64,000 nt of DNA, from contig JARUPZ010000008.1 in assembly GCA_031213475.1 (NCBI GenBank), positions 11,403,938 through 11,467,937 on the forward strand. The letters run 5' to 3'. The position numbers and the translations under genes are program-made. This DNA comes from Nereocystis luetkeana. Its lineage: Eukaryota; Sar; Phaeophyceae; Laminariales; Laminariaceae. How positions within the stretch are numbered: position 1 is the stretch's first letter; the number at the start of each line of letters is the position of its first letter. The notes below the pieces were generated by a model. The model was not told where the DNA came from. It was given only the letters and a program-made list of their open reading frames with translations, and ran no database searches. Shown one piece after another: positions 1 through 64,000 of this stretch.

Positions 1-3
1 GGT

Positions 4-186
4 GCAGCCCACCCTTCATGCGACTCGCCGAACAGCTCGTGGCGCTTCGCGGTTGGTGCTATTGTAGCGATCTATCGATACCTGCCTGGTCGGCGAAAAG
101 CCGACGTGGCTCCATCCCTGCGCTGTAGGGATGCGAGGGTCTATGGTCGTACGACTTACGGCCATGCATGATAGCAAGTGCACCCT
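4..186 (+). repeat. Diverged direct repeat, copy 1
   Basis: This segment aligns by eye with 843-1004. Both share cacccttcatgc near the start, a central gtctgcctggt/cctgcctggtc block, agggatgc(g/a)agggtctatggt, and acggccatgcat near the end. It is probably a dispersed element or a local duplication. Confidence 0.6.
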
Positions 187-842
187 TCCTCCACCCCATT
201 TGTTGGAGACATCGGCTCTGTCTGTGGTGTACGTCTCCGGCGCGTCTTCGTTTGGCCGCTGTCCCCGTGGGGAGGGATGGACTTGCAGTAGATTGTGACA
301 CACCACAACAGCGTGGGGAGAGCCATCTGACAACTATTTTTGCTTTACCCGCACCCCGCTCCTGCCGACTCCCCGTTGTCTACGTTGTTGACTGTGGCGG
401 GCGTCTCCGTTGCTTCCTTCGTCCGACGGCTCTTCTGTCGTGTGTACGCTTAGGGAGGTTCGCTTGGCGCGAAAGGTGGAGCGGCTTGGCGAGCTACAAA
501 GAATGCTCAAGGCCACCGTCTACCTCGAGCGCTCCACGCATCTGGCCGTCGTGGTCTCCATATGGCGCAGGTGTGGCCTGTGCGGGGACTCCCACTGCGG
601 GTTTGCTGCCCGGCGCGCGGTAGCTGTAGCAGGCGTAATTTAGAACGCTGGCTCGAGACCTTCGATAAGCTTGAACCCTCGCCACCAACCCCCACACCCG
701 CCCCAACCTTCCTCTTCTGGGTGAAAACATTACCGGCCAACGCCTCCTATTTTAGCGTTAATGTCAGCGCCCCCTCCCCCCCACCCCCTCTTCCTACGCA
801 CAAGGTACCGAATTCCGCCTCGCAAGCGGTTCTTTGTAGCAT

Positions 843-1004
843 GCAGATCACCCTTCATGCTACCCGCCCAACACCTCACGGCGCTCCGCGCTCGGTGCAA
901 GCGATGTCTGCCTGGTTCGGTGCAAGCCCGACGGACTCCGTCCTGGCAGTTTAGGGATGCAAGGGTCTATGGTTGCACAATCACGGCCATGCATATCAAT
1001 GAGT
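843..1004 (+). repeat. Diverged direct repeat, copy 2
   Basis: Second copy of the repeat at 4-186, in the same orientation, ~100 bp before the splice acceptor of the first recognised TLDc-gene exon. Identity looks like roughly 70 percent by eye with small indels. Confidence 0.6.
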
Positions 1005-1103
1005 ACCCCCCCCCCCCCCCCACCCCCCCCACCCCCCATCTCCCTGCATCTCCCCGCATCGGCCTCGCCCACTCCCCCCCCACTGTCGTGATGCCTTTTG
1101 CAG

Positions 1104-1187
1104 GTTGGAACAGGCGGAGGGAGAGATCAAACAGGAAGCCGAGACGGAAGGCGCTGGAGCTTTCGGCCCTTCCTCCTCCTCCTTTAC

Positions 1188-1218
<31 letters not shown>

Positions 1219-4200
1219 GGCGTCTCCTCGGACTTGGTCCACAGCGGCATCGCAACCGGTCGTCGGCCGGGCGATGCGTCTCAGGCGTCAGCAGTTGCGG
1301 ACGAAGACCGAGACGTGAGGGAGCTCGAGAGCATGCTCATGGGCATGGAGGTCGAGGGAGAGGGAGAGCCCTCCTGGGCGGGCCGGGAATACCCCGGTGA
1401 CGCTCCGATGGTTGACCTTACGGGGGAGGGGCTTGGCGGCCGGCCGACGCCGCCGACCTTGACGACGCCTGCTCTAGGGGGCTCGGTTGACCCTGCGGGT
1501 TCCGGGGGGAACACGGTGGCCCAAGAGGGGCCGGCACCGGGGGACACGGCACGCGAAGCGTTGGGAAGTGCGGTTGGGGTCGAACCATCGTTCACGATCC
1601 AGGACTGGGATGTTGTGAGCGCCTCAGGGGAGCCGTCAAGCGGTAGGCGGGGAGAAGGAGGAGGAGGAGGAGGAGGAGGAGGAGGGGGTGGGAGTGTGGG
1701 GAACAGGGGCGTGGCGGGTGGTGACGAGGTGGGGGGTGAGGCCGCATCAACGGGCCAACACGATAACTGCCCTCCCGCGCCGTTCGTCATCTCGGAGGTG
1801 GCGGAGGGCGGTGCCGATTACGAGGAAAAAGGGGCGCGTTCTTCTTTATCTCCCCGCGCCGCGGAGTCTTCCCCAAGAGCGAAAGACTCGCCCGTGGCCG
1901 CTGCCGCTATCGCTGACGCTGACCTAACACGCGAGCTGCTGGGCTCGATCGTGGCGACGCTGACCCCCTCTATTCCCGGTGAAGGGGGAGACGAAGGCCC
2001 CGATTCACCCCCCCTCCTCCTCGTGACGCGGTCCGAGCTGTCGCTGGTCAACCTCATGGCCGAGGCCGGGGAAGAATCCGGGGAGCTTCTTGGATCGGGT
2101 TCTCGGGCTCCCGAGGACGAGTCGCCGCGCGCCGAGGGGGGGCGGGCGGGGCTGGCTGGGCCCGGAGCGCTGGGGCCGTCTTTGGGGGGAGGCAGGGGCG
2201 GGGCGGGGGGGAGGCGGCTTTCGCGGCGGGGGTCCTCTTTCGAGCGGGAGACCGGCGCTTTCGACGATGCGCTTACCGACGAAGTTAGTGAATCATCCCT
2301 CGGTTTGCGTCCTGAGCATGGCTTGGCTGCCAGGTTTGAAGGGGGTGTTTCTTCGCCCAGCGGCGGCCGCCGCCACGGCCGCGGCGGCAGCGGTGGCGGT
2401 GGCGGCGGCAGCGGTGGCGGCGCAGCGGTGAGAGCCTTGGGCGCGCACGGTGTGAGGGAGGCGGCGGCGGTAGGGGGGGGCGGGGTCAAGACCTCGGGTG
2501 CTCTGGGGAAGGTTGAGGTTATCGTCAAAGCGAAAGTGTTGAGTGCGTCTGCCGCTGCGCGTGCTCGCGCGGCGGTGGCGTCCCCGGTGTTTTCGCTGGG
2601 CCACGAGCGGTGGGTGACGTGCGGGTTTGCGTCTGGGCTGACGGTGAGCAGGGCGGGGCATACGGACGCGGTGGGGAGAGCCCTTCGGGACGCTTCCAGC
2701 GTTCTCGCGCTGGATGGCGTCAACTATTTTCTGGCGAGGTGAGTAGCGAAACGGGGGCTAGGGCGATGTTCCGTGATGTGCCGTGGCGTGGGATAGTGAT
2801 GAAGGGTGTCCTGGACATGAGGTACCGTAAGACAGCCTAGTCGGGTAGCCTGGACTGGGGGTGGCGCATGGGGGAGGGTAGCCTAGTGTTGGGGTATCGT
2901 TTATGATAGGGTAGCTTTCTCATAGTCTGATAGCCCGGCCTAGCTTCGTCTGGCCTCGCCTGGCCCAGCCCAATGCAACACAGTCCAACCCAGCCTCGCG
3001 CTTGGTGATGGCAGTGCCGCGCCTCTTTGCCTTCGTCTCGTGTACCAGACGCCCCTCGTCAGCCACAGGAGCTCCTCCTCCTCCTCGTCCTCCCCTGGTT
3101 CCCCCGATAACTGCTTGGGGCACTCCTCCTTCTCAGCTTCCCGGCCGCGTGCAGCGTTCCAACGCTGCTCTCGCCTACCTCTTCATATCTGTCCCCCAGC
3201 CGCTTCACCCACACATGTACCCGCCCGCCTAACCACCCGCCCACCTGCGCGCCCCCCGTGCCCTCTCGTCCGTCTGCCCGATGTTTACCCGCCGCAACAA
3301 AAGGTATCCAAGAACGGCCGCTAGATCCGTCCGGTCTTGCGCGCGTCGCCACGTTGTTGCCCGCGGGGGCGGAAACTCTTTCCCGTTTCCGATGCACGCC
3401 GGGGACATCACGAACGTCGTCGCGGACTTGCTCTGTCTCCCTCCCCCCTCATCATCGTCGATGGCTGGCGCGGAGGGGCATCGTGGCGGCGGCGGCGGCG
3501 GCGGTGTCGGTGTGGGGGGTGGGGAAGGCCGGGCGCGGGAGGAAGGCGAGCCCGGAGATGTCTGCGCCCTGAGGCTTGCCACGCTCCCGGGCTGGCGCTT
3601 GCTGGACGCCCCTAACGCCTTCCAGGAGGCGTTTGTGTGCGGGATGTTGGTCATGGATGCTTCGCAGACGCCGGGGCACCGCGGACAGCGCGGCTTGCGG
3701 GTGGGTTTGGTTGGAGGCGCTGGCTTGTCGGAGCTGCGCGGGCTCGGGGGGATGGGGGGCTGGGAGGGTGGGGGGGGTGGGCGGTGGGGGTTGAAGGGTG
3801 GCGAGAGCTAGGGCCGGCTAGAGCGGTGGCTACCGCCTCAACCACGGGTATTAATTGTGCCGGCGTCCCTGGTGGCTTGGTAGGTGGTCCTCGTACCTAA
3901 TCAATTCCCTGGTGCGTGAGTTTCGTCCTCAAAGCGTGACATACTGGTAGGGACATATTCTTGCACAATATTTGATCAGCGAAAAGCGCGAGAGCGCGAG
4001 AGCGTGGGTTAGCAACGTTCCATGGGAATCGACGGGCGGTGGGAATGCGCGATACAAATGGAGGCACGTACCGGGGGGGGAACGAAGGGACGACGCCTGT
4101 GACCACGGCTTGTTCGGAAGCTGCCTGAGGGTAAAAGTGAATATAACGATGAAAGTACAAACATTTAGGGGTTGCTTTGAGTGTGAGAGGATGGGTGCCG

Positions 4201-7200
4201 TGGTAGCGGCGGCTGAAATCCGCCGAGGTTTTGGGAGTGGTGGTGGCCGGGGTTGTGCTTGGCGCTAGTTGTTGCGAGGTGCTGCTCAGCTTACGACCTG
4301 TGGGACAGGAAGTGGCCGGCTAAATATTTGCCATTTGTTTTTTTGTCCTTTTCACTCCTTGTGTGAAGACTGGGTTGCACTCAGAGCATAGTGTATGCGG
4401 CCAGCCTTGTTTTGTTTCGGCACATACACGGCGGGGAGACATGCACCGAACACGATACGCCGTAGACCGCCGTTCACGGACACCCGGCCGATGTCTGCGC
4501 TTCGCATCCGATCAACCGTAGGCTCATGCCCCCCTTCCTTAATCCCGCCCCCTCACCACGTATATATGTTTATTTTGATCTATCCGTCCCTCCCTCCCTC
4601 CCTCTCTCCCTCCCTCCCTGCCTCCTTCCCTCGCCCTCTCCCCCCCGCCCTCGACCCCTCCCTTTCTCCATCCCGTCCTGCTCGGCCTCGCGACCCAAAC
4701 CAAAACCGAATACCACAACCAAAAACCAAAACCGAATACCACGACCGAAAACCAAAAACCCGAAACCATCAGTACCAAGAGAGCCTCCTAGAAGCGCGGC
4801 GAGTCCTACGCGCCTGCATCCTCCACGAGCCTAGCAGCATCGACGGGTTCTGGATCGCCGCATCGGTCGAAGGAGGTGTGTCTCCCGACCCAGCAGACGT
4901 ACGACCACCATCACGATCACCCCGCGCTGGCTCCGAGAAGCCGGGCAGCCCCCGAAGCTGGCCAGACGTGCGGGAGGGGGCGGGGGGTCCGCCGGAGGCG
5001 AACGGGGAGGTGGAGCTTTGGGGAGGGGGTGATGGTATGGGTCGCGGGAGAAGGGTTTCATCGCGATCGCAGGCGTTTTCGGATGAGCTGGTGCGGGAGC
5101 TGGGGATGAGTGAGCTGGAACTCCGCGAGGAAGACCTCGCGGCTCTTGGTGAAAGGTAAGGCTATTGTGTTTTGTTTCACCGGATGGGGAGACCCATCTA
5201 CAGTGCGCGCAATCGCAGAAGTTTGGGCTGCCACTGTTTTTAGCACTCATGGCTGAGTGGGATCCACCGTAAACTGTTCCTTCTCCCCGTCGTCGTCTAC
5301 AGTAGCACGCCCAGCGTCCTTGCTGAAAACCTGGCATTTGTTTTGTTCGGGAGAGATGCAAGCTACGTGGCCACGAACTGCGACACGTAGGTACTATACA
5401 CTATATCGTAATGCGGTGAGGAGAGTAGTCAGCGAGGCCTCATGCCGTCGTAGTGCATGCAGCATACACACAACCTACGCACGCCAGCGGCCCAGATATA
5501 TCGAAAGAGCGTGCGCCTGTGCGTCGGAGCGTGCGCCTGTGTGTCGGAGCGTGGACCTGTGTGTCGGAGCGCGCACCTTTGCGTCGGAGCGTGCACCAGG
5601 GGCCTGGAGAAAAGAGTGCGGTATGGCGCTGTCGTCGTTTTTCCTGAGGCGGAAGCGCACGGACACTTGCCGTGGTTTCGTCTCGTCTCTGTCAGCGTGA
5701 AGGCGTGGAGAGAGGTGCGCGTTCTCTCACCCGTCTGATCCGTCGTTTGGTGGCGAGCGGGAGGCAGGACGCCAGTACGCGTTTTTGGGCTCTTTTGGCC
5801 ATCGAGGGGTCTCCAATAGCATGTGCCGAGGCGTGCAGGCAATGAGCGGACGCATGGTGGGAAGACGTTCACGGGCGTCTGCTGCTAGTAGGAGTTGTGG
5901 CGATGGCCCGGGGTTTGGCCCTGTCGACCCGCTTGATGCAGCGTCCTCAATTGATATATAAATTAGCGCTATTGTTGGCTGCAACGATCTCCGCTCGGCT
6001 TATCGTGTCGTCTTGACCACCTGACGGCTCCCTCCCTTCCCCTCCCCTCACCCCGCCCCTCCCCGATCAATCCGTTGGGTTAAAACCTTGCCGCAATGGT
6101 GTCATGACAAATTGTTGACATTAGCGCCGCCTCCTTGGGCAGCGGTAGCGTTGATGGCAGTGCCGGCGGAGGCTCGGCCGACGACCGCCTCGCATTCGGC
6201 CACCGATCCGCGTCCTCCGACTCCGCGGCGAGGCCGTCGGGTGGCAATCGTGACGGCGGAGCGGTAAGTAGCGACTGGTTGATGGCCGGGGAGACCGCGC
6301 GTTCGGGCATGATCGACAGCGTCACCGCGGAGAACAACGGCCACCCGGGGCCGTTGGTGGTGGACGACGGGGTGTTTCAGACGAGGCTGCTCTGCCCTTC
6401 GAAGGTGTGTACAGGCGGTAGCCTGGTTAATGTGTGCAGCCTGTGCGTGTGTTTGCGGTTGGTTGGTTGTTAGTTGAATGGTTGGTTATGTGATTAACAG
6501 GTCGTATATATGATATGGCCGTTGGAACGTCGTCCTATCTGCTTGTTTGCTGCTCTGCGCGATCGTTTGCTTTCTCGTTTGGTCTGATAAGTTTGTTGTG
6601 CTTGTTTCACTCGTGTGTGCCGTGGTGGTTGTTTCTCTATTTGTGCCTTTTTTCTGTCCTTGGTGTCGGGAGAAAGGAGAGAGTCGCGCCCATGCTAGGT
6701 GCAGAAGATTATTTCTACATGTCGAGTCCACCTTTGGTCACGAGCGCGTGGCGGACTGCAGGGTTTCCAAGTATATCGGTGACTGAAGTTCGTTCGACAC
6801 CAACCCCCTCCCCGGGAGATATCCTTCCTTTGTCCCCTGTTTCCACCTCTTCCCCCTAATCCTCCTCATCTTCCTCTTCTTTGTCCTCCTCCTATTCATA
6901 ACCCCCCAATCGCTCTTGCGCGAGGCTTTGCCGGGCACATGCGTTCTCTTAACACCCGCGCTCTCCGTCTCCATCCGCCTCGTGTGTGTCTGCCTTTCCT
7001 CGTACACTTGCCCCTGCTGCGAACGCCCAGATTATTAGCGGCGCGCACGCCCGTGATCTCGCGAGGCACCTCCCGGGCATGGTGGCCTCGAGCGACTGGG
7101 TCGGCCTGTACTCGGACGCCCGGCACGGCGCTTCCTTGAAGACGCTCCTCGCACGCTGTGAAGGGTGGGAGCCGACCCTTGTCGTCATTGAGGCGTCGGT

Positions 7201-7927
7201 GGCTCCCACTCCTGGGGATGGCGGCGATAGCGGTGGCACCTGCAACGGCAGCAGCATCAGCGGCAGCCCCGCCGCCGCCACCGTCACCGCTGTCGCTTCC
7301 GCGGCGGTGAAGGGGGTGTCTGCGACGAAACCTGTTTCCGGGAAGGTCTCGGAGGAGAAGAGAAGGGAGAGGGTGGTGTTTGGCGGGTTCGCGTCGGGTT
7401 CGCAGTGGAAGAAGAGCATGGGCCGAAGCTTCGACGGCAACGGCCAAAGCTTTCTTTTCTCCTTCAACAAAATAGTACGAGGGGGAAGAGGCGGTGGTGG
7501 TGGTGATGGCGGGGGCGGGGGCGGGGGCGGCTCCGCTCGCAGCGGGGCGCTGAGTGTGTACCCTTGGGCGGGGTCCGACCGCTGCTTCATGACCTCGGAC
7601 GATGCGGTCGGGTTGGGAATGGGAGGCGGAGGAAACGCCGGAAATTTCGGTTTCTTTTTGGAGCCCGACCTTCGAAAGGGGAGCTCGGGATGGTGCGAAA
7701 CGTTTCGGAACCAGCCTTTGGCCGCGCCCGCGCCCTCGGCGACTGCCGCGTCCTTGATGACGGGGTCGACGGGGGCGGCGCCCGGCGGCAGCGATGTCGG
7801 GGGGCCAGGGGTTGGCGTACACGAGTCGATGGGACGAGCCGGGGGCGTGTTCGAGGTGGTGTCGGTCGAGGTCTGGGGCTTCCGTCTACCCAAGACTCCA
7901 GAGCGCCTGAGCCGCGTTGCTTTGTGA
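1104..7927 (+). CDS. TLDc-domain protein (OXR1/NCOA7/TBC1D24-like C-terminal domain), 5' end missing
   Basis: Five exons fit in phase: 1104-2738, about 3304-3700, 4773-5155, 6125-6404 and 7031-7927, giving about 1,196 residues plus an unseen N-terminus. Donors are gtgagt, gtgggt, gtaagg and gtgtgt. The last exon carries a TLDc domain: DWVGLYSDARHGASLKTL, then FGGFAS, GQSFLFSF, YPWAGSDRCFM, a GMGGGG glycine loop, SSGWCETF and the closing VEVWGF strand. Known TLDc proteins protect against oxidative stress or bind the V-ATPase; that role is inferred by family only. The domain is interrupted by low-complexity Gly/Ser/Ala inserts, and the first exon is mostly Gly/Ser/Pro/Glu-rich and probably disordered. 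The second-exon acceptor is ambiguous: ag sites at 3303, 3312 and 3324 all keep frame. No LysM, GRAM or TBC domain was recognised. An alternative internal start is the Met near 1333. Confidence 0.8.
3830..4145 (+). repeat. Dispersed repeat inside TLDc-gene intron, copy 1
   Basis: This part of intron 3701-4772 resembles 19846-20140. Shared blocks include ggtggcttgg(t/c)aggt, gagagcg/agagcgtgag, aatcgacg, ggcacgtaccgg and accacggcttgt followed by aagggtaaa-like sequence. It is likely an old mobile element. Confidence 0.5.
4560..4770 (+). repeat. Low-complexity CCCT tract and ACCAAAACCGAATA-type repeats in intron
   Basis: A pyrimidine tract of ccct units (about 4585-4680) is followed by imperfect tandem units built on accaaaaccgaata (about 4695-4765). 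The tract ends immediately before the cag at 4770-4772 that opens exon 4773-5155, so it is the branch/polypyrimidine region of the TLDc-gene intron. Confidence 0.7.
5511..5598 (+). repeat. 20-bp tandem repeat in TLDc-gene intron
   Basis: Four full units and a partial fifth begin at 5511, 5531, 5551, 5571 and 5591, with the consensus GTGCGCCTGTGCGTCGGAGC. It lies in intron 5156-6124. The reading frames that cross it are by-products of the repeat. Confidence 0.85.
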
Positions 7928-9394
7928 GGATGGGCGTGGGTTTCGTTTGGGCTACGGTATATAGAAATTTCCGTGCTCATCGTCGCTTCTCACCCATGTC
8001 CAAATTGTACGTGCTCGAGGCTGCGAAAGTGTTATTGTTCTCGAGAGGAGTTCGTACCGCGTAATCTCTTCCAAGTTGTTTTAGCGATGCCAGCTCTGGG
8101 ATTGTTTGGGGGAAGGCGTGGGTGTGCGTTCCAGCGTGATGAGACGACCGTGATTTGTTTTGGCGCTAGGCGTGGCGCGCTTGGGAGCGTTAGTTGTTTT
8201 GTGCGTTACCCTTCGTTTTGAGTTGAGGTAGACCCACAAGGTTTGGTCTGGTCGACGCATTGAAAACCGCTTCGCTTCATGATTGCTCGGTTTACGTATC
8301 AACATACGGTAGCGTCTTTGTTTCATGTTGGTCCAAGGGTTTCAGTTCCCGACAGTTCATACAGGACCATCACTGGGTGCGTCATAGCTGCAGATCACTA
8401 GAGGTCGTTCTGCGGAGGAAACGAGCGTGACGACTGGCAGCGTCGCATCGAAGTTTCCGGCAGTGTACAAATGTGTTGAAGTACGAGCGAATGCAAGTTT
8501 CTAACATACACGACGCCACGATGTAGGGGCTCATGTGGAGGTGGCTGGAGTCGGCTTCTGCGACCGAGTTTCCTGCGACCGTCGACCGAGATTTTATTTA
8601 TAGTGTGCGATTCTCTATCTTCTCCAAATTAACCAGCCCGACACAAGTTGACGCTGCGCGAGTTCCTTTTAATAGGATCATACCTGGTATACTATATGAT
8701 AATACATATGCTGTTTGCGCAAGGGTGCGACAGAGTTCTTGTGTCGGAAGAGCAAACCACTCGCGGGAAGCCACATGCCGATGTTGTTTCGACAGGCGTC
8801 GTTAATGAACGAACACCCCTGCGCAACAAAATCTCGAGGATCTGGTCCGTGCAATGTGCAAACACTAGCTTTTTGTTTCCCTATCAACTTCGTGAACACG
8901 TCTTTTGCTACTACTCCTAAATGTCTTGAAGCCCATCACTGGTTGTGCTATACCAGGCATTATTCTGACAGCCCACGGTTTGGCGGTTTCAGCCGCAGAC
9001 TAGGAACACGCCTCAAACGTTCCTGTTGAGCTACGAATGTCTGCCAACAGGTAGGTGATGGCAGCAGTAGTGTAGTTTGTGTACCGCGACATTCCCGACG
9101 GAGGAGGACTAAACCTTGAGTGGTTGTTAGCAAATACCTGAATTTTCACTTAACTGGCATTTTTAGCGGGCTCTCGCGTGGGGCGTCTGGTGCGGATGCT
9201 AAGATACGCCAGACAGCCTTCAGGAGGCGAACACTATTGGCCTGTCGAGTTTGACCGACTTGTTATATGAGCTTTCTTTAGGTCAAAAGGGCTACCGCGT
9301 GGAGTGTGCTCCGAGGCCGGTTGTGGTTGTTGTCGGTAGTGTCCAAGACGTCAAGACAAGACCAAAAGGCGGGCGGGGAGAGAGTGTGCGTGAA

Positions 9395-9438
9395 GCATGC
9401 TTGCCACAGTTCCGAAGCATGCTTGCCACAGTTCCGCA
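9395..9438 (+). repeat. 22-bp direct duplication
   Basis: Two adjacent copies of a 22-bp unit (core gcatgcttgccacagttccg), the second starting 22 bp after the first. It is a short tandem duplication with no associated gene. Confidence 0.8.
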
Positions 9439-12400
9439 CAAGACTAGCTAAAGCACGGAGACCTTATACAGCAATAGAGAATTCCGACGATCAGTGACCC
9501 TCGTTCGTCCGCATGTCGGTGTCTTTTTTTGGTGATCCTGAAAGTCTGATCTATCCATCCATCTACAGCTGGAAACTTCACTTGACCGCCCCTCGTATCT
9601 ACTGCCGTCAATCGGCGTTTGATATACAGCACCGCTTACCCACTTTACGAGTAGCTCCTGTTGGTGCTGATGTGGCCTACTTAGAACAGGTGGCTATTTT
9701 GTATGACGATCAGCGCGACTCGGTTCACTACTGGCGAAAGCTGTGTACCAGGTAACAAACTTGCTATCCTTAACACTTCCCCTCGATAGAGGTAACATGG
9801 TAAAATCATCTACAAGGTATATTCATTTGTGAAGTTAGAACACCTCGTAAACTGGGTCCAATGTGCTGTGTTGCTTGGCATACCTACTGAAAGCGACAAC
9901 CGTTACTGCAGAAACTTTCGTGTTTACTCATCCGTGCATCCCGTTACCATTTCACTACAAAGTGTCACGATGCACTCCTTGGCCGAGAGGACTTACAACA
10001 GAAGTGCCGTTCCTGTTTCGCGTTCGGCAAAACTCCGACGCATAATACCCTAGTAACGTAAAGACATTTTCCTTCTGTGACAGACTTAAGGCACTGGTAA
10101 GCACGATAACCTCGAAACATTACAGGTACACCTGGAAACTCGTTAGGATCATTGACGTACACGCAAGGGTTCCGCATGGATGCATGCCGGCATCTCGTAC
10201 TTCGGGTGTGGCACGGCATTTTCTCGGCTTATTAGATTCGATATGATTGTTGGCAGTAAAGACATGAACAGGTACATGTACAATATAGGAATATAAGCAA
10301 ACGTGGTACGTAAATGGTCACTGCGAATATCATATTTCGGTGGTGCCAAGAGTAGTGTTGGTTCGCGCTGCTCATAGTTGTGACACACATTTTGTTACTT
10401 TTCTCCCGACAATTGTCTCGTACATATTTCAGTCTCGATCCTATCCATATACTTCCATACTGCAGCATCTCTTCGATGATTCGACCGCCATCAGTGCCCC
10501 AGCTTTGCTTTGAAGAAGACTCCTCGTTACACCTCCATTCATTACGTGCGTGTAAACTCTCGTACCATACTCCCAGTCAACGTTCCATCCCCACGTTCCT
10601 GTCAGCAGCACCGCGGTTCCTTCCCTCGATCCCCTAGCGGCCTGGCGGCGTCTCAGTGCAAGAATATAACGGTGCAACCATCGTAAAATCGCCGCTAGGG
10701 TGGTGCCTGGGATGACATGAAAAAAACGTCCCTTGGATACACCGTTTCTCAACTAGCGACGATCCATCCGTGCTACAAAGATGCTTGTCGGTACCTGATT
10801 GATCCGGTCGCTGCCTTCACGAGGCGCCCACATCTCTCAGCCGCAAGGGTGGTGAGCCTATAGCTGCGCTAAATGAAGGTCACTTCTCCCTGCCGAGCGC
10901 AGTGGCTGAGTTCGCGTGAACTACGTATAGAAGCAGCAAACTCGTCTTGATCAGCGCTTCCTCCCCGCAAGTGGACCATCGCTTGTCGGTTTGCATACCT
11001 AACGCCGAGTAGTACCTTGTTGCGATACTTCAATACCATGGCATCGCGACCCTCGTTTGACGGCATTCCCCTTGGGCGTCGAAGAGAGCTCCGCTTTTCG
11101 TTTCAATGACGGATCGACACCCACTTCCAAGTGCGGGAGAGCGCGTGTGTCACGGGCTGGTGCTGGTTCTTCTGTGTTCCCGATCGATCGCATAAATAAT
11201 GCGTGCCTCGTCTTCACATCATGTCCCCCTCGGACGGGGAACCTTACCACCAGAAACCCCTCTATCTCCAGAACGTGGCGCCGAGTAGACATGGACTCTG
11301 AAGCTGGAATGACCCTCGATGAGTCGACGGGTCTAGTCTCGAAGACTGCGGGGCCTCGATTGAATTCGTTACCGGAACATGGCTAATGTTCTCGTCTTCC
11401 TTCTCCCCGTGTGGGTCGCCCGAGCTCGGCTTGGGTTTCGTGTCCGGGAGCTGGTCCAGAGAAGAAGCAACGTGCCCATCAAACGCACCCGAATCACCAG
11501 CTGATGCAGGCCACTGTGGGGGTGCTATATACGCGACACAAAAATGTGTCAGAACAAGCAACATACGCTCATCCCGAGTGAACACTACCATGCTCTACAT
11601 AGTACACGATTACCGCGTCATTATGCGACGCACCTTCTTGACTACGGTAAACCCCGAGCAGCCTTCCAACGACATCCGCTCTATCTATATCCTCGGAGGC
11701 GGAGCCCCTCCAAACGGAAGTGTTTTTGGCTGAAACGTGCCAGGCCCAATACAGTGCTTTACCGAAGCTGGTAGCTGTGGCGTTTTGTACCGGTAGTACG
11801 TTCGCAATCGACAGCCTTGGGGAACCTTACCCTCCTGCTCGGCTGCTCGAAAGGCTCTGTCCAGCCGGGCTTTTGGCACAAGCTTTGTCGTCGCTTCTTC
11901 CGGAATCCCGCGCACGTCGCGGCAGTCGCTGGCGGTTCTACAAATGCGGCGGATGAGGTCCAAGTCGGCAAGCCCTGTCCAGACTTTCTCCCCTCACCCG
12001 TTGGAGAGATCAGTAGGAACCTCTGGTACCGTCACCCCACCATGTTTTTGAAGGATACTGACATCTTCGGTGCTTCAGCCGACTACAGCGCGAACCCTAT
12101 TGCCTCCCCCGTACTTCAGGCACAAGAGTAACCTACGAAGAGAGTAGCGCGTTCCGTAGATCGGGTCCAGCCTCTGCCCTTTCATCTGGTATGATGATAG
12201 CCTGCTACAGGCAGTGACTTTGTGTGTGTTCGTTGAAAGCGGAACGCGCAGTGGATATATTTCGGTCCAGCGTTACCCTTACCTAGTATGGTAAGTATGA
12301 TACCATCCTGCCGCACCCACGCGGGGACGACGCATACAAGGCCTCCTGTCGGTTTGTATCCTGTGACCCGTACACAGTAGGTGACGTGATAGTTTCTCTC

Positions 12401-15400
12401 GCGGTAAATGCGTGCGATATGGTCTCGTGTTGTTGGCAGCGACTCACTGACCAACCTTCTGTAGCCTGGGTATGTTTCATTCGGCCCGAATATGTTGTTT
12501 ACGTTGCTTCAGCTCTTGCCGAGCACGATGCTGGTACGTCTGTGCTAGTTGTGTCCGATGCAGTGTTGCGAAGTCTCTGGGGGTCAGTAATATGCTTACG
12601 ACGTCGCATAATTTTCCAGTCGTTTGTGGTTCCACGTGGTACACATGGCCAGGCATGGCATGTTCAAAGCGGTCGTTCTGATACACGCGAATGGGGACGA
12701 TGTTTTTCCCCTCCCTTGTCCAGGCTGGTGCATGGATAAGGGTATAACCACTTCGATGTTTCCTCAATATGTGCTTAATCTCCTTCTTGCGCAACCGTGC
12801 CGAGTCCAAATGTTCTTTTCCAAACGAGGTGGATTAGAAAGTTCGACACCAGCTATGCGAGGTAAGAACAGGAGCATCCGTGCACGGCAGCACCAACTAT
12901 GACCGGAACGTGATTGTGCCTTACTTTGGGTTTGCTAACGCCGATAAGGATAGAGGTGAGTTTACGCCCAGGATACAAAAGTGTCAGCGCTGACAATAGG
13001 TTTTGTCCGGTTAGCGTACGTTGGGTACGGTTGACTGTATTTTAATGTGCCTTTGGTTTGGCTGCACTTGTAAAAAGTATGAGGCCAGGTAAACACCGCG
13101 TTCAACGTATCCTTGCTGATTTCGGCTTGCCCCCCCCTCTCCGAGTGGGGCGCCAACATCTTGCAAGCGAGTGTGCTAGTGTCGTGGCGAGTCCGATTGG
13201 CTCGCGACGTTCAGCCGAACGGTACAGCTATTGTAGCAGGTGTTGATTGGATGCAGGAGAGTTGGACCCCCCGACAGGGAGGTTTCATTGGCCCCTGGTA
13301 CCGTCGCTACTGGCGCGCGCATGCGGTTGTCTTGCGGTCGAATGCCTCGAGTGACTTTATGGGTGTCTTGATTCGGAGATTCGAGGCAAAGTTTCGTATG
13401 TGGTGGTGCCTTGACTCCGACGATAGTGTGCCCTCACGTTCAAACACGCAGAAAAAGGAGACGAACGGTCGACAAGCGTGCTTGAGCTGCTGGGCCTGAT
13501 GGTAACGACGTGAATGCTCGTCACGCAGTTGAATGTAGTGCCTAGTCGCACGCTGAACTACTATGATGCGATCGGATTCATATCCGCCGCATAGTGGTCA
13601 AAGTCGTGCCATGGGAGGCAGTTACTCACATCTCTGACCCCAAGGAGTCTTGTGGACTTACAGTTTGAGGCGTTTCACGCGGCGGGAGTTTCTAGTGCCA
13701 CTGCTGGAGGTGCTTCTCCACGGAATGGCGGCAATTTCGAACATATAGGCTCCACGCATTCCAGGTCGACGCTGCCTAGTACCTGGTAGGCATGAAATGG
13801 CCTTAGAACAAGCGGGGGCCGAGCTGTGCTTATAATGCTTGGCGTCCAGCTCGCCGTTGCGCCTTAATTTCAAAGAGAAGCTCATGTATCACCTTCACCA
13901 TCGTGGGATTTCTGTTCGAGGTATTCCGATGTTGGGGAGTGTGGCAGAATCGACACTGAAAATATCCTGGGAGTTCCTTGAGTGTGCAGCTTGGTGTTCT
14001 GCGCCAGATGTCAACCAAGCCAGCAGCCGAGCTACAATCCCGTCGATATCTTGAAATGTAGTCGCTGACGCTTCCGCCGCTGGCTAGACATTCTCTTCAG
14101 GGTACAGGTGCCCCACCAGAAGATGAAGAAGACACGCCCGCGATAATATCTCATAGGATACATTTTTCACCCCTTCGTGAGGCCCGGGCTGCCGAGCGCT
14201 GTTATATTTTCTCGCGTTGGGTTACTCTTTTGTTTAACGAGGTTGAACGAGATGATCGCCTTCTCGATCAGAACCGTGCACCGCTTGACCTTTGGGACAA
14301 GAGAGATGTTGCATGTCGTTTCACGGGGGAGCGGCAGCCGAGTATCTCGGTGCAGTGGCAGGATGCCAATGCCTTCAGAGAACGAATGTTTTCGAGATAC
14401 CACATAGTCGACCGGGCCTCACAGGGGTCGTTTTGATCGTTTGCATACGTGACGACGCCTCGCGAGGGGGCGGGTGTTCCGGGATATCTGGTAGGCGTGA
14501 ACGGCGGTGCACGGTCATTCTATGGTACAGGAGGCATACATAGTTGTTTCTCAGGCTCTTAACATGAGGAGTTTTACAACTATTCCAAAAACTGACTTTC
14601 CGTAAGATAAATGGCAAGCGTACCACAACGCAAATAAACTATCAGTAAAACGCGAACGTGCTTGAAAACGTCCTGGTGGGTAGGTGTTCATCTTCCGCTT
14701 ATGAGGAACTGTCGACAGACAGAAATAGTTCGGCCCTCAACCGTTTCCCCTTTTGCCTCAGTATGCCTATGGAGTCGGGGTTGCGGCGGGGCTCCGGTGG
14801 AGTTATCGGGCAGTATCACGCCCTCTGTATCGTCTCATCGGTATTGTGGTGACAAAGTTCGGGTGTCGGACTACCCCGAGGTCCTCGGAGCCAGTCCGTG
14901 GCAGAGAAGAACGCGGGAAATGGCACCCCGTGAAGTTGCCCTGCGTCCATTCCGCAGCGGTCGGGGGGAGCTCTACCATAACGGGGAAGTCATATATAGG
15001 ATAGGTAGAAACGTTCCGAGTCACGTATGGTGCAGTTGAGTCAGGGCCTACACCCGACCGATAGTGCGCGAACACTATTAATAGCAGCGACAGTCAGGCC
15101 AGGATAGTGTATGGATGGGTCTAACATCGCAAATATCGAGGCAATCTCGGAATAGGACACTCTCAAAGGGTTACCATCATTAGAGGCCTTGGTAGTCAGG
15201 GACACCAGCACGTCTTGTTAGGGCCTTGACCAGTTGAATATACGGAGGAAACTCCAGGGTGCTGGCGTGAAGCACAGGAGACAGGGGTATAGCTGCCGGT
15301 GTCGCGATTCTCCTACATTGCAGGCGGAGTCGGAGTCCCTTCGCAGCGTCGTCGTGGACAATAAAAACATAGTCCTATTTCGATTGATGCACAGTATAAG

Positions 15401-17369
15401 GAAGCGCGGTCCTGCCCGAGCTCGACCAGGAGTAAGCATTCCCCGAACGTTGTGGATGTCAGAAGAAGGACACGCTCTCAAGTTTGACTTCTCAAATGTT
15501 ACGCGGGTTTTCATTATGAACGAAATAGTTTTTTTAATTTCTTTTTATTCGTGAAACTTCGAGAACTCCAACGAGAGGAGGCCTCCAACCCAACACTCAG
15601 AAACGCTGTCAGACGAAGTCATAGGTCCGGCCGGGAGAGCCCACGATTGTAGCAGAGGCAGAGCTCACCTGACGTGTTCGTGGACCTTCTTGGTACGCTG
15701 TCGTTGTACGGCGCTCGCTTCTGTGCGGCGGGTTGTTCGTCGCTCTCCGAATTTACGTGAGCAAAGCCTGGAATGAATTGTTGATCGGTCGAACGCAGAG
15801 CAAAATAGTTTTTTTTAAGACGCTTCTGGTTCTATTTACGCCGCGGGCAATCCAGCACCACGTCTTCTTGGGAACCCAGCAGTCTCGCCGGAAGAAGAGT
15901 GCTTGCGCGTGGTGGATCCCGTGTGATGTGTCCGCGGTGTCTTGTGGGAGGCTTTGTCTCCCTCAGTGCATTGGTGTCCTTCGTGCTTGGTCATCTCCCC
16001 GAAGCTTTTTGTATGGGGTTATACAATGATGGGTGGTTGCTCTCTCGCACTCTGATCCTTGCCTCTACATCAATCGAGTTATTTGTATCGTGATATGGGT
16101 TTTCACCCACAGGCGATACCCCCCGATATTTTAATATTTCACGGAGCTACAGGGACGATTCTGGCAGGCATTACGTTCGTCGGGAATAGGGGATGCTCAA
16201 CCATCCCTCTCTCTCCACCTACCCAACCCTGCGCCGTTCTTCCTTCCGACACACTCCAACCCTGACCCATCCTGGAGACGCCAGGCAAGAACGCACGATG
16301 ACCTAAAACACGAGGTTAAGAAGTGCGTGGTAACAACAGTAGTCTCAGCCACAGCCTTGCACTTCCTTCGAAATGTTTGCACTTTTCTTCTGTCATCTTG
16401 ATCGTTCCATTGCCCCCCGAAAGCTCGCACCTGAAAGCTTGAACAATGTCTTTGTTGGGTCGCATACTTATCTGACATACCAGACTTACACGTATGCACT
16501 CTACCTGTATGCACAGTGCAGGGCACCTAATAATAGTATAGGGAAAGCTGGCACAGGCTAATGTTTTATTAGAGACTGGCGGCGTTCTACGGTACTTCAG
16601 TATAACGACTCCCGAACTTCATATGCTCCTATTGATCTCAGTCTACCTGCCGTACTGCTCGTGTTGTCGACCTGCATATATACACGTACAACATATCGGT
16701 GCGAGGTTCGCAGAAAGCAACCGAGAGTGGCGGACGTCTTCCATCTGTTGATACAACAGTGTAAATACGTCTAGCGTCGGATTATTCAACCTATTGACCG
16801 ACTTTGTGGCCTGACCACGAAACCACATGGGTTTTGCTGTAGACCGCTTGAATCCCTGTGCAACAACCAACGCTTCTCTACGTAAAACGAGCAAACCCCA
16901 TACATACATGGGGAACTACAGCTCTCTGGCGAAACTCAGCTTCATCGATGTGATCCCCTTGTTGATGCAATCTCGTGGGTATGCTTATGTGTAGTGTTGT
17001 GATGTCCAGTGAATTCATTTTCTTATGGCCCGAAAGAAGGTTTTCATGTCACATTGTATCACTGACCCAATAGTGTTGTAACATATATATCATAATTCGT
17101 ATACAATGCGTATTGGTTCACTCGTATCACAGCTTGTTATTCTTACCATGATCCGATGATTTTGTGGTTTGTTTTTTTCGGGTAGACCGCTGATCTACCG
17201 CAGTAATCCAGCAGTGTTTGCCCACAAAGGGTTCACCCATGTCATGAGCCCTGATAAACAGCCAGCTACAAAGAAAGGAGGATTTGTAGACAAACGACAA
17301 TCCATTGAGTGAGCTAAGCAGTCAGCAATATTTTTTTTATCAACAACATTCGTTATAAACGATCAGAAT

Positions 17370-17400
17370 GTAAGTCCAGGGTTCGAATCCCACCCACACG
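17370..17400 (+). other. Isolated Pol III B-box-like sequence
   Basis: The core gggttcgaatccc matches the tRNA T-arm/B-box pattern (GGTTCGANNCC). No convincing acceptor stem, D arm or anticodon stem can be folded around it, so it is at most a decayed tRNA or SINE head. Confidence 0.25.
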
Positions 17401-17580
17401 AAACACATTGGTTTCCGGGAGAAAGGAGAACGAAGCAGAGATAGTGACGAAAAAACGAACGCTCGATCAGGGGTCGGTGGAGTAGGAAACCGGAACGCTC
17501 GACTTCAAGAGATTATTATATCAACCAAGCGCTGGGTAGGGGCTTATCCCACCACTCAGAATGTTATCGTTGGTGCCCTA

Positions 17581-17699
17581 TTGCGGGGGACCATAGTTAA
17601 TAGGACCTACCTGGTATGGTATACATAAAAACCTACCAGGTATATCTTTACTTTTTTTACCAACAAATATTTGGCCCTATTAAATATGGTCCCCCGTAA
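17581..17699 (+). mobile_element. MITE family 1, copy 1 (TA-flanked, two internal TACCWGGTA insertions)
   Basis: Terminal inverted repeats TT(A/G)CGGGGGACCATA... / ...TATGGTCCCCCGTAA are flanked by TA on both sides (17579-17580 and 17700-17701), as expected for Tc1/mariner-type target duplication. There is no coding capacity. Compared with the other copies it has TACCTGGTA at 17608-17616 and TACCAGGTA at 17634-17642 at positions where sister copies carry TA or a shorter variant. Confidence 0.85.
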
Positions 17700-17701
17700 T
17701 A

Positions 17702-18324
17702 GTAGGGCGAACTGAGCCCAGAGAGAGGTAAACTGTACTCATTTCGTTCGTATGTATGTAACAGGTAACCTCTGACGCCTTACTGTAGCTATCAACAGTT
17801 ATGCGAGGTAGACCATTGATACAAACATTACGGACTGGATTCACGTTTCACGAGCAAAGAAAGTATCCAGTACAGTAACTGAGTCACAGCGGTGACTATC
17901 CAGCTCACTCAATGGCCCATTGAATCACACATCATAGAGGTCCATCTTATTTGTTTTTGTTGAGCAGGCTCGACCAGGTTGTCCAACTGCCCTGTTTCTC
18001 ATCACGCGATCTACTATATAGTACTGCGTAAGGCATCATACCCAGCATCATACACCAAGCATGACGTTCCTTACCCATGGGCCTACGGTAAGGAGCGCTG
18101 GGTTCTGCCAGGGGCTCTATCGGTGTTCCGTTTTCAGCGCTCGTTTTCTCGACAACGGTGAGGGTGCTAAAATCGAAGGTAATAATAATATCGTCGGAAG
18201 GCTCTTGGGCAGATCGTTTCGAAACCAATGTTGCCCGATGTTGGCAACCATTCCTTGTTGGAAATATGGGCCTTGAAATCCAATCGCTACCTTTGGGGTA
18301 AGTCGGCGCTCTCAGCGGTTGCTA
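17702..18324. other. Spacer between two MITEs, nothing recognised
   Basis: About 620 bp with no gene, RNA or repeat recognised beyond short inverted segments related to cactcaatgg/ccattgagtg (17895-17915 and 17302-17315). Confidence 0.5.
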
Positions 18325-18440
18325 CTACGAGGGGCCGTAGTTAATAGGACCAAATATAGTAAGTAAAAATGGTTTATTTAATAGGTAGGTTTTTATGTAT
18401 GCCATAGATAGGTCCTATTATTAGCTATGGTCCCCCGTAA
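18325..18440 (-). mobile_element. MITE family 1, copy 2
   Basis: Same family as 17581-17699 but in reverse orientation; the right terminus TGGTCCCCCGTAA is intact and the left one is mutated (CTACGAGGGGCC). It is flanked by TA at 18323-18324 and 18441-18442. Read on the minus strand, the internal sites corresponding to the insertions in copy 1 read TATCTA and TACCTA. Confidence 0.85.
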
Positions 18441-18806
18441 TAGCGTAGCGAGTCTCTTCCGAAGAAGCTCTCGCGAGTCTGCTTGTTTCGTGCTTTGAAT
18501 TACCACGTCTAGCCCTTCGTACCTGGTATTTCGCAGATTGTCCTCGGAAGGGTTTCGTTTCATTTTGGTTCACTCATCACTTTGACGAGTACCGAGAGTT
18601 TTCATCCTGAACGGTCTTCTGGACAGTCTGGGGTCACAGATGTGTACCCCCTTCCCCACCCCTCCCCCTCTGTACTACTTGCCGTCATGCTTGCCTCGCA
18701 AAGGGATCAACGCTAGCATCGCTCGCCTATTTTCTTCGTTTTTCTGCTGTGTACAACTCACGCTCTCGCGCATTCATTCATCAACACGACAAACGGCGAA
18801 GAAGAG
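18441..18806. other. Spacer, nothing recognised
   Basis: No gene or repeat recognised apart from one TACCTGGTA palindrome at 18520-18528. Confidence 0.5.
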
Positions 18807-19029
18807 GCGTTCTACGATAAAGTTCACCCCAAATTTCTGAGGCTCCTCGCCTGAGGAGGTTCATACCTCACCCCAAAACTGACGTCAGCAAAAATCAAAA
18901 TTGCGTCCCGATGAATAATCTTATGGCCCAGGTATACACAAACGTCATTTTCAGAAACCAAGATTGGGGCCCAGGTAGGTATACAAAAAATCATTACAGC
19001 GGAAAAGTGCTACTTCTATCGTAGGACGC
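18807..19029 (-). mobile_element. MITE family 2, copy 1
   Basis: A ~223-bp element bounded by inverted GCGTTCTACGATA... / ...CTATCGTAGGACGC. On the minus strand it aligns with 38795-39034 and 53975-54212, sharing gagg(c)tcctc hairpin cores, ggttcaccc/gtgaacc ends and a conserved ggcccatg/catgggcc block. There is no coding capacity. The family is a non-autonomous inverted-repeat element. Confidence 0.75.
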
Positions 19030-19845
19030 ACCAGAAAGTACGTATTCATTTTGAGCTTTGAACCCACCGGAAAAAATCCACACCCTCAAAAAAGGCCAAT
19101 CCTTATGCAGTCGGGTTCGGAATCAGTTGAAAAAGCCCCTATCAGCACGTTCGTATGAATGAGCGTTTGCCCCGAAAATGTTGGAACTAACAACTCCGTT
19201 TTTCTCGCTTCAGAATGTGTCGGAGTTCTCTCCAAGATTGGTGGGGGGGTGTCTCCCGCTTTTCGATTCACATGATGAGGTGAATATGATTGCGATCGGG
19301 GATCGAATCGAAAAACACGCGTTTCGTTCGATCCGATTGGGCGTTAGGATCATGGTATTTGACTGATTTGGATCAAATAGGTGCTGTCGGCATGTTCCTG
19401 TGTTTGGGTGCCTGGAGAAGAAGCGGGAAACACCCCTAAATATATACCGGTATTGGAGAGAGATCCGACACATACATTCTGAGGCGAGAAATATCAGTCT
19501 CCAAAATTTCCGGCGCAAGAGCTCATGCGAGCGTGCTGCAAGTTGTTTTTCAACTGACTCCAAATCCCACTCCATAAGAAGTGGCCTAAATAGTACGTGC
19601 GCACGCAACAGACACTTCTTTAGGTTTCAAACCTCTGCGATTAATAGAATACGAAATATATATATATATATCACGTACAGTGCACGTCGTGTGTTTATAA
19701 CGTCCACCGATTATTTCAACCGTCGACATATAGCCGATGTGCGTCGATGTCAACGTAGTTTTTTTTTACGAAAGTTACTGCAGACACTATTTATGGTTGT
19801 TTAATTTTTCCTGCCCCAACCCCGGTCAAACTTGCCTAAAAAGCC
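19030..19845. other. Gene-poor stretch with local palindromes
   Basis: No gene recognised. It holds a palindrome around 19300-19335 (gatcgaa ... ttcgatc with aaa/ttt inner arms) and a short AT tract near 19660-19672. Confidence 0.45.
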
Positions 19846-20140
19846 CTCAACATCGTACAATTAATTGTGAAAACAAAAGGTAGCGTGTGTTTATTTGCAT
19901 TCTTTTACGCTGTACCCAGCGTCTCCGGTGGCTTGGCAGGTCGTCCGCATGCTCACTCATATTAGTTTCGTAAGGGCGTTTTGTTGCATAAACAGTGACT
20001 AGCGGAAAGGACAAGAGCGTGAGATAGCAAGTAGCATTCGATAAAAATCGACGACCAGTGGGCGACAAAAGTGAAGGCACGTACCGGATGGTAAACGGAA
20101 CGATACTTATAACCACGGCTTGTCCAGAACGTCGCTAAGG
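19846..20140 (+). repeat. Dispersed repeat, copy 2
   Basis: Resembles 3830-4145 in the TLDc-gene intron, in the same orientation. Shared blocks are ggtggcttggcaggtcgtcc, agagcgtgag, aaatcgacga, ggcacgtaccgg and accacggcttgtcc. It ends just before a TACCTGGTA palindrome at 20152. Confidence 0.5.
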
Positions 20141-20414
20141 GTAAAGCCCCATACCTGGTACGAAATAAGTTGGAAAGAAAAAGTGATTAACAAAGATAAT
20201 ACATGTCATGAATAACAACCGGGACAATTCGTTTCCGTTTCCCAACTAACTCTCAAACCCACGACATAATTTTTCGAGCCCAAGATGTTCGACGATTGAC
20301 AACAATCGACTTTTGTATGGTGGTATGGTTTCCCGTGCTTTTCACGGGAACTTCACGGACTATCTAAGGACTGTCCCCGGACTGTCCATACAAGCCCCGA
20401 GAACAGTCCACGGA

Positions 20415-20620
20415 CTTTTTTTTGTTTTTTCTCATCCCATTTATTATCTTCGCACATCTTCTTCTCTCTCTCCTTCCAACTCGTAACTCAGATCCGGGGT
20501 CACATAGCAGGCTCTTCTCCCCCCTTCCCGCTACGGTACGTGCCTTCATTTTTCGTTGCGAGAAGATTTCAGCCTTTTCTTCCCTAGTCGACTCGCATCG
20601 AATTGTGCCTACCCACGCTG
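20415..20620 (+). repeat. Dispersed repeat shared with 30740-30965
   Basis: Both segments share the order: T-rich lead, (c/g)aactcagacccgggg-like block, C-rich run, ctacggt(a/t)cgtg, cgagaa, cttccct(a/c)gt and gcgtcgaatt-like end. It is likely a mobile-element fragment. Confidence 0.5.
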
Positions 20621-20676
20621 CAAGGCGCTCTCAACAATTGAATCCTTTTTTATTTTTGCAAATAAAGTCAAAGTCC

Positions 20677-20750
20677 GACCCACCTGGGGCTCGAACCCAG
20701 GACTCAAACAAGTAGAATTCGAGGTTAACCACTTGAACCACCGGGGCGAC
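20677..20750 (-). other. tRNA-like Pol III promoter segment (decayed tRNA or SINE head)
   Basis: On the minus strand an A-box-like TGGTTCAAGTGG and a consensus B box GGTTCGAGCCC are correctly spaced. A D arm (GGTT/AACC), a 5-bp anticodon stem with a 7-nt loop (TCTACTT, with C instead of the invariant U33) and a perfect T stem (CTGGG/CCCAG) can be drawn. The acceptor stem does not pair, so a working tRNA is unlikely. It is followed on that strand by an A/T-rich tail. Confidence 0.5.
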
Positions 20751-21599
20751 CGGGTTGGACGGCCCACGAATTGTCTCGGACTGATCACGGATGCCCCATG
20801 GAGTGCCCACCGGGCGGTCACAAAGAGTCCACGGAGTTTCCGCGGAGTTTCCACGGAGTGTCCACGCAGTGCCCTGGGAGTGTCCACGGAGTATCCACGG
20901 AGTGCTCACGGACTATCTGCGGAGTTTCCACGGACCAGCCATGCACACCACCCGGGATGCTGTCCTCCCACACCCCACAGACGCCCCGCCCACGCCCCAC
21001 CGACGGTCCATGGACTCCCTACCCACGGCCTGTCCACGGCCTGTCCACCGACTGCCCACGGACTGCCCTTTAACTTTCCACGGACGCCCCACGGACAGTA
21101 TCTGATTTTCCTATCCAGTACGCACGTACTACCGTACCTTTTGTGGATTTGATGTTTCGTTTATGCAACAACACGCACCAGACCACACAAAGTGACGGCT
21201 GCCGTGAAATGTCCTCCGGCGAGTTCTAGTGAAATATTTACAATATTTATCTTACGAATGCGGTTTGAGCCGCCTTTTCTTCCATGCTCGGGGCTGTATC
21301 GCGCATGTGAGGAGTCCATGGAGCGTTCGTGGTCGGTTGGTGGACAGCCCGGGGACAGCGCATGGACAGTCCGTGGAAAGGTCGTGGACAACCCGTGGAG
21401 CGTCCATTGGTAGTCCGTGGACAGTCCACCGAGAACCCGCGAGGCGTCCGTGGTGAGTCCGGTCCGTGGTGAGTCCGCGAGGTGTCCGCGGATCGGCTGT
21501 GGACAATCGGTGTACAGTTCGTCGGGCGTTCCTGGGACAGCCGTGGGGCATCTGCGGACGTCGTGTCCCATGACGTGACCTTGGAGATATTTTTCTAAC

Positions 21600-23695
21600 A
21601 AATAGTGTATGTCACTAAAACGTTTTCGCCGGACGCTGGAATCAGCTCGTAACCACTCTCAACCAAGGTATCCAGCTCCGCAACACAACTCGTATCTTGC
21701 TCCAGGCATGCGACAATGATTGATGCCGGTAGAAACATAGGCCACCACGCTCTCCAACACCAGCATGAACGGTGCGAGCCCTGCCGAAACCTCGGCCGCT
21801 TTCAGAAGAGCATAGGCCGCGACGGGGGGTCCGCGACAACTTTCGTGCTCCCATTTTCGGGATGGAATCGCGTGGAAGAGACTGAAAACCGCGTTTGCGA
21901 ATGAGCAGGAGGTAATTGCCGCAGACGCGCATGAGCACATGCGTATACTGAAGAGTACGTCGCTGAATCGGCGAGGCTCCTAGCAAACCAGTGAGGGGTC
22001 TACAAGTACCTGACGAATAGGGTAAAGGAAGAAGTGAAACCATGCAAGAAGCGAGCGATATAGTAGCTAATCAGTTTGGATTGACAAACCTGGACTCAGC
22101 CGAAACTGCAGTACTCCATACTACCGATATATAAATGCCCGTTCTTAAGCTTGTTTAAAGTTGTTGCTGTTGCAGTGCGGCTTCGAGCTTTGCTCATATT
22201 TCTGAGCGTACTTATTATTTCCCCACCCATACTGCTGCTGTACATTTGTCAACGGCCCGCAACTCCATATATATGGCGTGACTCCTCTAGGGTTTCAATT
22301 CTTCTTCCGGGACACCTACTTATTCCCACGGAGACCCATCGCTTACTCTACACCTCTACACGGCAACACTTTGGCTTGATACTTTCTTCACAGAATGGAC
22401 AGAAAATTGCCCCCCCCTTCTGGATCCTAAGCTTCTACGGCGCACATATATATTCCTGATCAGCATAATCTATCTTTTTTTTCCGCGTGGGCACCACATC
22501 ATGGGCAGTGATCGAGGAAAGGTTTTCTGGGTTGGGCATGTGTTAACGTATCCTGCACAGAAAATATTAAGGGAAGGGTAGGACCCAGACGATAGTGATC
22601 AAAGTCGTAGATCGGCGGTCATTGGGGCGGAGCAGCCAATTATTTTTCCTAGTACCTGGTATATGTAAATTTCGGATACGATATAGACAAAGTACTCCCC
22701 ACTACACCCAGGCGGATCACGGCCGTACGCGCTTAACCTTCTTGCGTCTTCTCTTTTTGCTGGACGCCGGCGGTATTATTTCATACCTCTACCAGGTATA
22801 GGTCACATCAGTTCCAAGGTTTCGATGGAGCCGGGTTTCGGGTTTTTTACGCCTCCAGACAGATTTTAGACTACGGATTTCTAACGTACGTCTAAAGGCT
22901 ACTAACTCATTCAAGGGCAGATCTTGTTCATATGCCTTGTGTATAGTATTAACATGCCCCCATCGTAGCGTTTGGTACACCACATGGCCGCCAGTGTGCA
23001 GTATCGACAGCCTCCAGGTCGCACCGTCAGAATAACCACCCTCGTAGCCCGTGGTAGCCTGAAACGCCAGGCTGCTGGGGAGCCATCCCACGGTAGGGGC
23101 GAACCAGAAGTTCCTGAGCCCCTAATCCTTCGGAGCGCAATATCTCACCCGATAAAGTACTTGGCAAAAACTCGTTCGTGCCGCCCGACCGGCACCCGTA
23201 TACGCTATAGTCCTAAAACGAATGTAGGAGGAAAAATGTTCATCCTCACTGGTAGTTCTTCACTCAAGGAACTCAATTGGTCAGAAACCTTTGTCCCACA
23301 AAGTGCAACCCCTACCGTGGGGTGACTCTGGGGCTTGAATTGTTATCCTACTTTCCGTAGAGAAAACCCACTATGCTAAACACTGTACTGATATTATGGC
23401 ATGATTTTTTGTTGTTACTTCGGTTGTTACTACAGTAGTGTTGTTGTCCTTGTTTTTGCGGAGGGTGGTGGTGGTGATGCTGAGGGTGGTCCGACGTTGT
23501 TATTGCTGTGGTTGTTTTTGTTGGCGTCTTTCTACCTCTCGAATCGCGGTCCTGGGTGTTTGGGCCGTGTATGATAGAAGCGCCTAATGCCTCTGGTTCC
23601 GTTGCTGCTCTGCCATTTTACTGGGCCTTCAAAAACGCATGGCCCACACGCCCCCTTCAGTTTAACCATTTTTTGCGTCGTTCCACTGCTCACCG
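21600..23695. other. Gene-poor region upstream of the protease gene
   Basis: No coding exon recognised. It contains TACCWGGTA palindromes at 22653 and 22790. Promoter elements of the downstream gene could not be identified. Confidence 0.45.
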
Positions 23696-26600
23696 ATGTG
23701 GCAGCCGTTGCGCTCATCGACGACAGGTATGTCCCTCGGCCGTTGGGCGATTGCCCGGCGTTTGGCGGCGGTACTCCTCAACGTCTCGCTCGCACGGGCT
23801 GCGAAGGAGAGGATCCAGGTGTGGCAGGGCGGTGTGAAGTTCAACGTCATACGCTTCGAGGAGAGGCGCAATACACCGGTTAGCATCAGCTTCAGGATGG
23901 ACGACAAAAAGTCCACTTACAGATTTAACACGGCCGGCGCTGTGGCCGATATCAAAGTCGGCGGTCTCAAATACGAGGTGGGGTTCACGTCTCCACGCGA
24001 CGTCATCTTGAGCAACAACCAGTCGCTGGGCTGGACAAGGAGAGGGCTTGCGGAAGGCGGTGAAGCAACCGAACAACAGTACGACGAAATGTTCGTGGTC
24101 AAGCACCGCCGCCTCTATGCTTGCGGTGACTGCCAAGGGGATTGGGTCATGCTTTGCGGTCGAGGCCTCGATTCTGTGTGCGACCTGGTCGACCACGGCT
24201 CTCCGTTCGAGGCATCAGCGCAGGCGTCGATAATTACGCTGTGCGACGCTTTCAGACATGCGTGTTGGAGGCTTACCGCCAACCTTGCTTGCCAGGGGCA
24301 GTGCGAGAATGGAGGAAACACCGGTCAGTGGACGAACGCAAACAAACTGAGAATGAGCCGGCTTTAGTTGGAAAGTTTTTATGTTTGAAATTTAGGCACT
24401 CTACGTGTAGGTATATCAAAACAGAACGGAGACATTGGTTTCGCGATAGCCACGTTTAGTAGTGTGTTGCCCTGCTAGGTAGGTAGGTTGATGGCATCGA
24501 AACGACCGTTCATTGTTTGGGTTTTGTGCGTCAGTCGCTAACCCCTCCGGTTATCCCAGTAGTCGATATGTGGTCCCCACGTTTCTGCCGAGGGTCACAG
24601 CTATCGAATAGTACCCTATTGATACTCGTAGGTGTGCCCTGCCGTGCTCCGGCAGAACATGCTTCCTAAGCATAGTCTTGCTTATTCCAAATTGCATGTT
24701 CCAATCGCAGCGTCTAGCCCTGTTGTACGTCACACAACGGCACACGCTACAAGAACTGAGGTTTTGAGGGTCTCAACCGAGGTAAACCATACAGTAACCG
24801 TATAACGGTGCTATTTAGGAGGGCCTGCTCGCTTCGTCACCGGGATATCACCGGCATCCACTAGCTAGAATTTCGCCCCTGCGACATATATCCCTCAAAT
24901 TGGATTTATTTGGCGAATATGGTACGGCGCAGAAATGGAATTCACGACATATTGCATGACAAGTCGTCATGGGAACACCACAACGCTATGCGACGCTGGT
25001 GCGACCCCAAGGGCAAGCCGGGGTTCGTCGTAATTCGGGGAGTGGCCACTAGAGCACTTGCTCCGCAGCCACTTGCCGCGAACTTTTCGAACGGCCAGAC
25101 TGTGAAAATTCCCACATACACTCATCCCACCTCGTTCTGCTGCCTTCTCCGTATGTTCTCCCTCCGACAACATATATCATCAGCCGCCGCAGACGGAGCA
25201 TGCAATCCCAATCCGTGCAATACAGGCACGTGCACGGTAGATTTGGCAGGGGGGCACATTTGTTCCTGCGCTCAAGGCTTCGGGGGAATGAGCTGTCAAA
25301 CAGACACCGCAGGTGATATGTTGTAGTCTCAGAAAAAATGTCCTTCGCAGCCCGACCCAAGCGCTCAGCGGCCTCGAGAAACGTTCTTCGCCGGTACAGT
25401 AGACACTCCACAAGTAGTGGTGATAGCGTTACACACTCCGACAACGTTTGAGGGACAGGTTCATCGCTGTTTTAACCTGAAAGGGTGGATGTGAACGTCC
25501 GTTTTGGGTCGTCGGTGTCTGTCCTTAGAGTGTCTTTTCCCCTGCACCTTCGTGCGTCAGCGAGATAGTCCACATGTAATGCCGTATAATTAGGTAGTCA
25601 TTTGCGCCCTACTCCAAGTTGTATTGATAATTTTCCGACCGTGCTTCTCGCAGATCTTGACCGTTTCTACATCGAGATCGACTACAACGGAACATGGACG
25701 AAGGCGCAAGTGCAACTGGTTCGTTCGCAAGCCGATAGGTCCGTCCATCGCTCAACATCCTCACCGATTAATGCACATACGCACAGACGGTAACCGACAC
25801 CAGCCCCACCCTCTGTCACTGCACGAACCACCGTAGAGTCGTTGCTGACGTTCGGCGTCGTCACCTTGTAGCGGTGTTCTGCCCCAATATACAGTGCAGT
25901 ATAGCATATTTCCGAACATACCGTACTTCGCAGCAGAATGCTGCGCAGTGTTCACATGGTGGGGTTAGCTCCATTGTATACCGTGTCCATCCAGCCGGCA
26001 TCATAACAGTCCGTAACCGCAGGCAACATACAGTAGAACCACTCTCTTTGCATTATTCTAGATTGCAATCAGGAACAACTGTGTGCCCGTAAAATTACAC
26101 CACGTCAGCTCGATCGAAAGAATGTTTGCTCAAACACATAAAAAACCCTCGCACTCGAAGGTCTGAAGTTGTGAACTTCCTCTTGGCAAACGTTCAGTTG
26201 AGCTGTGGAAACCTTTGCGTGTCAATCTGTGCCTCCGACCTCGGTCGAAACGGTTGTCCCACGTTGCTTCTCCCGACTGTCTAGATGGGAACGGGTGATC
26301 ACCCATGTTCCATGCGGGGGGACAAATCATCCAGGCGTGGATTCAGAGGCTGTACCGGCTGGCCGCCTTCTGATCGTCGCCAGCCAATATTCTATTGATG
26401 GGGTAGGAGGCAGGCTGGGCACAGGTGGCCCCGAATACGTGTGGGCTGATTGCCCCGGCGTTTCCTTCGCAGGATCAATGACGTTCGATGCTGACGACAT
26501 GGCGGTGAAGGATGAGTTTCAGCTGGAGCTCCTCTACCTGCACGAGATGGCGCACGTCATTGGCGTCGGGTCAGTCCCATCGAAAGCAGACGTGTCCTCC

Positions 26601-28924
26601 TATCGAAATCGGATCTATTTCGTGGGGCCATCCGTGTCGCGCTACACTCTGATGAACGAGGTTTCACAAACCTTGTCGTTTTGTCATGCAGGCTTTTATG
26701 CGATTCCCGAGTTGTCGTGGTCTTGGCAGGGATGGTGAAACATTAAATGGCGGCCAATCCGACCGCTGGGGTACCAAGGTTTGGCTCAGTATGTTCCGAC
26801 CGGTTGAACGCCTCAAGCGAAACACTATTCGAAAACCGACCAGTCTGACGGTTTCACAACACTGTCTCAAGCGAGTTACTGTTCGAATACCGACTAGTCT
26901 GATGGTTTCACAACACTGTCTCTAGCGAGTTACTGTTCGAATACCGACTAGTCTGATGGTTTCACAACACTGTCTCAAGCGAGTTACTGTTCGAATACCG
27001 ACTAGTCTGATGGTTTCACAACACTGTCTCAAGTGAGTTACTGTTCGAATACCGACTAGTCTGATGGTTTCACAACACTGTCTCAAGCGAGTTACTGTTC
27101 GAATACCGACTTGTCTGATGGTTTCACAACACTGTCTCAAGCGAGTTACTGTTCGAATACCGACTAGTCTGATGGTTTCACAGCACTGTTTTGTTGGTTG
27201 AGAACTAGCCCACCGCATCATTTTCGGGTTGTGCTGTGCCAACCGTGTTCTTCGGAGTAATGTTTCGGGCGATACACTGACCTCCCCGAACAAGGAGCTC
27301 ATACACGTACGCGTAAATAGCACCCCTACCGTGAAATATCTGGCCCATCAACCAGTGTGACGCTGCCGCCTTCCAGAATGTTTCAAAGTCCCGTTGGTGT
27401 TCATTGCCCCCAATTCCGTGTCGACAGTCTGACACTGCGTCTACGTCAGTCTGTTGGTTGTGTAGCCACAGGGCTTGCTCAAGGGCAATACCTCGCACCC
27501 CATTTACCCGCATTTGCCCGCAGTAGTCGACCGCGCAACACAACATCCGGAGGAGCGCAACCTCCTTTAACATCACCGAATCGGCATGGTGGGAGTTAAA
27601 CCGTTTCTGAACCCATCAATCTCGACTGCAGAACCAATTGGGAAGCGTGCAGCACTTGCGAGGAAGACAGTGACCCCGAGTGGGCATGCCCCGCGGCTGC
27701 AGCTGTCTACAACGATCTGTTGGGAGCTTTGCCAGGCACAGCAGCCAACATCGTCGAGGTGGAAGGCGGGGCTGGTGAGAGGCAGGGCAATACTCATATT
27801 CACTGCAACAGGTGGTAGGCACACAACTTTAGTCACACGTGGTCGAAGTTTATTCAGGACAGGAGAGCACGAGTAGAGATCATGCTTGTTGCGCTGATTC
27901 GGTGAGAGACCGGTCGCCAGTCGCTAACAATGCAGACGCAACCAGGAAGGCGAAGCTCCAGTTTTTTTTTCACAACGACTGTATTATTGCGGAGAAGGAT
28001 CGTGGCGCTTGCAATACGCTCTCTCGCTTGCACCCATGTTCGCAATTTTCAGTTCGAGGGTTTCTACCAGAGTATAAGACGTTACTGCCTTGGTGACGAA
28101 CCGATAGATGCCCACAGTTACACATGCCCAGGGTAGAAGTAGTCGTTTCAACGTCGACCGGTACAAAAAATTATCTGACGTTTCGCCGCCCGCACATCGA
28201 GGCATTCATGATAAGATTCCGCACTACTGTAAACACGACCACACAGGTACACGCTGCGGACATTGGTCCGAGGATATCTTTAACGACGAAACCATGACGG
28301 GCAGTGGGGAATGGGTGAGAGCCACTCGGTACAGCTTCCCTGCATCATGGACCGCACGTCCACCTGATGCCGTGCTTTGATTTAGCGATGTCCTGCCTTT
28401 ACCAGCTCAACTCGAGAGGCGATCACCAAATCAAAAGTATACATAGTTCCCTAAAAGTCACCATCTCTGCTCGTCCAGTGCGCCCCAAACCCTGTACAAC
28501 CCCTCACTACAAAGTTTCGTCAATGCTGCTGTTGTTCTTGCTGTCGTTGTCGTCGTTAGTGGTGGTGATGGTGATGGTGTTCATATCGTTTTCGTTCGGA
28601 CTACGTACTACAACTTATCTCCAACATTTAATTGTACTCCTTGATCACGTAACAGGCTCTTTCACCACCGCAAAACGCCCTAGAACAAACAATACTGATG
28701 CGGCCTCGAGCGAACGATTGTTGTGGCGGTCGCCTATGTTACACTCCGCAACCCTATTGATGCTGAATAACGCGTGTACGTGTGTGCGGATATTGTTCTG
28801 CCTGAAACATGAACAGGGTAGACCCGAGCCTCTGTCGAAGCTCACGGTAGCATCTCTGGAAGACATCGGGTACATTGTCGACCCCAGCATGGTGAGCGTG
28901 AGTAGCCTCAGTCGTAGGTTTTGA
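23696..28924 (+). CDS. Secreted EGF / leishmanolysin-like (peptidase M8) zinc metalloprotease, seven exons
   Basis: Exons 23696-24323, 25193-25312 (or from 25184), 25654-25738, 26285-26569, 27653-27774, 28247-28314 and 28817-28924 all join in phase with GT-AG introns, giving about 470 residues. The first Met (23696) or the one at 23729 precedes a hydrophobic RRLAAVLLN stretch that could be a signal peptide. Exon 1 encodes a Cys-containing N-terminal module; exon 2 is a six-cysteine EGF-like domain (CNPNPCNTGTC...CSC...GMSC). Exons 3-7 match the family used in leishmanolysin-like proteases: ADRWERVI, IDGVGGRLG, FDADDMA, the zinc site HEMAHVIGVG, then CGHWSED supplying the likely third His, ETMTG as the Met turn, and LSKLTVASLEDIGY near the end. 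It probably cleaves extracellular proteins; the substrate is unknown. All catalytic residues I can check are present. Confidence 0.88.
26819..27189. repeat. 54-bp minisatellite in the protease-gene intron
   Basis: About seven units, with the gagttactgttcgaatacc motif recurring at 26873, 26927, 26981, 27035, 27089 and 27143 (exact 54-bp spacing); the leading unit is degenerate. It lies wholly inside intron 26570-27652. Because 54 is a multiple of three, a spurious 18-residue repeat frame stays open on the minus strand. Confidence 0.95.
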
Positions 28925-30199
28925 CCAACCATGTGTCTGGCTGACCGGATTGCTCAACCGACAAATTCCCCAACCATTGTATTGTAGATCTCATTATTGG
29001 TATACAACTAACTGTCGATCGAACAACTACTGTACTATAGGCCGACGTTAAGCGTTCCTTTTGTATTTTTTCCTGACAAAGCATGGGTGCCGCCTGTACC
29101 AAAGCACAACGTCGTGTGATTGTGTATCTTGTGATTCGTTGATTGTCACTTTAAGCGGTGCATTAAAATAGATGATACCCAAGGTGCCGTGCAGCGCTAA
29201 GTACAGCACTCCTATAGACTTGCTGGCGTACACAGATCGTTACATACAAGCCAATTGATCAAGTCTTTCTACGGCCTAACATTGTGCTGTCACGGGCCGA
29301 CACCAGCCACCTATCACGGCAAGATGTGGAGGTTGAACTCCCGTTGTCAATACAGAGAGCGTACTGACACCAACACATGGCATACGCAGCCCCCACCCAG
29401 AACAACGTGGTTCAACAGCGGAGCACCTTGTCACGTTTCCATGTTTTCGGTATATCCATACGTCACCGCCAAACCAGTCCAGTCCCTAACCATAGTCGTA
29501 GGGTCTTGGGGGACACTGGGACTGACCCCCGTAGTACTGGAATATTCAGGACGTGGGGATACGTCAGGTCAGAAATATGCCCCAAATGGTCTGCACAAGA
29601 AAGTAGATCTAGCCAGGACACTGTGCCACCAAACAAAGATTGAACCTGCAGTATTAGCTATCGCTCTTTTCCGGCCATCCCCTTGTTATTTTACCACCCG
29701 CTGAGGATCGCCGGGAAGCATCCGGACCATGGCCGACGTTGTATCAAATAACATGCCAATGCCCACCTGGTTATAGTAGCGGTTAACCCCTCTCGAATTG
29801 TAGGACGTTATCAGGGACACGATGGTTGGTTTTTTAAAGAACACCCCTTTTAGCAGTACTCAAAGCGTTTCACGAAGGATGCACTAGTTGGTTGGGCGCA
29901 TAGCGTTTAGGGCAAGACGGCACATGCATTGCCTGCGTGTGTGTTGACCTTCGAGGTTTGGACCCAAACGAGCGCTGCTTAATGGCCTAGGCGAAGGGCG
30001 CCACAACGCCTGTCGATGTTGACATGGTGCCGCACGCGGCTGATGAATGGTATGTACACGACTCAGTGCCATCCACGAGACATCACTGACTGATCAGCTC
30101 TTCACGCCCTGGCATCGCGCGGTCTGTCTGCTGTCGCTCCAACCACAGGCGGAATCATACACGCTGCCAGCGTTTCGTGAGGTATCTATGCGCTCACAG
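28925..30199. other. Intergenic stretch, no supported gene
   Basis: Frames of up to ~150 codons occur (for example 29255-29704 plus) but show no domain or exon pattern. Nothing else recognised. Confidence 0.45.
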
Positions 30200-30301
30200 G
30201 CCTCCGTTGCTAAGACGAAACCAGACGTGGCCTTCAACACCACGAAATACTTTGTGGGCAAGGACGGCAACATCGTCAAGGAAAAACACATGAAAGCCTC
30301 G
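30200..30301 (+). pseudogene. Isolated glutathione-peroxidase-like exon, catalytic Trp replaced
   Basis: A 34-codon, phase 0-0 segment sits between an acceptor (gctcacag) and a gtacgc donor. It reads AKTKPDVAFNTTKYF then VGKDGNIVK, resembling the glutathione peroxidase segment that ends the catalytic WNF motif (WNFTKFLVDKDG-type). The Trp of the Cys/Gln/Trp/Asn tetrad is Phe here. No exons for the Cys or Gln motifs were found nearby, so it is probably a relic. A chance resemblance or an undetected gene with distant exons remain possible. Confidence 0.45.
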
Positions 30302-32269
30302 GTACGCCTCTGAATGGGGGTTGAAAACTCTGCTTTGAGACACCGGGCCGCAGGTTTTCTTGGAGGCAGTATGCTCGTCACGTTTGAGGCGCACCGCTCT
30401 ACAACATGTACAGAGTACATTTCTAGTTTTCTAGTTTTTACAGCACAGTGTACCATACACCTTGTGCGAACGGGCGGTAGGAATGCCGGAAAGATTCGGC
30501 GGGTGGCGGAAGGCGGGAAAAATGGTATATACTCTTTCGCAACAAAATCTAGCTAAAATACGGTTCTGACGGACCGGGGGGTTTCTCATCTGAGGACCTA
30601 CCCAGCAATGCATGCCTCATCCTTTGAAACCCCACTTTAGACTTACGATTCTCCCCGTCATATCTCTACCACTACTGCTGTAAAAAGCGACACACCCATG
30701 ATACGCATTAATTATCGTACTCTTTAACAGCAGAGCAACACATTGTTAATTTATTTTTCTTTCCATTCATGACATTCGCCCATTCGCCCTTCGTTCCTCC
30801 CTGCCCAGTATAGCAGTATTAATAGTCGCAACTCAGACCCGGGGATGCGCAGCGGACTCTCCCCCCCCCCCCCCCCCCCCCCCCTCCCCACTACGGTTCG
30901 TGTTTTCTGCATATCTATCACGAGAAATCCACCTCTTCCCTCGTTAACTTGCGTCGAATTTCACGTTGGTCGATGATGTTTTCTTACATTAACTCTGGAA
31001 TGAAGGAATCCGTGATCACGTCGTTGTTGTTCTCACGTGAACTCTGAAATCAAGGAATACGTTCAGGTGCTGCAACCCTCCTGTGGACATCCGAAACACC
31101 ACGAAAATGCAACTCTCGGCAGAGAAGCGCGACGCTTCTCACCTAAAAATACACGAAACGAAGTACGGGCACACTACGAGTACATGAGCGAGAGAATGTT
31201 TGCAAATGTGCATACTGAACTAACATGGCCGCGGGTGTCCACTCAACTACAGCAAAGGGTTATCCCCGTTCCCACAACAAGTGGACAATGACTTCAGCGG
31301 TTGCTGCCTGGAGTGCTGCCTGCATCGTACGAACCGAACGGTAGTCGTGAACATCGAGAGGAGCACGCCTGCTGTTTGGGGTGCTATCAGAGTGACGACT
31401 CGCGGACATGGAGTGAACAAGAGCAATTCAAAACCTGATAGAATAAACACCATACGAATATCGACGATCGCAATGTCTTCCCGGACTGGCTGAAAAAAGG
31501 TGCAGCACAGCTGTGAAACCACGCCCCTGATAATTGCCAGGGCCGTTCCCCATGAAGGGTATACAACCCGATAAAGGTGCAACAACCATTGGCGTAAATA
31601 ACAGGTACCTGCGATTGACCAGCCTTACATGATACTCGTTTTTTGGCTTGAAAAGGGACAGATACACTTGCATTTACTAATATCATACTTCGTCTACAAC
31701 AGTAGTAACTACTCACAGATGGTTTCGCCCAATTGTGGCTGCTCTCCCTCCCCCCTATACCCCTACACGGATGCCCCCATTTTCGCCTATGTGCGTTTTT
31801 ATGGTGAACGCCCCTCCACTTCATTTGTCGCATCACCACACTAGGATCCGTCACATCGATATACACACATTACATGCAGTAGTCACTTGTGTACAGCATC
31901 ATGGACACACGCGGAATTCAAGATTTCGTCTGCCCCACGCCGCGTCGGAATGGGCTCAGCTTTTTGGCACGGCGGAGCAACCTGTGCCCCTGTGTGCGAG
32001 AGGTCGCTCGAGGATGGCCGAGACTACAACGCTGGCGGCAAGGGCGGGCGCCGGCAGAAGGTTTTGTTTTGCTCTGGCGCGCCCACGTGGCGAGAAATCG
32101 TTGAGCCAAAAATGTCCCTCGCCCCCCCGCCCCGCTCGCTACTCCAAAGCATGCTACACTCTACAGCAGTGCGAATGAGTGGAATCACGAAAAAAAAAAC
32201 AGAGCATACCCGTATCACACACAAAGTACAACGTGTGAATATTTTGGAGGCAGCACGCTGACCGTTCAG
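30302..32269. other. Gene-poor stretch
   Basis: No gene recognised. It contains a dispersed repeat at 30740-30965 with a run of 24 C at 30861-30884. Frames at 31387-31866 (minus) and 31735-32178 (plus) are unremarkable. Confidence 0.45.
30740..30965 (+). repeat. Dispersed repeat with poly-C run
   Basis: Second copy of the sequence at 20415-20620. The C-rich stretch has expanded here to 24 uninterrupted C (30861-30884). Confidence 0.5.
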
Positions 32270-32520
32270 GCGCACCCAAAATACATGTTTGTTGTATACC
32301 ATGTATACCTTTCAAATTCCGTTGTTTGTTGTCATGTTCTGTGGCTTGGGAGGGAGAGCAGCTGGCTGACATGTCTGCCGCATTCTCCGACTCGGTGTCA
32401 TACCCACATGTCTTCGCTCATGAACGTATCTCCCTCCCTTCACTGCCTGGGTTCTACTGTACGAAGTTTTGGATGACTGAGACGCTCAATGGTCCAACAT
32501 CATTGTGCTCCCTCCCAAGA
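32270..32520 (+). repeat. Local direct duplication, copy 1
   Basis: Aligns with 32965-33190: both have tttgttgtata, tt(c/t)c(a/g)aatt, tgtggcttgggagggagagc, catgtct(t/c) and the ggtccaaca/ccat block. Divergence looks like about 20-25 percent. Confidence 0.7.
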
Positions 32521-32964
32521 AAACATATATCATGGTATAAACCTCCGCGTGCCACTGAAAAAAGTATCAGAAAGTAAGGTAGATATACACTCGGTTGTAC
32601 GATAACTACCGAAAAAATACCTGTTTAAATCCTCGTAGACATCTCCATCCCGTCACCATCGAAATAAAAAGGGTGGGTGGGTGTGAGAATTTACGAACTA
32701 CCCGATCCAGCGAGCGACCGCTGTCCAGCAGCTAGCAACAGCCCTGTCTGGTTGCGTGTTCTACAGCAGCACCGTTCCGTGCGGAATCCACTTGGTACTC
32801 CCACCAGCGTGATCAACCAAAACAATACCAGCTGCTGCTATCAAAGTGACCTACGTACTATTAATACCAATACGTACTCGGCCGAAGAATATGAACCATA
32901 ATGCCTAGTTCTCTCTACAACAACAAACTGCAGATTATGATCATATCGGTTCCCGATCTCTAAT

Positions 32965-33190
32965 ATTATTTTGCTTTGTTGTATATATCTTTCGAATTGC
33001 GTTATTTTATGATCCTTTTCTGTAGCTTGGGAGGGAGAGCCGCTGGTTGACATGCCTACCACATTCTCCAACACTGTGTCATGCCCACATGTCTTTGCTC
33101 ATACTCGCATCTCCCCTCCTTCACTGCACGATTTCTCAAATGACTGGGACACCCAATGGTCCAACACCATTGCACTCCCCCTACAACCGA
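32965..33190 (+). repeat. Local direct duplication, copy 2
   Basis: Second copy of 32270-32520, about 690 bp downstream in the same orientation. It underlies two similar minus-strand frames (both reading SPSQATE) that I do not regard as genes. Confidence 0.7.
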
Positions 33191-34551
33191 GGTTACTCCG
33201 AGACTTTTACAATTTACACAATACAGTATCTTGGCCTGGCCCGTCTTTTGGCAAATCCTTGCCAGTCACTAGACTATGCGCGCACCGACGCCATATCTCC
33301 GCCGCGAATGAAAAAATGCGCCATACTATCCCTCGCAGCACATTATTACCCAATTCACAGGGGGGCGCGGTTGAGAAATCCGCGTCAGAATTTACCCCCG
33401 GACTCGATGGCGAACTGGCAAAGTTAGGATATTGTATTACACGAGTTTTCGACGTGGACGCCACTACCCCCAACTTCGACAGCCTTTGTCCCATAGTTTC
33501 CTTGGCCAATCGAAGGGGGAAAACAAATGAACGCCTGGACCGTACGCCCTTGTACACCTTACTTATTGATAATGTCGTCAGTATACGGAACTACGCTGCT
33601 GTGGTTGTTGTACTTGAGAGCGGCTGTTATGTCAGTATCGCCAGACCCGGGGGCATTCACGGGTGCCCCAAGGACGGCACTGCTAGCCACTCTGGTCAAC
33701 TTTGGGAAGTCCTTGTTCGACTCCGAACCAACTCCGCACTTGAGACTCAGAAACGATAGGGAGTTGTAGTAACCGAAACGCAAACTGCTGCATGATACAC
33801 CATAATGATGTAGTAGTCGTATCTCCCGCCTACGGCACAGGTCTACCGATAAGAAAAAATCACATTGCGGCCATAGGGCTCGCGTTTTGGAAGACGCACA
33901 GAAGCCGGGATTGACAATCGTGCTCCGCAATGAGCGCTACACTATACCCCATACATCACGCTATGCTCAATGTTGTTCAAGGTGGAAGACTCGCTCAGAT
34001 TCCTGTAGCGGTTTCTTGTAAACGAACACACGCTATGAATCGCGTCCTCGCCACTCGTTTCCTCGCTTCGCCCAACCCTTCGTCTGCGTCATTCTACACC
34101 GTAGCGCTTGTTCAGACGACGGACAGCACTGCCACAAGCAAATATTCGAAACGACCGAAGCGCGAGCACACATCCTATACGCACCCCCCGGTCCCATGTC
34201 CAATAAAGTATACACAAGTTGCTAGCATCTACGCAGACTTGCTCGCATGCCATTTTATACATGACCCAGCTGGTCGCTATAAGGGAGTCTGTGGGCGCTC
34301 CAACATGGACCCGCACAGTCCAGACAAACGTTCGCCTGATGCAGCAACATGCTCAGGTGTGGTTAGTGAAAGAATGCCCGAAGATTGACCGGGGTTCGTG
34401 TGCTTACGTGTTTCCAACTGCTGCAGGCGTTGGGTACGAGATCTTAAGGTCGATGTTTCTTCCCTAGACCGAAGGAGCGAAGGCTGACACTGATCATTAT
34501 CCCATTATTATCCTCCATTAACGCCGCACGAACGAAACTCATGGTGGAGCC
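33191..34551. other. Intergenic stretch, no supported gene
   Basis: A 235-codon plus-strand frame (33052-33759) and a 123-codon minus frame overlap here; neither has a recognisable domain. No RNA or repeat was recognised. Confidence 0.4.
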
Positions 34552-37500
34552 TTAGGAAATGGCGCACCTCTTGCTACTGCTGCCGCGGCTCTTCGTCGCA
34601 GGTGTCTGCACGCCCTGGGATCCTGCTGGAACGGGCGAGGCGCTAGCGGCAGAGTTGGTTGTTGCCAGGCGCATGGAGTCCTCAGGCGATATGGCTACGG
34701 TGGGACTGTTCGTCTTCGATCCCAAACCCGCCATTATCATGACCATCTCGACAGGACAGTCGTCGGGGCCAAGCCTTGCACTTATCCGGCTCTTGCCCTG
34801 CAGAAACACGGGGAGGATTATTCTACGCTTTCCTGCTGGTGTGCTGAACTTGCCGTGCAAAACTACGACCTTAATGGAGGCCCCAGCCTGCGAATCCTCT
34901 GCGATCGTAGCTATGAGAAGCTTTCCTTCGCCTGACTGTGCAGGGGGGTTGAAGGGGAAGGTCCCCCCGGATGGAATCGAGACATCGTCGGGAATGAAGC
35001 CTGCCGGCAGAATATGGCTTTTCACCTCGCTTTCACGACCTGAGCTACCTCCAGCCTCGAAGGTCACCCCGGCGACTCCGAAGCCGATACTACCGGTGTA
35101 TGTGACCCGAGATGTTCTGTCCGAGTCGAATGAGACAGGCACGAGGACAACGAACAGCTCGGCGTTTGTGGCGTTTTGCACCTCAATCATTCCGTCGTCC
35201 GCAGAGTCTTCTAGGCGGACAGGATCTCCGGGATGAAGTTCTCTCCCGCAAATGAAGAAACAGAAGTCGCTGATCGCGGCCCGCATGTACGTTCCCCACT
35301 CGTCCACGCGCACTTCCGACTTGACCTTCCGCCACCCGTCGGCTTCATCCTTACAGACAAGAACCTTCCGTTTTAGACCCACGTGGACGTTGTTGGAACG
35401 AGCAGCCAAAGTTGAAAACATTATATTGCAGTTGTGACGCTTCCAACCAGACGGGCTTTGACAGAACAGCGTAAATACCCTACAAACCAGCAGGTGGTGG
35501 CAAGGAGCACTGTACCAAAAGGCTGTGACACAATCGTGTTTGCCGTCGGAAGGGAGGGCCATAGGAATTGTGGGGTTATCCGAACCTTTATTAAATAGTC
35601 ACACCTCGTATACGTGCTTGGCAAACGAGGGCCGGCAAATGCCAATAATACGCGAAAGTTACGAGGTTAACAAACCTCTGCATTTTTCGCGGGAGCAGAA
35701 AGGGGTGCACAGTAAAATAATACGGGGTCCAAGCTACGGCTTTGGCGGACCACCATGGGAGGATGCGAACCCCAAACAAACCAAACACCTTCATCCTACA
35801 TACCCTATTGAAACAGCAGAAGTCCTTCTTCGTTGAACCAGGCAATCTCGGTGGGACAGCCTCCCTGTGATGCCTCTCAATGGTTTTGAGGTGACGTTAA
35901 CGCAAATACCACACAAGAATGGAAAGATGAAACGGCGCTGCCACAAACAATTTGACACCCCGTCACCACGGTGTCCGTTACTGCAAGGGAGTTCAGCTAT
36001 TAACCACATGTACAGCAGTAAGTACTAACAAAGCATGATTTGATTGAGTTCGCCTCACCCAGATAGACGGCGCACCTGATGCGATTCCGCGATCTTGGCC
36101 GGGGAACTCCCCGTCACCATGAAATCCATGAGAATAGGGGCGTCTGCAAACGTGATTCCCGAAGGCTGACAGTCAACAACTGCTTTCACGAGATAGTTCA
36201 CCCCGTCATCCTTGCACTTGACAACCTGGGCAAATTCTCGGACCGTTATCGGGCCGATGGCTCTGCGCAGGCTGCCGTCCTGCACCGTCAATCGGAAGCC
36301 AAACTCTTTGGACTCGCACACGGCTGCTCCTGGGCCGACGCGGCTGGCCAATAGGAGGGGAGCCGGAGGACATGCCTGATACGAGATACGATATTTGAAA
36401 ACAATGACAGACGAGCAAACGACGAGCAGCAGTATTCCGTACGGTTTAAGCCATGCTGAATGAACGCGCCCTTAGACCTTCACCCACTATTGCTGGGACA
36501 AACTATTTGCTTTTATGACGGTGCTTATCGAGGCAAATTCAGCCGAGCCTAGAGTGGTATTACTGAGTCCTAGTAAATGCCAGAGACATGGAAATCTAAT
36601 CATTTCTAGCCGTGCATGACAGTTGCTCCCCTTAAAAGTGCCACAGATTCCTGATTTTTTGTCGTGTATTCGGAAATCAAGACCCAATATATCCATATAT
36701 ATTATACATATTCATTCGATAAGCACTGAAACATCGGCTTGAATAAACAATGTAGTTACCACAAAACGGGTAACCCTCTTGGAAAGCAGGTACATCGGCC
36801 CAACATACGACCAGCAATGTGCTCTTTCCAGTCTAGGGCGGGGTCAAAGGGACGAGTATCCCCATCCTTCGCGCGTATTGTGCACATCTCCCCATTGCAT
36901 TTCGGACAACGCCTCCTACCACAGAAACCCGTTCTTCGCCGTGTTGAAGATGCCGCCCTAAGCGTCAAAATTGTATTTGAAAAAAAAAAACCGTCTGAAG
37001 CCCTAAAGCGGTTAGAGGCGGTACCGTAGGACGAATACACCTGGATGTCGCGGGGGGCCTCCTCCGAACATTTTTTTCCAAACATCTTTGACATGCCATA
37101 TCGGTTTTTGCAATTGCATGTTCGGAAAGGCACCCGCTTCTGCTTGAGCTTGTGGGGCTTGCTTCGTTGCAAGCTGTTATAAGTCAACCGCGGTGGCCAT
37201 CAACCTAGTTACTGTAGGTTTTGAAGGCTCGTCTGCATTCCGGGTTTACTTGCGAAGTTTGAGACCCTCTCGTGACCTCGTCGTCGGTGTATTGTTACTT
37301 GGCATCCGGTAAGCCCTGCAACATAGGCGACGCACTCCGGAGTGTGGGGTAGCTGGGTCTCATCGCCATCACGTTTGTATCGGGATAACTACAAGTATTC
37401 CATGTCCGTTACTTATATCTGCTTGTGGCGAACTTCTTGCTCCTAATGGCGGTTCAAGTTGCATATGATGAAGGCAGTACTGAACTGGCTTTGACCCACA

Positions 37501-38523
37501 CCGCTCCTGCGGAAGCACTCTGAATTTCCGTCCATCGTGGGGCTTTTTTTTCTGTTCGAAACTGAACGCGGTGGCAGGGCGCCAGAGGTCGATGGAATCT
37601 TCGGCGGTGCAACGGGAATTCGTGCTGATTGCATCAGTCTCTCTTCCACAGTCTGGCGACTACGAGCGCGCGCAGCGTGCCGAACGAACAAACGAGCAGG
37701 ACGTCACTACCACCCTACGGCTGTAGCCCTAACAAACGAGACGACACGTAGTCACGCGCCAATCAGTTTCGAACTTCGCCCAGATAGATGCCAAACAAAT
37801 CACCGCATGCAGTGTATGTCGCAGCCAAACTAATGTGCTGTTTATATTTGCTTAAATCAACTACTTACCATGCATTTTACAGCTGCTTCCGTTAGATGCT
37901 GTCGGAACAATACCTCCATACAGTAGCGGTTCTATATACTAGCCGTGTGAAAGGTACTGGAGAACAAAGTGCGATATCCTTTCGTACCATTCACAGTCCC
38001 GAAAACAGGGTTGGCTAATAATGCGGATGTATCCTGGTCGCAAAAGGCGATTTTTTTATAACTTGTTTATCGCGCTCCTCTTGGACCTGTCTACGGGCTT
38101 GGCCAGAGCCCTGTTTCGAGGGATCGGAACCCCCGGACTCACCCGCATCCTTTTCGCGAGAGCACGGTTGTTACAGCTTCCTGGCACATCGCGGCCCACC
38201 TCCACCGCATCGGTCTCGATTTCTTCCACAGAGGTATCCGACTCCTCAACTACGACCGCTGTGTCGCCACACTCTGTCTCCACCACTTCAATCTGAAATG
38301 ACACGTACGTGGCGATGCTGCTGCCATCGGTGATCCACGCGCCGCATTCCACAACGCCAGCAGGCGCGCCGGGCAAGCACTTTACCGTGAAAGTGGCGTG
38401 CTGCACGTCCTCATCCCACACCATGGCTTGGACGGAGGGGCGGTGGTCGCAGGCCTTGTTGGAGTCGTGAATGTTCGTGTTCACAGCTCTTGACACGTTC
38501 TCCGTTACCTCCCGAGTTGCGGT
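34552..38523 (-). CDS. ZU5-domain protein, exon borders partly uncertain
   Basis: Three minus-strand coding blocks probably belong together: about 38523-38143 (ends at a gtgagt donor), 36343-36077 (ends CATCAG then gtgcgc) and from about 35453 or the Met at 35421 to the stop at 34552. The middle block has ZU5 features: GFRLTVQDGSL, then VVDCQPSGITFADAPI, with the P-S-G-x-x-F core typical of ZU5 domains in UNC5, ankyrin and PIDD. The last block opens with VLVCKDEADGWRKV and continues AISDFCFFICG, as sequences following ZU5 often do; its C-terminal ~60 residues are Ser/Thr/Ala-rich. The first block reads like an immunoglobulin-like beta domain (MVWDEDVQHATFTV, VECGAWITDG). Phases between the first two blocks do not settle on one acceptor. 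No death or kinase domain was seen. Function in signalling or scaffolding is inferred only. Confidence 0.55.
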
Positions 38524-38794
38524 GACATCACCGCGACGACGAAGCAAGAGTAGGAGTACGTGTAACGCGGGGGGGGGCGAACGTTAGTGTCAGGTTCCGA
38601 CTCGAGGTGGTCAAGTGCCACGAGTGCACCACAAAGAGAAGATCGGCGCAGAACGCTCACGACGCTGGCATGCACATATTAATGCAGCGTTAAACGATGT
38701 CGAGTCAAACTGTTGAAGCACACAACTCGAGCGGCGTTCGTGACAAGAGCATTCACATCATCAGCGTTAAAACTTCAAACGCATTTATCAAGAC

Positions 38795-39034
38795 GCGTTC
38801 TACAATAGAGGTAGCATAATTTCGCTCTTTTGTTCCTGATCGACGGGGCTCCTAAACCCAAAGTCATTGGAACGCCAACCTTGTTTCGAAAATTACGTTT
38901 TTGCATCCTTGGGCCATGGAAATATCATCGGGATGCAATCTGAAATTCAGCTGAAGTCAGTTTTCGGGTGAGGTAAGGAGCTCCTCAAGTGAGGAGCCTC
39001 AGCAAATTCACGGTGAACTTCTATCGTATAATGC
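38795..39034 (+). mobile_element. MITE family 2, copy 2
   Basis: A ~240-bp element with terminal GCGTTCTACAATAGAGG and inverted CTATCGTATAATGC. It shares the ggagctcctcaagtgaggagcctc hairpin core and the gggccatgg block with 53975-54212. It lies between minus-strand coding blocks, so it is intronic if they form one gene. Confidence 0.8.
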
Positions 39035-39839
39035 CTCTGAAGGACCTTCAACCCACCTTTCGCGTCAGGTTCTGCCTCAATTTAGCCATCTCCTACCGTG
39101 CTTGGTACCAAGCTTCAACCCGGGAATGCTCTGTATATAGCCTATCTATTTTCTGCACAATTGTTCATATGCCGTCGACGAGTACGATATTGAGGTACGA
39201 ATGCATGTCGAGGTCAACCTTCTGGCCTCCGGGCAGTCCGGTACCCCTGCTGGAGCCGTGCGTGCTCGCGTCCAACACCTTGAGGACATGTTTCGGAACC
39301 TCACGTAACAAAACGGGTGGAGGCGAGGGTAGACGGCGCGCGCATCAGGGGGGGGGGAGGCGTAGGTCCCATGCCCCGTTTCCATGAGCTCAACGTCGAA
39401 GGGTGGAGGTCTGAGTGGTCGAGGGCATTGATGCCCAACATACACGACGCAGAGTTCCGGCAGTGGATCAGCGTGGAAGAACCGCTCGCCTAGCGCGACC
39501 AAAAGCAACAGGATGGGGAAGCTGTGCAACGAAAAACTCAATAACTCGTTTAGAATTGCCGTTCGATTTGATATTTCCTCCGTTGGGAGGCCTCATCGGC
39601 CATAAACGGTTGGGGGTGATCGCACCCTCCTGCCGCACTGTAAGCGCGTGGCTTTCATGTTTGCGGTGTGGTTGAAACATGTAGTACAAAAGCACGAGGC
39701 TCTTCAACTGGAGAAACGATCACACGACAAAAACGAGAACTATTTATATTCAACTGGCAGTTACACTCACTACAGCGCTAAACCCTAAGCTCGCGATGCG
39801 CATGCCGCTTGTGCAAACCTATAATCTCCCCCGTCTCAC

Positions 39840-41681
39840 CAGCTTCATCGTGACCCTCTTGGTTTGCTCGCCGGACATTGCTGCCGGTATCCCTATTTGA
39901 TATTCTGCATTACGCGACAAGCCCCTGAACACGTCGTCCTTCGCTGGACTCCAACGTGCCGAGACCCTCAGCTGGAAGTGACACCCCGCGTATACCGAAC
40001 GGGGCGATATCGACACGACGTAGGCTAGGTCGGTGGTCTCGCGCGCCGCAAACCGTCGAGTAATTGGCACTGCGCTTGCCCCGGCGGAGGTGCATGACTC
40101 TGCCGTTGCCCAAGGCGTTATTGGAGCAAAAGGTGTGACATCACCCTTAAGGTCTTGGGCTGTGTCGCTGCTATCGTCGGCGGGTGTGTTCGGTGCACGT
40201 GCCGCGTTGTGGGTACTTGTTGCACTCGGAATTCTCGTGAACCTCGCCCACGGCGGTGTTTGAGCACCATCCTTAAGCGTGGACCGCTGGACATCTGGGT
40301 GGTCATGCGAAAGAGATTCTCTCTCTCGTTCATTTTCATTCTCTGTTCGTGCCCCGCGAAGTGCGGAAATAACGGCCACAGGTCTGTCGCGAGACGCCTG
40401 CTCGTCGAAGAGGGGCGGCGGAGACTTGATGTTGGCCGCCGTCGGTGAAGGACGAGGCGAGGATAGTGATGGAGACGGTGAACGCGGAGCTTTCCCAACC
40501 ACGTACGGAAACGGTACTTCTGTGCCCCGGGGTCGTGTCTTTGTCACAACGGGTGGAAGTATGGTCTCCTCGACGGGGGAAGAAGGGGAGGATAAGGGGG
40601 CTGTTCCACGCCTGAAAGGCAGCAACTTGGACGGACGAACCGCCGCGTCAGACGTCGCACCCGCGAACTTCCGCATTCGACCAAACAGGAGAAACTCCCC
40701 CCTTCGGCCGGCCCCTCTCACATCTCCTCCAGCGCTCATTGGACCTCCCTTCCACGGAATCCCACCGTATTTACGGATGGGTGCCAGCTGCAATTCGCTG
40801 GTTGAAAACGATGGAGCTCGGGTGATGTTGCTGGTGCTAGACGCTTTCCGCTTGAAAGACCCCAAAGGGGCAACCCGGTATTCAACGTCCAACTGCCGTG
40901 AAACTCGATTGCTGAGCATGTCCCGTGGAGCAGATGCTCGGGACTCCACCGCACTCGTCGGCGGGACGGTCGACTCAGATATAACAGCAGTTTGCCGCAT
41001 GCTGCGCGCAAATGCTTCGTCGGTTGTTGCCGTGAAGGTGCTCTCGCCGCTTTCGACCGAAATGCTGCCGTCTCTCATGAACGACGATATCCTTTGCACA
41101 AAGTACGAACTGAACGATTCCGACCTCGTGTGTGTCGTGCGTCCTCTCTGGGCTCGGCCTACACCCCCGGCGCCGAACCTCGTCATCAGCGTTAGGTCTC
41201 CAGCCGCCCCTCCTTCCCCCACTGTCAAATCGGGGTTGCGCCTGATAGCCGACGCTGCATGTGACTTTCCGACCGCATTCTGCGTTGTCGTGCTAAAGGT
41301 CGGGAGCGGCTGAGACCACCTCCAGCTCCTGTCTCTCTGAAGCAACGCCTTGAGCTCTGCGTGAAAGTTGGGCCCGATGCCGGGGGTGTCGGAGCGGCGC
41401 TTCCAGACAGCTTGGCGGGCCCTCACGGAGTGTTCAAATCGGCCTCCTGTCACGAGCCTCCAGGGGTCTGTGGACGACTCTCTCGAAACAATGGTGGCAA
41501 CTAGTGTCTCGTCTCCATCGTTCACCCACATTTCGATACGTTCCGTCCACTCAATCGCTCCGTACGCGTTCGGCTTCTTCGGCTGCGTCTCCGCCGCGGC
41601 CGTCCCGGTCCTGAAAATCACCTTGACGAGCCCCGTCCCCCGTGTATCTGACTTGAACGAAGGTAGGTCATCCAAAATCAT
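39840..41681 (-). CDS. Long exon of uncharacterised protein, possibly the 5' part of the ZU5 gene
   Basis: A 614-codon open block begins at ATG 41681, directly after a strong acceptor (tttctttctactgtcg...gacgcag), so it may be an internal exon rather than a start. It ends in phase 0 at a gtgagac donor (39839), a better end than the in-frame stop at 39819. The first ~120 residues look folded (YGAIEWTERIEMWVNDG, PWRLVTGGRFEHS). The middle is Ser/Pro/Arg-rich and probably disordered. The C-terminus (AYVVSISPRSVYAGCHFQL, then VTMKL) resembles the first half of an immunoglobulin-like domain whose second half could be the block at 38143-38523, which is why I suspect one gene. No enzymatic motif was recognised. 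Confidence 0.6.
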
Positions 41682-42209
41682 CTGCGTCCCGAACGACAGT
41701 AGAAAGAAATTCACCCGCCGGCAGCATGTTAACAGGTCGTTGTTTTGTTGGACTGGTTAAACGGAAATGCGCATGGACCGGTTGGCATGCGCGTCGGTGA
41801 GGTGCATCATACACGTGAGCCATGCTGGCAGAAAACAGAACACAGTGGTTCTTGGGGAGTCTCCAACCGGTTTAAGGTATCCCTTGAGCACCTTCTTGAA
41901 ACATAATTTTCCTTCGGCAACACCGGAAACCATCAGCGACAAAACGACACCCATTACATCGCTTTCTTGTAATTTGAAAATCAAGTGGATACAACATGTC
42001 ACACACTGTACTGCGACGCCGGCTACATCAGTGGCAGGAGACGCAAAGGAATCCACACATCTCCCGCACACAACCTTCCGCACACAGACGTGACTTATGG
42101 TGCAGAACCTAGCGCTCGCCCGCGGCCTCGGCGTGGCTCTCTCTCAACGCCGTTAGCAATCTCAGATGTAGGCGATGAGTAATGTAGGGGTTTCAATGCA
42201 CGACCCTTT

Positions 42210-42794
42210 TTGCCGACTAAACTGGCGGTTCTCGTCTCGTTGTTCCTCGTACTTTCCTCTAAAGCAGATAAAAAAGGGGGCTGCGTCGTTTCCTCGCATT
42301 CTCGGTGTGAAGGCAGTCCTGGAAATATACTCTGCGCCAATTCCTTCTTCCACTCCTACTCAGGCCAGGAGGAGTTCGTAATCTCACGGGCCGAGTCGGC
42401 CCGGGAAGCGTGGTGGTTGGAAGTCGCATTAGCCCACACCTCAGAGGCCTGGGGGGGGGGCGAAAGTGCTTACTCACAACTCGTGGATTTGATCGGGTCG
42501 GGAGAGTTTCAACCCATCATGGCTCGAGTTGGGCCAGTGTTGAAAGCAAGCGTTCTCATGAATTGGGTCGTATCGTACAGACACGTGTTGCTCGTTGCTT
42601 GGGATATATTGAACGGTGATTGTTTCATGGGTATACCCGGGTCCAACTGGCGGATCCAATTGGCAGACCCGGACCCCGCGAAGCCGCGGCACACGAGAAC
42701 GTGGATCCGGGCGAGCGCACCCACGCTGAAAGCGCGAGGACACAGCCTGGAAAGTAATCGACAGACCAAACCGAATGTTCAACCCGACATATGA
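42210..42794 (+). CDS. Hypothetical 194-residue protein with signal-peptide-like start
   Basis: Single open frame starting MPTKLAVLVSLFLVLSSKA, a plausible secretory signal with a hydrophobic core after one Lys, followed by Cys-containing sequence. No domain was recognised and no neighbours support it. A chance frame of this length is possible in this sequence. Confidence 0.25.
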   Translation: MPTKLAVLVSLFLVLSSKADKKGGCVVSSHSRCEGSPGNILCANSFFHSYSGQEEFVISRAESAREAWWLEVALAHTSEAWGGGESAYSQLVDLIGSGEFQPIMARVGPVLKASVLMNWVVSYRHVLLVAWDILNGDCFMGIPGSNWRIQLADPDPAKPRHTRTWIRASAPTLKARGHSLESNRQTKPNVQPDI

Positions 42795-43883
42795 CCACAT
42801 CTAAGGCATGTTCTGGGGAGCGGAGCCGAATGCGGAACACCTGTGATCAATTTCCGAAGCTTGTCCATAGATCTCCTAGCGTTCACATCATGCAGGGGAG
42901 CTCGAAAACATTTGTGCCGCAAAACGGCCGAACGACCGAACGAACGTTTGTGCCCCAAAAACAGCCTGGACAACATCCCAACACAGGACAGACTCAATGT
43001 CTATCGCACGTTTTAGTCCAACGAGCCAAACAACGGCACGAAGCGCGACCGTGTCAATCCTTCAAGGTCAACAAAACCGAAGCAAGTATCCGTTTCTCAC
43101 CTTGGCGATTTTGACGCAGTACCCCCCCACGGCCTCCATCGTGCTCACCCCTGCGTCGTCAGGTGTTTGCCGTTCATTGCACAAACGCAACAGAGTCAAT
43201 AATTATACCGGAAAGGTACTGTATATCAGAGGTACACTGTATACGATATTGTTTGATCGCTGGCAATCGAGGGGGACAACCTATTTATTTAACGACACGG
43301 CGAGATCTACCTGGCCTGGCACTAGTTTGTACGGCTATTTTTTTACAATTTATAGAATGCGGCAACTACGAGCATGCCCATACGTTATTGGAAGCTGCTT
43401 ATGTTTAGGGTCAAAACGAGGTGCCCAAACGACTACACCTAGATCGTCCAGTTTGATTGGTCACCGCCTGGTCTCGAATTCCACCTGGACCTGACGCCAT
43501 TTGGTACCCTGCTCTAACTTGGTGGCGCAGGAAATCCTCCCGCACGAGACACCGGAGCCCGACAGCGTAAGGCACGAACCGTTATATAATTAGCACGTGG
43601 ACTGCACGTAATTGCTGTGTAGTTCCATGCATTGTGAATAGTCGCGCCCCCAGGTATGCTGAAACGTGTCGTAAGTCGTATATCTAGCAGTGCAGGCAAT
43701 ACACAAAAACACTAATTATTATCATTTGTCTTGCCATCCGACAATGTGCAGCATGATCTTTCAACATTGATCACTCATAACTTTCCCGAATGACGAAAAC
43801 CTAAAAAAAAGGAAAGCTATGCACCAAGTGTAACTCCCTTCTTTGCCAACTATTTTTTTTATACCTGGTACGAATCATGACTA
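42795..43883. other. Intergenic stretch, nothing recognised
   Basis: No gene or RNA recognised. A TACCTGGTA palindrome sits at 43862-43870, 12 bp before the TA that flanks the next MITE. Confidence 0.45.
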
Positions 43884-43992
43884 TTACGGGGGGCCATAGT
43901 TGACAGGACCTACCTATGGTACACATAAAAACCTATATGTTTAACCATTTTTACTAACAATATTTGGCCCTGTTAACTATGACCCCCCGTAA
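43884..43992 (+). mobile_element. MITE family 1, copy 3
   Basis: Termini TTACGGGGGGCCATAG / CTATGACCCCCCGTAA, flanked by TA at 43882-43883 and 43993-43994. Same orientation as copy 1; its internal sites read TACCTA and TATAT instead of the two 9-bp palindromes. Confidence 0.88.
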
Positions 43993-43994
43993 TA

Positions 43995-45267
43995 CTATCA
44001 GTCCCTGACCAAATCACGACGGCATCGGGCGTACAACTGGCTGTAGTGCTCATTATCTTGGACATGTGGTGGTCTATACCGTGCCTATTAAAAACTCCGG
44101 AAAAACAAATGAATATATGTGCTTTAGCGCACATGTATAACCTATAGATTTGAGTGTGACCAATATTACGATGGCATTCACATACGTACACAGTTGGTGG
44201 TTTTTGAAGCTAGGATAGACGCCAAACAACTCAAATCTCGATAGAAAAACGATTACCCAGGAAACAAGAGTACAACGTAATCGTAGTCAAGTCAATCCCG
44301 TTTTTTTGTTGGTATCCGCAACTCGATTGGCAGGCGGGACCATAGTTCACCGCAGAAAAGAGACGCGGGCTTTCCTTTGACTGAAGTATGCACTGCCGGA
44401 TTTGTTGTTCGCCTGCAAGCAAATCAACGACCTCGATACCTTCGGACTACTGCAGGTATGCGCATGACTGCAGTGCCCTGTTTTTTTTTTCTGTCTTTTT
44501 CCTGCGTTGGGCATATGGTATATCAGGTATACATCTGGTTCCTCGCCTCAACATGGGTGTTTCCTGAGGTCATCTTCGTACTTCGCTGCATGTTTATGCG
44601 AGAAATTGTGAGGGAACTTCTTGTGTGTACTCAGGCTGGGAGTAGGCCGTGCCCACGCCTTTAACCTGAGCCCTACTACAACAGGATTGGAAATTATAGT
44701 TGCGGGCTAACGCGTCTTGCTCGGGTACCCACAGCATTGCCGTTCTTAAGGGCCTGCCCTTATCTCTCGGACTCTGTGACATACATAGCGAATACATGCA
44801 GAGTGAGAATGAAACTAGGGTTGCTCAACGTTTCCCCCTGTATCGGGTAATTCTCGTCTGCGACATGTTTTATCCCGCCCGCTGTGGGCCTACAAAATGT
44901 ATCGACGACGTATTGTAGTGCACAAGGGGATATCCGCTTCGCACGCAGCTTTTCCCGCACAACAAGCAATCGTAAACCAAGTATAATACTGTCGCTTCGA
45001 TAGGGAGGTTCTCGCTCGTGGTACAGCGAGCACTGGTGCAGTGAGCACTGTATGTACTGTACGGGCTTCACGAGAGTTGCGCACAACCCGTCAACACTGC
45101 ACGGCCACGCGCATGAGCTGGTTGATCAGGAACTCCACCTACTGTACCCCCACTACTGAAGTCCGTTGCAGCTACAACAAACAGTAGTACCGCAACTACA
45201 GTTCTCTTACTGCTACTACCACAGCAGCTACTTATTACTGCTACTACTACTACTACTACCCCCACTA
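43995..45267. other. Intergenic stretch with a trinucleotide-rich end
   Basis: No gene recognised. From about 45160 to 45265 the sequence is dominated by tac/cta triplets (ctactactac). Confidence 0.45.
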
Positions 45268-45372
45268 TTACGGAGGAACATAGCAAATAGGACCAAATAT
45301 TGTCAGTGAAAAGAGGTGAATGTGTAAATGTTTGTGTGTAACGTAGGTCCTATTAACTATGGCCCCCCGTAT
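45268..45372 (-). mobile_element. MITE family 1, copy 4
   Basis: More diverged copy, with termini TTACGGAGGAAC and GGCCCCCCGTAT. It is flanked by TA at 45266-45267 and 45373-45374 and has inserted next to a ctactac-rich tract. Confidence 0.8.
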
Positions 45373-45374
45373 TA

Positions 45375-46740
45375 CTGCTGCTGCTACAAATAAATGTAGT
45401 CCTTCCACTATCAACACAACAGCTCTATAATACAATTTAGTATCACACTAACTACTGCAATATAGAGTACCACTCTTGGACTACGGCCCTACTGCCTGCA
45501 TCGCTACTTCCTCCGTACCACTTTCGCTAACTACTACTACTACTGCTAATACTACTATTTCCACGTGTCCATGATGACTCTCACCCGGCGCGTCCCTGAT
45601 GCCAGAGTGCCCTCCTCCGGAAACGTCAAGAGCTCTAAGCGCCGAGAGGGACCGCCGGTGTTTCCGCCGATCTCCCTTTCTTTACGATCGTCCTGAAACT
45701 TGTTCTACCAAGGAGATCTCGCAGGTTTCAGCACCTCCACCTCACACCGCCGTACTTTTAGCCGTTTCGATTGTCTTCTATACACCACTTTTATATACCA
45801 GGTATGCTATACCCAGTTTCCAGACGAACACGTGGGGATAAAATGCCGCCCCATAAATATCTCTTCTAAGAAAGCCGCGTCCTAAAGCGGGTGCTGTCCC
45901 GCCTTTCGACCTTCCAGACGAGAGCGTGTATCTCGCGTGGCGCTCGAAACCCAAGGTATGGAGCGCGCGAGCATGGTCGGAACCGCACGCTCTTCTTTCG
46001 AGAAGGAGAGGCGACCAGAACAGTCCATCCAATGGTGTGTGGATCTTGTGAGGGCCTGTGCTTGACGCCGCGGTCGCTCTGCTCTCACTCGAACTGTCAT
46101 GATATGTCTAGCCCCGCCCAGCTTGCTCGCGACATATGTTCAACACAGACGATTGAGGTGTATAGGGGACGGGGCCTCGACGGTGATTACGATCTAGGAT
46201 GTTCCTAATTTGAGGGTAGTGCGGGCAACACATAATACAAGAGTGAACAAAGGCTGGCCGGCGGAGACAGATCTTCCCTGCGATAACATGAACGTGTACG
46301 TAAAAATATTCGTAGTTCAGGGTAAACGGGCGCGACACAAAACGTAAAGAACAGTGGCACGCGGGACGGAGGCTGTCGTAGCTCTTTTCTAACTATGTAC
46401 CAACGCTTTCGGCAAGAAAATACTTGAAAATGATGGTGGGACGACGTTGCAATGCACGTGTAGGGTGCGGGTTACGTACCAAGCAAACACATCTAGGGTG
46501 AAGTAACTGCTGCAGTGTTTTAAACGATTGTGTACCTCATAGGTTTCGTTTCGTGTTTCCTCCAGTTTTGTGACTAGATAGTCTAGGGGCGTTTCATGTT
46601 CGTTTGAGTTTTCACGTCAAACTGTCCCTATATCGCCGTTCCGAGTGAGGTGTTGTTGGGATATATATGTGCTGCAGTGCTGGTGTTGTACTCCAGCGTC
46701 GGAACGTAACTAACAGTGATACCTTTTTGTGGCAAAACTA
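45375..46740. other. Intergenic stretch, no supported gene
   Basis: Several 70-105 codon frames near 45600-46340 on both strands lack domains. One TACCAGGTA palindrome lies at 45796-45804. Confidence 0.45.
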
Positions 46741-46845
46741 TTACGGGGGACCATAGTTAATAGGACCAAACATTGTTAGTAAAAATGCATAAATATATCG
46801 GTTTTTATGTTTACCATAGGTCCTATTAACTATGGTCCCCCGTAA
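46741..46845 (-). mobile_element. MITE family 1, copy 5 (near-consensus)
   Basis: Best-preserved copy: perfect inverted termini TTACGGGGGACCATAGTTAA at both ends and TA flanks at 46739-46740 and 46846-46847, 105 bp. On the minus strand the first internal site reads GGACC-TA-TGGTA, without the 9-bp palindrome. Confidence 0.92.
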
Positions 46846-47065
46846 TAGTCTATTTCCTGTATTATACCTTGTGTATACGAATGTCGGTTTCGCCATCCTA
46901 CCGTCAACATAACAGTTCAACAAAAATATAGAGCTCAACCGTGGCATCGAGGACTTCCTCGAAACCTGTTTTTGGAAGCTAGCTGTGTGATACTACTTAC
47001 TGCTGTGATGTTCCACCGCCCTTCCTTGCTACGTGCTCGTTTCGACGCCAGGCATTGAGCATCTG

Positions 47066-47212
47066 GATATATATATACATATATATATAATATGTATATA
47101 CATATATATCATATATATCATATATATGTATATACATATTATATATACATATATATATACATATATATATATATACACATATATATACATATATATGTAT
47201 CTGTATGTATTA
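47066..47212. repeat. AT/TATG microsatellite
   Basis: About 145 bp of alternating atatat and catatata/tatgtata units. It is followed at 47226-47234 by a TACCAGGTA palindrome. Confidence 0.95.
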
Positions 47213-47311
47213 TATATTATGTACATACCAGGTATCACATAAAGAGGGTTACAGGGTAGCAGGTAGTGAGCAGGAAGATATAAAACAACACAACACAAAG
47301 AGTGGTCTGAA

Positions 47312-47410
47312 CCCCTTAAGGACTGCAGTCTCGTTTTGGGGGCAACTGGGGGCTACTTGGATTTTGCGTTGTTTGCCCCCAAAACGGGACCGGAATTCTG
47401 CAAAAAAAGG
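47312..47410. mobile_element. Hairpin element family 3, copy 1
   Basis: The left arm (ccccttaaggactgcagtctcg, then ttttgggggcaac) and right arm (gtttgcccccaaaacgggac...) form an imperfect hairpin. The same arms occur more perfectly at 62630-62718, and homology continues for ~300 bp to the right in both places. Confidence 0.7.
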
Positions 47411-47720
47411 TTTCGTCCACGCTGGCACCCAAGCGTCCCCTGGTTCCCAGGCTTCCGGATACTCTAAACTCCAGAGATTTTATCGGAACAGAAGGACACA
47501 TCGCTATTTTACCACGCTGCGTTCGCAACTTCGGCTGGTTCGTGCTCACTACTAGAGAGCGGCAGTGGCTTGAAATAGGCTCCTCACAGCAGCTTGTGAT
47601 TATTATGCCGAGATTTGTTTCCCGCAAGTTCTCAAGCAAAGGCCTACATCTTGACTCAAAGGTGCTGCAGTGGTCAAAATTGGTGGGAACTTGGGGGTGC
47701 ACTAAATGAGACCAAAAACA
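47411..47720 (+). repeat. Repeat block following hairpin family 3, copy 1
   Basis: Aligns with about 62719-63000: ggcttccgg/ggccttccgg, cacgctgcgtt(c/t)gc, ttcggctggttcgtgc, aggcctac and a gtggaa/gtgggaac end. Together with the hairpin this is one ~400-bp diverged repeat present twice. Confidence 0.65.
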
Positions 47721-48021
47721 AACCCCCAACCGGATGTTGGCACTTCACTCGATCACACCGGCGGCTCCTCGAAGGACACAGCCCGCGAGAAGGAGGCATG
47801 CCCCTGATGGTGTGTGTGAGTGCACTGGGTGCGCAAGGCGGCAGTCGTAGGCAACCAGAAACGTCTCACGAGGTAGTAGGTGTTTTCGTGTACTACTCGA
47901 GGTTGCGAGCGAGTAGCACAAAATGCTCACACAAACGCTACATAAAAGGTTCCCTTCCACGCAAAGTAGCATCGCGCAATAATGACTACATCACCCGTGG
48001 AGAAAGAGGGCTAAACAGAAC

Positions 48022-48351
48022 CTTTAACAATCTGGGAGAAGGGATCTTCAGGTTGGTAGGCTGTTCGGATGTTTTGGTTCCTGTTGGGATCAAGGCACGG
48101 GCGAAGACCCGACCCAACCCCTTACTCTAACCCTAACCCTAACCCTAACCCTAACCCTGACCCCAAACCGCAGCCGAAACGGGCCGAAACTCGCCATAAA
48201 CGAGGCTACGCCGAGTTTGCATCGGACCAGGAAGTTTCTCAGATGCCGACGACGATTCCGAAGTGCAGACCACGCTACACATTTTTCAAGTAAAAAACAT
48301 CCCTAAAGATCCCTTCTCCCAGACTGCTAAACCTACTCGGGCTAAACCAGG
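48022..48351 (+). mobile_element. Inverted-repeat element containing interstitial telomeric repeats
   Basis: The left arm has aatctgggagaagggatctt and the right arm its inverse, aagatcccttctcccagact, ending ctaaacctac. Between them lies (CCCTAA)n at about 48126-48158, then a unique ~180-bp segment. The right half (48166-48347) matches the reverse complement of 63791-63966. This is therefore a repeat unit that carries telomere sequence, not a simple chromosome end. Confidence 0.75.
48126..48162 (-). repeat. Interstitial telomeric repeat (TTAGGG type)
   Basis: About five clean CCCTAA units followed by ccctgacccc, reading as the C-rich strand on plus. It lies inside the inverted-repeat element at 48022-48351. 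Confidence 0.95.
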
Positions 48352-49461
48352 GGATCGCTGCTCTCCAGGCGGACAACATATCTCTTAGGGAGTCGTCGTC
48401 AAAAACGATGCGGGAGGAAGAACTTTGTTCCCGGACGATTGAAAAGATGAAAAGAGGGCTCAAAAGCTCAGGACTCTTGTGTATTTGCATCAACCTTGTT
48501 AGAACTACAAAAGATGCGGATCTTGGTTGAAAATATATTTCTCTAATAATTTCAAGTTGTATGTATATGCTGCTGAAACACATCACGCATTCCTGAGGGT
48601 GCTACTAATAGCGCCCCCTAATGCCCAATGTTTTCGTAGTGCATGTATGTTACAATGCATGACGCCGATAATTTCTCGAACTTTCCCCTTCTTTGGCAGC
48701 ATGAGCTGCAACGACGATCACGTATAATCATCTCTTGCAGGAGAAACTAGTTCAATCACCTACTTAGTTTACGTAGCAACTTCAAATTGATGGGGTACAT
48801 ATTTTATCGGCCAACTTCATAATCTTTGTACTGTCACGCACGATATATTCTAAAATGGGAAGAAGTAGAGGAGGTTGACGGATCTTGAATTCATCCGATA
48901 ATTCGCCTGTAACTTATCAAGTGTTTACAAATCCGTCAGCTAGCTGTGCATTCTATTTATTTGGGGACGGGCATATTCGTCTTTGAAAGTTGGAAGACAT
49001 GTTGCTTCCTGCAGCGTCTCTGTTCGGGTGTGCGTAACCCGAATTTAGAACTAGGGTTCTGGAGGCAGAGGCCACAACGAATCCGCATGCAAAGTGATAT
49101 ATATATCCTGAGGATAATATGTACCAAGCGAGTAGACCTGCGCGCACCGTTAGGATAAGTATATCCATCCATGTCGTATCAGCTCTAAACTGCAAACTGT
49201 TGATAGCCACGATAACACTACACGGGTTCATCGCCACGGTTCACAAGCTGCTCTCTGCGCCAGTATCTAGATTCTGGCAGATAAGGCGCTCTGTATTACC
49301 GATGCGCGACTAGCCCACACGTTAACCAGATTGACGGATGAAAGGAGTCCGCACCCCGTCAATCTGCAGGCGAACAATGCATGTCCGCAGGAATGCGTTT
49401 GCCACAAGAACACGGCACGGGAGAGAACAACAACACGCCCACCCCAAGCTTCTGTTGGCTA
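48352..49461. other. Intergenic stretch, nothing recognised
   Basis: Frames of 60-100 codons only, without domains. No RNA or repeat recognised. Confidence 0.45.
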
Positions 49462-49568
49462 TATGGGGGGGGGGCATAGTGACTAGGATCAACTATCGTT
49501 AGTAAATATCAGGAAATATATAGGTTTTTGTGTGTACCCTAGGTACTATTTACTTTGGTCCCCGATAG
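49462..49568 (-). mobile_element. MITE family 1, copy 6 (degenerate)
   Basis: Degenerate termini TATGGGGGGGGGCATAG / TTTGGTCCCCGATAG with TA flanks at 49460-49461 and 49569-49570. The internal order of motifs (gttagtaaa, aggttttt, gtgtgtacc) matches the other copies. Confidence 0.75.
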
Positions 49569-49570
49569 TA

Positions 49571-52500
49571 TCATTCACTTTACCAAAAACGTTATACTCA
49601 GAAAACTACCGAGCCGACCCTTATAGCAATCCCACATGCAGGTGTGCCCCCCCCCCCAAGTTGACCGCCAGGTGGCCATCGTCTTGCATTCGTGAAAGTG
49701 AAGCGTCGGCTCTGCCGTCTGGTAATAATGCTTGGTTCTGAACGCCACGGATGAATGCGAGAAAGCCAAAACACCAACCTGCCTCGCGTCTACGGCTGTT
49801 TATCAGAGGTCTCTACCCATCGGGAGGCCAGGAATTCAACCTAGTGCAGGGCCGACCAGACCGGGTAGCGATAATGGTACCGAAATTACTCCGAAATCGC
49901 CTAATAGGCCTACGAGATTAAAGACGGTCTTCTATCGTTACTGACACACCGCTGCACAAAGACGATTCAACGGATGCCCAAGTTCAACACGTACTTCGCG
50001 TTTGAGTCGTACATTGGCCCATGGAGCGATATGTGGTCCACGTTCGGGGCGTACTCATCTATGGTTTGCCTTTGTCATTTGGCCATTGAGCACGCAAACC
50101 TTTCGAGACGAAGCGGGGAAGGTCTGTTCTACAGGAAGTATCTGCTTGGTCTCCGCAAGGACGTTCTAAACCTGATATGTTGTTGTGTTTTAGGGACCAG
50201 GGTCCCAGCGAGAAGGGGCGCTCGGGCAGCCATCTACTGCCTCACTAGTGGTTTCACCGATTCATGCAGCGTTCAGCTGTGCCCTGACTTCAAAGCCTCG
50301 GATAGTGCTTGCAACGTCGTGACTGCAAACCCCGTTCTTGAAAATTCATGCTTGTGGCGGTGCATATCCGGACCCTTATACGACATATAGCAGTCACGCG
50401 CCCAATCGAGGAGGCGAAAACATAAATGCAAAGCTGAATCGTGTTTCAGGTATGCGCCTTTAAAGTTGTGTTTTGATCAAAACCCTTGCTTCTGGCGTGG
50501 CCCTCGACTGGGCTCCGGCTCCTCGTGCGCTACATAAAAGGGTTTTTCGTATCACACACCAGACGTTAAACAATACCTGGCCTTATTTACAGATCAGAGC
50601 CTGTGGGGTCAGCGAAAGTCCGACGTCGACCTACGCCCAGCCGCCATGGAAATAAATATAACAACTGGCAAAACGGCCACCCGTACTGGGGCATGTTCGT
50701 GTACCAACGAGCAAAATGCGATGCCGTTGTGATCACGCATTGTGCAGTGTGGGCGTTGCTTGGCGGCAGTGGTAGTCACCGACCCAAGGTTAGACGCCCT
50801 CTCATAACAAGTGAGAGCTCAACTTCCGCAAATAAAGGCAGACGCTGAAGGTAACCTAGGCGCTGTTTCGGGTTGCTTGGTACGATCCTGTCACGGCACT
50901 GTTACAACTTTTCCGACGCAGGCAAACTGGGCGTGGAGAACGGAAAAGCCCCTCTCAGCAGGTCGGTTGTTCTTCGCCCTACGAAACACGCGTGATTGAT
51001 GCCGTTGATGCTGTTGTTGTTGTTGTTGCCAGGATCGACATTTCTGGGGTAGTGTTGCTGATGCCAGATAATTAGGCGAAATCTGGCAGCCGAGTGGTTA
51101 TCCGTTGCAGAAAAATCTTTCTACACCCGGAAACCATATGTTGTTGTACGCAGGTTTACCCGATACGGAAAGTCGAGCTTAGGCTGCGTTTTGCTTGCTT
51201 GCGGGGCATCTGAAGTAGCCCCTGATGCTAAAATATTCACTATGTTACACTGGGTGTTTTCGGGAAAGAGACCTTTCGGGAAAGAGACCTTTGCCCTCGC
51301 GATAGGATACTCAGAGTGAAACCACGGCCGCCCGTAGCGAAAGGGGGTTCATACACCAGTGGGTCATATAGCCGGCAATATTCACCAGGTAGATGCTTCC
51401 AATCCAATGTACCCGAAGCCCGAAAGTGCGTTTATACACTGGATATTCGATATAGGGAAGTGAGCGCTCGGCAAAATTCAGTCACGTGGCCGTACTGTAG
51501 CCCAACAGGAGGGTTCCTACTGACGAGTATTACGTATGAGCGGGCTAGTCAGGTGGGGGGTGCTTGCGCCACAGGACGGACGGATACGCCAAAGAGAAAC
51601 ACCCCTTTTTCCGATCGAGCGGGCGATATTCACGTGCGGAGGTGGGCCGTTAGGCCGTTCAGGGGGCGTCTGTAAAGATCAAAGCCCCTTGCCGTGGGGC
51701 ACAATCTGCGGGCCACTGTACGGGGGGAGGGGGGCGATGTCGTGCTGGTGGCTTCTCGGCAAACGTTCGTCTATGGCGGAGTTGGAACCCAAAGAAGCCG
51801 AAGGAGGTACCATGAAATCACCCCCCCCCCCATGAGACCGAGTACATATCACCTATAGAGTACCCCCCCCGCCCCCCCCCTGCCTCCACCGGGATACTGA
51901 ATCGCCGGTGGTTCTAAGTTTTAGGTGGTGATAATTTGTATCCAATGGTGTGTAAGTACGGGCTTGGACCGCTACTTATCAGCCTCAACGATAGTTTGTG
52001 CTGTGCAAATGGCATAGTCTTCGTTATTTCCTAAAAACGTTCGCTTCATCCTGGTGTGTTCATATCCCGAGTGACATAACAGGTTCTCTTATTTTCTCCG
52101 CACTGCGTACAGGTTCACTGTACGGAAGAATCGTTCCGAGGAGGAAGCGAGATAGTCGGAGATTTCGCAGGGGTGATTTATCGACCTTGATTTGCTGTGT
52201 CAAGATATTTAGGGAGACGAAACTTCAAACCGTGGGTGAGAGAAATCTCCTGAGCAATTAAGGGTCACTAAAAGCCACTCAAGCAGGCGGTGGTTGGCCT
52301 AAAGCGAGGTGCTCCACGTTGACGGGAGCTAGATGACGTAATTGATGAAAAATAAATCGGAAAAAAGAGTATGATCGCACGCGTCGACCGCATACGTTTC
52401 GAAGCCAGCTGGTGGGCCACTGGTGGAGTTTCGAACGAAATGGAAGTGACGATTGTGATACTCTTTTCGGTACATCATAAGGCGCGTCTCAGAAGGACAT

Positions 52501-53974
52501 GCCAGTACTTCCGAAGGTTAACCACAGAATAGAGGTCACGAGCCCGGGGCCAGACTGCGCGATCGCGCGCACATCGTTAAGGACGCACGCGGCACCGAAA
52601 AACGAACACCCAGTGTGTTTCGTGAAGGCGCGTTCTAGTTGCAGCTATGGTGCTGCTGTTTGAAATGAAAAGTTGTTGTACAATCATGCAACTAGTCGGT
52701 ACGACCGCCTTGGTAACGTTTGTTTCCCCATCATACACGGGTACCACGCGTCGCTGGCTTGTTGCAGCAGCACATGGAAACATGTTTGAACAGTAGAACC
52801 TCCCGTTCAATTGTACAGTTAGAGCCTCATAATGGTGTGCGAGCGGGGTGTGTGTGTACAACAACATGTTCCAGGTATTATACTACCCACTCAAAACAGC
52901 GAATACATGGACAACAATTTCAGAAATGGGGAACAACAGCCCGAGGGTCATAATGCCGGTTTGGGCTTGCAACCTCCCGGAACGAGCACGCATCTACTTC
53001 ACATACCACCAATGTCGCCACGAAAACTCTAGAATACATAGGAAAGCACCCTCAAGCTGCCTACCCCGATCGGTCTACTCAAACAGAACAAGTACCACGT
53101 ACAACATACGGCCACCAGCAGGCTACGTCTGTAGCCGACACGGTAGGTAATTGCGCGAAGAATCTTATATCGTCCCTGAAAGTACAGTAGACAATACTGC
53201 GTAGAATGCGTGCTACTCAACGATCGTGGTCCACCAGACCGTTCACGAGTCTCCTCACGTTGAGAAGCTATATACCCCATCCCAACACCCAACCCCAAAT
53301 AAAATGGAAGCACAACCCGATGCACTCTGTCATGACCCACAGCAGCTAAGTATCCCTAAACAGTCTAAAGTACAGATGATAATACAGCGATAAGGCGTGC
53401 CTCATCGGGTCATTCCTCACTTGAATGGGGGGGCCATCAGTACCAGCAACAGTTTGGGCAAAACCACGCCACCGTTATCGTACATGACACGCGTCGGCCA
53501 TATAGTTATGCGGCACCCTGTCTCCCCTCGGCGTCAACAGGCTAATGAGTTCCTTGAGTGGATAATGCGAGTCCACAAACTAGACGAATTGGCTGTATGC
53601 ACGATAATGAACCCCAGCCACCTGCACAATACGAAACCGTGTCCTCCCCCGACAGAGATAGAGGGCACCGCCCACCTAGGCGAACAGCCGGGAGAGCCCA
53701 GGGGGTTACAAGTTACGCAGCTGAGACTCAAACAAATGAACTAAGCAGAAGAAGGGATGCACACGTCATCACCGGCGAAGCCAATAAGCGTTGCTCCGTC
53801 GGCGACTTCTCCGAAGAGGCAATTCTCGTCGTCCTGCCAATTGAGTTAGGAAGCGGTCGGGATAACAAGGACGCATGAAACGATATAAGCGCAACTAACG
53901 CGTCCGGGGCTCCTTAATGCTCTGTACCATGAAGAAGGCACCCAATGACTATACTTTGGGGCAAAATGAAAGTC
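49571..53974. other. Gene-poor region
   Basis: The longest frame, 49974-50390 plus (138 codons), begins with Met and is Cys-rich but has no recognised domain. C/G runs occur near 49650, 51720 and 51825-51880. A short direct duplication (tttcgggaaagagacc) lies at about 51260-51290. I see no exon chain, tRNA or transposon. Confidence 0.45.
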
Positions 53975-54212
53975 GCGTTCTACAATAGAGGTAGCATGTT
54001 TCCGCTAAAATGTGTTCTTAATGACGGGGTTCCCTAACCCAAAATCGTCGGAATGCCACTATTTTTTATCAAAATGACGTTGTTTTTGGGCCATGGGTTT
54101 ATTCATCGGGACGTAATTTGATTTGGGCTGACGTCCGTTTCGGGGTGAGGTATGAAGCTCCTCAAGTGAGGAGCCTCAGAAAAGTTGGGGTGAACCTCTA
54201 TCGTAGAACGCC
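53975..54212 (+). mobile_element. MITE family 2, copy 3
   Basis: Terminal GCGTTCTACAATAGAGG and inverted CCTCTATCGTAGAACGC, with the best-matching ends of the three copies. The internal hairpin gctcctcaagtgaggagc is conserved, as is gggccatggg. It is 238 bp with no coding capacity. Confidence 0.85.
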
Positions 54213-54661
54213 TCGAAAATGCAACACGATGGTCTCGGGTTACAACGAATACCAGGTAAAACACACGAAGACAGTGCTGCTCTAACGATATTGGGTAGCG
54301 TTCCTCGTGGGAGTTAAGGAGCCACGGCAGTCAGAAACAGTTAATCAAAACAGAGTCCTTCGCCTGGCGTAGCGGGCGTCGGAGATGTCTGAGGAAAGGG
54401 CAGCCCAGCAACGCAGGCGGTGCTACGATATCTATGGCAGAAGGTCTTGATGATGAGTCCAGCCAGGCGTAGCGCGAACGTCGACATCCAATAGCAGTTG
54501 ATTGACGCCATCATTACGTTATCACCCATAGTTCTGGTGATCACCTCCTTTTACTCTTCTAACCGCTTGCAAAGAACGTTGTTCTGTTCTGCTTCATGAC
54601 GATGCACCAAGGAGACGGCCCGCGCCCCCGCCACCGTTATTAGGGACGACCACTACGATTT
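54213..54661. other. Region 3' of the beta-helix gene
   Basis: No gene recognised; one TACCAGGTA palindrome at 54250-54258. It presumably includes the 3' untranslated region of the minus-strand gene. Confidence 0.4.
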
Positions 54662-57600
54662 TCAACGAAACGTTCGGTCGGAAGCACGCACCGAACCCTG
54701 GTCGTCGTCGTGGGTTTCTCCGTTTCGGAAGCGAACCACGTCCGGCTTTTCGAATGTGAGTGACCCCTCCAGGACCGCGAATGCCGCGCCTGAGTCGGCG
54801 CTGTTGCCATCAAACGTGACTGATCTGCTGAAGCTGCACGGTGGTCAAAAACACAGACGCGGCGTGGTATGGTGAAGTACAACATCGACAATGGTGTTCG
54901 CGTTCTTGTTTGAAAGCAAGCCATGCATGCACTTGTGGCTGCTTCGCGACCTGAGTCGACAAACGAAACCCTATTTGAAGCGTCGCCCAGGCAATCTTGC
55001 TTGTCGTGGTTGTGCCCACGAAATAAACACCACAATGAGTTCTGTCTCGTGCCAACCCCCCGGTATCCGATATTGCCTGCAACGACACCATATCAGTTTC
55101 TTGTGAGTGGCCTTAGCGCATGCTACGGCAGGGCTGCACCTGCAATCGTCCGAGGCTGCTCACTTGGGGATCTCTATATATTGAACCAACCTAGAGAGCT
55201 CCTAGAACATACTTGGCACTTATTGACCAGACGAGCAAACCCCGATGGCCTAGGCCTGCAACGAAACAATTCGAAAACAAAAGACGGCGTTGGGCAGTTC
55301 TTCCGTCGAGAAGCGCCAACGAACATGGTGGTGTTTGGCCATACGATCTATATCCCAGACGCGGCGCGCGTATTTTGCTCACGTCACATCGCCCCCATCG
55401 ACGCTGATCCCTCCACCGTAGTCAGCCGCCGTATTGTTGATGAACTGAACGGCGGACTTGAACCTGCAGGGTGTCCGAAAACCAGGAGACGGAACGTCGA
55501 CAAAGACCAGCGTGCGGAGTTAGGCCGCCGACACAAGGAGCACGGCATCGGTGAGGAACTGGAACCGCTGAGGGTGGGCTCAGGGACGACCCTGACACGT
55601 AGCAGACGAGATGTGGTGCAGGTGTTCATTTGATCAATGCCGCCTTCACTGCGGGGGCACGCCCAAATCTGATTTTATCAAGCCCGGGCTCAGCTACCCT
55701 AGGCGTGGATCGTTGTCTTTGTCGGCGATGTGTGGCGACAGACATCCGTGGCCGAGACTGGCATGTGAGTGCATACTCAGTGATATCCATTGCTTCTAGC
55801 CTCTTTGTTCATACGTATTCACAGACCGTCTCCTTGATACAAATCGACAGGTGTGCATCCATCTCGAACAGGGAAATCATGACAGACGAGAGCGAACTTT
55901 GGACATGAACTTACTTTATTGCCCCGCCGCGGTTGTCCACCGCACCACCGCTGTCCCTGTACCTATTTTCGTTGAAGAATGCTTTCCCGTAGAAGCTGTG
56001 GGATATTGCCGGGGGCGTTAAAGGGGAAAGGCGATCACGCGGGAAAGGCTGTTGATATGAAGCGCCAGGGTCAAGACCGTCGAGCGCTGCGTACCACAGG
56101 AGAATAAGTTTTTCACGTTTCCGAGATTTCTCGCTTAAGCAAGTAAGTGTCTACAATTAGATACGGACCATTCCATGGCCAAGGCAAATAACAAGTAAAA
56201 CATAGTCAAGCACTAATAAGAATTGCCTTCCAACACTATTGGGTAATGTTGACAGTGCCCTCGAGGAGCCCCGTCTGTCAGAAACGTTGTTCGTGGAAAA
56301 GTGTTGATGAACCTCTATATCGCAGCACGGGTCGACGGCTCCTACCTGCACGCCTGGATAATATCGACGGGCGGCGGCGCCGGGGTCTTACAAACGGACA
56401 TCATTGATCAGAGGGCGATCAAGTTGCGACCGTTACATAAATATACTTACGTGCATACATAATTGCATGCATACTTGCAAACAACATCTTGGTGACCGTT
56501 TCACACATCCTCGGGATCACTTACGTCATGTCTGCCGCATTGTAGACGGCCACACCCTCTCCACAGTCGTTGTTCTGGAACGTTGCCTCTCCTCGAAAGC
56601 TGCACAGTAAACAGGGCGTTGTGGTGTGGGAGAGGGAGAAGGTCCGCTCGTAGTACAGGAGCCACAAAGAGCTCGACCGTATTTCGGGTGACATGACTCG
56701 ACTGAACCAATACATGAACCCAATGCAGGGTACTATAGACAACGCCACTAAACCAGTACAGAAACACCAGTGAGCTCGAACCTGTATTGGGTGAAATAAA
56801 CACAGTCAAGACCGCTCAACTAAACGCTTGATGGGGAGCGCAGTGAGATTGAGAGTGTATTGCGTAAGATGAAGACAATCAAGGTCGATAAAAAAAACGT
56901 CCCAGCGTACAGGAACCGCAATGAGCTCAAGCCTGTACTGGCGGGCATGACCGACATCAAGCGTGTTCAGCAAAAAAACATGGAGCGAAAGAAGATGTAT
57001 TTGTTTCACTTTCTGATGATCGTGCCAGCAGCCAAGCCGAACGAAAACATTTTGACGAGGGGGGGTCTCCGGGGTTAACTAGTCGAACGCCGTGGACGCG
57101 GAGCAGGATCCTTCAACTCACATCACTCTTGCCGTGTCGCGGTTCGCCACACCACAGCCGAATGCGCCATCGAAGTCGAACGCATTGTTGTCGAAAAGCG
57201 CATCTTTGGAAAACCTGCCCGAACAACACCCGTTTATACACGGTTTAGACCCGACGAAGATAAGCCGCATCGCGCCAGGGAAATATCGAGAGGATAGCTC
57301 TTCAGCCGTTCGGCGATGACAGCCGCCTGTTCATTTATCATCCGTTGGTGCGAACGAGACCGGTCTTAAAAAAAGTGGCAACGAAGCTCGGGTCAATGCC
57401 AACGCAATGACTTCGAACACGTGACTGCGGCTCTTGTCCCTCGAGGCATACCTGCAGGTGATCCGTAACCCGCGCTGAGGTTTTGACGTACACGACACGA
57501 TACAGACGAACGCCAGGCTCATACTGACCTAACGAATGCAGAGTCCTTATTGTCCAGGGCGAGGTACCGGTTGTCCTTGAATATAGCATTGCCGCGGAAC

Positions 57601-60447
57601 CTAGGGAGAGGGGGGGGTACGCGTTACACAACAAATAACGAGTCCCGTTGATAAGAAAGGGCGATAACCACAAGTACGACAGATTGCTTGGAAAACTCGT
57701 CAGGTCAGACTAAGTGACTGATACAGCACGCAAGTGCGCGATCGATCTCTCCGTGAGACGCAAACATCGTTCAGAAGCATAAACAACGACCAGATTCGGA
57801 AGAGATGTACTGCAGATGACCTACAGGAGAACTATTGTCACCTGGCCTATTTCGGTCTTGTTGCGGAATATGCGATCGATTACTGTTTGTACAAGCGTTC
57901 AGCCCCCCACTCTCTCGACCTCCACCAACGAAGAACACTAGCGGAGTACGCGATTTTTATTTATCTGTAGGCCTTTGAAAAAAAAAAGGCACCTGGAATC
58001 CGAAGGGTTGCCGGAAAACATCAAGAGCAACATGTAGCTTCCGAACTTCAGGACCGAGATGATTCGGACTTGGAGTATATGGGGACGACCATGCCGTTTA
58101 AAACCATGATCCGGACAATCGCGGGGCGACTTTGCGCGACATGCACCTACCCATCCCTACCCGAACGTATTGCAAACAAAGGGGAATAAACCAACATGTT
58201 TGGGCGACCGGAGAACACTGGCTATCTACTCACTTGATGATCCCAGTGTTGTCGCGGAACACGTTCCCGCCGTCCTGAAAGAGGACACGTTTTTTAAACC
58301 TTCAAACCGACAAACGCGCGAGGAATGAAGGGTCAAGTGCTGCAGAGATATTGGTATATTCACCCGGTTGGAGACTCCGACGTTTGGATTAATGTCGTGG
58401 TCTTCTTGTCGATCTTCATTGAGTCTATCTGTCCTCGACAAAAGGCGCAAATCCACGGTATTATTTCGACGTTCGGCTGGGGCTACTATACCGCGAATGC
58501 AAAATGCGGCGCCTGAAATGAAAAACACACATTTTGTCCAATGAGCTGCTTCACTCCACCTCGACTAAACTACCCTATTACCGAAAAACGGGTACCATGC
58601 CAGGTTCAATTGCGAAGGCGCTGACGGTATGTATTTGCTCGCAAGGCGAGAGAGGGGTAGAGTGAAATAATCACCATGACACGAGTAAGAGCAGTGACAG
58701 GCAAATACGCACGAAGGGGGGTGGTGTGAGGTGCTTACTCAATATTCCCGGCGTTGGTGAAGAGGTTGCGAACGTTGGACACTTCTTTCGCCACAACTTG
58801 ACCCTCGAAGGTAGCGGTGGCGCCCTCCTCCACGTTCACCGTATTTCCGGAGTAATTCGTGCGATGTTCGCCCTAAGCGCACGCGGAAATCCAGACAAAA
58901 ACGGTTGAAGTTGGGGCGGAAAGAAAAAGATGAAATTTAGATGCGCATGGTGAAACACGACGCACACACTGGACGGTCTAAAATTAAGCGGTCGCAATAT
59001 ATATGAATGGCGGGAAAATATTAGAGCATGCGATTTAGATCGGACGATACCGCCCTTGACGGCATGCCCACGCTGGCACCTTTCCTGCATTCAAACGGGA
59101 ACTAGCGGCAAAAGCTACAACAGAGGTATCACTGTTGACCGAGTGAGGGGGCCGTTCACGCCACACAAGCATCAGCCGTTGTGCTATCCAAGCCATGGGG
59201 TTGTCCATCTTGAAACAAATCACTAGCTCGGGTTTCGGGTGAGACAAACGAGCTCCTCAAGATAACAACCACAGGCACAAAGAGAGCAGTAGGAGCTGCC
59301 CCTAACAGAGCGAGCGGTTTTTGAAAACACAACCTCAGGAGGGGATTTCGTCAACAGCGCAAGTACCCCATGCTTTCGTACGGAGCTTACTTCGGTGTTA
59401 GGTCCGAACTTCGTCTTCGGCATATCGAAGACAAGGTTGGCCCCGGACATGACGGTGAACCCCACGTTCACGAACCTGAGAATGTAGGGTAGGAGTGTTG
59501 TGATCACCACAACGGCCAGGTTTAGCGCGGGGCCGTGCAGCGTAGAAAAAGGGGTTGACTGGCGAGGCAGCGGTGTTTCTTGCGAGGGAATTATCGACCA
59601 AGTCCGGAGAGAAAGAGAGATAGAGAGCCGAACAAAATCGTCTACTTCAGTTCATTCTACCCCTAATGCATACAGCACCCCTTGTGTCCGGCATCCCAGT
59701 TCCTTCTCCGTAACCTTCTGTACGTTGCCCCATTAAAAAAACGAAACGATTTCGGGCGAGCGTTCCTTCCCGAATGCGCGGTAAGCTGCCGGTATGCACT
59801 AACGGCGTCGCCGCCAGCAGACTTGAAAGAAGAATAGAAAATGAAAAGGAAAAGCGATGTTTTAGAGACCCCAATCTCGCCCCGATATATATGCTACGTA
59901 TTTTCGGTGTACTGTTTGTTGCAACGTTCTCATCGATTCGACAAAGTTGGACGTTCGCGGCGGGAAACGAGTTTCTGCCACTAACTAGGGTGTGCGCGTA
60001 TCGATCCACGACACCAGATAAGTAAGTACTCCATCCAGCCAACCCTTCGATAATGTAGACTAAGAGGGTTCGACTAAAACACCTAAAACACCACCCCTTC
60101 TCTCGCCCTAACGGCAGGGGGGGGGGGGGGCGAGTGTTAGTGGCATCTTGCTTGTATTGCATGCTGATAGCGTCGACCAATAATTCCGGGAATGCCTCAA
60201 CCAGGCGGTACTCGAGTCTCCCGGAACCTCAACAAGGTCTCTTTGACGCGCGGCAGCAATGCTCCTCGAGTACACGACAACGCACCGGACATTGTTGGAG
60301 CTCCTGAGCGTGAGCGTGCCGCCGTTGACAATAACAGTCTCCAATCCGTTGGCGTCGACCTCGGCGTTTTCACCTATCTCTTCACATTCGATTGTGTCCA
60401 CCGCATCGAGGTCGATCTCCATGTCGCCCGTCATCGGGGATGGTATG
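54662..60447 (-). CDS. Right-handed beta-helix (polymorphic outer membrane protein-like) repeat protein, 5' end missing
   Basis: Nine exons read in order on minus: 60447-60286, 59475-59391, 58872-58739, 58299-58234, 57600-57529, 56599-56525, 55995-55915, 55463-55383 and 54833-54662 (stop). All junctions fit, nearly all in phase 2, giving 308 residues plus an unseen start. Coils show beta-helix patterns: GGTLTLRSSNNVR, NVEEGATATFEG, FRGNAIFKDN, FRGEATFQNN, FFNENRYRDSGGAVDN and FINNTAADYGGGISV. Such repeats (POMP / pectate-lyase-like folds) are usually secreted or surface proteins, for adhesion or wall interaction; that role is inferred. Six middle exons encode one coil each (about 22-27 residues) and can be skipped without changing frame. 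An upstream exon ending in phase 2, with the signal peptide, should lie to the right of 60447 but was not found. Confidence 0.85.
56650..56955 (+). repeat. Three imperfect repeat units in a beta-helix-gene intron
   Basis: Units start near 56652, 56756 and 56908, each with gtacag(g/a)a(g/a)cc, then gagctc(g/a)a and a (t/g)gtattgggtgaaat-like block. They lie in intron 56600-57528. Confidence 0.5.
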
Positions 60448-62629
60448 CTTAGGTACTGGTCGATATCCACGCATGCCGCTCTGCGAGTTCGTATCCGCGC
60501 GGTCAGTCACGTACAGGGGGGGTGTCGGGGACAGAAGGCGTGGAATCGCCTCAAAAAAAATAGTTACGTCAATATGTTACGTGTCAAACGTCAATACTGG
60601 CTTGCTGTTGGCTGTACTACTAGGGGCGCGGATCACCCATTCGATCCGCAGGATAAATTGGGAAAACGGCCTGTTACAAACATGGTGTATTCACGTCAGA
60701 AGGAGATAAACTAAAAAAATCAAAGTTACGCACCGCGGGGTACATTCAAAGTACACTGCCCGCTGCTTAAACAGATATATCGAATTATATATATCTTGCA
60801 TGAGATCATATAAAACCTTCAGTAGCATCATCGGAGCATCACACGCAGCTTGCAAAAAATGGGTTCGACGCAGTCCTCGATCTCCCGGCGGGGGTTATTG
60901 ATGTTACGAATAGATGTGCATGATATGATCCACATGTGATATTATTCTATGTATGAAATACATGGTAAACAACAACCTACAGTACAGTACCTGGTGGTGT
61001 ATTTTGAAAGCAGTCACACCCGGAAGTAAACCTCGACCCGGTTGCCCGCATATTTTCCACTCGGTGAGTTTACAGCAGTAAGGACCACTTCTTACCTACT
61101 ACCTGGTACCTGCTACCTCGTATATACACCAGGTACTTACCAGGTGGTGCGTATGACACATATTTCAACAATCAACTATTTTCGCATTTTTCGTATACCG
61201 GTACGTAAGATAAAACCTCAACAAGAACCAGGGTGCTTTTTTTTCGTTGTTTCCTTTCCGGTACGATTTCGAGCTTGAGATTTAATAAAAGAGTAAAAAA
61301 GTATGTCAGCTGTGAGTTCAACCGATCGGCAGAACGATCGATACTCAACTTAGCAAGCTGCGTGAACCGCTCGGGGGTTTTGTAATTTTCAGTCGAAACA
61401 ATAAAGTCATCACCTCATGCAGTCCTCATGTATGTGCAAAATCTGGCCTTTGACGTAATTTGATTAGAAAATCGGATGGCCCAAGTCGTCAATTTTTGGC
61501 CCAAACGCCGACGACTTGGGTCCTCAGATTTTGAACGAAACATGGCATGGTCTCTAAATTCAAGATGCCATTATTCACGACATCAAGCAGCAGCAGCAGC
61601 AGAAGCAGGGCGATCGATGAGTTGGACGATGACACAGTTGTATTGCGACGTTGCATCGCGCGCGGTCGGCGGGCGTCGCGTCTCTCCGTGGCCAGACTAC
61701 ACTCGACTGGCGTGGGCTCGGGCCTAGAGACCACGACAAGCGCACTCGGCGCGCACCTCTCCATACGGCAGCAACAGCAGCAGCATAAGTAGCAGTCAGT
61801 CACATTGTGAAATAAATACGAAAGCATCAAGGCAGGTTGACTCTACTCTAGCACACTCGGCTCGTCTCTCCACCGATAGACTAGAGGCAACCAGCGTTGG
61901 CTCCGACGCTTGGGTCCAACGCGAGGTGCAGCGCACCCAACGCGCCTCTTCCAAGCGCCAGACCACCGCCGAAACAACAACAACAATTCGTCTCGGTGTT
62001 TGCTCGAATCTCTGCATGCACAACAAATCCGACTATTATTCCGCATACATACCGATTGTAACACCGTCTCGATTTTTCGAAGTTAGCAGCCGAAAAAGGG
62101 ATCGGGCCTAAATCTGAAGCTCAACCTCTGAACCGCATACGAAACAGCCTTGGTGTCATTTCCTCGAAAGTTGTGGAGCACATTGAGCGGCGGCGCCCTT
62201 ATAGGGCGTGAGGGATAAGGGCCACAGTAAGGCAAACACTCAGCAATGTTAATGCGCACAAAAGTGCGTTTTCAGGCTTACACACCAATGAACAAGCGTT
62301 CGAGACGAACTACTCGGTCTTGGACTTAATACATGATAGTGGACAATTTAGCGGGAGCATGTGATACGTTGGTTGTTACGGCGCCTAACCTACACATTAC
62401 AGAGGCCACTTAGACGGGAACTCCCTAAAGTAGGGGGCGTGATGGCGACGTATTGTGAATGCGCCTTCGCCCCCCAGGGAAATATTTTCTTCGCGCAAAA
62501 TAACTCAATGCGGCCATACGTTTCAGTACAGAGTAGGGTCTCCACATTGTTCCCTAGTTATTTGGGGATCTAGCGGCGTTATTTCTGGCCACAATAAGAA
62601 ACGCGGTGAGTCTCTCGTCATCGTCTTGA
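60448..62629. other. Region 5' of the beta-helix gene, no exon identified
   Basis: It should hold the first exon and promoter of the minus-strand gene, but none can be fixed. Other content: a cluster of acctggta/accaggta motifs at 61090-61145 (one exact TACCTGGTA at 61100) and agc/gca triplet runs near 61585-61605 and 61768-61788. Confidence 0.4.
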
Positions 62630-62718
62630 CCCCTTTAGAACCGCAGTCCCGTTTTGGGGGCAAACTACTTGAAGTTTGAGTGGTTTGTCCCCAAAACGGG
62701 ACTACGGTTCTAAAAGGG
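62630..62718. mobile_element. Hairpin element family 3, copy 2
   Basis: Near-perfect ~35-bp arms: ccctttagaaccgcagtccc on the left and gggactacggttctaaaagg on the right, with ccgttttgggg / ccccaaaacgg inside and a ~20-bp loop. It matches 47312-47410. Confidence 0.85.
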
Positions 62719-63000
62719 ATCCTATATCCCCATTCCTGGCCTTCCGGGCAACTCCAAAGTATCTTTTTTTTTTACCTTAACCCAAACTGGGGGCGCTATT
62801 CTGTCACGCTGCGTTTGCGCGTTCGGCTGGTTCGTGCCTACCAGAGATAGGGTGTGACCCAAGGGAGGAACATCACTCCAGCTTGTCATTGTCTTCGGAT
62901 CGGTCTTCCGCGTTCCTGTATCTTAACAGAGGCCTACAACTCGACCGAGATATGTTGCAGTGATCGATCCCGGTGGAAGTTAGGGGAGCACAAAAAGAGA
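62719..63000 (+). repeat. Repeat block following hairpin family 3, copy 2
   Basis: Diverged copy of 47411-47720 in the same orientation; the most similar part is gtcacgctgcgtttgcgcgt followed by tcggctggttcgtgcc. Confidence 0.65.
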
Positions 63001-63261
63001 AAAGAAATATAATAGTACCATGTCTCTCCGGCTATCTATTATAGAGTAGTATGACGATCTTGGGCCCTCCTACAAGAAGCAAAAAATGAGGGTTTCTTTT
63101 TTTTAGCGGAGACCTTTAATCAATAATTAATTTCCTAATTGTGGGATTTTGGAAGTTTGCAAGAAGATACGGAGGAGGCGTTTTCTGTGGCCATTAATCA
63201 ATTGTGTGGAATTCTTCAGAAGCGAAAATATCAAAATATCAGGAAAATTCAGAATCGCGTA

Positions 63262-63662
63262 TTTAACAGACAAATCGGAAAAATGGGAACGAAGCCTAAA
63301 ATGACAACCAAGCCGTATCTCCAGAACCATGTGGTGTATCAGATAACCAAAATGATCCTGCGAAACCCCTTGGCCAGCCCTGTGAGAGGAGCTCGTCAGA
63401 ACGGTCATGCTCCATCTCGTGCCTTCGGGTGGGCGCAAAAAGCGATATACGCTGGCTCTATTGTGATTTCTCTAGATGCTGGCTACCGCGGCGATGCCGA
63501 GGACTTCCAGCCTGAGCGACAGCTCATTCGAAGGCTGCCGTACAGCCCCACAGGACTGTCAACTTTTTTTCTTGGAGTTGTACACAATTGGTTTGCTTTC
63601 TAAAAAAAAACGTCCGTTCTCATTTTTTGTTTCGTTCCCATTTTTCAGATTTGTCTGCTAAA
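63262..63662. mobile_element. Candidate 401-bp inverted-repeat element
   Basis: The ends are 32-bp inverted repeats differing at two positions: 63262-63293 starts tttaacagacaaatcgg and the inverse of 63631-63662 starts tttagcagacaaatctg, both ending aaaaatgggaacgaa. A frame crossing it (63139-63603) does not start at ATG and has no transposase motif, so the element is probably non-autonomous. Confidence 0.6.
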
Positions 63663-63788
63663 TTTGAAAAACCCCTAAAACCAGCAAGTTCTGGAAGATT
63701 GGGAAATCGCCGGGAACACTTTTGGAAAATACGGGGAAAAACAAACCTCTCCGGTAAGCATGACCTCAAACAGCACACTGAATTTGAG

Positions 63789-64000
63789 TAGGTTTAGCAG
63801 TCTGGGAGAAGGGATCTTTAGGGATGTTTTTTACTTGAAAAATGTGTAGCGTGGTCTGCACTCCGGAATCGTCGTCCGCATCTATCTGAGAAATTTCCTG
63901 GTTCGATGCAAACGCGGTTACGCCGAGTTTATAGCGAGTTTTGGCCCGTTTTGGCTGCGGTTCGGGGTTAGGGTCAGGGTTAGAGTTAGGGTTAGAGTCA
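63789..64000 (-). mobile_element. Second copy of the telomere-repeat-bearing element, inverted, cut by the window end
   Basis: 63791-63966 is the reverse complement of 48166-48347 (shared gtctgggagaagggatcttt, then gtgtagcgtggtctgcactc). It runs into gggttagggtcagggttaga repeats from 63966 to the window end. Whether it closes with the other arm or continues as a chromosome end cannot be seen. Confidence 0.75.
63966..64000 (+). repeat. Degenerate telomeric repeats (TTAGGG type)
   Basis: The G-rich strand on plus, units of ggttaggg, gtcaggg and tagagttaggg, so mutated compared with the array at 48126-48162. Confidence 0.9.

Follow-up and report, generated by a model that had tools for sequence, protein, structure and literature searches.

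The window, by which we mean the whole 64-kb stretch of DNA analysed here, is part of contig C8 of a 465-Mb assembly comprising 1,987 contigs; intron-rich genes and trinucleotide runs would suit a brown alga, as a guess. The first 8.6 kb of the window, inside which lies a TLDc-domain exon, are free of the nine-base palindrome TACC(A/T)GGTA (TACCNGGTA), referred to below as the class-1 word, and a scan of the window against Rfam gave zero matches at the gathering threshold. Downstream, word matching places the form TACCTGGTA at 8681..8689, 13780..13788, 17608..17616, 18520..18528, 20152..20160, 22653..22661, 43862..43870 and 61100..61108, the last of these with the degenerate relatives ACCAGGTA and TACCAGG within the next 50 bp, and the form TACCAGGTA at 9746..9754, 17634..17642, 22790..22798, 45796..45804, 47226..47234 (bordering an AT-rich tract) and 54250..54258. 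A second, eight-base word, TATTAATA (class 2), was matched at 15076..15083 and 30817..30824, both candidate footprints, and at 32859..32866, where one paralog has a plain TA.

Five MITEs of one family, which we call TTAC, also lie in the window. The copy at 17579..17701 (plus strand) has TA at both ends and the left end TTGCGGGGGACCATAGTTAATAGGACC, and holds two of the class-1 sites, those at 17608 and 17634. Copies at 18323..18442 (left end placed by eye) and 45266..45374 (both ends by eye) are diverged and lie in the opposite orientation to it, as does the copy at 46739..46847, with intact ends TA-TTACGGGGGACC ... GGTCCCCCGTAA-TA. The copy at 43882..43994 (plus strand, right end by eye) has a plain TA where the 17634 site would be, and the class-1 site at 43862 stands immediately outside it.

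The sequence-only reading of this DNA had counted 14 copies of TACCNGGTA against about one expected by chance, eight with a central T, six with A and none with C or G. All 14 were recovered at the same positions with the identical split of centres, and 100 dinucleotide shuffles of the window contained 0.86 copies on average and four at most. TACC-N-GGTA heads the list of all nine-base odd palindromes in the window (n = 14; runner-up, n = 6). Genome-wide enrichment, which the same reading had proposed to check, amounts to 53-fold, with 193,277 sites for TACC(A/T)GGTA in the assembly and 3,643 for its reversed spelling, or one class-1 site per 2.4 kb. C/G-centred versions, whose equal frequency had been named as a sign against an excision origin, are rare: four among the first 100 genomic places listed, which all lie on contig C1, and 6 of the 76 sites in 264 kb. 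Since TACCTGGTA and TACCAGGTA are reverse complements of each other, and so one duplex seen from its two strands, the A:T split records orientation only and carries no information on mismatch repair. The real observation is the scarcity of C and G at the centre.

To follow the class-1 word beyond the window, DNA was sampled as the window itself, 20 stretches of 10 kb (L009-L028), 3-kb loci on contig C1 (L001-L008) and loci around transposase matches. The first sample (282 kb) consists of the window, L009-L028 and six C1 loci, the other two of the eight having been dropped for overlap. An enlarged sample (318 kb) adds three stretches of 10 kb (L031-L033) from a region of C1 rich in the motif; because these were picked for high motif density, densities measured in it do not represent the genome as a whole. 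Each site was compared with all other sampled DNA in two forms, once with its flanks closed up around a single TA and once intact. Of 80 class-1 sites in the first sample, 71 passed a low-complexity filter and eight had a sister copy; all eight were empty-only and none was filled, six of the sisters reading TA and two TG or GA. Among control TA-N5-TA words 872 of 1,024 passed the filter, and the 117 with a sister were divided into 13 empty-only, 101 filled-only and three of both kinds (Fisher, class 1 against control, 1.7e-7).

In the enlarged sample, where a call of 'empty' required TA, 19 of 104 filtered class-1 sites had a sister (14 empty-only, three filled-only, two both), against 14 empty-only, 200 filled-only and three both among 217 sites of all other TA-N5-TA words (p = 2.7e-11; the test, like the first, treats sites as independent, and the 14 empty-only class-1 sites represent 11 repeat loci by count). 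Two of the 14 share one MITE and three share one duplicated stretch of L033, in which one copy has a double site (6425/6432) and the other a single one (7029), so that two of the empty-only calls rest on double versus single. The two sites scored as both are one nested pair, and the three filled-only sites look, by their flanks, like one repeat family. Within the window, relatives of the MITE at 17579 read ...GGACCTATGGTA... at the 17608 site, a plain TA (sister places: 19 TA, one TG), and AAAAACCTATAT, again with plain TA, at the 17634 site. Several paralog alignments of class-1 sites contain a gap of exactly 7 bp, and others have longer or shifted gaps. Among 7-bp indels between repeats, rotations of the class-1 unit come second (four loci); the commonest is an unrelated word, AAGCACC with its rotations (seven loci). 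Between repeat copies, therefore, the ancestral class-1 site is TA and the derived state is TA-x-TA. Plain TA, which the sequence-only reading had wished to see at matching sites in strains or sister species, was seen at matching sites among repeats within this one genome. Such repeats supply all of the empty-site evidence, and some of them are satellite-like or AT-rich (L017, L018, L020), which weighs somewhat against the reading.

These sister copies bear directly on the idea that the class-1 word is a functional or driven motif, such as a binding site, a methylation site or a gene-conversion driver, in the manner of HIP1, a very frequent short palindrome of cyanobacteria (PMC4390886). Being short, palindromic and present genome-wide in very high copy number, the class-1 word resembles such a motif. 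By our own criteria a maintained palindrome of this type would have no excess of single-base variants and would be ancestral at its sites. Unlike this, the class-1 palindrome arose by insertion at TA according to the sister copies, which lack exactly 7 bp and keep the TA, and it shows no sign of maintenance: one-mismatch forms, as expected of decay, exceed expectation by ~44 compared with 81 exact copies, and sites fall inside MITEs and within an AT-rich run. We therefore regard a HIP1-like origin as very improbable. If the class-1 sites are neutral, the one-mismatch forms give a mean divergence of roughly 6% per base, a rough estimate.

The flanks of the class-1 sites are themselves ordered. 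For 72 of 81 sites (nine nested ones being left out), TA occurs at offset -7 in 19 and at offset +7 in 19, where 4.2 would be expected at each (p = 1.8e-15); this is the strongest offset, with weaker TA enrichment at offsets 2, 4, 8, 10 and 14. A purine precedes and a pyrimidine follows the ancestral TA. The target context around the class-1 TA is thus symmetric, and for an inserting element would read about TA-N4-R-TA-Y-N4-TA, a two-fold symmetry of the kind expected from a transposase dimer. Sites also adjoin one another: among 96 W-centred places listed on C1 there are eight neighbour pairs that share one TA 7 bp apart (the nested word TACCWGGTACCWGGTA), three with mixed and five with equal centres, and the 282-kb sample contains eight neighbour pairs within 60 bp, two of them at 7 bp. 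Three sites lie within a single AT-rich run (L022, 1828-1870). A class-1 site holds two TAs 7 bp apart and so offers the favoured target, which would fit neighbours at exactly this distance.

Recurrent pairs at exactly 7 bp, with equal centres in five of the eight listed on C1, could also be produced by microsatellite-like growth or simple-repeat slippage of TACCWGG units, and slippage could explain some of these tandem pairs. As an account of the class as a whole it is highly unlikely, in that most class-1 sites of the 282-kb sample stand alone and a single unit cannot arise by slippage from TA, yet single units have plain-TA paralogs.

A scan of all words of the form TA-X-TA (X of 2-9 nt) in the 282-kb sample returned many simple-repeat words besides two others, TACCAGGTA (81 copies; 2.7 expected) and the class-2 word TATTAATA (48; 1.6 expected). 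When words with X from 2 to 8 nt were tested against their paralogs, limited to the best eight words per length, TACCAGGTA had eight and TATTAATA six empty-only sites, with none filled in either case; within this limit a further word with a few empty-only sisters is possible at X = 7. All six TATTAATA sites with a paralog were thus empty-only, compared with 8 of 370 for other TA-N4-TA words. The enlarged sample (X of 3-6, best five words per length) again gave six empty-only and no filled sites for TATTAATA, and no other listed word except TACCAGGTA had more than four empty-only sites. The ancestral site of the class-2 word is thus also TA. TACAGTA, which we take to be a scar of the Sleeping Beauty type, is 1.8-fold enriched in the scan and was rejected as a further footprint, its paralogs being four empty-only and seven filled-only, and 4 and 16, respectively, in the enlarged sample. 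A 6-base variant scar, TACCAGGGTA, may exist: this word occurs in 26 of the first 100 matches listed for a target-signature pattern, six of the 26 being one repeat, and one such site (L018) has a sister with TA.

For class 2, resident elements are at hand. The sample contains 25 ends of MITEs with inverted repeats TTACGGGGGACCATAGTTAATAGGACC and ends TTACGGGGG, retrieved by a search that required a flanking TA, and for some MITE insertions sister copies represent the empty site. Following the TA, the flanks of the 25 ends have G at +1 in 20, T at +2 in 17 and A at +3 in 16, and the flanks of 43 TATTAATA sites have the same letters at frequencies of.51,.62 and.67, unlike TAs in general. The two share one consensus, which is an internal positive control. 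A 4.27-kb element (C2:6044017-6048283), with TA at both ends, terminates in TTACGGAGG and in TTACGGGGG then CTCATAATTAGTAGG, very similar to the MITE ends, and carries a 513-aa open frame with a DDE_3 match at 2.7e-12 (one copy read). With a DDE transposase between terminal inverted repeats and TA on both sides, it is an IS630-Tc1-mariner transposon. Ten DDE_1 matches, that of the C2 element included, cover the same profile range with open frames of 437-515 aa, and are likely one family. The TTAC MITEs and the 4.27-kb element are likely the parents of TATTAATA, and we infer that the element mobilises the MITEs.

Taken together, these data make it very probable that TACC(A/T)GGTA is the excision footprint of a cut-and-paste transposon inserting at TA. 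The interpretation proposed in the sequence-only reading is thereby supported on grounds that it did not yet have, namely a symmetric target, neighbouring motifs that share a TA at a distance of 7 bp, and a second footprint class with TA-inserting relatives; as far as these data reach, none of the three refuting outcomes that it had named came about. The class-1 scar would be a net insertion of 7 bp, CC-W-GG plus the duplicated TA, at a former TA, and the outermost inverted-repeat bases of the parent should read CC(A/T). After staggered cuts, the 3' tails of the element ends would stay behind; in class 2, TTA tails could pair through their terminal TA to give TA-TTAA-TA, and in class 1 a 5-base tail CCWGG might pair with itself around one mismatch, yielding the CCWGG scar. 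Alternatively, a 3-base tail CCW may be joined and one base mismatched, trimmed or lost, giving CC-W-GG. The class-1 element itself would be rare or lost while its scars persist; every jump would add a footprint, and with no process to erase them their number would grow.

Weighing against the footprint reading itself, 193,277 would be very many excisions for an unseen element. An enzyme that adds five bases directly at TA, be it a domesticated transposase or integrase or the abortive joining of cleaved tips, would need no resident element. Such direct micro-insertion would accommodate footprints that vastly outnumber any detected parent end, and a symmetric target is what a transposase dimer acting in this way would give as well. 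Against it stands class 2, since full-length elements whose ends and target flanks match TATTAATA reside in the same genome. Because the class-2 residents match their scar, ordinary insertion and excision very likely operate in this genome, and direct micro-insertion appears improbable.

For the footprint reading of class 1, a parent was sought in the sampled DNA. The search that the sequence-only reading had proposed, for TA-flanked elements ending in CCAGG or CCTGG, was run on 282 kb with CCWGG, CCA or CCT required next to TA at inverted ends, and gave no convincing pair; the best inverted-end matches, all rejected, came from nested footprints, from inside MITEs and from a palindrome of the TTCTACGATAGAGG type. 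Outside exact footprints, the half-site TACCAGG is not in excess in the 282 kb (39 copies; 37.5 expected), and TACCTGG is in mild excess (60; 37.5 expected; p = 4e-4), to which copies continuing with TG or TT, perhaps decayed footprints, contribute much. A pattern combining the target signature with a half-site matched 9,554 places genome-wide on both strands, and its reversed control matched more (33,044); among its listed matches the extension CCTGGAACGAAGGAT(C/T)GTATC recurs behind different flanks.

This extension yields the ambiguous candidate end TACCTGGAACGAAGGAT(C/T)GTATC, found beside TACCTGG in 26 exact genome copies. The class-1 parent could be a low-copy TA-inserting repeat that starts with it, a proposal that refines the footprint reading, does not replace it, and is best treated as tentative and rather doubtful. 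In its favour, five flanks shown (of 18 matches) diverge beyond -7 and have TAT at -7 to -5, the TA at -7 and a mostly purine -1 fit the footprint target, and TACCTGG is the half-site in mild excess. On the other side, positions -7, -6, -5 and -2 are identical in seven of seven flanks seen, beyond the target preference of the footprints, and four of these seven came from a pattern that fixed TA at -7 and allowed only purines at -1. At the one copy read, 3 kb of sequence contained no partner end in inverted orientation, and an apparently different nested element lies behind the candidate end, which could also be the inner part of a longer repeat.

Profile searches of the genome for a transposase gave two matches at E up to 1 for Transposase_1 (PF01359), none over the cut-off, and 46 at E up to 1 for DDE_1 (PF03184). 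For DDE_3 (PF13358), 30 candidates contained no match at E up to 1e-3, but this search lacked sensitivity, given that the profile does fit the TTAC transposase frame. Eight DDE_1 loci of 3.3-3.6 kb, possibly shorter than the elements, had no convincing TA-flanked inverted ends, and no transposase frame was recognised by eye in an insertion of 1.25 kb in L031 that is flanked by TA and has the end TACAGTACTT....

Both classes resemble Tc1/mariner (IS630) transposons, for example Sleeping Beauty and mariner, which insert at TA and whose scars have terminal bases enclosed by a TA on either side. As described in the excerpted account (PMC7827188), a staggered cut leaves a few terminal bases as 3' overhangs, of 3 nt, that are repaired by end joining. 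The class-1 scar differs in its length of 5 nt (CCWGG), and 193,277 scars with no visible parent have no counterpart in the Tc1/mariner descriptions of that excerpt (PMC7827188). Like plant Stowaway/mariner MITEs, the TTAC MITEs are ~110 bp long, TA-flanked and bounded by inverted repeats, with a larger transposase-bearing relative (PMC4423477, in excerpt), but they end in TTACGGGGG and not in CTCCCTC. Rice Mariner elements, which also target TA, leave complex and varied scars as far as the same excerpt tells (PMC4423477), whereas one scar, TATTAATA, is frequent here. In Ectocarpus, Mariner-Tc1 elements comprise 17 families and about 12,000 mostly non-autonomous copies, with autonomous ones that include a 4.4-kb TcMar (PMC12477816); the terms footprint, excision and palindrom- are absent from the main text of that paper, and our likening is one of description. 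Neither footprint word occurs as a whole word in the open PMC literature, and titles and abstract openings on brown-algal transposons, footprints and palindromes contain no such report; a claim to a first report would need a wider search.

A further possibility is that the excision is programmed or acts in trans, short TA-bounded inserts with CC(A/T) ends being removed at a life-cycle stage by a transposase retained by the host, with the 5-base scar left behind. We consider this improbable. If true, it would be a ciliate-IES-like but scarred elimination in a multicellular alga, whose sequenced nucleus would hold almost only scars.

To our knowledge, most work on transposon footprints has dealt with small numbers of them, in marked alleles or in closely related strains. 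Here the class-1 scar is frequent enough to be counted by its spelling alone, and the class-2 scar can be tied to an element in the same genome. On the footprint reading, one 7-bp insertion per about 2.4 kb would make these excisions a mutational force in this genome, and the scar words would serve as a fossil record of past jump numbers, of target preference and of the end sequences of elements that are now rare or gone.

Beside the probable TACC(A/T)GGTA excision footprint (class 1), the genome sample holds a second TA footprint, TATTAATA, whose sequence occurs at positions 15076, 30817 and 32859 of the window. This second word has a MITE family that matches it, as well as a transposase-bearing relative. 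On another contig of the same assembly, a 4.27-kb element with TA on both flanks (C2:6044017-6048283, corresponding to L043 1817 to L042 3583 in the small loci read) has inverted repeats of the form TTACGGRGG and holds an open frame of 513 amino acids, DDE_3, with an exon-like frame upstream of it. Locus L044 possibly contains another element at about 80-1475, with ends like GGGGCATTTCTAACGACA and recurring TTGCCAAAATAGCAA motifs.

Elsewhere in the window, the exon at 6986-7927 carries a TLDc domain (PF07534, 1.3e-25). By eye, a tandem array of ~54-bp units (TCTCAAGCGAGTTACTGTTCGAATACCGACTAGTCTGATGGTTTCACAACACTG) is seen at about 26860-27180, and short contig-internal tracts of the CCCTAA (telomere-like) type are seen at 48125-48160 and 63961-64000, each near a copy of one repeat, the two copies (at about 48,270-48,340 and 63,790-63,870) being oppositely oriented. 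Repeat alignments within the sampled DNA list AAGCACC, with its rotations, as a 7-bp indel word at seven loci.

The class-1 scar itself has a possible 6-base variant, TACCAGGGTA, found around position 3780 of L018, a 10-kb genome sample, and, among the matches listed, in 26 of 100 genome-wide rows combining one half of the scar with the target signature. In a duplicated stretch of the 10-kb sample L033, one copy carries a double footprint (6425-6440), whereas the other carries a single one (7029).
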